A stretch of DNA of 37,255 nt from Lachnospiraceae bacterium. GTDB taxonomy: Bacteria; Bacillota; Clostridia; Lachnospirales; Lachnospiraceae. The notes below the pieces were generated by a model. The model was given only the letters and a program-made list of their open reading frames with translations. It was not told the DNA's origin and searched no databases. Below, piece after piece: positions 1 to 37,255 of the stretch. The DNA lies in contig JAILBQ010000107.1 in NCBI GenBank assembly GCA_024680815.1, positions 1 through 37,255 of the forward strand, written 5' to 3'. Each line of letters begins with the position of its first letter. The first letter of the stretch is position 1. A program made the translations under genes and the position numbers.

Positions 1-840
1 CACAAGCGTCCAGTCCGCACCCGGAACCGCGGCAAAGTACACATATTTCCCGTCCAGCTCCTTAAGTCCTCCCCCTTCGCCGGGAGAGGTTATCAGATGT
101 ATATTCCGAGCCAGTTCGGAGAGGAACTCATTTTTGGGATAGGCCGTGAGCATCGTTGCCGTATATTCCGCATGGGGCGAGGCCACAATCTGCTCCCCGT
201 TTAAAAGCAGGGCTTCTCCTGTTTCACAGGGCGAGAAGGAAGCCACCCCGGCTTCTATGGCGTTCAGAAAGATATCGGCCCCGAAAACACCGTGCCGGCC
301 GTCCCGCAGGGTTATCTCCCTTGACATCGTGACTCCGGGCTCTCCCGAATCTGAGCTCATCCAAATATCTCCGAGGTTCATCCGCTTTTTCCCGAGACCC
401 CCGGTGTACCAGCTCTGTTCTCTCGGGTCATAGCCCTCTTCCGGCTTCCATCCGGAAATATCCAGATAGCTCCCGTCGTCAAAGCCCAGATAAAACCCGG
501 CCGGAACCTCTTCAAAACGGTTAAGGCTCCCGGCATATTCGTCCTTTATCCCCTCGTCATTTTCAAAGTAAGCGCCCTCCAGAGTATCCGCAAGAGCGTC
601 GTAATATTCGAGAATACCGTCAATTTTCCCCGCAAGCTTTGCTGCCCCCGCCAGGGAAGCCTCCGAAAGAGCCTCCTTTGAGCGCTTAACACAAAGCCGC
701 CGGGCACCGATGAGACAGAGGAAGGCCACCGCCAATAGAAACAGCGTCACCACGGGCACGAATATCCTTAACAGCCTGTCACTCACTGATTGACCGCACC
801 GGCTCTTTATTAACTTTTCATCCGCTGCCTTCGGCTCCAT
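1..840 (-). CDS. Membrane receptor with dCache sensor domain (N-terminal part, 3' end outside window)
   Basis: The frame is open from an ATG at 838-840 to the window edge (280 codons). A short cytoplasmic start is followed by one membrane segment at about residues 25-46 and then an extracellular region. That region carries the dCache signature YDPREQSWY and a later GADIF strand, as in chemotaxis receptors, sensor kinases and some HD-GYP or GGDEF proteins. The output domain lies beyond the window, so the class cannot be fixed. The arginine two residues before WY, which contacts amino-acid ligands in the dCache_1AA subgroup, is glutamine here, so an amino-acid ligand is less likely. The first in-frame ATG is at 898-900 (20 residues longer, no clear ribosome site); the 840 start has GGAAGG 13 bases upstream, which is not ideal either. 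It has its own promoter upstream and follows the dctP terminator. Confidence 0.75.
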   Translation of the reverse strand, partial: MEPKAADEKLIKSRCGQSVSDRLLRIFVPVVTLFLLAVAFLCLIGARRLCVKRSKEALSEASLAGAAKLAGKIDGILEYYDALADTLEGAYFENDEGIKDEYAGSLNRFEEVPAGFYLGFDDGSYLDISGWKPEEGYDPREQSWYTGGLGKKRMNLGDIWMSSDSGEPGVTMSREITLRDGRHGVFGADIFLNAIEAGVASFSPCETGEALLLNGEQIVASPHAEYTATMLTAYPKNEFLSELARNIHLITSPGEGGGLKELDGKYVYFAAVPGADWTLV

Positions 841-932
841 ACGCTGACGCTGACCTTCCGCTTCACGATTTGCATTTCCGCCTCCACCCGGCTGCCGCAT
901 AAAGGGTTACGACGGAAACGCGCTTTGAAAAT

Positions 933-962
933 ATCCTACTTCAAAGCTTAAACGCAAGTCAA
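933..962 (-). promoter_or_regulatory. Predicted sigma-A promoter of the dCache receptor gene
   Basis: On the minus strand TTGACT (957-962) is followed after 18 bases by TAGGAT (933-938), which places the start near 926. The spacing and the -35 are good; the -10 matches four of six positions. Confidence 0.45.
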
Positions 963-979
963 CGCACTTACCAACAATC

Positions 980-1040
980 TCATCCACAAATTAAATGTAT
1001 TCATCCACATTACGGGCCTGGTCATCCACAGGTATCCACA
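980..1040. repeat. Four DnaA-box-like repeats, three at exact 21-bp spacing
   Basis: TCATCCACA begins at 980, 1001 and 1022, exactly 21 bp apart, and GTATCCACA begins at 1032. Each differs from the DnaA box TTATCCACA at one position. Read toward the receptor gene they are TGTGGATGA copies starting 18 bp upstream of its -35 element. They could be DnaA boxes or sites for a transcription activator bound on one face of the helix. There is no dnaA or dnaN nearby, so this is not the usual origin context. Confidence 0.55.
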
Positions 1041-1043
1041 ACC

Positions 1044-1080
1044 AAAAAAAGAGTGCCGTGCTTTGCAGGCACGACACTCT
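1044..1080 (-). terminator. Intrinsic terminator after dctP
   Basis: An 11-bp stem with one G-U pair (1051-1061 with 1069-1079) is followed on the minus strand by seven T's (1044-1050). It lies 18 bases after the dctP stop codon and closes the TRAP operon. Confidence 0.9.
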
Positions 1081-1097
1081 CCTTTTAATTAAAAGTA

Positions 1098-2267
1098 TTA
1101 TTTTGCAAAGGCACTCACAAAGGCCGCTGCATCGGCATCGCTCATGCCCTTCTGGGATACAAGCTGGGAAATATACCAGTCCTTCGCGCCGGACGCGGAG
1201 TTCTTAAAGGAATCGGAATCGATGGCGTCAAGGTCGGTTACCTCCATGGCGCCGGTCTCTCTCCACTCCTTGACCAGGGCATCCACGTTCTCGCGGTTGA
1301 TGGTCTTCTGATACTCCACCGCCTTGGCGGCGTTGGCGTCGATAACAGCCTTCTGCGCATCGGTGAACTGGTCATAGGCGTTCTGGTTGATGCAGAAGAA
1401 CAGGCAGTCATAATAGGCGTTCCAGAGGGAAATATACTTCTGCACATCCTGTACGGAGGCGGAGGCAATGGCGGTCTCGGGATTTTCCTCGCCGTCAACC
1501 GTTCCCTGCTGAAGAGCCGTATAGGTCTCGGCCCAGTTCATAACCGAGGCATCGCACCCCCACTCCTTGTACACTTCCGCGCAAAGGTCGTTGGAGCATA
1601 TCCTCATCTTGATATCGGAAAGGTCGGAGACGGCCGTGATGGGCTTCTTGGAGTTAGTGATCTGACGGAAGCCGTTTTCTCCGATACCCTCGCACTTCAG
1701 CCCGTACTCGGAAAGCACACCCTTAAGGCTTTCGCCGCCCGAGCCGTTCATGACGGAATCCACATCGTCATAGTTGGAGAAAATATAGGGAAGGGAAACC
1801 ACGTTGAACCGGGGATCAAAGTTCGCGTAAATCAGATTTGAATGAAGGGAAACCTGAAGTGTGTTTCCGTCCATAAGAGCCTGGATGCCGGCAACCTGGT
1901 CGCCGTTGGTGAGCTGCTCGCCCGCGTAGACCGCAACATTCACCTTGCCGCCTGTGGATTCCTGCATCAGAGCGTTAAAATAGTAACCCGCCTGTGCCCA
2001 GGTCGAGGTATCACCGGTGGAGCAGTCGAAATTCCAGGTGGTCTCGGGCCACTCATCCGCTCCGTCATACTTTGCCGCCTCGGCAGAAGCCACAAACCGG
2101 TCAGAAGCCTCGTAATCCTGATAGGAAAGGCCCGAATCGGAAGCTGCGGGCGCGGCCGCGTCCTCTGTCTGTCCGGCGCTTCCCGAATCAGCCGCCGCGG
2201 CGCCGCCGCAGGCCGTCATTGTGACCGCAAGCGCAGCCACGAGTGCGAGTGAAATCAATTTCTTCAT
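1098..2267 (-). CDS. dctP: TRAP transporter solute-binding lipoprotein, DctP family
   Basis: Extracytoplasmic binding protein of a tripartite ATP-independent (TRAP) transporter, 389 residues. I chose the ATG at 2265-2267 because it has AGGAGGA just upstream and opens a lipoprotein signal (MKKLISLAL... ending VTMTAC, lipid Cys at residue 20); the 17 codons further upstream are leader. An Ala/Ser/Asp-rich tether follows. Family landmarks are the LPYIF strand, the KMRICSN segment (the Arg of this K-hydrophobic-R motif clamps the substrate carboxylate in DctP/SiaP proteins), and WAETYTALQQGTVDGEENP. The ligand is therefore probably a carboxylate, such as a C4-dicarboxylate, keto acid or sugar acid; which one cannot be read from sequence. 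It is the last gene of dctQ-dctM-dctP, separated from dctM by 114 bases and followed by a strong terminator. Confidence 0.93.
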   Translation of the reverse strand: MKKLISLALVAALAVTMTACGGAAAADSGSAGQTEDAAAPAASDSGLSYQDYEASDRFVASAEAAKYDGADEWPETTWNFDCSTGDTSTWAQAGYYFNALMQESTGGKVNVAVYAGEQLTNGDQVAGIQALMDGNTLQVSLHSNLIYANFDPRFNVVSLPYIFSNYDDVDSVMNGSGGESLKGVLSEYGLKCEGIGENGFRQITNSKKPITAVSDLSDIKMRICSNDLCAEVYKEWGCDASVMNWAETYTALQQGTVDGEENPETAIASASVQDVQKYISLWNAYYDCLFFCINQNAYDQFTDAQKAVIDANAAKAVEYQKTINRENVDALVKEWRETGAMEVTDLDAIDSDSFKNSASGAKDWYISQLVSQKGMSDADAAAFVSAFAK

Positions 2268-2381
2268 AAATCTTCCTCCTAAAAAAACCTCTTTAAAATA
2301 GTTACCTCTATTAACCACCGGCAGAAAGCCAGTTATGTTAACCAGATTCAGACAGCCTTACAGTTTTTCCCGGGCCCCTGA
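2268..2381. other. dctM-dctP intercistronic region
   Basis: 114 bases between dctM and dctP. They hold a small 6-bp hairpin (2317-2322 with 2328-2333), one copy of the TTATGTHAACY motif (2333-2343), and the dctP ribosome site AGGAGG near 2275-2280. I see no convincing separate promoter. The gap may let dctP be expressed at a different level from the membrane subunits. Confidence 0.4.
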
Positions 2382-3719
2382 TTACTTACTGAACACCAGA
2401 CTGATCCCGGGCACATAGGTCACAAGGAGCAGCACCACCAGGCAGGCAATGATCATGGGCACCACGGCTTTTGAAATCATGGGCAGCGTCACCCTGTGAT
2501 ACTCCTCTCCCGTCTTCTTCTCCGTAACGGCCTTAGGAATCTTAAGCCCCATGGCCACAAAGAGATTCACTCCCACAGGAGGCGTGACCTGGCCGATTGC
2601 GAGGTTCACGGTGGCAAGTATGCCGAAGGCGATGGGATTGTAGCCAAGCTGCAGTGCCACCGGCAGCATGATCGGGATAAAGATGTACATGGCCGAGTTG
2701 GCGTCGATGAAGCAGCCCGCTATAAGGAATATTATGTTAACTATCACAAGAAAGACAATCTGATTTCCGGAGACCTTCGCAAGCAGCGCCTGGGCCGCCT
2801 GGGAAATGCCGAAAAGGGTACAGCAATAGGAAAACAGGGAAGCGGAGGCCACAATCAGCATGATGCCTCCGGTAGTCTTGGCGGAATCCACCATGATTCC
2901 GAAAAGATCCTTTAATTTTACTTCCTTATAAATAAACATTCCGACAATCAGACCGTAGACCACGGACACGGCCGCGGCTTCCGTGGGGGTAAATATCCCG
3001 CCGTAGATGCCGCCGAGGATTATAACCGGCATTAAAAGCCCCCAGAAGGCCTCCCGGAAGCTCTTCCATCTTTCCTTCCAGCTCCGTTTCGGATGCGAGG
3101 GCTTTAACCCCTTTCGGTTTGCCTCGAAAAGCACCACAATCGCCAGAGCCACACCCATTAAGATTCCGGGTATGATCCCTGCCATGAACATTTCACCCAC
3201 GTTGGTATTGGCAATTGAGGAATAGACCACAAAGGCAATGGACGGCGGAATGACTATGGCTATTGAGGAGGAGGTGGCCATGAGACCCTCCGAAAAAGCG
3301 GCCGAAAACCCCGACTCGATCATGGCCGGCACTAAAACCGCTCCGAGAGCCGCCACGGTGGCAGGGCCGGAACCGGATATGGCGCCGAAGAAGCAGGCCA
3401 CAATAACACAGACGATGGCCATGCCTCCCTTTCTGTGCCCCACGCAGTCATCTATGAAATTCACCAGCCTTGTGGAAATTCCCGCCCTGGCCATAATATT
3501 TCCCGACAGCACAAAGAAGGGGATGGCTAAAAGCAGAAACTTCGCGGTTCCGGTGTAGGTATTCGTGGCTATGATGCTTAAATCCAGCATGGAAAATTTC
3601 GGATCGGTGGCGGAGGCCACAAGCACCGTCAGGGCCGAGCTCATTCCAAGGCAGATCGCAATCGGCATGCCGATAATCAGCATAATAAAGAATGAAATGA
3701 AAAGTACCGCCGTGATCAT
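2382..3719 (-). CDS. dctM: TRAP transporter large permease subunit DctM
   Basis: Large membrane subunit of the TRAP carrier (445 residues), which moves the substrate with cation symport. It is hydrophobic throughout, consistent with about a dozen membrane segments. It has the family hallmarks GAISGSGPATVAALG at about residues 112-126 and IVIPPSIAFVVYS at about residues 155-167. The length is standard. It starts with ATG at 3717-3719, overlapping the dctQ stop by ATGA, so translation is coupled. It carries one TTATGTHAACY motif copy at 2732 within the VNII codons. Confidence 0.96.
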   Translation of the reverse strand: MITAVLFISFFIMLIIGMPIAICLGMSSALTVLVASATDPKFSMLDLSIIATNTYTGTAKFLLLAIPFFVLSGNIMARAGISTRLVNFIDDCVGHRKGGMAIVCVIVACFFGAISGSGPATVAALGAVLVPAMIESGFSAAFSEGLMATSSSIAIVIPPSIAFVVYSSIANTNVGEMFMAGIIPGILMGVALAIVVLFEANRKGLKPSHPKRSWKERWKSFREAFWGLLMPVIILGGIYGGIFTPTEAAAVSVVYGLIVGMFIYKEVKLKDLFGIMVDSAKTTGGIMLIVASASLFSYCCTLFGISQAAQALLAKVSGNQIVFLVIVNIIFLIAGCFIDANSAMYIFIPIMLPVALQLGYNPIAFGILATVNLAIGQVTPPVGVNLFVAMGLKIPKAVTEKKTGEEYHRVTLPMISKAVVPMIIACLVVLLLVTYVPGISLVFSK

Positions 3720-4219
3720 TTATTTTCCTCTCGATTTTTCTTATCGGCCGGCGAAGCGGCGCAGGTTTCAATACAGTTTTCGATAAAGTGCAGGGCTAAA
3801 GAAATACCGCCGATAAGCACGAAGCTCCAGAAGATGCTTTTGTTTATATGCAGAATCGGGCTGAAGGTATGGTCCTTGAGCATCCTGTCAAGGCCTTCCC
3901 AGGCAAGGATCAGCGAATATATCACCGCGATGACCGTGGAGATGATAAGCAGCAGCTTTCTGGTCTTTTCGCTGACGTTGTCCGGCACCAGGGCCAGGTT
4001 CACCAGGTCACCGCTTCTGGCCGCCACACCGGCCGCCAGCAGGGAAATCAGGACGAAAACCGCCACAACGATTTCCTCGGCAAAGCCCCAGGAATGGTGA
4101 AAGACATAGCGGGCTATAACGTTTCCGAAGGTAAGGGCAAGCACCAGCACCGAAGCGGCTGCCAGGGCTATTTCCTCCACAAGGGTGACAACACGCATTA
4201 TTTTTCTGTAGGTATCCAT
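3716..4219 (-). CDS. dctQ: TRAP transporter small permease subunit DctQ
   Basis: Small four-helix subunit of the TRAP transporter, 167 residues. Helices fall at about residues 12-34, 48-66, 85-105 and 128-148, with the family RYVF...W.EE pattern near residues 38-50. The start is ATG at 4217-4219 with GGAGGAATACT upstream. The frame is open for 35 more codons, but those contain the promoter -35 and -10 elements, so the longer start is rejected. It is the first gene of the TRAP operon. Confidence 0.93.
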   Translation of the reverse strand: MDTYRKIMRVVTLVEEIALAAASVLVLALTFGNVIARYVFHHSWGFAEEIVVAVFVLISLLAAGVAARSGDLVNLALVPDNVSEKTRKLLLIISTVIAVIYSLILAWEGLDRMLKDHTFSPILHINKSIFWSFVLIGGISLALHFIENCIETCAASPADKKNREENK

Positions 4220-4267
4220 AGTATTCCTCCGAACAGGAGTGTTTTTTGCGACGACACGCGCTTTTTC

Positions 4268-4297
4268 ATTATATCTGAAAGAATTAATTCCCGTCAA
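4268..4297 (-). promoter_or_regulatory. Promoter of the TRAP operon
   Basis: TTGACG (4292-4297), an 18-base spacer, then a perfect TATAAT (4268-4273). The predicted start near 4261 leaves a leader of about 40 bases ending in GGAGG. There is no clear terminator between the LysE gene and this promoter, so some read-through from the ABC unit is possible. Confidence 0.75.
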
Positions 4298-4336
4298 GGA
4301 AGAGAACCGGTCAGTTTGTGACAAAAAGAGATTAAA

Positions 4337-4939
4337 TTACGTCAAGACAATCTTTACGGCGCAGTATACCAGCAGCAGCGCCATTATCGAATTTATAAGG
4401 CGGTATTTTCGGGAATAAAAGGGATAAATCAGGCTTCCGGCCAGAGCCCAGATAAGATTTCCCCCTCCGCAGCAGGCCGTCATTGTCACCGCAAAGAGGA
4501 TAATCAGAACGACACTGCTTCCGTAGGGCAGGAAATAACCCGGATAGGCAGCCAGCCCCAGCATAATGACCTTGACATTTAAAAACTGGAGAAGAAAGCC
4601 GTGGAGGAAGGTCAGAGGTTCCTCCGATATACTTTCACCGGAGCTGATTTCCGGAGGCTTTCTCCGGAAGGTCTTCCAGGCTAACAGCAGAATATAGGCC
4701 GCGCCCACATACTTAAAATACGGCGCGATCTGCGGAATAAAGGCCCCGAGCAGGGTACAGAACGTCCCCGCGAGAAGCATCACCGTAACAAGCCCGGTCC
4801 ATATCCCGAAAAGGAGCTTAAGACACCTTTTAAAACCGAACTGTCCCGCTGCCGCCAGCAGCAGCACATTGTTGGGCCCGGGCAGAAACGTGGTCGCACA
4901 GGCATAAGCAATAAAAGAAAGATAACCCCCGATCGGCAT
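4337..4939 (-). CDS. LysE/RhtB-family amino-acid or metabolite exporter
   Basis: A 200-residue membrane protein with the LysE-family N-terminal signature TFLPGPNNVLLLAAAGQFGF (about residues 17-36), several further helices and the family length. Members export amino acids or small metabolites by proton exchange; the substrate here is unknown. It lies 17 bases after the small anchored protein and appears to be the last gene of the ABC transporter unit. An exporter in an import operon would suit overflow control or exchange, but that is inference. AAAGG precedes the ATG. Confidence 0.88.
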   Translation of the reverse strand: MPIGGYLSFIAYACATTFLPGPNNVLLLAAAGQFGFKRCLKLLFGIWTGLVTVMLLAGTFCTLLGAFIPQIAPYFKYVGAAYILLLAWKTFRRKPPEISSGESISEEPLTFLHGFLLQFLNVKVIMLGLAAYPGYFLPYGSSVVLIILFAVTMTACCGGGNLIWALAGSLIYPFYSRKYRLINSIMALLLVYCAVKIVLT

Positions 4940-4956
4940 AGCTGAACCTTTCGCAA

Positions 4957-5448
4957 TTATTCGGCAGCCGTCTCCCCTTCGCCGATGCCGAATTCCTCCA
5001 TCATATCGCCGTCTCCCGAAGGCGCTTCCTCTTCTTCGACTTCCTCCGGCGCGGGTATAAACTCCGAGAGGTAGACGTCCTGCCCCGCTCCGGCAAACAT
5101 GGCCGGAATATTTAAAATTATACCGTCCATATTATAGGGAAGCTTCAGCTTAACAGCGCTGGAATGACTCTCTCCGCCCTTTTCATCGGTGATTTCCACC
5201 ACCATTTTAAAGTTCTGCCCCATCCATTTGGCCATGCCCCGCTCTCCGTCATAGAGCTTGGCCACCCGCTCATCATTTACATATATTTCCGTCTTGTAGG
5301 GAGGCTTAACCTCGGTACCGTTAACCTCCGCGGTTTTTGCGTCGAAATAGACCGTATGTCCCCTGCCGACAACAAACATCACCGCGCATATCGCGATAAG
5401 AATAAGAACCGTGATCAGCCTAAACAGCAGCATCCGCTTTTTATTCAT
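4957..5448 (-). CDS. Small membrane-anchored protein in the ABC operon (DUF6672-like, tentative)
   Basis: 163 residues. A single N-terminal membrane anchor at about residues 8-27 is followed by a predicted extracellular beta-rich part (HTVYFDAKTAEVNGTEVKPP, then NDERVAKLYDGERG) and an acidic Glu/Asp-rich tail from about residue 134. The ATG overlaps the stop of the permease gene by ATGA, so it is translationally coupled to the transporter. From memory it resembles a small uncharacterised family (DUF6672) found beside such ABC transporters; I could not check this. A role as an accessory or assembly subunit is inference from position. Confidence 0.7.
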   Translation of the reverse strand: MNKKRMLLFRLITVLILIAICAVMFVVGRGHTVYFDAKTAEVNGTEVKPPYKTEIYVNDERVAKLYDGERGMAKWMGQNFKMVVEITDEKGGESHSSAVKLKLPYNMDGIILNIPAMFAGAGQDVYLSEFIPAPEEVEEEEAPSGDGDMMEEFGIGEGETAAE

Positions 5449-6587
5449 TGCTCAGCCACCTCGCTTTCCTTAAGCTGATCGAGTCTCAGCTGCTCCGCCA
5501 TGCGGCTCTTCGCCCTGCGCTTCTTTGTTTCATACATAACAAGGGCGATGGTTATGACCGCATAGGAAACAAACACACGGAAATATTCGCCGATCATGGA
5601 ATCCCCGGTAAGCTTCGCTCCCGCCGAGGGCGCGACGATAAACATCAGATGGAAAAGCGTGACCCCCAGGAACACGTTTCCGATGGAAGCCCGGTCTACC
5701 GAGGCTCCGCCCACCAGCAGGGCCGCTATACAGAACATTCCTATCTGGGAATGGGAGCTGTAGGTGGCGATATTACCCATGTTCTGGAGATATATCACCA
5801 TACCGAAGCCCGCCAGGACGGTTGACATAATTATCGAAATAATTCTCGTGCGCTCCACATTTATTCCGGCGTCCTTCGAGACCTCCATATCCTGCCCAAC
5901 TGCCCGCATATCCTGTCCCAGCTTGGTTTTCCTGAACCAGACGATAAACAAGCAGAGGACAGCGATCAGAAGGAAGGTCGCGACCGGGATCTTCGCCCCG
6001 AAAACCGTTAAGGGAATCAGATCGTCCAGCTTCTGGCGCATATCAAGGAGGCTCACCGTATTCCTGATGCCGTAGCCTCTGGGAAGCTTTAAGGACGAAT
6101 GCTTTATGGGAATAACGGGTCCCATCAGGTAGAGCACGACAAACTGATATACTCCGTTGATAAAGTAGCTGATTATATAGCTTGTGACCATCTCACGGCC
6201 CTTGGCCATATTGAGGATCTTGCCGCAGATCAGTCCCAGAAGTATTGAAATCGGAATCGAAAGGATCATCGCCAGAACCATACCCGGTATTCCCACGATC
6301 TGCCAGTCCGCGGTGAGAATGAGGCCTATTTCCCCGGCCATCGCCCCCAGAGTCATGCCGAAATTAAGTCCCATCCCGGCCATAATCGGGATCAGGAGGC
6401 AGAGGATAAGGAAGGTATTACGTCCCATCCTGGTTACGATCTCGTTTAAGAGATAGCTCGGCGAGAAGCCGGACAGGGGGATACAGACGGCGCAGATCAG
6501 GATGAACATGATCGGCACGGTATTGGCTCCCAGAAAGCCGCCTATCTTCTGCACAGTACTTTTATTGGAATCCGTCTTATTCATCAT
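5445..6587 (-). CDS. ABC transporter permease (BPD_transp_2 / BMP type), second subunit
   Basis: A 380-residue integral membrane protein with about ten hydrophobic segments. It has the LivH/RbsC-type coupling loop KTKLGQDMRAVGQDMEVSKDAGI (about residues 219-241) and ALLVGGASVDRASIGNVFLG near the C-terminus, as in permeases of nucleoside/BMP-type importers. The start overlaps the upstream permease stop by ATGA. The two permeases form the heteromeric channel energised by the double ATPase. A TTATGTHAACY copy sits at 5821 within the Met-Ser-Thr codons. Confidence 0.93.
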   Translation of the reverse strand: MMNKTDSNKSTVQKIGGFLGANTVPIMFILICAVCIPLSGFSPSYLLNEIVTRMGRNTFLILCLLIPIMAGMGLNFGMTLGAMAGEIGLILTADWQIVGIPGMVLAMILSIPISILLGLICGKILNMAKGREMVTSYIISYFINGVYQFVVLYLMGPVIPIKHSSLKLPRGYGIRNTVSLLDMRQKLDDLIPLTVFGAKIPVATFLLIAVLCLFIVWFRKTKLGQDMRAVGQDMEVSKDAGINVERTRIISIIMSTVLAGFGMVIYLQNMGNIATYSSHSQIGMFCIAALLVGGASVDRASIGNVFLGVTLFHLMFIVAPSAGAKLTGDSMIGEYFRVFVSYAVITIALVMYETKKRRAKSRMAEQLRLDQLKESEVAEQ

Positions 6588-7654
6588 TTCGCCCTCTCTG
6601 TCTTTCTGGTCAGGGCATAGAGTATCATGCCGTTGGAAACGATAATACGTATTACCTCGCTCATATCCATGTGGATCATGTTGTTCATCACGGTCGGCGT
6701 CATCGTAACGATTCCCTGGAACAGGAAGGTCCCGATGATCACGTTGGCGATGGAGGCCTTGTTTACGCTGGCTCCGCCGATAAGGATTGCGGATACGGCA
6801 GGCAGGGCCATATAGAAGGGAGCCATGTATAACTGGATGAACCCGAAGCCCTGCTCGTATACAAGAATTCCCACCGCGGCAAGCCAGGTTGACATAACAA
6901 CAGAGAGCATTCTCATTTTATCGATATTTACTCCGGCAGCCCTTGCAAACACCGGGTTCGACCCCACCGCCGTCATGGCCGTTCCGGTTTTGGTATGGAG
7001 AAACGCCCATATCCCAAGGGCAATCAGGATAAAGAAAAGAATCGTTCCTGTCGGAATCGAGAGATTGCCGATATTGATCTGGAGGAAATTTGCCAGAACC
7101 TTGTCGTAGTAACCCTCCAGGGAAATGGTGGTCCTGAGGCCCTTGCCCGCCAGGCCCCAGACCATGTTCGGGCTGTGGTAGGGAAGCAGGAGCCACATCA
7201 TACACATAAAGGAAACCGATGAAAAGCCGACATAGGTGGCAATCATCATTTCCCCGCCTTTAATCTTATTTAGGAGCCATCCGTAAAACAACCCGAGAAT
7301 GATCGCGAAGGGCGTTGAGATCACGATCGCCGCAAAAAAGCTCAGGCCGCCGGTAAAGCCCAGTTCAACCGAAAGAGTGGCCCCTAAAAGTCCCGATATG
7401 ATTCCCAGCGGCAGACCGAAATTCAGCCCGCAGCCCGAATGCACCATCGGAACCATCGCCAGAACAAGGATTGCGTTCCAGCTGAAACGATTTATCGTAT
7501 TGGAAATCTGTGTCGGCAGATCAGCGCCCACCAACGGGGAAAGAATAAAAAGAAGCAGGAGGAAGCCCGCGATAATCAGTCTCGGAAGCCCGAAATCTGC
7601 GACCGCCTCCCGGCATCTGTCCATAAATGATTGTTTCTCCGCGTTTTCGTTCAT
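6584..7654 (-). CDS. ABC transporter permease (BPD_transp_2 / BMP type), first subunit
   Basis: A 356-residue membrane protein, paralogous to its neighbour. It has LNFGLPLGIISGLLGA near residues 76-91, the coupling loop HTKTGTAMTAVGSNPVFARAAGV, and SAILIGGASVNKASIANVIIG. The ATG at 7652-7654 has AAAGGAACGG upstream and lies 18 bases after the ATPase gene. One TTATGTHAACY copy is at 6888, again over Met-Ser-Thr codons. Confidence 0.93.
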   Translation of the reverse strand: MNENAEKQSFMDRCREAVADFGLPRLIIAGFLLLLFILSPLVGADLPTQISNTINRFSWNAILVLAMVPMVHSGCGLNFGLPLGIISGLLGATLSVELGFTGGLSFFAAIVISTPFAIILGLFYGWLLNKIKGGEMMIATYVGFSSVSFMCMMWLLLPYHSPNMVWGLAGKGLRTTISLEGYYDKVLANFLQINIGNLSIPTGTILFFILIALGIWAFLHTKTGTAMTAVGSNPVFARAAGVNIDKMRMLSVVMSTWLAAVGILVYEQGFGFIQLYMAPFYMALPAVSAILIGGASVNKASIANVIIGTFLFQGIVTMTPTVMNNMIHMDMSEVIRIIVSNGMILYALTRKTERAK

Positions 7655-7672
7655 TGTATCCGTTCCTTTATC

Positions 7673-9283
7673 TTAGATGACCTGGCTCACCATCAGCGTT
7701 CCGAAGGTTTCCGAAGGAGTATCGGCAGGGAGTATCTCGGCAATCCTGCCTCCCGAGACAATGGCGATACGGTCGCACGTCCGCCGAAGCTCTTCGAGTT
7801 CCGAGGAAATCATAACCACCGTCACACCGCTCTCCCGGTTGAATTTCTTAAGTGCATCGAGCACCAGCGCCTTTGCTCCGACATCGATTCCCCGGGTGGG
7901 CTCCGAAACAAAGAGAAAACGGGGTTCCAGGGCGAAAGCCTTGGCCAGACAGACCTTCTGCTGATTTCCTCCGGAAAGCTCCTTCGCCTTCTGTGAGGTA
8001 CCCGTACACTTTATCTGAAGCTCTTCAACGTATTTTTCGGTAACAGCGCGGATCGCCTCCTCGTCCCGCCATTTGATGAGACCTCCGAGATAGTATTTCA
8101 AAAACTTATTCTGGATCTGCATTGCCGGGAAAGCCACATTCCACTCAAGCGTCTCGTCCAGGAGAAGCCCGACGCCCCGGCGATCCTCGGAAACGAATGC
8201 GATGGCGGAATCAAGGCAGGAGCGCGGCTGATTTAAGGGAATCTCCTTACCGTCAAATACAACGGTTCCTCCGGCCTCATAAAGCCCCATGATGCCGTTG
8301 GGTATCCCGAGCTTGCCCTGTCCGGCCAGACCTCCGATTCCCAGGATCTCACCCTTCCGGACATCGAGATTTACGTTTCTTACCGTCTCTCCCGGCATAT
8401 CGACCCAGAGGTTTCTGACAGACATGATCACGGACGAATCCGATAACGAATCCTTCTTGATCTCCTCTCTGAGATTCGAATGATCCGTATTTGTATCCAC
8501 GTTCCGTCCCACCATGTAGCGGGTGATCTCCGCCTCATTCGTATCTCCGGCGGGAACCTCCTTTACCACAAAGCCGTCTCTCATTACGACTACCTTGTCG
8601 CAGACCTCAAGAATCTCATGCAGACGGTGGGTGATGAATATGACGGCAATTCCCCGTGAGGACATGCCCCGCACGGAATGAAGCAGAGCCTCCGCCTCCT
8701 TTTCCGTAAGCACCGCCGTCGGCTCATCAAGAATAAGGAGCTTAAGCTGCTCCTTGGAAAGCTCTCTGGCTATCTCGGTAAACTGCTTATGCCCCACCGG
8801 CATCTCGTTTATAACCATGCCCCGGTCAATGGAAACACCCATTTTCTCTATAGCCTCCACAGCCCGGGCGTCCATTTCCTTTCGGTCCAGAGTATTAAGA
8901 CGTTCACCGAAAATCTCGGAAATCACATTGGTCTTTTTCGGTTCTCTGTTCAGCAATATGTTCTCGGTAGCCGTAAAGCCGGGTATCAGGGAGAATTCCT
9001 GATGCACCATTCCGATTCCGGCGTTGATGGCATCAAAGGGCGTCGCAAAGTCCACCTTTTCGCCATTCATCAGAATTTCTCCCTCATATCCGCCAGTTTC
9101 ACGGATAACGTCCATTCCGAAGAGAATCTTCATCAGAGTTGATTTTCCCGCTCCGTTTTCCCCGCAGAAACCCAGAACCTCACCTTCCTCCAGAGTAAAA
9201 TTAATATCCGTCAGAACCTGGTTCCCGAAAAATTCCTTTTTTATGTTTTTTATTTCCAGTAAGGGCGATGCTTTGTCAGCCAT
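7673..9283 (-). CDS. ABC transporter double ATP-binding protein (RbsA/YufO type)
   Basis: A 536-residue tandem ATPase. The first half has Walker A GENGAGKS (41-48), Walker B LLILDEPTA (183-190) and a switch His in THR near residue 219. The second half has a degenerate P-loop (GGLAGQGKLG, about 317-326), a good signature LSGGNQQ (436-442) and a Walker B written FVSEPTRGID, where the usual Asp before Glu is Ser. A weak second site is normal for sugar and nucleoside importers of this type, and the changed Walker B is consistent with one catalytic and one structural site. GGGGGAACGGC precedes the ATG. Confidence 0.95.
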   Translation of the reverse strand: MADKASPLLEIKNIKKEFFGNQVLTDINFTLEEGEVLGFCGENGAGKSTLMKILFGMDVIRETGGYEGEILMNGEKVDFATPFDAINAGIGMVHQEFSLIPGFTATENILLNREPKKTNVISEIFGERLNTLDRKEMDARAVEAIEKMGVSIDRGMVINEMPVGHKQFTEIARELSKEQLKLLILDEPTAVLTEKEAEALLHSVRGMSSRGIAVIFITHRLHEILEVCDKVVVMRDGFVVKEVPAGDTNEAEITRYMVGRNVDTNTDHSNLREEIKKDSLSDSSVIMSVRNLWVDMPGETVRNVNLDVRKGEILGIGGLAGQGKLGIPNGIMGLYEAGGTVVFDGKEIPLNQPRSCLDSAIAFVSEDRRGVGLLLDETLEWNVAFPAMQIQNKFLKYYLGGLIKWRDEEAIRAVTEKYVEELQIKCTGTSQKAKELSGGNQQKVCLAKAFALEPRFLFVSEPTRGIDVGAKALVLDALKKFNRESGVTVVMISSELEELRRTCDRIAIVSGGRIAEILPADTPSETFGTLMVSQVI

Positions 9284-9310
9284 TGCCGTTCCCCCATGTT
9301 TTCTTCAAAA

Positions 9311-9343
9311 TGCCCACGGAGCGCCGAAAGACGCCCGTGGGCA
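9311..9343 (-). promoter_or_regulatory. Intercistronic hairpin between binding protein and ATPase genes
   Basis: TGCCCACGG (9311-9319) pairs perfectly with CCGTGGGCA (9335-9343), with an inner GCG/CGC. On the minus strand only TTTT follows, so it is a weak terminator at most. Such hairpins after the binding-protein gene commonly protect its mRNA and reduce expression of the downstream transporter genes. Confidence 0.65.
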
Positions 9344-9362
9344 AAACAATCAATGCTGAAGC

Positions 9363-10682
9363 TTATTTAACGGTGAAGTATTTCTCCGGAACCTCAACAG
9401 AGGTGGATCCCATGTACTTGCCGGGATCACCCATGATATAGGTATCCTGATAGATAAGGAAGGTGTTGTCGGCCTTCACACCGGTCTCGGCATTGGTATA
9501 GTTGGAGCCGTTCCACTCCGCTCCGGGTGAGAACACACCGTAAGCCTTGGAGATATCATCGATATCTGCCAGCTCGCTGATGCCGTCGATAACGTTCATG
9601 GCATGCTGGGCAAGACCCGCGGAAACAGTATAGCCATAGGAATAGGCCCAGGTGCCGAATCTGCCGGCGCCGCCCTTTTCCACAACAGCGGATTCAACCT
9701 TTTTAAGGATCTTCTCAAAGTCGCCCGCTTCCTCGGTAAGATCAAGTCCCAGAGCTCCGGGATAACCCATAAGAGGTGAAGGAAGGTCCGCCTCGATAAA
9801 GTATCCGCCGTACTCCAGAAGCTGCTTTAACAGCGGCTCGGTGTGGGCGTCGTTGGTGCAGAAATAAGCTGTCTCCGTGCCGTACTTGTCAACCCACTCG
9901 GGAACCTTTTCAAGAATATAGGCCTGTGCACCGGCAACGCCGACATCACTGGTGGGGTCGGGAGCGGTCTCAAGCACGAAGTCCATTCCGAACTCTTCGC
10001 AGGCCGCCTTCATGATGGCCACACGACGGCTCATGGTTTCATAAGCCATATGTCTCGGGAAGGAAATGTGTACAAAGCTCTTGCAGCCAAGCTCGTGGGC
10101 CGTGCGGATGATAAGATAGCCGCGGGCCACGAAGTCGTTGTTTACAACAAGATCGGCAGCGCTTCCGATTTCCGGAAGATCCTCATGGGATTCGCCCGCG
10201 AAGCAGAGAATGTCGGGGCGGCGCTCCTTGATCTGACGGAAGGCCTCCGTTGTTCCGGGAATAGCCTGGTTTACGATGATCGCCTTCATATCGGGATCGT
10301 CGGAAAGATTCACTATGGTCTGGATTGTGGTCTCCAGCTCTTCCGTAAAGTTATCAGGATAGATGGCAAGCTTGACTCTGTCTTCGCCGTACTTCTCCTG
10401 GAAAGCTTCGGCTCCGCGCCTGTCATCCTCTGACTGTGAAACAGAGCCGGTCACGATACCGATGTGGTAATCGCCGCCTGCGCTTTCTTCCGCGCCCGCA
10501 TCCGCCTCTTTGGTTTCCTCCGCAGCATCCGCTGCAGGAGCTTCTTCCGCCTTCTCCTCCTGGGTCTCTGCCGCGGGAGCTTCCACGCTTTCGATTGTCG
10601 CACCCGTATCCGCCGCGCCGCAGGCCGCCAGAGTAGAGACCATTACAACTGCCAGAAGAGAACTTACAATTTTCTTTTTCAT
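9363..10682 (-). CDS. DUF3798-type substrate-binding lipoprotein of ABC importer
   Basis: 439 residues. A lipoprotein signal ends at STLAAC (lipid Cys 21) and is followed by a long Ala/Glu-rich tether to about residue 68. A periplasmic-binding-protein-like domain then starts at YHIGIVTGSVSQSEDDRRGA and continues with YPDNFTEELETTIQTIVNLS and DDPDMKAIIVNQAIPGTTEA. I recognise this as the uncharacterised DUF3798 group, related in fold to sugar and BMP binding proteins; the ligand is unknown. The ATG at 10680-10682 has AAAGGAGGT upstream. It heads the operon behind a strong promoter and 5' hairpin. Confidence 0.85.
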   Translation of the reverse strand: MKKKIVSSLLAVVMVSTLAACGAADTGATIESVEAPAAETQEEKAEEAPAADAAEETKEADAGAEESAGGDYHIGIVTGSVSQSEDDRRGAEAFQEKYGEDRVKLAIYPDNFTEELETTIQTIVNLSDDPDMKAIIVNQAIPGTTEAFRQIKERRPDILCFAGESHEDLPEIGSAADLVVNNDFVARGYLIIRTAHELGCKSFVHISFPRHMAYETMSRRVAIMKAACEEFGMDFVLETAPDPTSDVGVAGAQAYILEKVPEWVDKYGTETAYFCTNDAHTEPLLKQLLEYGGYFIEADLPSPLMGYPGALGLDLTEEAGDFEKILKKVESAVVEKGGAGRFGTWAYSYGYTVSAGLAQHAMNVIDGISELADIDDISKAYGVFSPGAEWNGSNYTNAETGVKADNTFLIYQDTYIMGDPGKYMGSTSVEVPEKYFTVK

Positions 10683-10721
10683 CGTTACCTCCTTTGTTGA
10701 AATATTACTTTGTCACACGAA

Positions 10722-10746
10722 AGCGGTGTGCACAAAGCACACCGCT
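10722..10746 (-). promoter_or_regulatory. Perfect 10-bp inverted repeat at the 5' end of the ABC transcript
   Basis: AGCGGTGTGC (10722-10731), a 5-base centre, then GCACACCGCT (10737-10746). It begins about 7 bases downstream of the predicted start. As DNA it would be a repressor operator; as RNA it would be a 5'-terminal stem-loop. It could also help end the upstream kinase transcript, though no U-tract follows. Confidence 0.7.
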
Positions 10747-10759
10747 GCGCAACATTGCT

Positions 10760-10789
10760 ATTATAGTACGTTTTTATGGAAAACGTCAA
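10760..10789 (-). promoter_or_regulatory. Promoter of the DUF3798 ABC operon
   Basis: TTGACG (10784-10789), an 18-base spacer, then a perfect TATAAT (10760-10765). The predicted start near 10753 gives a leader of about 70 bases with the hairpin at its very beginning. Confidence 0.78.
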
Positions 10790-10808
10790 ACAGATTTGAA
10801 GTTTATGC

Positions 10809-13481
10809 TTATCTTTTTCTGGCGAAAATCAGTCCGAAGGTGCCGGGACCGCAGTTCGCGGAAATCGACGGAGAAGCCTTCTGGAAGATAATCTCCTTAA
10901 AAGCGGCCTTTTTTATAACCTCCGCCCTTATCTCCTGCAGATCCTGCTGGGACAGGCCGGTATAGGTTATAAACAAAGTGCTGTCATCGATGGTGCCCAG
11001 GGCTTCCAGCGCCTTGCTGATATATTCTTTTCTGAATTTGACCCTCCTGCCGATGCGGATTCCTCCCACCGTCAATTTACTGCGCTTAAGGATAATGATC
11101 GGATGGAGCATGAGTATCCGGCACACCGTATGGATCCTGTTGGGAAGACGACCGGCCCTGGCCAGAAACTCGGTATCGTCCACAATAAAGCTGGTACGGA
11201 CTTTGTCCCTCATCTCCTCCAATGAACTCACTATCTCCTCCACAGTTTTCTTCTCGCTCGAAAGCTTTCTCGCATAGAGAACCATGAGCCCCATTCCGCT
11301 TGACAGGTGCCCTGAATCGACAACCGTTACGTTGTCAAAGGTCTCCGCCGCCTCCAGCGCGTTCCGATAGCCTTCGCTGGCTTTTTTCGCTATTGTTATA
11401 TGGATTATGTTTTCGGCATTAACAAGATTTGCGGCAAAGAAATCCTCATAGCTTGCCACATCGGGCGGTTCGGAATGAACCTTGTTTGAAGGATCCTTCA
11501 TGTATACAAGTATTCCGTCGCTCTCCGTCTCCACCCCGTCCAGAAAGACACCGCGGTTCGTAACAACCCTGTAGGGCAGCACCGGAATATCCAGACGGGA
11601 AAGCACGGCATCCGGAAGATCACAGACACTGTCCGTGGTAATAAGGATCGGCACCTTTGCCCTGTGCTCCTCCAGTATCTCACGGGCCATGGCCTCCTCC
11701 GCCGCCCCGCTCCGGCTTATAATCAGATCCTTGGGCAGAAGCTTTAAGACGCTGGCCTCCAAAAGAGTACCGCTGACGGGCTTTAAGATATAGCCGTCAA
11801 AGCCCTCGTTTCTGTAAAGGGCCTGGTTGTCGCTTCCGGCATTGGCGGTCAGGGCAACGACCGGAGTTTCCCTGTTAAGGCCGCCCACCTGCTCCCTTAT
11901 GGCGTGCAGACACTCTATACCGTCCATTTCCGGCATCAGATGATCCATGAAAATCCCGTTGTAGTGGGTGCCTAACGTCTTCTGGAGGCATTCCTCCCCG
12001 CTGGTTACCGTGTCGATCTGGATTTTGGTTTCCCGAAGGAGCTTTGCGGCCACCATAAGATTCGCTTCGTTGTCATCCACGATAAGGATTCTTGCTCCCG
12101 GCGCCTCAAAGCTCTGGCGGTAGTGCTCCTGCTTGCTCATAACATGCATGGATTCCAGTGAAAGAGCTCCGATCTGACGGGCGTCAACCACATCCTGAGC
12201 CAGCTTTATAATAAACGTACTGCCTCTGGTATAGATACTGTTTACCGTGATTTCCCCGCCCATCAGATCCACGATCTGCTTGACGATGGAAAGCCCCAGA
12301 CCCGTGCCCTCAATAAGACGGTTTTTCTCCTGATCCACCCGCTTGAAAGCGTCAAAGAGATAGGGAATGTTTTCTTTTTTGATGCCCATACCGGTGTCCG
12401 CGATGGAATAGGTCACGAGAACCCTGTTTGTGGACAGCTTCTCACAGTGGATGGAAAGGGTTACCGAGCCGGAATTGGTATATTTGATGGCGTTATTCAG
12501 AACATTGACCAGCACCTGCTTTATCCTGACCTCGTCTCCGAAAAGCTGGGAGGGAAGGGAGGAATCCACATCCATATGGAAGCTTAAACCCTTTTTCTCC
12601 GCCCTCATCCATACCATGTTGACGATTTCGGAAAGCATGGTCGTGACCTCGTACGCCACAGGAACTATATCCATCTTTCCGGACTGCATCTTGGACATAT
12701 CCAGAATGTCATTGATAAGGGCAAGGAGCATCTTACTGGCTCCCTGAATGTTTTTGGCGTCCTCAGCCACCTCCGGGGAAATGGCATCCCGGAGTATCAT
12801 CTCGTCGAGACCGATTATGGTATTGATCGGAGTGCGGATTTCATGGCTCATGCTGGAGAAAAACCGGTTCTGGGCCTGGTTTAATTCCTCAATCTCCTTT
12901 TTCTGCTGCTGTGCCAGCTCATTTTCCGAACGGTAGACCTTGTTCTGGAAGGTAAGCAGAAGACAGATAAGAGAGCTCACAAGAATAAGCGCTACTGCCG
13001 AATCCACATAGGCGGCGTTTATGGTGTGGGGGCTGATCATATGAGGAAAACGGTAGGAATAGTAATATACAGCCAGAACCTCCGTCGCCCCGAGAGCGAT
13101 CATGTACCATTTGAGTCTTCCTTCCACCATAAGACAGACATAGGTGAAGCCCAGAACAAACCAGATAGGCGCTCCGCCGTACATTCCGCCCCCTAAAAAG
13201 TAGATCAGGGGCAGAATGATATTCAGTATAAAAAAGCCCGTCACCGCCGCTCCCAGCTGAATGCGCCGGGTATATACGGAAAGTGCGCAGAGTCCCCCCA
13301 CAAGCAATGCCGCGATGCCGAGAGTAATAACGCTTTCCTTATCCTCTCCCAGCAGGAAGCTGACCATGAAAGCGGAAATAAGAGCAAGCACTCCAATAGA
13401 AGAGATAAGGCGGTAAAGCCTCTCCTGAAGACTGAGAGAATGATCCATTATGGATAATAACCATCTTTTAATCAGTTTCAT
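10809..13481 (-). CDS. Hybrid histidine kinase-receiver-DegV fusion protein
   Basis: 890 residues. Residues 25-180 hold about six membrane segments and no extracellular domain. A short coiled coil leads to HisKA (SHEIRTP, phospho-His 213), HATPase_c (NAIKYT, DTGMGI, GTGLGL) and a receiver domain (acidic pair D469/D470, phospho-Asp 513 in FMDHLMPEMDG, T545, K567). The last 280 residues are a DegV (EDD) domain: TTDSVCDLPDAVLSRLDIPVLPYRV, HSEPPDVASY, VVDSGHLSSGMG, FLARAGRLP and a CGPGTFGLIF end. DegV proteins bind a fatty acid. Here the usual SGTY-type motif reads KKASEGY, so the pocket is altered. The start overlaps the upstream kinase stop by ATGA. The order kinase-receiver-DegV suggests lipid binding feeding a phosphorelay; I know no characterised example. 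Confidence 0.92.
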   Translation of the reverse strand: MKLIKRWLLSIMDHSLSLQERLYRLISSIGVLALISAFMVSFLLGEDKESVITLGIAALLVGGLCALSVYTRRIQLGAAVTGFFILNIILPLIYFLGGGMYGGAPIWFVLGFTYVCLMVEGRLKWYMIALGATEVLAVYYYSYRFPHMISPHTINAAYVDSAVALILVSSLICLLLTFQNKVYRSENELAQQQKKEIEELNQAQNRFFSSMSHEIRTPINTIIGLDEMILRDAISPEVAEDAKNIQGASKMLLALINDILDMSKMQSGKMDIVPVAYEVTTMLSEIVNMVWMRAEKKGLSFHMDVDSSLPSQLFGDEVRIKQVLVNVLNNAIKYTNSGSVTLSIHCEKLSTNRVLVTYSIADTGMGIKKENIPYLFDAFKRVDQEKNRLIEGTGLGLSIVKQIVDLMGGEITVNSIYTRGSTFIIKLAQDVVDARQIGALSLESMHVMSKQEHYRQSFEAPGARILIVDDNEANLMVAAKLLRETKIQIDTVTSGEECLQKTLGTHYNGIFMDHLMPEMDGIECLHAIREQVGGLNRETPVVALTANAGSDNQALYRNEGFDGYILKPVSGTLLEASVLKLLPKDLIISRSGAAEEAMAREILEEHRAKVPILITTDSVCDLPDAVLSRLDIPVLPYRVVTNRGVFLDGVETESDGILVYMKDPSNKVHSEPPDVASYEDFFAANLVNAENIIHITIAKKASEGYRNALEAAETFDNVTVVDSGHLSSGMGLMVLYARKLSSEKKTVEEIVSSLEEMRDKVRTSFIVDDTEFLARAGRLPNRIHTVCRILMLHPIIILKRSKLTVGGIRIGRRVKFRKEYISKALEALGTIDDSTLFITYTGLSQQDLQEIRAEVIKKAAFKEIIFQKASPSISANCGPGTFGLIFARKR

Positions 13482-16222
13482 GACTCCTCACCTCCCTTCT
13501 CCAGCTGCTCAATCAGGTCGGTAACCATATCCGAAGCCTGCTTTAATTCAAAGTCTCCGATTTTTTCCCGGATATCGGAAAGAATCTGATCCACCGGACG
13601 GTCATCGTAGCGGAAGGCGCGCAGCTCCTCCAGCTCGCTCTCCGCCTGATCGGCATCGAAAAGCTCCAGACTTTCCGCGATTCTTTTAAGGTGCTCCATA
13701 AGCTCTTCGGCGGAAATGTCCGCCAGCTCAATTTCCTCCGTGGAGCTGCTTAAGGACAGGGCGTCGCTTATCACCGATACCGCCTTGTCGTAAAGGGCGA
13801 TCATCGTATCGTGATGCCCCAGAATGTAGGAGGCGTTTTCCTCCTTTGCCGCCCCCTCCAGATCGGCCGCGGCTTCCGAAAGCAGATCCGCCCCCACCGT
13901 ACGCGAGGTGCTCTTTAAGGCATGGACGCGTATGCGGTAATCATGCCAGTCTCTCTCCGCAAAGAAGTCGCAGAGCTCTTTTCTCTTCTGGGGAGCATCG
14001 TGGGCAAACTTCTCGATAAGCTCCAGATAGAAGGCCTTATCCCCGCTGCAGTAACCCATTCCTCCGACAACGTTTATTCCGCTTTCGGCGAGATTCGTAA
14101 GCTCGTTCTCGTCTGCCCCGTCAAGCGAATCGGAAAGGCGGGAGGTACCTTTCAGAATATACTGAATCCGTTCGGGCGGCAGTATTCTTTTCAGCACCCG
14201 CTCAAAGGTCACTGTCTCTATGGGCTTCGGTACAAATTCGTCAAAGCCCTCCTGCAGAAACATTTCCCTGGCGCCGCTCACCGCGTTGGCGGTAAGGGCA
14301 ATGATTAAAAGCGCCTCCATGGACTGGGAGGAGATCTTTCTGATTCTGTGGGCCGCCTCGATGCCGTCCATAACAGGCATCATGTGATCCATGAAAATTA
14401 TGTCATAGTGGTGCTCCCTGCAAAGCTCCAGAGCCTCTTCTCCGCCGGGGGCGGTTGTGACCTCCATCCGGTAATCCTTCAAAAAGCCCTCGGCCACCAT
14501 AAGGTTCATCTCATCGTCATCCACCACCAGTGCCTTAAGGCCCGGAGTTATCATGTGATATTCCGTGGAATACTCATCCTGCTCCTGCTCCGCCGTCACG
14601 TTGTCCTGAAGCATATTAAGGACGTGGAAACTGCAGAAAGGCTTCAGCAGAAGCTTGATATTGCTGTGGGATTTTAAGGAGAAATCCTGATCGGCGCTTA
14701 CCGCAATTTTCACTCTCCTGTCCACGGACTCAAAAAAGACGGAATCCGCTTCATACTCCTCCTGGCCGATATAAACATGGGTCACTTTATAAATATCCAG
14801 AATCTTTTCCAGCTCTTCCTTTGTCGTGGCCCGGTGTACGGGAAGTCCCAGTCCGGCGGAAAGATTGTGAATCACTTCGTCATAGAAATCCCTTATAGCG
14901 GGAACCTTATATTTTTCGGGCTTTAAATAGACCGCGACGCAAAGTCTCGAAGCGTCATCCACTGCCATACAGGGAGAGGCGTCCACTACTTTCTGGGGGA
15001 TGCTGATGTACACGGAGGTACCCTTATCCTTCTCGGCCTCCAGCCTCATAAAGCCTCCCATTGCAGTCACAAAGCCATAGACATTGGAAAGCCCGAGCCC
15101 CATACCGCCTGCCCTCCGGCTGCGGCTGGCATCGATCTGATAGAAGCTGTCAGTGATCTGTTCCGTTTCGTTTTCATCCATGCCTATGCCGGTATCGGTC
15201 ACGTTGATGCAGATATTTACGCCGTATTCCTTGGGCAGGGCTTTAATCCTGACGTATACCCCGCCCTCCTTTGTGAACTTTACCGCGTTGTCGATCAGGT
15301 GCCACAGGATTTTCTTTATCTTGGCTCCGTCGCCGTTCAGCTTTGCGGGCACCTTCGGATCGATGTCCAGAATAAGCTCCCCGCCGTGCAGCTCCCGGAG
15401 CCTGTATTCCGTTGCCAGATCATTTATCAGGGAGGCCGGCATATATACCTCTTCACTGATAACCAGCCGCCCGGTATCGATTTCTGTATAGTCCAGGATG
15501 TCGCTGATCTGTCCGAAAAGGCGTCTGCCGCCCATATCTATGGAGCGGAGAGACCTGATCTTTGCCGGATCATCCTCATTTCGGAGCAGAACGCTGGTTA
15601 TGCCCATAACCGCGTTGATCGGGGTACGAAGCTCGTGGGAGACGTTGGTCAGGAAATCCTCGCTTCGCTTGTTGGCCTCGTCCAGCTGCCCGATAATATC
15701 ATAGTAGTTCTTTCTCTCCTCCGCCCTGCGCCTGATTTTATACTTCGATATCAGAGCCATGACCAGAACACTCAGAATATCAAGAGCCATGCGGGAAATA
15801 CCGATGGGAGAGGTACGGTATGAAAATTCCTCGGTAAAAAACAGATAATAAATCAGAATCATGTAATATTCGGCCGCGGCAATATTTATAACAGCTTTTT
15901 CATCATTCAGGGAAAAGAGGCCGAAGACGAAGAGAAACATTAACGGGAGTTCGTTTATGCTGGTGGGATGGACGCCGTAGAAAAAAATTTCCACCAGCAT
16001 GAGACCCGTATAAAAATAAAACCGCAGACGCTCATTAAGAAACTGACCGATGTGACAGACCCAGGCCGCCAGTATTCCTATAACCGTGGGCAGAATGAAC
16101 CAGGCCTCCCATTTTAATACCAGGGTCTCGATAATCAGAAACAGTGAAAGACAGGTGTAGCTGATGACAATAATCAGATGTGATTCCAGATGTATTTCAT
16201 GTTCTTTTTTATTATCTTCCAT
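13478..16222 (-). CDS. Hybrid sensor histidine kinase with receiver and HPt domains
   Basis: 914 residues. An N-terminal membrane domain of about five or six helices (15-160) is followed by HisKA (VSHELRTP, phospho-His 196), HATPase_c (NAVKFT, DTGIGM, GMGLGL), a poorly conserved receiver-like stretch at about 425-535 (ending LLLKPF but lacking an obvious phospho-Asp), a good receiver (phospho-Asp 612 in FMDHMMPVMDG), and an HPt domain with RVHALKSTSRTVGA (phospho-His 767). A charged tail of about 90 residues ends the protein. It overlaps the upstream REC-HD-GYP gene by 11 bases and the downstream kinase by ATGA. The HPt could pass phosphate to the REC-HD-GYP protein; that link is inferred from gene order. 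Confidence 0.94.
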   Translation of the reverse strand: MEDNKKEHEIHLESHLIIVISYTCLSLFLIIETLVLKWEAWFILPTVIGILAAWVCHIGQFLNERLRFYFYTGLMLVEIFFYGVHPTSINELPLMFLFVFGLFSLNDEKAVINIAAAEYYMILIYYLFFTEEFSYRTSPIGISRMALDILSVLVMALISKYKIRRRAEERKNYYDIIGQLDEANKRSEDFLTNVSHELRTPINAVMGITSVLLRNEDDPAKIRSLRSIDMGGRRLFGQISDILDYTEIDTGRLVISEEVYMPASLINDLATEYRLRELHGGELILDIDPKVPAKLNGDGAKIKKILWHLIDNAVKFTKEGGVYVRIKALPKEYGVNICINVTDTGIGMDENETEQITDSFYQIDASRSRRAGGMGLGLSNVYGFVTAMGGFMRLEAEKDKGTSVYISIPQKVVDASPCMAVDDASRLCVAVYLKPEKYKVPAIRDFYDEVIHNLSAGLGLPVHRATTKEELEKILDIYKVTHVYIGQEEYEADSVFFESVDRRVKIAVSADQDFSLKSHSNIKLLLKPFCSFHVLNMLQDNVTAEQEQDEYSTEYHMITPGLKALVVDDDEMNLMVAEGFLKDYRMEVTTAPGGEEALELCREHHYDIIFMDHMMPVMDGIEAAHRIRKISSQSMEALLIIALTANAVSGAREMFLQEGFDEFVPKPIETVTFERVLKRILPPERIQYILKGTSRLSDSLDGADENELTNLAESGINVVGGMGYCSGDKAFYLELIEKFAHDAPQKRKELCDFFAERDWHDYRIRVHALKSTSRTVGADLLSEAAADLEGAAKEENASYILGHHDTMIALYDKAVSVISDALSLSSSTEEIELADISAEELMEHLKRIAESLELFDADQAESELEELRAFRYDDRPVDQILSDIREKIGDFELKQASDMVTDLIEQLEKGGEES

Positions 16223-17249
16223 CCGGATCCTCCCTCAGATTGTACATCGAGTCCTCTTCTATCATGGTTAACATAATTTCTGCGAACTGCGGATCAAACT
16301 GGGTGCCCTTCCCCAGCTCAATCTCCGACCGCACCCGCTCCTGAGGCATAACGCCGCGGTAGCTCCTTCTGGAGGTCATGGCATCGTAGGCGTCCGCAAC
16401 CCCGATAATCCGGGCCTCCACGGGAATCAGCTCCCCGGAAAGCCTGTCGGGATAGCCCAGCCCGTCGAAGCGTTCATGGTGCCAGCGGGCTCCGGTCACC
16501 AGCTCGGGAAACTCCGAAATATTCTTTAAAATCTGGGCCCCCAGCACAGGATGGTTCATAATCTGGGCGTATTCCTCTTCGGTGAGCTTTGCCGGCTTGT
16601 TGATTATGGAATCGGAAACGCCGATTTTGCCTACGTCGTGAAGCAGCCCCATCATGTAGATGTTTTCCTGATCCATGTCGGAAAACCCTGCCCTTTTCGC
16701 AATCTCTCTGGCATAGAAAGCCACTCTGGAGGAATGGCCGTTGGTATAGGTGTCCTTGGCGTCAATGGCCCCAGCCAGCGCTTTCACAATCTGCTGGGCC
16801 ATCTGCTCCACCCGGCGGTTCTGCTGTACCACCTCGGCGGTTTTTCGCTCCACCTCTCTTGTAAGATTTGACTGAAGCCTTGTCAGGTCAAGGGTATGCC
16901 GCACCCGAAGCAGCAGCACGTCCGGCACGAAAGGCTTTTTTATGAAGTCCATGGCCCCGGACCTTAAGGACTTTGTCTCCGTCCCGGTGTCCTCGTCCGC
17001 CGTAAGGAAGATCACGGGAATATCCGCAAGAGCCTTGTTTGCCCGGATTTTTTCCAGGGTTTCGAAGCCGTCGATCCCGGTCATATGCACGTCGAGGAGA
17101 ATGAGATCGGGCACGTTTCCCGCGAGAAACGCCAGGGCGTCCTCTCCGGATTTAAGGCAGCTTACGCGCATACTCTCTCCGCTGAGAATATGGCTTGCCA
17201 TTCTTAAATTGGAAGCGTCGTCGTCCACGACAAGGATCCATTCGGTCAT
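16212..17249 (-). CDS. Response regulator with HD-GYP phosphodiesterase domain
   Basis: 345 residues. A receiver domain (DDD at 9-11, phospho-Asp 53 in LLDVHMTGIDG, Lys in KKPF near 105) is joined by a coiled-coil linker (about 125-155) to an HD-GYP domain with HD at 204-205 and HHERFDGLGYP at 257-267. All metal and GYP residues I can check are present, so it should hydrolyse c-di-GMP under phosphorylation control. The start has GAGGTTTGAT upstream. It is the first gene of the signalling operon, followed by two hybrid kinases. A TTATGTHAACY copy lies at 16267 near its 3' end. Confidence 0.95.
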   Translation of the reverse strand: MTEWILVVDDDASNLRMASHILSGESMRVSCLKSGEDALAFLAGNVPDLILLDVHMTGIDGFETLEKIRANKALADIPVIFLTADEDTGTETKSLRSGAMDFIKKPFVPDVLLLRVRHTLDLTRLQSNLTREVERKTAEVVQQNRRVEQMAQQIVKALAGAIDAKDTYTNGHSSRVAFYAREIAKRAGFSDMDQENIYMMGLLHDVGKIGVSDSIINKPAKLTEEEYAQIMNHPVLGAQILKNISEFPELVTGARWHHERFDGLGYPDRLSGELIPVEARIIGVADAYDAMTSRRSYRGVMPQERVRSEIELGKGTQFDPQFAEIMLTMIEEDSMYNLREDPDGR

Positions 17250-17279
17250 ATCAAACCTCGTATCGGCCTTCCGAAAACA

Positions 17280-17312
17280 TTATGTTAACCATCTGCCTGG
17301 ATTATGTCAACC
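17280..17312. promoter_or_regulatory. Pair of TTATGTHAACY motifs with a promoter-like arrangement
   Basis: TTATGTTAACC starts at 17280 and TTATGTCAACC at 17302, same orientation, 22 bp apart, in the 57-base gap between the radical SAM gene and the REC-HD-GYP gene. On the minus strand they include TTGACA (17305-17310), which also contains the radical SAM stop codon, and TAACAT (17282-17287), 17 bases apart. This may be the signalling operon promoter. If so, anything binding the motif would cover it. Confidence 0.45.
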
Positions 17313-18248
17313 TTTCTCCAGCTCCTCGGTTACTATTTTTCTTCTTAATCCCGCGTCTATAAAGTCACAATATTTGCAGAAGGGATAGTTGTGTCTTCCG
17401 TAGCGGACCTTTTCCCTGAGCTCCCGGTATTTCTCCCCGTTCCAGATGTCCACAAGCTTCTCTCTGGTAAGATCCCCGAGGCTTGTTGTCTCAAAATTAT
17501 CGCAGCAGCATATCCCCATATTTCCGTTGGGTTCAATCCAGACGTCTGTATAGGGCATGACACAGGTCTTTTTTATTACCTTCTTTTTGCCCTGCTTATT
17601 CGGGGCGGAGCCGGCCCGGTTCGTGAGCACCTCTTTAACATACCGCATCTGGATCAATATCTCAACTTCGCTGTAGGAACCGGGATGGGCCTTTACATGA
17701 TCGTAGATTTCCTTTATATTGTCGTGGAGCTTCATGTCCTCACAGTAATTGTTGATGATCAACTGGTTTACATAAGGTTTGATCTGGTCCAGCTTTTCTA
17801 TGTTGAGCAGGAGGCCATTAGTTGACATAAATATAAACACTCCGGGCAGCTTTTCCCTGGCGTACCTGTGAAATTCGACTATTCTCTTATCCAGCCAGGG
17901 CTCGTTGTTCCCGTACAGCGTCAGACGGTTGGGATACTTCCATTCCGCAAGCTGGTCAATGACGGATCTGTAGAGCTCGTCTGATATTTTGGCGAAAGGA
18001 CGCCGCTCCGCGTAGCGGTTTGCCGTGCAGAAGGCGCAGGTGGAATTGCAGCGGTTGATGGTTTCGATATTGACCACGTCCGGATAGGGAGCGCGCTCCT
18101 CCTTCATGAACTGCTCGATGAATTCCCTCTGCTTGTTGTCCCGCTTTAAGAACTGCATCGTAAGATACGCCCAGGCCGCCAGATTCGGCAGGTACTTCCT
18201 GGCATTCCATCCTATGATACCGGCATAATTGACAATTTTTATTGACAT
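17307..18248 (-). CDS. Radical SAM protein with SPASM-type C-terminal cysteines
   Basis: 313 residues. The cluster motif is CNSTCAFC (C67, C71, C74), preceded by the first TIM-barrel strand VVNIETINR. STNG near residue 142 suits the SAM-binding region. The C-terminal part has C229, GICCCDN (247-249) and CKYC (291, 294), with WIEPNGNMG, typical of SPASM auxiliary clusters. The first 50 residues are basic and hydrophobic. The substrate cannot be named. Being downstream of a sugar kinase and nucleotidyltransferase suggests modification of an activated sugar or surface polymer, by inference. AAAGGGAATC precedes the ATG. Motif copies lie at 17766 and 17821 inside the gene. Confidence 0.88.
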   Translation of the reverse strand: MSIKIVNYAGIIGWNARKYLPNLAAWAYLTMQFLKRDNKQREFIEQFMKEERAPYPDVVNIETINRCNSTCAFCTANRYAERRPFAKISDELYRSVIDQLAEWKYPNRLTLYGNNEPWLDKRIVEFHRYAREKLPGVFIFMSTNGLLLNIEKLDQIKPYVNQLIINNYCEDMKLHDNIKEIYDHVKAHPGSYSEVEILIQMRYVKEVLTNRAGSAPNKQGKKKVIKKTCVMPYTDVWIEPNGNMGICCCDNFETTSLGDLTREKLVDIWNGEKYRELREKVRYGRHNYPFCKYCDFIDAGLRRKIVTEELEKG

Positions 18249-18266
18249 ATGATTCCCTTTCGAATA

Positions 18267-18313
18267 GTTGACATAATATTTAGCAGCCGTGCACCGGCTA
18301 TAGTTTACATAAC
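18267..18313. repeat. Second intergenic pair of TTATGTHAACY motifs
   Basis: Between the nucleotidyltransferase and radical SAM genes, AGTTGACATAA (18266-18276) and AGTTTACATAA (18302-18312) read in the same direction 36 bp apart, both followed outward by the same TAT extension. A small GCCG/CGGC stem lies between them. The second copy contains the nucleotidyltransferase stop codon. Confidence 0.6.
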
Positions 18314-19021
18314 TTTTTCGGCTTCCCCGTACTCTTCGGGAGTTCCGAAGGAAAGCATCTCGTCACAGAGAAACGATCTGATTTTCCGGCCCTTTCCGAT
18401 AAGCACATTATAAACGCCGCTGATAAAGTATTCCTGATAGGGACAGCTTGAAAGATATTCTTCCGCCGCACCTAAAAAAAGCTCTTTGCTCCCAAAGCCG
18501 TAGGCTCCGCAGACGGCCTCATCACTGATGGCCTTCTTTTCCGCGGTTTCCGAAACAAAGCCGTCCTCTCCCCTTTTCACAAAGCTGAATTTCGGCTCGG
18601 TTGAACGGAAGGTGGCAATGGTTCCGTCAGCCGAAAGAGTGCTTTCCGCATAAAAAGCCGCCATTGCCCGGTTTTCAAACTTGAGGTCGCAGTCACAGAA
18701 AATCAGCGGAAGATCATTTTCCACGGCTTTCGCCCCTTCCATCGCCGTCAGCACCGCACCGTTTAACACATGATCCAGAACCCTTATTTTTGCCCAGGGG
18801 TAACGGTCGAGAATCTCCCGGTCTATATTGAAGCGTTCCACGTGGTCCTTAAGCACCACAAAGGTCAGGCTTTCCACGGCCATCGGCCCCAGCACCGACT
18901 GGGCAGCCCAGTAAAAAAAAGGCTTGTTTTTAATTGTGAGCAGGGGCTTCGGGCAGTCATAGCCCCGGTTTAAAAACCTTGTTCCCGCCCCGCCCATGGG
19001 CATAATAAGATTAATCTTCAT
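18305..19021 (-). CDS. Sugar-phosphate nucleotidyltransferase
   Basis: 238 residues with the nucleotidyltransferase start MPMGGAGTRF (GGAGTR at 10-15) and the PKP substrate-side motif at 24-26, followed by the usual metal-binding Asp motif as CDCDLKF near residue 110. It should join a sugar 1-phosphate to a nucleotide; base and sugar are not readable. It is short, a single catalytic domain without the left-handed beta-helix of GlmU/RmlA-like relatives. The start overlaps the kinase stop by ATGA. A partner of the GHMP kinase in making an activated sugar is the natural reading. Confidence 0.85.
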   Translation of the reverse strand: MKINLIMPMGGAGTRFLNRGYDCPKPLLTIKNKPFFYWAAQSVLGPMAVESLTFVVLKDHVERFNIDREILDRYPWAKIRVLDHVLNGAVLTAMEGAKAVENDLPLIFCDCDLKFENRAMAAFYAESTLSADGTIATFRSTEPKFSFVKRGEDGFVSETAEKKAISDEAVCGAYGFGSKELFLGAAEEYLSSCPYQEYFISGVYNVLIGKGRKIRSFLCDEMLSFGTPEEYGEAEKVM

Positions 19022-19998
19022 CTCATAACCTCTGCGCCGGACTGGGAAAAGCGAAAGCGAACCTCCTCCATCCCGGTTTTAAGCATGGCTTCACGGAGCT
19101 TAAGCTTTTCTTCTGTATAAAACATCAGAAACCCGCCTCCGCCCGCTCCTATCATCTTTCCTCCAAGTGCCCCGTTTTTCCTGGCATAATCGTACCATTC
19201 ATCGATTTTCGGATTGCTCATTCCCCCGGAACGCTTCTTTTTATATTCCCAGTGCACGTTCATTATGTCGGCAAATTTCCTCAAATCTCCCTTTTCAAAG
19301 GCATCCCGGCTCTCGTAGCCCATTTCCTTAACAAAATCCAGGTTGGAAAGCATAGCTTCGTCATTTTCCTTCGAGCGGTCGTTCTGCTCCTTTAAGATAT
19401 CCGAGGCGGAATGGAAAAAGCCGGTAAAGAAAAGCATCAGGTTGTCCTCCAGATTATAGAAGGTATCCCTGGCAAGAGAAAGGGGGGCAATCTCCACCTT
19501 CCCCTCTCTCGATATCTCCATGGTGTTTATTCCTCCAAAGGCGGAAATATACTGATCCTGCTTCCCGACAGGCTCGTTAAGGCGCACCATCTCTATTTCA
19601 CAGGCTTCGTCCGCAAGACGCCTGGCATCCGCGAAATCTCCCTTCTGGGCATGAAGGGCCGAAAGCAGGGCCGTAGTGAAGGTGCTGGAGGAGCCGAGCC
19701 CGGTCCCGGCCGGAATATCCGCCATGGAGCAGAGCTCCAGCCGGCTGTCATCGGGAAATTCCAGCATCTTCATGGCTTCCCGTACGATGGGATGTTCGAT
19801 ATCCCCTATCCTGCCCACCTTCTCATACTTTGAATATTTAACCAGAATCTCCCGGTCAAAGGTTTCGTGAAGGATGATGTAGACATATTTGTCAATGGCC
19901 GCACTTATTAAAAATCCTCCCCGCTTCTCATAATAACTCGGAAGATCGGTACCCCCTCCACCCAGAGAAATCCGCAGCGGGCTTCTGGCTATAATCAT
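19018..19998 (-). CDS. GHMP-family sugar kinase (heptose-7-phosphate kinase HddA-like)
   Basis: 326 residues. The N-terminal SPLRISLGGGGTDLPSYY, the ATP loop PAGTGLGSSSTF (about 96-107) and the C-terminal GKMIGAGGGGFLMFY are those of the GHMP subgroup that includes D-glycero-D-manno-heptose-7-phosphate kinase and fucokinase-like enzymes. It phosphorylates the anomeric position of a sugar. The ATG has AAGGAGAAGGGA upstream. It is first in kinase-nucleotidyltransferase-radical SAM. I see no strong promoter in the 90 bases before it. Heptose is the best guess, but other sugars are possible. Confidence 0.88.
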   Translation of the reverse strand: MIIARSPLRISLGGGGTDLPSYYEKRGGFLISAAIDKYVYIILHETFDREILVKYSKYEKVGRIGDIEHPIVREAMKMLEFPDDSRLELCSMADIPAGTGLGSSSTFTTALLSALHAQKGDFADARRLADEACEIEMVRLNEPVGKQDQYISAFGGINTMEISREGKVEIAPLSLARDTFYNLEDNLMLFFTGFFHSASDILKEQNDRSKENDEAMLSNLDFVKEMGYESRDAFEKGDLRKFADIMNVHWEYKKKRSGGMSNPKIDEWYDYARKNGALGGKMIGAGGGGFLMFYTEEKLKLREAMLKTGMEEVRFRFSQSGAEVMR

Positions 19999-20008
19999 TC
20001 CCTTCTCC

Positions 20009-20037
20009 TTGTAAAATCAAAATTCCTGTGCTAAAAT
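20009..20037 (+). promoter_or_regulatory. Predicted promoter of tRNA-Leu
   Basis: TTGTAA (20009-20014), a 17-base spacer, then TAAAAT (20032-20037). The leader contains a 7-bp hairpin (20056-20062 with 20073-20079) ending eight bases before the tRNA. Confidence 0.5.
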
Positions 20038-20087
20038 AGCAGACGCACATCAACTCAGCCGGAGTCTGAATCCCGGCTGGATAAAAA

Positions 20088-20171
20088 GCCGGCGTGTCGG
20101 AATTGGCAGACGAGACAGACTCAAAATCTGTTATCCGCAAGGGTGTGTGGGTCCGAGTCCCACCGCCGGCA
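20088..20171 (+). tRNA. tRNA-Leu, anticodon CAA
   Basis: 84 bases with a long variable arm as in class II tRNAs. The acceptor stem GCCGGCG pairs with CGCCGGC, discriminator A at 20171. The anticodon stem ACAGA/TCTGT encloses CTCAAAA, giving anticodon CAA for UUG. The variable arm is ATCC-GCAA-GGGT, and the T arm is GTGGG/CCCAC with loop TCCGAGT. CCA is not encoded: the next bases are CTA, which are also the reverse complement of the TAG stop of the convergent HD-GYP gene. Confidence 0.96.
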
Positions 20172-22379
20172 CTACTTTTCCTCCTTTGGATCCTCCTCCG
20201 CAGAAGCCTCCGAAAAGATCTGGGTTCCCTGGCCCAGCGCGGACTCGTGGGCTTTCGTGATTTCTCTGACCTCCTCCGCGGATTCCACGAAAATTTCCGC
20301 TATAGAAGCGTCAAACTGGCTTCCCGCCCCTTCTTTGATTATCTCCATTGACTTCTCAAAAGTGAACGGCTCCTTGTAGCTTCTTCTTGAAACCAGGGCG
20401 TCAAACACATCCGCAACGGCCATAATCCGGGCCGATAAAGGAATCTCCTCTCCGGCCTTCCCCTTAGGATACCCTTTTCCGTCCCATCTTTCATGATGGT
20501 AGGTCGCAAGGTTCCTGGCCTCCTTTAAGTACCCGCTGTCGGAAACCAGCTTCATGGCGCTTTCTATGATCCTGCTTCCGGCGGTGGTGTGGCTCTTCAT
20601 AATTGCGAACTCTTCATCGGTGAGCCGGCCGGGCTTGTTTAATATGACATCCGAAACCATGATTTTTCCGACATCGTGCAAAGGAGCGGAATTGGCCACA
20701 TCCTCCACGTATTCATCGGTCAGGACGTCCGGATACAGCCCTTTTTCCCGCATTTTCGTAAGGATAAGGCGCACATAGGCCGCGGTTTTGCGGACATGAT
20801 CCCCCGTATTTTTGTCACGGCTTTCAACCATGTCGGCAAGGACATAGATAAGGCCGTTCTGCATGTGCGCGATCTCCTCACCCTTGGCCTCCACATCCTC
20901 AAGATAGCCCACTGTCTCGGCTATCGTCTTGGAGAGGGATTCATAGAGATTCTCGATTTCATCCCCCGTGGCTATGTCCAGGCGCTGAAGCCGCTCAACG
21001 CTCTTGTCCCGCCCCTCCTCTGTGTCATAGGCAAATTTTCTGGCGGACATGGTCATCGCCGCAATCGGGAAAATAAGATGGTAGTCCACAAGCCAGATAA
21101 GGAGGGCAAGAATGAAAATGTAGAAGCCCATGAAAAGGGAGAAAACCTTGGTCATGTAATTCAAGGTCGAAAGCCTTATGTCCTCCACCTTTATATCCGC
21201 CGCGGCGTAGCACACGGATTCCCCTGCGGAATTATATACCGGTGCAAAAACGGTAAGCAGCGGCCCGTACATCGTATCGTCCAGCAGCGGCTCCACCTCT
21301 CTGCCCGCAATAAGATCCTCCCTGCAAGGTTCAAGATATTTCTCAAGCTCTATCATATTTCCCGGATCCACTCCCTTAACCTCGGGAGTATCGAGGTCGA
21401 AGAGCACCTGAACCCCGTCCTCCAGAAACCTGTATACGTAAATAAACTCAATATCGGGATTTCCCTCCCGGATGTCCTCCAGCTCGCTTTCTATCCGCAT
21501 ATAATCGGGCCCGGCTTCCCCGAGAGAGGCGTATTCGCCGATTTTATCCCCGTCGATAAGGTCGGAAGCAAGCCTGGCAGCACTGGTGCAGCTGAAGGTA
21601 TACTGCTTAAGGGCAAAGCTCTGGAACAGAAAATAGCTTATGATTGTGGTGACAACGGCCACGCAGAACATGATAACGGTTATGATGGTAACTATTTTGC
21701 TGCGAAGGGAAAAGGATCTTGTGACATTCTTTTTGGCGTCCAGGAGCGCCTCCTTTGTCATAGGAGCCTGACGCCAGCCCGTGAGCCACAGTCCCGGTTT
21801 TAAGCGGTCGGGAATAGCTTTGAGAATTATGTAAACCAGAATCACCGTAATGGCCTTATCGACAAGGTCAATAGTTACGTCCGAGGCCATCTGGGCCCAG
21901 AACGCGTTAAATCTTTCGCTGCTTAAAAGGGAGGTGGCGAAAGAGGAGGAAATCCCCTCTCCGATTCCGTAGCCGTAGAGGAGATAGGTGAGAATTGAAC
22001 CGAGAACTCCGCCGATAAAAGCGAAAACCGGAATTGTCAGAACCGCCTTACGGAATTTTTCAAAATAGCCCTTGCTGCCGAGCCAGGTTCCCATGGCGGC
22101 AATCATTGTTGAAAGTACGACGTAATAGGCGTTGCCGGGATTGCCCCGCATGTTTATGATGTTGTTTAAGTATCCTACAAATATTCCGGGAAGGTATCCG
22201 CCGAGCACCGCTGCCAGAAGTGTGCCCACATTGTCGAGATACAGCGGGATGTTCAGAGCCGTCGCGGTTCGAGGCAAAATAAAATTGATGGCTATGGCTC
22301 CTGCGAAAAACGCCATCTGGAAAACAAGATACTTACGGCCCTTATTGTCGGCTGATTTTGTTATTCTGCTTCTGTCCAT
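20172..22379 (-). CDS. Membrane HD-GYP protein with ECF-like N-terminus and extracellular sensor
   Basis: 735 residues. Residues 18-190 form a multi-helix membrane domain (NIPLYLDNVGTLLAAVLGGY, GYLNNIIN) that resembles ECF-transporter S-component-like sensor modules. A helix at 228-252 leads to an extracellular Cache-like domain (about 260-405, with FIYVYRF and LLTVFAPVYNSAGE), a helix at 412-435, a HAMP-like linker, and an HD-GYP domain with HD at 568-569 and HHERWDGKGYP at 628-638. A complete motif set predicts c-di-GMP hydrolysis. The acidic tail ends in TAG directly against the tRNA-Leu gene. GGAGGGGATCGG precedes the ATG. It carries a motif copy at 21827. Confidence 0.93.
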   Translation of the reverse strand: MDRSRITKSADNKGRKYLVFQMAFFAGAIAINFILPRTATALNIPLYLDNVGTLLAAVLGGYLPGIFVGYLNNIINMRGNPGNAYYVVLSTMIAAMGTWLGSKGYFEKFRKAVLTIPVFAFIGGVLGSILTYLLYGYGIGEGISSSFATSLLSSERFNAFWAQMASDVTIDLVDKAITVILVYIILKAIPDRLKPGLWLTGWRQAPMTKEALLDAKKNVTRSFSLRSKIVTIITVIMFCVAVVTTIISYFLFQSFALKQYTFSCTSAARLASDLIDGDKIGEYASLGEAGPDYMRIESELEDIREGNPDIEFIYVYRFLEDGVQVLFDLDTPEVKGVDPGNMIELEKYLEPCREDLIAGREVEPLLDDTMYGPLLTVFAPVYNSAGESVCYAAADIKVEDIRLSTLNYMTKVFSLFMGFYIFILALLIWLVDYHLIFPIAAMTMSARKFAYDTEEGRDKSVERLQRLDIATGDEIENLYESLSKTIAETVGYLEDVEAKGEEIAHMQNGLIYVLADMVESRDKNTGDHVRKTAAYVRLILTKMREKGLYPDVLTDEYVEDVANSAPLHDVGKIMVSDVILNKPGRLTDEEFAIMKSHTTAGSRIIESAMKLVSDSGYLKEARNLATYHHERWDGKGYPKGKAGEEIPLSARIMAVADVFDALVSRRSYKEPFTFEKSMEIIKEGAGSQFDASIAEIFVESAEEVREITKAHESALGQGTQIFSEASAEEDPKEEK

Positions 22380-22402
22380 TCCGATCCCCTCCGATCAGGT
22401 GA

Positions 22403-22411
22403 ATTATACCA
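22403..22411 (-). promoter_or_regulatory. Extended -10 promoter of the HD-GYP gene
   Basis: On the minus strand TGG-TATAAT (TATAAT at 22403-22408) is an extended -10; the -35 region is weak. It is divergent from the Rrf2 promoter about 45 bp away. Confidence 0.55.
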
Positions 22412-22453
22412 CAAATTCCATATCATGGACAGAAAAGACCGACTTTCCCGCCT

Positions 22454-22489
22454 TTGAAAATGATTTACCCTGTGGTACAATAGGTAAAT
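22454..22489 (+). promoter_or_regulatory. Rrf2 promoter with operator-like inverted repeat
   Basis: TTGAAA (22454-22459), a 16-base spacer, then TACAAT (22476-22481). A perfect inverted repeat ATTTACC (22463-22469) / GGTAAAT (22483-22489) spans the spacer and -10, the classic place for autorepression by an Rrf2 protein. Confidence 0.65.
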
Positions 22490-22516
22490 AACAGGTATTT
22501 AAGGGCGGGGATTATT

Positions 22517-22921
22517 ATGATTTCAACCAAAGGGCGCTATGCCTTAAGACTGATGATCGATCTTGCTGAAAATGAAGACAAAGGCTATATCCCGTTAAAG
22601 GATATAGCTGCCAGACAGGGGATCTCGAAAAAATATCTGGAGATCATCGTTCATGAACTGGTGTCCGGAGGGCTGCTTACCGGAGCCAGCGGTAAGGGCG
22701 GCGGCTACAGGCTCTGCCGGAAGTGCGGGGACTACTCCGTCGGAGAAATTCTGGAGCTCATGGAAGGTACTCTGTCCTCCGTGGCCTGCCTCGCCGGCAA
22801 AGATTACAGCTGCGAAAGGAAGAAAAGCTGCCGGACCCTCCCCATGTGGAAGGAATTCGATAAAACGGTGCACGACTTTTTTTACAACCGTAAACTCAGC
22901 AGCTTAATCGACAATTCCTGA
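22517..22921 (+). CDS. Rrf2-family (IscR-like) transcription regulator
   Basis: 134 residues. [19 protein letters not shown] and the winged helix ([30 protein letters not shown]) are diagnostic for Rrf2. Three cysteines, C91, C99 and C105, occupy the Fe-S ligand region of IscR-like members, and an extra CRKC pair (67-70) follows the wing. It probably senses Fe-S status, redox or a related cue. The upstream palindrome over its promoter suggests autoregulation. No iscS/nifU pair is in the window, so its regulon cannot be read from context. Its last 18 bases overlap the 3' end of convergent pyrG. Confidence 0.93.
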
Positions 22922-24508
22922 CGCGGCCGCAACAAAGCCTTTAAAGAGGGGATGGGCCTTGTTGGGTCTGGATTTGAATTCCGGGTGGGCCTGGGTTGCC
23001 AGGAAAAACGGGTGCTCCGGCAGCTCGATCATCTCGACTATCCTGCCGTCGGGAGACTGGCCGGAAATCTTTAAGCCGCCCTTCGTAAGCTCCTCCCGGT
23101 AATAATTATTCACCTCATATCTGTGACGGTGGCGTTCGGATATATTCTCCTGCCCATAGAGCCTGAAAGCTTTCGAGGACTTGTCGAGAACGCAGGGATA
23201 GGCCCCGAGCCGCAGCGTCCCCCCTATATCCTTAAGCCCGTCCTTTTCAGGCATTATGTGGATAAGGGGATGGGAAGTTTCGGGATCCTGCTCCGTGGAG
23301 TTGGCATCCGAAAAGCCCAGAATATCCCGGGCGAATTCCACAATCGCAAGCTGCATACCCAGGCAGAGTCCGAGGAATGGAAGCTCCTTTTCCCGGGCAT
23401 ATTTTATGGCTGTAAGCATCCCGTCGATTCCTCTGTGACCGAAGCCGCCGGGCACTATGAGTCCGTCCACGTCCTTAAGCAGATCCTCAACGGTATCTTC
23501 CGTAATATCTTCGGAGGAAATCCATTTTATGTTAACCTCTGCGCCGTTGGCTCCCCCCGCGTGCCGGAGAGCTTCCACCACACTTATGTAGGAATCGTGA
23601 AGGGAGACATATTTCCCGACCAGGGCAATGGTTACCTTTCTTTCGGGGTTTAAGAGCCGGTCCACCATCTCCGACCATTCCTTAAGATCCGGCTTGTTGT
23701 CGGGAATTCCAAGGGCCTCGCAGACCACATCGGCCAGGTGCTCCTTTTCCAGGGCAAGAGGCGCGGCGTAAACAGTGGGGAGGTTTAAGTTCTGTATCAC
23801 ATTTTTCTTCGGAACGTTGCAGAAAAGAGACAGCTTTTCCCTGATATCATCCCCGAGGGGCTTCTCGGTGCGGGCCACTATTATGTCGGGACGGAGCCCC
23901 AGGCTCTGCAGCTCCCTCACGCTTGCCTGGGTGGGTTTGGTCTTAAGCTCCTCCGAGGCATGCAGATAGGTTATCAGGGTGACATGAATAAGGATAACAT
24001 TTTCATGTCCCATTTCCTGCTGGAACTGTCTTATGGATTCGATAAAGGGCTGGCTTTCTATGTCACCTACGGTGCCGCCCACCTCGATTATCGCTATATG
24101 CTCCTCGTCCGAGCCGTCATTTCTGTAGAAGCGGCTCTTTATCTCGTTGGTTATATGGGGTATAACCTGCACGGTGCCCCCGCCGTAGTCTCCCCGTCTT
24201 TCCTTATTGAGCACGGTCCAGTACACCTTTCCGGTGGTCACGTTGCTCCGTACGTCCAGCTCCTCGTCGGTAAAGCGCTCATAGTGCCCGAGATCCAGGT
24301 CTGTTTCCGTTCCGTCCTCTGTCACAAAGACCTCTCCGTGCTGAATCGGGTTCATGGTTCCCGGGTCGATGTTTATATAGGGATCGAATTTCTGGATCGT
24401 GACCCTGTAGCCCCGCTCCTTTAACAGTCTTCCCAGCGACGCGGCCGTGATGCCCTTGCCGAGTCCCGAAACCACTCCTCCCGTAACGAAAACATACTTT
24501 ACCGACAT
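22904..24508 (-). CDS. pyrG: CTP synthase
   Basis: Makes CTP from UTP, ATP and glutamine. 534 residues, normal length. The amidoligase half starts [23 protein letters not shown] and has [14 protein letters not shown] and [16 protein letters not shown]. The class I glutaminase half has PGGFGHRG and the nucleophile in [11 protein letters not shown], with the HPEF catalytic pair near the C-terminus. It lies 10 bases after gltD with TAGGAGGAAG before the ATG, as last gene of asnB-gltB-gltD-pyrG. Its 3' end overlaps the convergent Rrf2 gene. One motif copy is at 23527. Confidence 0.98.
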
Positions 24509-24518
24509 GAACTTCCTC

Positions 24519-26009
24519 CTATAGGTTTGAATAACCCATCAAAAACCTGTCAACTTCTTTTGCGCATTTCTGTCCCTCGGCTATGGCCCAGACCACAAGG
24601 GACTGTCCTCTTCTCATATCCCCCGCGGAAAAGCAGGATGTGTCGCCGATGCGGAAGCTCCCCTCCGGGGTATTCACAGTTCCCCTTTTGCTTAAAGGGG
24701 CTCCGAAGGCCTTTGCGGTATAGTCCTCGCACCCCGTAAAGCCCGCCGCTATCAGCAGAAGCTCGCATTTTAAAACCTTTTCCGTACCGGGCACTTCCTT
24801 AAGCTTCCCGTTTTCAAAGGCAACCTTAACCGTTTCCACTTCCTTAAGCTGTCCCTTTTTATCCGTCCTGACGCTTTTTACAGTGGTTTCATAAACCCTG
24901 GGATCCTGTCCGAAAAGGCAGACAGCTTCCTCATGACCGTAATCCGTTTTCAGTATCCTGGGCCACTCCGGCCAGGGATTCGAGGGAACGCGCTCCGCGG
25001 GAGGCTTCGGCAGCATCTCTATGGCCGTGACGCTTTTTGCTCCGAGCCTTATAACCGTTCCGATACAGTCGTTTCCGGTATCCCCCCCGCCCACTATTAT
25101 AACATTTTTTCCTCCCGCGTCCGTAAAGCCCTTCTCTTTTTTCAACGCCGCCGCGGTATGGTCAGGGGCACGCATAAGAGCCTTTGTGACAAGGGTCAGG
25201 AAGTCCACCGCATACATCACTCCCTTTATTTTGCCCGGATCGGCTGCGGGAATATTTCTTGCCTGTTTCGCTCCGCAGCAGAGAACCACGGCGTCGAATT
25301 CGTCCGTAAGCTCCTCCGCCGTTTTGTCCTTTCCGATATTAACCGAAGTGCGGAAGACTACTCCCTCTTCTTCCATGAGGCGCCGCCTCCGCTTTATCAC
25401 CCCTTTATCCAGCTTCATATTGGGGATTCCGTACATCAGAAGCCCGCCGATTTCATCCTCTCTTTCAAACACCTCCACGCTGTGTCCGCGGCGGTTAAGC
25501 TCGTCCGCCACCGCGAGTCCCGAGGGGCCGCTTCCCACAACCGCAACCCTTTTTCCGCTTCTTATAGCTGGTATCCTGGGCTTTATATAGCCCTCGGCAA
25601 AGGCGGTTTCAATCAGAAACAGCTCGTTATCGTGGACGGAAACCGGATCTCCGTACTGGCCGCACATACAGGCTTTTTCGCAGAGAGCCGGGCATACCCT
25701 GCCGGTAAATTCCGGAAAATTCGAGGTCTTCTCCAGTCTCGCGAAAGCGTGCCCCTCATGCCCTTTATAGAGCTCATCGTTCCATTCGGGAATGAGATTA
25801 TGAAGGGGACAGCCCGTCACCATTCCCGAAAGCTCCATGGCACTCTGGCAGAAGGGAACCCCGCAGTTCATGCACCGGGCGGCCTGCTCCCTGCGCTCGG
25901 CCTCCGGAAGGGGCTTATGAAATTCATCGAAATTCAGTATCCGCTCCTTCGGAGGAATATCCGTATTATTCTTTCTTTTATACTCCAGAAATCCGGTATC
26001 TTTTCCCAT
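24519..26009 (-). CDS. gltD: Glutamate synthase small subunit
   Basis: 496 residues. It supplies electrons from NAD(P)H to GltB. The N-terminal Fe-S ligands lie in [16 protein letters not shown] and [12 protein letters not shown]. The FAD fold starts at [21 protein letters not shown] and the NAD(P)H fold at [15 protein letters not shown]-terminal [17 protein letters not shown] closes the FAD site. Its ATG shares one base with the gltB stop (TAATG), so the two are coupled. Confidence 0.97.
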
Positions 26010-29000
26010 TATGAAAGCTCCTTAAACGCCTCTAAAACAGCGTGCTCGTGATCAATCCCCTGCTCCTCGAACCTGCTGATGAGCGTCAGCATCCTCTGAT
26101 AGTCGTTCGGCACTATTTTCTTAAAATCCGGGATGAAGGAATCGAAATCCTCAAGAATCTCCCTGCCGAATTCGGAGCCGGTTTCTTTAACATAGTCCTC
26201 CAGGATTTCCTTAAGCTCCGCTATGTCATATTTTTCCGTAAGCTCATACAGCGAGGCCATATCCTTATTCATCCTTAAATACAGGGTGTGCTCCCTGTCA
26301 AGGACATAGGCCGTTCCGCCGCTCATCCCCGCAGCGAAATTTTTTCCCGTCATCCCGAGGATTACCGCCTTTCCGCCGGTCATATATTCAAGACCGTGAT
26401 CCCCGCAGCCCTCGGAAACGGCAATGGCACCGGAATTTCTTACACAGAATCTCTCTCCCGCTATGCCGCAGATATAGGCTTTTCCTTCTGTTGCTCCGTA
26501 GAGGGCCACATTGCCGATAATGATATTTTCCCTGGCCTTATAGCAGGCGTTTTCCGGGGGCGAGACGATGAGCTTCCCGCCGGAGAGGCCTTTCCCGAAA
26601 CCGTCATTGGCGTCCCCCTTAAGGCGGATCGTTATCCCCTTCGGAAGAAAAGCTCCGAAGGACTGTCCTCCGCCGCCTCTGGCATTGACGATTATCGTAT
26701 CGTCCTTAAGTGTATTCTTAAAGTCCTGGGTGACCCTCCCTCCAAGGAGGGTACCGAAGCTCCGGTCGGTGCTGGATACCTCCACGGTAACATCAGCTCC
26801 GAAATTTTTCTTTGCCTTCGCCTTTTCATATGCCGGTATAAGCACTCTCTGATCCAGGGTTTTTTCAAGGGCGAAATCATACAGATCAGCCGGCTCGAAA
26901 TGGCTTTTTTCCCGGAGAGCATAGCTCCTGTCAAGTATGAGGGACAGATCGGTGGAGTTTTCACACCTTGTCCCGGGTATTGCCCTCTCCTTAAGGCAGT
27001 CAGTCCTCCCCACCATATCCTCGAGCTTTTTAAAACCGAGAGAGCTCATGATTTCCCGAAGGACTCGCGCGATAAACCTGAAGAAATTGACCACATGCTC
27101 CGGCTTCGCCGAAAATCTTTTCCGAAGCTCTTCATTCTGGGTGGCGATGCCCGCGGGACAGCTGTCCTTTGAACAGACCCTCATCATCATGCAGCCCATG
27201 CATACAAGGGGGGCAGTGGCAAAGCCGAATTCCTCCGCTCCCAGGAGGGCGGCAATGGCAACATCCCTTCCGGTCATCAGTTTTCCGTCGGTTTCCAGAA
27301 CCACCCGGCTCCTTAAGCCGTTGTCCAGAAGGGACTTATGGGCTTCCGAAAGCCCCAGCTCCCAGGGAAGCCCCGCGTGATGCACGGAGGAAGAGGGCGC
27401 CGCCCCGGTTCCGCCGTCATAGCCCGATACAAGGATCACTCCCGCGCCGGCCTTTGCAACACCGGAGGCTATGGTTCCCACCCCCGCCTCGGACACGAGC
27501 TTTACCGATATTCTGGCGCGGTCGTTGGCGTTTTTAAGGTCATATATAAGCTGGGCCAGATCTTCAATCGAATAAATATCATGGTGGGGCGGCGGGGAAA
27601 TAAGCGAAACCCCGGGGGTTGAGAAACGGATGGACGCCACATGAGGATATACCTTCTTCCCCGGAAGATGCCCTCCCTCTCCGGGCTTCGCGCCCTGGGC
27701 CATCTTGATCTGTATTTCCTTCGCGCTCTGAAGATACCGGCTGGTGACCCCGAAGCGTCCCGACGCCACCTGCTTTACCGCGCTGTTTTTATCCGTCCCG
27801 AATCTCGCCGGATCTTCTCCTCCCTCTCCGGTATTGGATTTTCCCCCGAAGCTGTTCATGGCCATGGCAAGGGTTTCGTGGGCCTCCCCGGAAAGCGAGC
27901 CGAAGGACATGGCTCCGGTCTGGAAGCGCTTCATTATCTCCTCCTCGCTCTCAACCTCCTCAAGAGGCACCGGGTCATTTACCGGATTAAAGGTCATAAG
28001 GGCCCTTAAGGTATGGGGTTTATCCTCGGCATCCACCATTGCGGCATATTCCTTAAACCTCTCATAATCCCCTTCCCGTACTGCCCGCTGAAGGGTCACA
28101 ATGGTCTTCGGGCTGTACATATGGTCTTCCATATCCTCTCCGCTCCTTAAGGAGTGGAAGCCGAAGGAATCAAGGCTGGTGTCGGTGGGAAGGCCCAGCG
28201 GATCAAAGGCCTTATCATGCCTGAGCTCCACATCCTCACCTATATCGTTTATTCCTATGCCGCCGACGCGGCTTATGGTTCCGGTAAAGTACCTCTCCGT
28301 CATCTCCTCCGACAGGCCTATGGCTTCAAATATCCTTGCGGACTGGTAGGACTGGAGGGTGGAAATCCCCATCTTTGCGGCAATCTTTACCACCCCTTTA
28401 AGAAGGGCGTTATTATAGTCTGCAATAGCGGTATGATAGTCCTTGTCGAGAATGCCTCTGTCTATGAGCTCGGCGATGCATTCATGGGCAAGGTAGGGAT
28501 TCACCGCCCTGGCCCCGAACCCCAGAAGCGCCGCCATCTGGTGGACATCCCTGGGCTCTCCGCTTTCAAGAATCAGAGACACCTTTGTACGCCTCTTCGT
28601 ACGGACCAGATGCTGCTCCACGGAAGAAACCGCCAGCAGGGAGGGAATGGGCATATGGTTTTCGTCCACCCCCCTGTCCGAGAGAATTATTATGTTTTTC
28701 CCTTCCGTAACAAGCCTGTCCACCGAAATATTAAGCTGGTCGAGGGCCCGCTCCAGAGAGGTGTTTTTGTAATATAAAAGGGAAACCTTCGCCGCATAAA
28801 AACCCGGCTCGTTCAGTGAGGCAATCTTTAAAAGATCAACTCCCGTAAGCACCGGGTTATTGACCTCCAGCACCCGGCAGTTGCCGCTCTTTTCCATCAG
28901 CAGATTTCCGTCGGAGCCTATATAGACCGTGGTGTCCGTAACGATTTTCTCCCTCAGGGAATCAATCGGAGGATTGGTGACCTGCGCAAAAAGCTGCTTG

Positions 29001-30502
29001 AAATAACAGAACAGCGGCTGGTGGTGCTCCGAAAGCATCGCCAGCGGAATATCCGTCCCCATGGAAACCGTGGGTTCTATGCCGCTTTCCGCCATGGGCA
29101 TAATCTGCTCCTTAACGTCCTCATAGGTATAGCCGAAGACCTTATAGAGCTTGTCCCGTATTTCCTGGGTATGGGTATATATCTTTTTATTCGGAACCGA
29201 AAGGGAATCAAGATGGAGAAGGTAGCGGTCCAGCCACTCGCCGTAGGGCTTTGCGCAGGAATATCTTTCCTTGCATTCCTCATCCGAAACGATGCGGCCT
29301 TCCTTTGTGTCCACCAGAAGCATATGCCCCGGAGAAAGACGTGATTTAATCTCAATGTCTTCCTCCGGTATATTTAAAACTCCCACCTCCGATGCAAGGA
29401 TAAGTCTTCCGTTTTTTGTCACATAGTATCTCGAGGGCCTCAGTCCGTTGCGGTCCAGGGTCGCGCCGAACATCTCCCCGTCTGTGAAGAGCACGGCCGC
29501 GGGTCCGTCCCAGGGCTCCATCATCGTGGCGTAATAATGATAAAAATCCTTCCTGTTTTTATCCATGAAATCATTGTGCTTCCAGGGCTCGGGCATCAGG
29601 ATCATCATGGAAAGAGGGAGCGGCAGGCCGTTCATATAGAGGAATTCCAGGGTGTTGTCCAGCATTGCGGAATCCGACCCCGAGGAAGATATTACCGGAT
29701 AGACCTTATCCAGCTCTCCCGCAAGAATTTCCGAAACGCAGGTCTCCTCTCTTGCCAGCATCCTGTCGCTGTTTCCCCTGATCGTATTTATTTCTCCGTT
29801 ATGCGCTATCATCCTGTAGGGGTGGGAGCGCTGCCAGGACGGAGTCGTATTCGTGGAAAAACGGCTGTGAACCACGGCTATGGCGGTTTTGTAGTCCGGT
29901 GATTTCAGATCTTCATAAAAGTTCCTCAGCTGCCCCACGAGAAACATGCCCTTATAGACTATGGTTCTCGACGAGAAGGAGCAGATATAGCTGTCCTCGG
30001 AGGATTTTTCGTATTCTCTCCTGAGGCAGTAGAGCTTTCTGTCAAAATCTATCCCCTGGTTTACATAATCTGGCCTCTCCACAAAGCACTGGGAGATAAA
30101 GGGCATGCAGTTTCGGGCCACCTCTCCCAGAATCCCGGGGCTTATCGGAACGTCCCGCCAGCCGAGAACCTTTAAGCCTTCCTTCTCGGCTATGACCTCC
30201 AGCATCCTCTTTTCAAACATGCGTTTCATGGGATTTACGGGCAGGAAAAACATTCCGATGCCGTAGTCGCCGGCGTCCTTTAAGGCAATGCCGGCTTTTT
30301 CCGCCGCGCCCTTAAAGAAGGCGTGGGAAATCTGCATAAGAATCCCGACGCCGTCTCCGACCTTTCCGGTGGCGTCCTTCCCTGCCCTGTGCTCCAGCTT
30401 TTCCACTATCGAAAGCGCGTCTGACAAAACAGCCGAATCGGGTTTTCCGTTTATGTTTATTACCGCCCCTATCCCGCAGGCGTCGTGCTCCATGTTCAGC
30501 AT
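26009..30502 (-). CDS. gltB: Glutamate synthase large subunit
   Basis: 1497 residues, full length. The N-terminal glutaminase starts after a short propeptide at HDACGIGAV (nucleophile Cys 9). The FMN/synthase domain has GEGGEDPARFG and GGTGAAPSSSVHHAGLPWELG. The 3Fe-4S ligands are in CMGCMMMRVCSKDSCPAGIATQ. The C-terminal GXGXG helix has the NARGGGGQSFGAF and GGKLIVSPP region. It makes two glutamates from glutamine and 2-oxoglutarate. GGAGGAATAATC precedes the ATG at 30500-30502; a second Met three codons later is possible. It lies 28 bases after asnB. Confidence 0.98.
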   Translation of the reverse strand: MLNMEHDACGIGAVININGKPDSAVLSDALSIVEKLEHRAGKDATGKVGDGVGILMQISHAFFKGAAEKAGIALKDAGDYGIGMFFLPVNPMKRMFEKRMLEVIAEKEGLKVLGWRDVPISPGILGEVARNCMPFISQCFVERPDYVNQGIDFDRKLYCLRREYEKSSEDSYICSFSSRTIVYKGMFLVGQLRNFYEDLKSPDYKTAIAVVHSRFSTNTTPSWQRSHPYRMIAHNGEINTIRGNSDRMLAREETCVSEILAGELDKVYPVISSSGSDSAMLDNTLEFLYMNGLPLPLSMMILMPEPWKHNDFMDKNRKDFYHYYATMMEPWDGPAAVLFTDGEMFGATLDRNGLRPSRYYVTKNGRLILASEVGVLNIPEEDIEIKSRLSPGHMLLVDTKEGRIVSDEECKERYSCAKPYGEWLDRYLLHLDSLSVPNKKIYTHTQEIRDKLYKVFGYTYEDVKEQIMPMAESGIEPTVSMGTDIPLAMLSEHHQPLFCYFKQLFAQVTNPPIDSLREKIVTDTTVYIGSDGNLLMEKSGNCRVLEVNNPVLTGVDLLKIASLNEPGFYAAKVSLLYYKNTSLERALDQLNISVDRLVTEGKNIIILSDRGVDENHMPIPSLLAVSSVEQHLVRTKRRTKVSLILESGEPRDVHQMAALLGFGARAVNPYLAHECIAELIDRGILDKDYHTAIADYNNALLKGVVKIAAKMGISTLQSYQSARIFEAIGLSEEMTERYFTGTISRVGGIGINDIGEDVELRHDKAFDPLGLPTDTSLDSFGFHSLRSGEDMEDHMYSPKTIVTLQRAVREGDYERFKEYAAMVDAEDKPHTLRALMTFNPVNDPVPLEEVESEEEIMKRFQTGAMSFGSLSGEAHETLAMAMNSFGGKSNTGEGGEDPARFGTDKNSAVKQVASGRFGVTSRYLQSAKEIQIKMAQGAKPGEGGHLPGKKVYPHVASIRFSTPGVSLISPPPHHDIYSIEDLAQLIYDLKNANDRARISVKLVSEAGVGTIASGVAKAGAGVILVSGYDGGTGAAPSSSVHHAGLPWELGLSEAHKSLLDNGLRSRVVLETDGKLMTGRDVAIAALLGAEEFGFATAPLVCMGCMMMRVCSKDSCPAGIATQNEELRKRFSAKPEHVVNFFRFIARVLREIMSSLGFKKLEDMVGRTDCLKERAIPGTRCENSTDLSLILDRSYALREKSHFEPADLYDFALEKTLDQRVLIPAYEKAKAKKNFGADVTVEVSSTDRSFGTLLGGRVTQDFKNTLKDDTIIVNARGGGGQSFGAFLPKGITIRLKGDANDGFGKGLSGGKLIVSPPENACYKARENIIIGNVALYGATEGKAYICGIAGERFCVRNSGAIAVSEGCGDHGLEYMTGGKAVILGMTGKNFAAGMSGGTAYVLDREHTLYLRMNKDMASLYELTEKYDIAELKEILEDYVKETGSEFGREILEDFDSFIPDFKKIVPNDYQRMLTLISRFEEQGIDHEHAVLEAFKELS

Positions 30503-30530
30503 GATTATTCCTCCAATATATCAAGCCGGA

Positions 30531-32120
30531 TTATATACCGCTATTTCCATAGTTCGACAATACCCTCGCGCTGGGATCGTTTACGTCGCACCCTTTCCAC
30601 TCCTTATTCGGCATCCAGAAATCCGGTATCATCTCCGACTGTCCCGGGTAGTATTTTTCAAATATCTCCCTGTATAACAGGCTTTCCTTTGTGAACGGCG
30701 TGGCATGGGAATAATTCGCCCTGCGGCTTTCAAAGTCGCTGTCGGAATACTTTTCTTCCGCATATTCCTTCAGGTCGTCCACCATGGAATGACCCACGGC
30801 GTCCGAAAAGGCGGCCTTTTCTCTCTGCAGAATGTCCTCCGGAAGCCAGCCGTCCCTGTCAAAGGCGTGACGCAGCAGATATTTTCCCTTGTTGTAGACA
30901 TTCATCTTTATCGCCGGATTAAGCCCCATCACATACTGCACAAGCTTCAGATCGCCGAAGGGAACCCTGGCCTCCAGGGAATTGGCGGAGATGCATCTGT
31001 CGGCCCGTAAAACATCATAGTAATGAAGCTCTCTTATCCTCTTTTCCGATTCCTCCTGGAAGGACTCTGCGCCCGGAGCAAAGTCCGTGTATTTATAGCC
31101 GAACATTTCGTCCGATATCTCGCCGGTTAAGAGCACCCTTATATCCGTTTTTTCATGGATATATTTACAGACAAGATACATTCCCACGCTGGCTCTTATC
31201 GTTGTGATGTCGTAGGTTCCGAGAATCTTTATAAGCTCGGGAAGGGTTTCTATAACCTCCTCCTTCGTCATTATAACGTTGGTGTGCTCCGCCCCGATAT
31301 ATTCCGCCACCCTCGCGGCATACTTTGAGTCAATGGAATCGACATCCATCCCTATGGAAAATGTCCTTATCCGGGTTCTCGGCATGAGTCTTGCCGCAAT
31401 AGCGCAGACAAGTGAGGAATCAAGACCTCCGGATAACAGGAAACCTAAGGGTGCGTCCGCGTCCAGCCTCTTGCTCACTCCGTCCACCAGAAGCTCCCTT
31501 ATTGTTTCCGCTGCCCTGTCGGCGTTGTCAGCGCTCACCAGCGTCACTCCCGCGGGATCCCTGTAGCGGATGAATTCACCGTTTTTATAATAATATCCGG
31601 GAGGGAAGGGGAAAACCTCGTCCACGATGTCCACAATGCCTTTGGGTTCCGAGCAGAAAACTATGGAGCCCCCGGGAAGATAGCCGTAGAAAAGAGGGCG
31701 GATCCCTATGGGATCACGGGCGGCCACGAGGCTTTCCGTTTCATGATCGTAGATCACCATCGCGAATTCCGCGTCGAGCCGGCCGAAAAGAGAAACTCCG
31801 TACTCCTCGTAGAGCGGAAGGATTATCTCGCAGTCGGAATTACTGACGAATTTATGACCCTTTCCGATAAGCTCCTTCCTCTGCTCCCGCCAGCCGTAAA
31901 TCTCGCCGTTGCAGATCACTTTGTTTTCCTTATAGGAAAAGGGCTGCATGCCGTAAGCGGTAAGTCCCATTATAGCCAGGCGGTTAAAGCCGAGAAGCGT
32001 AGCTCCCGCTTCCTCCATCCTTGTCATATCCGGGCCCCGGGAGGTCAGTCTCGCAAGGCATTCCTCCGCCTTTTCCTTATCAATGGCTGTTTTATCCTCA
32101 AATCCGATTATGGCACACAT
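30531..32120 (-). CDS. asnB: Asparagine synthase, glutamine-hydrolysing
   Basis: 529 residues. MCAIIGF exposes the catalytic Cys 2 after Met removal; CNGEIYGWREQRKEL and the later RDPIGIRPLFYG are glutaminase landmarks. The synthetase half has the PP-loop SGGLDSS (230-236) and TGEISDEMFGY. AANSLEARVPF-like text (SANSLEARVPFGD) confirms the AsnB class. It is the first gene of a unit in which asnB, gltB and pyrG all use glutamine amide nitrogen. GGGGCAGGAA precedes the ATG. The leader is unusual: a hairpin with U-tract lies between its only visible promoter and the start. Confidence 0.96.
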   Translation of the reverse strand: MCAIIGFEDKTAIDKEKAEECLARLTSRGPDMTRMEEAGATLLGFNRLAIMGLTAYGMQPFSYKENKVICNGEIYGWREQRKELIGKGHKFVSNSDCEIILPLYEEYGVSLFGRLDAEFAMVIYDHETESLVAARDPIGIRPLFYGYLPGGSIVFCSEPKGIVDIVDEVFPFPPGYYYKNGEFIRYRDPAGVTLVSADNADRAAETIRELLVDGVSKRLDADAPLGFLLSGGLDSSLVCAIAARLMPRTRIRTFSIGMDVDSIDSKYAARVAEYIGAEHTNVIMTKEEVIETLPELIKILGTYDITTIRASVGMYLVCKYIHEKTDIRVLLTGEISDEMFGYKYTDFAPGAESFQEESEKRIRELHYYDVLRADRCISANSLEARVPFGDLKLVQYVMGLNPAIKMNVYNKGKYLLRHAFDRDGWLPEDILQREKAAFSDAVGHSMVDDLKEYAEEKYSDSDFESRRANYSHATPFTKESLLYREIFEKYYPGQSEMIPDFWMPNKEWKGCDVNDPSARVLSNYGNSGI

Positions 32121-32161
32121 TTCCTGCCCCTGCTCCTTTCGTTTAATGCTTCAAAGAATGT

Positions 32162-32200
32162 AAAAAAAGGGCGTCTTTGAGGAAACCTCAAAGACGCCCT
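32162..32200 (-). terminator. Strong hairpin with U-tract in the asnB leader (attenuator candidate)
   Basis: A perfect 15-bp stem (32168-32182 with 32186-32200), three-base loop, is followed on the minus strand by six T's. It has full intrinsic-terminator form. It lies 41 bases before the asnB ATG and about 12 bases after the predicted start, so it must be passed for asnB to be expressed. Confidence 0.88.
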
Positions 32201-32218
32201 TGTCTTTTACTTTTTCCG

Positions 32219-32247
32219 ATTTTACAACAGTCTTCCTTTTCTGTCAA
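32219..32247 (-). promoter_or_regulatory. Promoter upstream of asnB
   Basis: A perfect TTGACA (32242-32247), a 17-base spacer, then TAAAAT (32219-32224), with a predicted start near 32212. No alternative promoter is visible between the hairpin and asnB. Confidence 0.75.
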
Positions 32248-32518
32248 ACCTTGAACACCTCCCCGTATATAACCGGGCTTTTGTCTCTGATCGTCATTAA
32301 GATATTTTTTCTTAAGATTTTTAACAAAAGGATAAGAATTTGAACACATTTTAAACACAACCCGCAAATATAATGTATCTCAGATAGTCAAAACTATCTC
32401 CCCCTCATAAGTGTGCGAGATGATGAGAGCGTCTTTTGACGACACTCAATTCAAATGCGCAACACGGGCCGATGGAGCCTCCCCTCCACCGGCCCTTCTC
32501 CCGTTTTAAGGGACTTTT
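32225..32518. other. Gene-free region with three further stem-loops between rqcH and asnB
   Basis: About 290 bases without a coding frame. Stem-loops: GGGCCG-TGGAG with CTCCA-CGGCCC (32467-32496, 12 pairs including one G-U), a CGTC/GACG core stem (about 32427-32442), and AGATAGT with ACTATCT (32382-32399). A plus-strand TATAAT is at 32369-32374 with a poor -35. The first hairpin could end rqcH transcripts, although no good U-tract follows on either strand. The rest may be a structured RNA of unknown strand. Confidence 0.45.
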
Positions 32519-34282
32519 CTAATCCTCCAGAAGCGTCAGCGCACTGATATCCGAATCTATCGCCATTGAATAATTCGTATAATACACCACAAACCCGGGT
32601 CTGCTTCCGGCAGGCTTCTTCACTTCCTTTTTCCTGACATAGTCAATTTCCACCCTGGTCTGTCCCCTTCCCTTTGAATAATAGGCTGCCAGAGCTCCCG
32701 CCTCGTTAAAGGCCCGGTCCGGAATGTTTTCCGGGTCGTGTTCTCCCACATGAAGGATCACATGGGAGCCCGGGAATTTTTTGGCGTGAAACCACCAGTC
32801 GGAGGAAGAGGCAAACCGGAAGGTCAGCTCATCGTTCTGATAATTATTCTTTCCCACATAGAGGTCAAAACCGTCGGAAGAGCGGTAATGCAGTGGCTTC
32901 GACTTAAATCTTGCCTCACCTTTGGAAACGCTCCTTTTTTTAATATATCCGCTCTCCGAAAGCTCCCGGCGGATAGCTGAAAGATCCGCCTCGGTTTCCG
33001 CTATCTCAAGAGCGTTCTGAATGGACATTAAATGCTCCAGCGTTTCCTCTGTCTCCGCTATCAGGACCGTCACCGCTTCCTCCGTACGCTTAAGCTTGCC
33101 GTAACGGTCAAAATAATGCTTAGCGTTTTCCTTCATCGAAAGCTCCGGATCCAGGGGAACGGTAAGTGTCTCTCCCTCATGATAAAAATCCGGCGCCTCA
33201 AAGGAAGAGGCTCCCTCCTCCACCCCGTAGCCGTAGGTGTTTATGAGTTCCCCGTACAGCCGGTAACGTTCCTTTTTTTCCGTGTCCTCGAGCTGTTTTC
33301 TCTGGATATCCAGCTTTTTCGCGCAGCGCTCTATAAGGGTTGCCACAATTTTCCTTAAATCGGCCGAGCGCTGTCGCATCCTTGTATACGCGTTCTTCTC
33401 GGCATACCAGGCCTCAAGCAGAGAGCTCACGGAACTATAGTTTACATAACTTAAATCTCCGAACTGGGTGAGCTTAAGGGCGGCAAACTCCAAAGGTTTA
33501 CCGTTATCATAATAAATCACCGGACTGAACCGCTTATTTGCAATGTCCTCAACAAGTTTACATAACTCTTTATAAAGCTGTCTGACCTTCCCGCTGTCGC
33601 CTTCGGGAGAGGCGGTGGAGGCGTCGGGGTCAATTCCCGCACGGAAACAAAGCTCCGATGCCATTACCGGGGAAAGCCCCAGAAATCTCCCCGTCAGGGC
33701 CTGTGCCATGCTGCGGGATCCCTCCTCCGTTACTGAACGGAAAAATTCAAAGCTCACTCCCTTAAGGGGATCGGCCTTGGAGGCTGTATTCGGAATAAAA
33801 TACTCCCGGCCGGGCAGCACCTCCCTCACTGTGCTGACAGAAGCGCTTATATGCTTTATGCTGTCGATTATGCATCCGTCCCCGTCTACGAAAATCAGAT
33901 TACTGTGCTTTCCCATAAGTTCCAGGGAAAGGAGTTTTTCCGCCTGATCTCCCAGCTCGTTTAGATGCTCGATCCTTATCTGCAGCACCCGTTCCAGCCC
34001 CGGCTGGGATACGGATAATATCCGTCCGCCGGAGAGGTGCTTTCGAAGCAGCATGCAGAAGCCGGGAGCCGTCATCGGACTTACCAGATTTTTTTCCGTA
34101 AGATAAGCCAAAGGGAGGGAAGCGTTGGCGGACAGTAAAAGCCGCTCGCTTCTCTCCCTTGTCTTTATCGTCAAAAGGATGGCGTCACCCTCCGGCTGGG
34201 CAATTTTGCTTATACGCCCGCCGCTTAAACGCCCGTTCAGTTCCGCGGCCAGAGCCGCAATTGTTACACCGTCCAGTGCCAC
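32519..34282 (-). CDS. rqcH: RqcH (NFACT / fibronectin-binding A family) ribosome quality control factor
   Basis: 587 residues. The NFACT-N domain starts ALDGVTIAALAAELNGRLSGGRISKIAQP, a coiled-coil middle follows (about 310-450), and the C-terminal NFACT-R has DWWFHAKKFPGSHVILHV. RqcH binds stalled 50S-peptidyl-tRNA and adds alanine tails. The paired Asp-Arg described in RqcH is written Glu-Arg in PGLERVLQI here. The start is GTG at 34280-34282; an ATG start is excluded by an in-frame stop directly before it. Motif copies lie at 33440 and 33556. It is a single gene with its own promoter and a ten-codon upstream frame. Confidence 0.93.
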   Translation of the reverse strand: MALDGVTIAALAAELNGRLSGGRISKIAQPEGDAILLTIKTRERSERLLLSANASLPLAYLTEKNLVSPMTAPGFCMLLRKHLSGGRILSVSQPGLERVLQIRIEHLNELGDQAEKLLSLELMGKHSNLIFVDGDGCIIDSIKHISASVSTVREVLPGREYFIPNTASKADPLKGVSFEFFRSVTEEGSRSMAQALTGRFLGLSPVMASELCFRAGIDPDASTASPEGDSGKVRQLYKELCKLVEDIANKRFSPVIYYDNGKPLEFAALKLTQFGDLSYVNYSSVSSLLEAWYAEKNAYTRMRQRSADLRKIVATLIERCAKKLDIQRKQLEDTEKKERYRLYGELINTYGYGVEEGASSFEAPDFYHEGETLTVPLDPELSMKENAKHYFDRYGKLKRTEEAVTVLIAETEETLEHLMSIQNALEIAETEADLSAIRRELSESGYIKKRSVSKGEARFKSKPLHYRSSDGFDLYVGKNNYQNDELTFRFASSSDWWFHAKKFPGSHVILHVGEHDPENIPDRAFNEAGALAAYYSKGRGQTRVEIDYVRKKEVKKPAGSRPGFVVYYTNYSMAIDSDISALTLLED

Positions 34283-34315
34283 TTAAAACACCTGCGGGCA
34301 GAGCCCGTCATACAT
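34283..34315 (-). CDS. Ten-codon upstream frame abutting rqcH
   Basis: ATG (34313-34315) to TAA (34283-34285) encodes MYDGLCPQVF. CGGAGA lies six bases before it, a better ribosome site than that of rqcH itself. Its TAA touches the rqcH GTG. It may couple translation to rqcH; it could also be chance. Confidence 0.35.
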   Translation of the reverse strand: MYDGLCPQVF

Positions 34316-34355
34316 TGCAATCTCCGAAATCGGGTAGTTTTTGCCTCTCTATTTA

Positions 34356-34384
34356 TTTATACACATGAAAACCGTAAATGGCAA
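34356..34384 (-). promoter_or_regulatory. Promoter of rqcH
   Basis: TTGCCA (34379-34384), a 17-base spacer, then TATAAA (34356-34361), with a start near 34349 in the AT-rich gap. Confidence 0.6.
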
Positions 34385-34562
34385 ATTATTTTTATATAAA
34401 AAAACATGACAACATTCACACCAAAAAGAACTACATTCACGCCACTTTTGTTGTATTTGATAATATTTTGTGCTAAAGCTGTGGGTAATTCCATGAAAAA
34501 TGAGAGATCAGACTATTAAGGGAGAAAGGCACAGCGAGCTGTGCGGAATAGCTTATGGATAG
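34385..34562. other. AT-rich gap between rqcH promoter and the C11 peptidase frame
   Basis: AT-rich DNA with the direct repeats at 34412-34444. Around 34493-34562 there are only short frames (eight and twenty codons) that do not encode a signal peptide. The in-frame TAG at 34560-34562 closes the peptidase frame on its left. Most likely this is where the original 5' end of the peptidase gene was lost. Confidence 0.5.
34412..34444. repeat. Direct repeat ACATTCACRCCA, two copies 21 bp apart
   Basis: Copies start at 34412 and 34433, exactly two helical turns apart, 28 bp upstream of the rqcH -35 and also upstream of the peptidase. A 9-bp repeat with a 12-bp gap is the layout of LytTR-type regulator boxes, and the core resembles the CATCCACA array at 980-1040. 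Confidence 0.5.
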
Positions 34563-34715
34563 CCTGACGATGAAGAGGAAGGTGACGGCGCTGCCACGAA
34601 AACCGGAGCAGTTTATCAGACAGACGAAGATGACGGTAATAGCGCATCAGAAAAAAAAGAGAATATCCTTACCGACAGCAAGCCATACGGGGATCCGGAT
34701 ACGAGCTGGACAGTC

Positions 34716-36665
34716 ATGATCTATCTTTGCGGGACAAATCTGGAAAGCAAGGGAGGATTCGCAAGTATAAATCTGGAAGAGATATGTGATGCAAAGCTGT
34801 CTGATAATGTGAACCTTGTTATAGAAGCCGGCGGGACCAAAAAATGGCAGACCGGAGGAATAACGAACGGAAAGCTCACACGCCTCCATGTTGAGGACGG
34901 GGAAATGCTTATTGATGAGGAATGTCCCTCTGCTTCCATGGGAGCTTCCGATACTCTGAGCGATTTTATCAGCTGGGGTGCATCAGAGTATCCGGCAGAC
35001 CGATATATGCTCGTTTTCTGGAACCATGGCGGAGGAAGTCTTTTCGGCATCTGTCAGGATGAGCTTTTTAACGAGGATACCCTTTCCCTGAAGGAAGTCG
35101 AAGCTGCGATAGTGGATGCAAATGTGCCTTTGGAAATAGCAGGCTTTGATGCATGCCTGATGTCGTCTCTGGAAACCGCTGAGACGCTCCAGGGCTATGC
35201 CCATTATATGGTGGCCTCCGAGGAGACAGAGCCGGGGGCAGGATGGGATTATACAGAGTGGCTCGAATATCTGTCAGAGAATGCGGGATGTGACGGAAAA
35301 AAACTGGGCAGTGTGATCGTTGACAGTTACATGAATAAATGTGCCGCTTATGATGAGGAGAGTATGGCAACACTTTCCGTTACTGACCTTACAAAGCTTC
35401 CCGGATTATCGGCTGCATTCAGGAATTATTCCGGAGAGCTTGTATTATCGACGCAGAATTCATCGGATTTTCAGGCCATAGTGCAGGGAGCGGTCCAGTC
35501 TGAAAGCTATGGTGAAAGAAGCGGGGATGAAGAGACCTTCGATATGGTAGATCTCGGAGATCTTATGAATAATACGGGAGGGATATTGACAAAGAATTCG
35601 GACGATGTATTAAAAGAGCTTGATAAAGTGGTCGTTTACGAATCTCACGGTGCATACCGTTCCAAAGCTTCCGGTCTTTCGGTATTTTATCCGAAGTACA
35701 TAGATAATGATATTTATCACTCTTATGAACAAATAACCGATAATACCGCATATCTGGAATATGCGAGCATCATGAACGGAGACTGGGACGAGGGAGCCTG
35801 GGAGACGGCCTGGCAGGAAGCCTATGAGGATCATAACAGTGAAGATGTGTCCTCCGGAGGGTTCTTTGATTCCTTCTTCAGCTCTGATGACAGCGGGGAT
35901 GAGTATACTTCCGGCGGTTTTATAGACAGCTTCTTCGGGAGCGATAATAACGAGAATTCAATAAATATTTTCCAGGATCTCAATCCCGTTCAGCCCGGGG
36001 ATGAGGAGATCAAATTCGAGCAGTTCCTTGATGATGACAACATACTTAATCTGAATATTACCTCGGGGCTTAATCTTGTTAAGGATGTAAGGTTCAGCAT
36101 TTTGTTTGAACAGGACGAGGAAAACCTGTTGTATATGGGATGTGATACGGATATAAACGCGGATTATGACAAAGGGGAATTCAGCGACAATTTCAGAGGC
36201 ACCTGGATGACCATCGGAGGAGAGTTTGTCTGCGCGGAGGTCATCGACAGCACGGATGATTATGACTTATATATCATTCCGGCGTACGTAAACGATGAAG
36301 AGACCTATATCCGTGCCGTGTATGAATTTGACAGGGAGGCCTTCAGGGTACTGGGAACCTATGACGGCGCTGACGAGAACACTAATCTCAGCGGAAGGGA
36401 TATCCACCCGCTCAAAAAAGGCGACAAGGTAGATTTCATATTCTATTCTGCGAATATAATGTCTGATGATGATGAAGATCCGGAGGAAGAGATCACGGGA
36501 AGCATCATCTGGAGTGATGATACCGAGATGCTGGATGAAGAGATGGCAGACGGCAGATTCTATTACATGTTTGAGATCGTGGATATCTTTGGAAACGAAA
36601 CAGATTGTGATCCTGTGATCATGGAAATAAAAGACGGCGAAATGTATTCGTATGAGGTGGAGTAA
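34716..36665 (+). CDS. C11 (clostripain) family cysteine peptidase, 5' end missing
   Basis: 649 residues from the only usable ATG. The peptidase domain has MIYLCGTNLESKGG, catalytic His 104 in WNHGGGSLFG and catalytic Cys 147 in GFDACLMSSLETA, all typical of C11. A Ser/Gly/Asp linker with a duplicated SGGFxDSFF unit (about 385-410) and a C-terminal beta-rich domain follow. Family members are exported, but there is no signal peptide: this ATG falls inside the WTVMIYL strand. The same frame continues upstream as an Asp/Glu-rich linker to 34563 with no start codon, then meets TAG. There is no good ribosome site. I judge it a 5'-truncated gene, perhaps a pseudogene, or else a case of start loss by rearrangement. 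It is on the plus strand and more AT-rich than its left neighbours. Confidence 0.8.
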   Translation: MIYLCGTNLESKGGFASINLEEICDAKLSDNVNLVIEAGGTKKWQTGGITNGKLTRLHVEDGEMLIDEECPSASMGASDTLSDFISWGASEYPADRYMLVFWNHGGGSLFGICQDELFNEDTLSLKEVEAAIVDANVPLEIAGFDACLMSSLETAETLQGYAHYMVASEETEPGAGWDYTEWLEYLSENAGCDGKKLGSVIVDSYMNKCAAYDEESMATLSVTDLTKLPGLSAAFRNYSGELVLSTQNSSDFQAIVQGAVQSESYGERSGDEETFDMVDLGDLMNNTGGILTKNSDDVLKELDKVVVYESHGAYRSKASGLSVFYPKYIDNDIYHSYEQITDNTAYLEYASIMNGDWDEGAWETAWQEAYEDHNSEDVSSGGFFDSFFSSDDSGDEYTSGGFIDSFFGSDNNENSINIFQDLNPVQPGDEEIKFEQFLDDDNILNLNITSGLNLVKDVRFSILFEQDEENLLYMGCDTDINADYDKGEFSDNFRGTWMTIGGEFVCAEVIDSTDDYDLYIIPAYVNDEETYIRAVYEFDREAFRVLGTYDGADENTNLSGRDIHPLKKGDKVDFIFYSANIMSDDDEDPEEEITGSIIWSDDTEMLDEEMADGRFYYMFEIVDIFGNETDCDPVIMEIKDGEMYSYEVE

Positions 36666-36667
36666 CA

Positions 36668-36689
36668 GGAAGAATCAAAACATTCTTCC
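36668..36689 (+). terminator. Weak hairpin after the peptidase gene
   Basis: GGAAGAAT (36668-36675) pairs with ATTCTTCC (36682-36689) three bases after the stop. No T-run follows, so termination is uncertain. Confidence 0.35.
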
Positions 36690-36700
36690 AAATACTTAAA

Positions 36701-36726
36701 CAAAAGCGCCAACTTCATCAATTGGC
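36701..36726 (-). terminator. Weak terminator of the AlbA_2-like gene
   Basis: A seven-pair stem (GCCAATT with AAGTTGGC on the minus strand, 36708-36726) is followed by GCTTTTG. It lies about 105 bases after the stop codon. Confidence 0.4.
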
Positions 36727-36831
36727 CATCTTGTGCACTTATCACTCTCAATGCTAAAAATGGCCTATCAAGTATTAACAACGCCCATTGCACATACTTA
36801 TATTCCCTTCCACTAATACTTCCATCATTTT

Positions 36832-37255
36832 TTATCTTATAATAACCCATTTTCCAGTTTTATTTCCACCCTGACGCTCAATAACCTTTTTTTCTTTCAA
36901 TGAAGCGAGTATTTTTCTTATATATCCATCAGAATATCCGCTTACAGCAACTAATTCTTTTATCGTGATACTAGAATTTTGACTTATAAAATCGATAACA
37001 CGATGCTCAGCCTCATTAATACTGACTTCATTATCAGCGCCTGTTCCATCACTATTCTTTTTCTCATAATTAAACGCAATAGTAACATTAACAACGTTTT
37101 CCATACTATCAAAAGCCTGTTTTCCATAATTGCTTATGATAATAGGAATGCCATGGCCGGTTTGTTCTACATATCCCAATTGACCGAATATTTTTTGGAG
37201 TTTGGAGTTTACCGGCTTACTGATTCCTTTGTAGAACTCTTCTCTATTTAAATCT
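36832..37255 (-). CDS. C-terminal part of an AlbA_2/RecG-like DNA-binding protein (5' end outside window)
   Basis: The frame is open to the window edge (about 140 residues). EEFYKGISKPVNSKLQKIF and GYVEQTGHGIPIIISNYGKQAF match the end of the ATPase-like part of AlbA_2/'RecG-related' proteins. A winged helix follows (EAEHRVIDFISQNSSITIKEL, then SDGYIRKILASLKEKKVIERQG). The TTG codon at 37177-37179 lies inside this conserved stretch and is not a start. Such proteins are common in accessory DNA and are proposed regulators. Its base composition is much more AT-rich than the housekeeping block, which supports recent acquisition. Confidence 0.8.
   Translation of the reverse strand, partial: DLNREEFYKGISKPVNSKLQKIFGQLGYVEQTGHGIPIIISNYGKQAFDSMENVVNVTIAFNYEKKNSDGTGADNEVSINEAEHRVIDFISQNSSITIKELVAVSGYSDGYIRKILASLKEKKVIERQGGNKTGKWVIIR

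Follow-up and report, generated by a model that had tools for sequence, protein, structure and literature searches.

The contig studied here raises the question of why one 11-mer, TTATGTHAACY, recurs along it on both strands, and what such a word might do for a chromosome. The window is the whole stretch of DNA analysed, 37,255 nucleotides, and corresponds to contig C60 of a Lachnospiraceae draft genome (G000).

The word in the window and in its genome

We found 16 exact copies in the window, six on the plus and ten on the minus strand. All had been located by an earlier, sequence-only reading, whose minus-strand positions referred to the second base of the 11-mer.

2333..2343, plus strand: TTATGTTAACC, intergenic, a word like a XerD half-site
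2732..2742, plus strand: TTATGTTAACT, within the DctM gene
5820..5830, minus strand: TTATGTCAACC, within an ABC permease gene
6887..6897, minus strand: TTATGTCAACC, within an ABC permease gene
16266..16276, minus strand: TTATGTTAACC, within a response regulator-HD domain gene
17280..17290, plus strand: TTATGTTAACC, intergenic, first copy of a tandem pair
17302..17312, plus strand: TTATGTCAACC, over the 3' end (stop) of the radical SAM/SPASM gene, second copy of the tandem pair
17765..17775, minus strand: TTATGTAAACC, within the radical SAM/SPASM gene
17820..17830, minus strand: TTATGTCAACT, within the radical SAM/SPASM gene
18266..18276, minus strand: TTATGTCAACT, intergenic
18302..18312, minus strand: TTATGTAAACT, over the 3' end (stop) of a nucleotidyltransferase-like gene
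21827..21837, plus strand: TTATGTAAACC, within an HD-domain gene
23527..23537, plus strand: TTATGTTAACC, within the CTP synthase gene
30058..30068, minus strand: TTATGTAAACC, within the glutamate synthase large-chain gene
33439..33449, minus strand: TTATGTAAACT, within the NFACT gene
33555..33565, minus strand: TTATGTAAACT, within the NFACT gene

As described before, all 16 copies have A, C or T at the variable position and end in C or T, and the window holds no one-mismatch relatives of the word. Chance was expected to yield fewer than one copy, and dinucleotide shuffles of the window (n = 100) agreed, with a mean of 0.08, a maximum of 2 and none reaching 16. Five copies are intergenic or lie over a stop codon, the same count as in the earlier reading, and 11 lie fully in coding sequence, with each of the three phases and either orientation represented (eight in the gene sense, three opposite). 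Codon bias had been discounted as an explanation, and rightly: synonymous codon shuffling of the 22 window ORFs gave a mean of 0.283 and a maximum of 3, and none of 1000 shuffles reached 11 coding copies. On contig C112, an 82% identical paralogue of the radical SAM/SPASM gene keeps the copy equivalent to 17765..17775, and it carries TTATGTCAACC where the gene in the window has TTATGTCAACT (17820..17830).

The sequence-only reading had proposed a genome-wide count against a control, and had allowed that enrichment might be confined to the window. The G000 genome holds 182 copies (97 + 85) and only 2 (1 + 1) of the reversed control pattern; being so far above control, the word is not a property of the window alone. 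What remains of the idea of local enrichment is that the window is unusually rich, with 16 of the 182 copies on 1.3% of the genome, about 7-fold denser than the genome. Copy density is uneven, since the dnaA contig of G000 has only 2 copies in 76.5 kb and, in another genome (G120), 36 of 56 copies are piled on one unplaced 180-kb contig. Around CTP synthase genes of relatives (80 loci, 1.36 Mb) we counted 2 copies and 5 of the control, so the copies are not conserved at that locus.

XerD and its half-site across the family

The B. subtilis dif site ends in TTATGTAAACT (PMC3025954), and the word agrees exactly with this right (XerD) arm. It is also exactly equal to the arms of terminus pairs in relative G046 and to one arm in relative G102. 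G000 encodes a full-length XerD (C16:19892-20755; 355 bits, cut-off 329.6) that matches the solved XerD structure 1a0p.

Among 150 family genomes, with XerD called at 280 bits or more, the protein was found in 79 and the word was more abundant with it: the median was 22 copies with XerD and 6 in the 71 genomes without it, and the log ratio to control differed with a p of about 1e-10, a statistic that ignores kinship. Summed counts of word and control were 2548 and 1257 in genomes with XerD, against 610 and 1211 in those lacking it. XerD was present in 35 of the 36 genomes with at least 90% completeness and 20 or more copies. It was not found in G033 (90% complete, 76 copies), nor in the copy-bearing G064 and G128 (61% and 69% complete). 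The presence of XerD is not sufficient for abundance of the word, and G061, G081, G059 and G118 encode it with 0, 0, 3 and 4 copies. A changed word, TTATGTCTAC, was considered for G061 and was not supported in 89,917 bases of that genome. Shared ancestry may account for part of the association.

We also scanned the genomes for inverted pairs of the word, allowing a 5-bp spacer and up to 3 mismatches (gaps of 3 to 8 in selected stretches). With the 5-bp spacer, pairs occurred in 43 of 150 genomes, compared with 11 for the reversed control, and 39 of these 43 genomes encode XerD. All three relatives that could be mapped on an origin-anchored chromosome by locating dnaA (Blautia parvula, G046 and G102) carry inverted pairs near the terminus, built from the word or from near matches to it. 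GC skew was sampled in three genomes, and in each the inverted pairs lay within the switch interval. More locally, the skew has no clear maximum in the 17 kb around the G102 pair and a shallow one in the 15 kb around the first G046 pair, and the second G046 pair sits where it is already steadily negative. The pairs near the terminus are candidate dif sites. Looking for a dif of the Bacillus kind (left arm TTCCTANAA, 6-bp spacer, at most 3 mismatches), we obtained counts no higher than those of the reversed control for 16 of 18 genomes, the exceptions being G060 (9 against 1) and G080 (6 against 5).

No window copy is matched by a partner arm across a 5-bp spacer, even with 3 mismatches allowed, and none of the four inverted-pair places of G000 falls on this contig. 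Judged by their arms, the window copies are isolated sites and not dif.

Chromosomal geography and possible function

The mapped relatives place the word on one side of the chromosome. Origin-side replichore halves contain 83 of 87 tested copies in Blautia parvula, 30 of 33 in G046 and 29 of 32 in G102, leaving 4, 3 and 3 in the terminus-side halves. In these three relatives the distribution reverses the site placement described in Bacillus, and the idea we began with, that Bacillus-type XerD sites cluster at the terminus, was dropped for them. The strand bias relative to replication that the sequence-only reading wanted tested is absent, with orientations relative to the fork of 47:40, 12:21 and 17:15, respectively. 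Placing the window itself relative to the origin through gltB and pyrG failed because the order of these genes differs among genomes; we infer that its own draft genome follows the same geography. In all seven origin regions examined, parS adjoins parAB, and in four of them the word lies inside mnmG, up to about 2.3 kb from parS. This common copy overlies a conserved EQVNI/EQVDI peptide, which reduces its weight.

Our preferred reading, held with moderate confidence, is that the word represents XerD half-sites that stand alone as markers of the origin-side arms, and that they are probably a distributed form of the SMC-unloading XerD sites of Bacillus. The earlier reading had suggested a genome-wide functional word, and its option of a nucleoid or segregation site gains from the identity with the XerD arm, the XerD association in 150 genomes and the origin-side confinement in three relatives; its option of an uptake or recombination signal finds no support. 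In many XerD-encoding Lachnospiraceae, selection would have placed tens to nearly two hundred half-sites per chromosome, on the origin-side arms in the mapped cases. Sitting alone on these isolated copies, XerD would then act on chromosome organisation. By analogy with the role attributed to it in B. subtilis, its likeliest job would be to unload translocating SMC complexes. Instead of one unloading zone at the terminus, the sites would make up a graded brake, beginning close to the parS loading zone and taking SMC off along the arms.

XerD is presented as an SMC unloader in passages of PMC8357415, PMC8242196 and PMC13220808. In PMC13342612, unloading at dif is carried over to a broader panel, which counts against an origin-side field. 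Also counting against such a field, SMC unloading in B. subtilis is described at the terminus.

More tentatively, and with some doubt, we propose that in XerD-encoding Lachnospiraceae XerD marks position in the origin half. Isolated half-sites, in a graded field from the parS zone outward, would strip SMC progressively or time division, mirroring the Bacillus terminus system. In some members, perhaps including the genome of the window, the system would do without a second XerC/D-class partner, and dif would be formed by two XerD arms in inverted orientation, close to the gene of a XerS-like recombinase.

A timer resembling nucleoid occlusion is an unlikely alternative but the strongest of them: XerD or another protein on the origin-side sites would delay division until the origin arms move away, and the terminus would be kept free of sites so that division can begin there. 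The few terminus-side copies fit this, and the geography is that of Noc and SlmA sites, under-represented in Ter according to PMC4726725 and PMC4117426. PMC4726725 also gives those sites as palindromic, which the word is not. In favour of the timer, a Noc match above the curated cut-off was found in 0 of 14 tested genomes and 1 of 14 control genomes; against it, G085, G035, G062 and G002, with 0 or 1 copy, likewise have no such match, so genomes without Noc are not simply those with the word. We found nothing that connects XerD with the division machinery, and know of no such connection.

Somewhat less probable still is an operator for a transcription factor that has nothing to do with XerD and binds a site equal to the XerD arm by chance. 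In the G000 sequence examined, 24 of 56 copies are not fully within an ORF, where the noncoding share is about 10%, and arrays of five and six copies stand upstream of genes (G000 C124, G120 C4), with arrays at fabG/fabF-like genes, named by eye, in both genomes. Yet the other 32 copies lie inside ORFs, 21 in the gene sense and 11 opposite, and no fixed spacing was seen within the arrays. An operator would also leave the XerD association, the inverted pairs near the terminus and the origin-side confinement unexplained.

Words for DNA uptake should occur all round the chromosome, and polarity is expected of Chi- or KOPS-like words. A DNA-uptake sequence, or a polar word of the guide or recombination type (Chi, KOPS, SRS), would suit many copies, some inside genes, but is very improbable given the non-polar orientations, the sparse terminus half and the 71 genomes that lack XerD, in which, apart from three exceptions, the summed count falls short of the reversed control. 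We give equally little credence to a methyltransferase or restriction target; the word is sharp, with few one-base variants, but one-sided gathering on the chromosome and a match to the XerD arm would not be expected of one.

To our knowledge, the place and manner of SMC exit from the chromosome are known in few bacteria. If the preferred reading of isolated XerD half-sites is true, numerous members of this large gut-bacterial family employ the Bacillus protein and half-site in the opposite half of the chromosome. Unloading geography could then evolve and be read from sequence, and the map of a simple word would predict chromosome architecture. The word may also help to distinguish origin-side from terminus-side contigs in drafts, and copy density could be tested directly against SMC range where a species has a complete genome, as Blautia parvula does.

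Comparison with known systems

The dif site has its right arm in common with the word, and the isolated copies here have no partner arm. In the candidate dif of these genomes, 5 bp separate two arms that are both of XerD type, giving 27 bp in total, compared with the 28-bp seeds of PMC3025954. The matS/MatP system is likewise based on a dispersed short site, and action on SMC-type complexes may take several of these (PMC10945525), but matS marks the terminus, and both protein and site are different. Noc and SlmA sites also number in the tens and are origin-rich and terminus-poor (PMC4726725), and the three relatives show this pattern; the word differs in being non-palindromic, and a Noc orthologue above the cut-off was missing from all 14 genomes. 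Neither the replication polarity of KOPS, SRS and Chi nor the spread of DNA-uptake words around the whole chromosome was seen in the three relatives.

The XerD-binding sites (XDS) at which SMC is reportedly unloaded in Bacillus subtilis, said to come from Karaboja et al. in 2021, offer the closest parallel in kind: an isolated XerD half-site, an encoded XerD, parS adjoining parAB in the seven genomes examined here, and a possible role of XerD outside recombination. The difference lies in place and number, as XDS are described in the terminus region, whereas the copies described here reach 182 per genome and, in the three mapped relatives, lie on the origin side with few in the terminus half.

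The 11-mer in the window and its genome

The sequence-only reading had counted by eye 16 copies of the word TTATGTHAACY on both strands of the window, and we recovered all 16 where it had placed them. Its claim of an excess over chance was borne out, with a mean of 0.08 copies in dinucleotide-keeping shuffles. Codon bias, which it had judged insufficient to explain them, does not account for the copies: taking the 22 ORFs of the window as genes and counting only whole copies, we found 11 vs. a mean of 0.283 and a maximum of 3 in 1000 runs of synonymous-codon shuffling. The window is devoid of one-base variants of the word. In 248,582 bases of the window's genome (G000), 56 exact copies were found vs. 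5 one-base variants of all classes, a comparison that favors the exact count since the sample consists mostly of stretches chosen for containing the word. The base directly after the word was never C in these 56 copies.

The genome-wide count proposed by the same reading retrieved 182 copies from the G000 draft (2.86 Mb, 145 contigs, 92.9% complete) vs. 2 for the control, the reversed pattern. The nearest relatives of its CTP synthase are found in Lachnospiraceae. The density is 64 copies per Mb in the draft vs. 429 per Mb in the window (the unplaced contig C60). At least one copy was present in 147 of the 150 family genomes (149 genera, G000 included), with a range from 0 to 182.

Noncoding DNA makes up ~10% of the sampled G000 contigs, yet 24 of the 56 copies there were not wholly inside an ORF; this was also the case for 14 of 36 copies on contig C4 of the relative G120. 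The word also forms intergenic arrays with irregular spacing, such as six copies in 131 bp of G120 C4 upstream of a gene that by eye is trigger factor-like. Arrays adjoining gene pairs that by eye are fabG/fabF-like occur in two genera (G000 C66:18796-18865 and G120 C4:73416-73470), and may reflect chance or a shared regulatory site.

Other features of the window are:
10809-13481, minus strand: one ORF with HisKA, HATPase_c, and response-regulator domains that ends in a DegV domain at its C terminus, apparently an uncommon fusion
17311-19140: radical SAM/SPASM and nucleotidyltransferase genes, duplicated on a 3.7-kb contig of G000 (C112, 923-3047) and 77-82% identical, with two word copies at the same coding places in the window genes and the C112 copy
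20088-20173: 86-bp stretch over a tRNA gene, 100% identical in C112
34716-36665, plus strand: clostripain-family (C11) peptidase gene in the AT-richer end, on the strand opposite to the other 21 ORFs

Relation to dif and XerD

The right arm of dif, the chromosome dimer resolution site, is the arm bound by the tyrosine recombinase XerD. The B. subtilis dif is ACTTCCTAGAATATATATTATGTAAACT (PMC3025954), and the last 11 bases of that sequence are one of the six allowed by the word. Since the word equals this XerD-binding arm, we tested XerD across genomes.

We defined XerD presence as a TIGR02225 match of at least 280 bits, found in at least 79 of the 150 family genomes (at least 55 above the curated cut-off), with 8 genomes outside the matches listed counted as negative. 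The median was 22 copies in XerD-positive genomes vs. 6 in the others, and the word count relative to the reversed control, as a log ratio, differed between the two groups with p ~1e-10, ignoring kinship between genomes. Summed counts of word vs. control were 2548 vs. 1257 with XerD and 610 vs. 1211 without it. XerD was present in 35 of the 36 genomes with at least 20 copies and at least 90% completeness (G000 among them, G033 the exception), and in 44 of the 47 with at least 20 copies at any completeness among the 150 searched, where G064 (61% complete) and G128 (69% complete) join G033 as exceptions. The converse fails: G061 and G081 have XerD and zero copies. Judged from sequence, the word is very probably the XerD half-site, and it is likely that XerD reads it.

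Searching G000 with the XerD model gave six matches, and only XerD itself scores as XerC/XerD class by this single model. The relative G149 presented 43 such matches in one genome, which hints at numerous phages or invertible switches.

Position along the chromosome

We located dnaA on long contigs of four copy-rich genomes (G046, G102, G150, and G149). It lies at the first bases of the single 6.93-Mb contig of G046 and of the 3.59-Mb main contig of G102 (5 contigs), and near 4.253 Mb in Blautia parvula NZ_CP084061 (G150). For these three, the terminus side was taken from GC skew sampled along each genome. Skew put the terminus of G150 at 0.985 Mb; for G046 and G102 an inverted pair –two facing copies of the word– served as the terminus.

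Copies of the word per replichore tenth, from origin to terminus
G150: 14, 27, 22, 15, 5, 0, 0, 1, 0, 3 (Kolmogorov-Smirnov p 2.5e-23); all 87 copies, including 2 near-terminus copies in imperfect inverted pairs
G046: 11, 5, 7, 5, 2, 1, 1, 0, 0, 1 (Kolmogorov-Smirnov p 1.6e-7); of 37 copies in all, leaves out 4 that are arms of two inverted pairs
G102: 6, 4, 10, 2, 7, 2, 1, 0, 0, 0 (Kolmogorov-Smirnov p 4.8e-6); leaves out one pair arm and 5 of the 38 copies, outside the matches listed

Orientation relative to the fork was not different from even (47:40 in G150, 12:21 in G046, and 17:15 in G102). In the G149 draft, with dnaA at 14 kb of C1, copies were by eye dense up to 1.62 Mb and sparse beyond. 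G120 differs, with 36 of its 56 copies on one unplaced 180-kb contig of a single skew sign. We regard it as fairly probable that the origin-side field is a general feature of enriched genomes.

Near the origin, parS –with a consensus that we take to be TGTTTCACGTGAAACA– adjoins parAB in all seven genomes whose parAB region was read. The word lies within mnmG, at most ~2.3 kb from a parS, in G000, G046, G079, and G149; G080 and G150 carry copies elsewhere in the parAB region, and the 15 kb read in G102 held none. One mnmG site is common to G046, G149, and G079, but its conservation is weak evidence because it sits on a conserved peptide; the G000 copy occupies a different position in mnmG. The G000 contig with dnaA presented only 2 copies in 76.5 kb.

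Inverted pairs (5 bp between copies, 27 bp, up to 3 mismatches) were found in 43 of 150 genomes vs. 11 for the reversed pattern, so some weaker matches are chance; 39 of the 43 are XerD-positive. One G046 pair (C1:3273415) lies ~2 kb from a shallow cumulative-skew maximum in a 15-kb stretch, and the second (C1:3295516) is 22 kb beyond it, in a region of negative skew. The G102 pair (1,748,672) is flanked by skew samples at 1.60 Mb (positive) and 1.85 Mb (negative), and the two imperfect pairs of G150 (1.027 and 1.052 Mb) are inside the skew-switch interval. These terminus pairs are our candidates for dif, with both arms of the XerD type. In several pairs, including both of G046, the inverted repeat continues outward to give a long hairpin; these could alternatively be terminators or cruciforms.

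A second recombinase gene lies ~2 (G149), 6 (G046), 6.5 (G085), and 11 kb (G000) from an inverted pair. These proteins have 358-397 aa and XerS as best model, at 205 to 224 bits, under its curated cut-off of 267; they may represent a separate dimer-resolution system of Lachnospiraceae. G000 also holds a perfect inverted pair at C45:27705-27731; its neighbors, by eye, are a lexA-like gene with a divergent gene for a short LysM protein (YneA-like) and an Rrf2-like regulator gene.

Possible function and comparison with known systems

A B. subtilis unloading study reportedly described sites specific for XerD that lie in the terminus region and depend on neither XerC nor dif. In B. subtilis, XerD is described as the protein that takes SMC complexes off the chromosome close to the terminus (PMC8357415, PMC8242196, PMC13220808), and unloading may require several sites (PMC10945525). 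Another paper argues for dif as the main unloading site more widely (PMC13342612), which speaks against an origin-side field.

The simplest reading of the isolated half-sites in Lachnospiraceae is that they are sites for XerD alone. XerD bound there would remove SMC gradually along the arms. Such graded removal would explain an origin-side field together with a poor terminus, because in the mapped genomes the half-sites set in close to where SMC is loaded at parS and peter out around the middle of the arms. SMC is a possible target, which we propose tentatively. A nucleoid-occlusion-like timer is the leading alternative, as the binding sites of Noc and SlmA share the geography of the word (PMC4726725, PMC4117426); a Noc match above the cut-off was found in none of the 14 genomes tested.

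Among the matches listed from openly licensed papers, there was no account of such a field of XerD words in Lachnospiraceae. For the XerD-binding sites for SMC unloading of B. subtilis (XDS), XerD and the half-site are known; the mapped Lachnospiraceae differ in geography, and copy numbers in the family reach 182. What appears new here is the unexpected geography and number of the sites.
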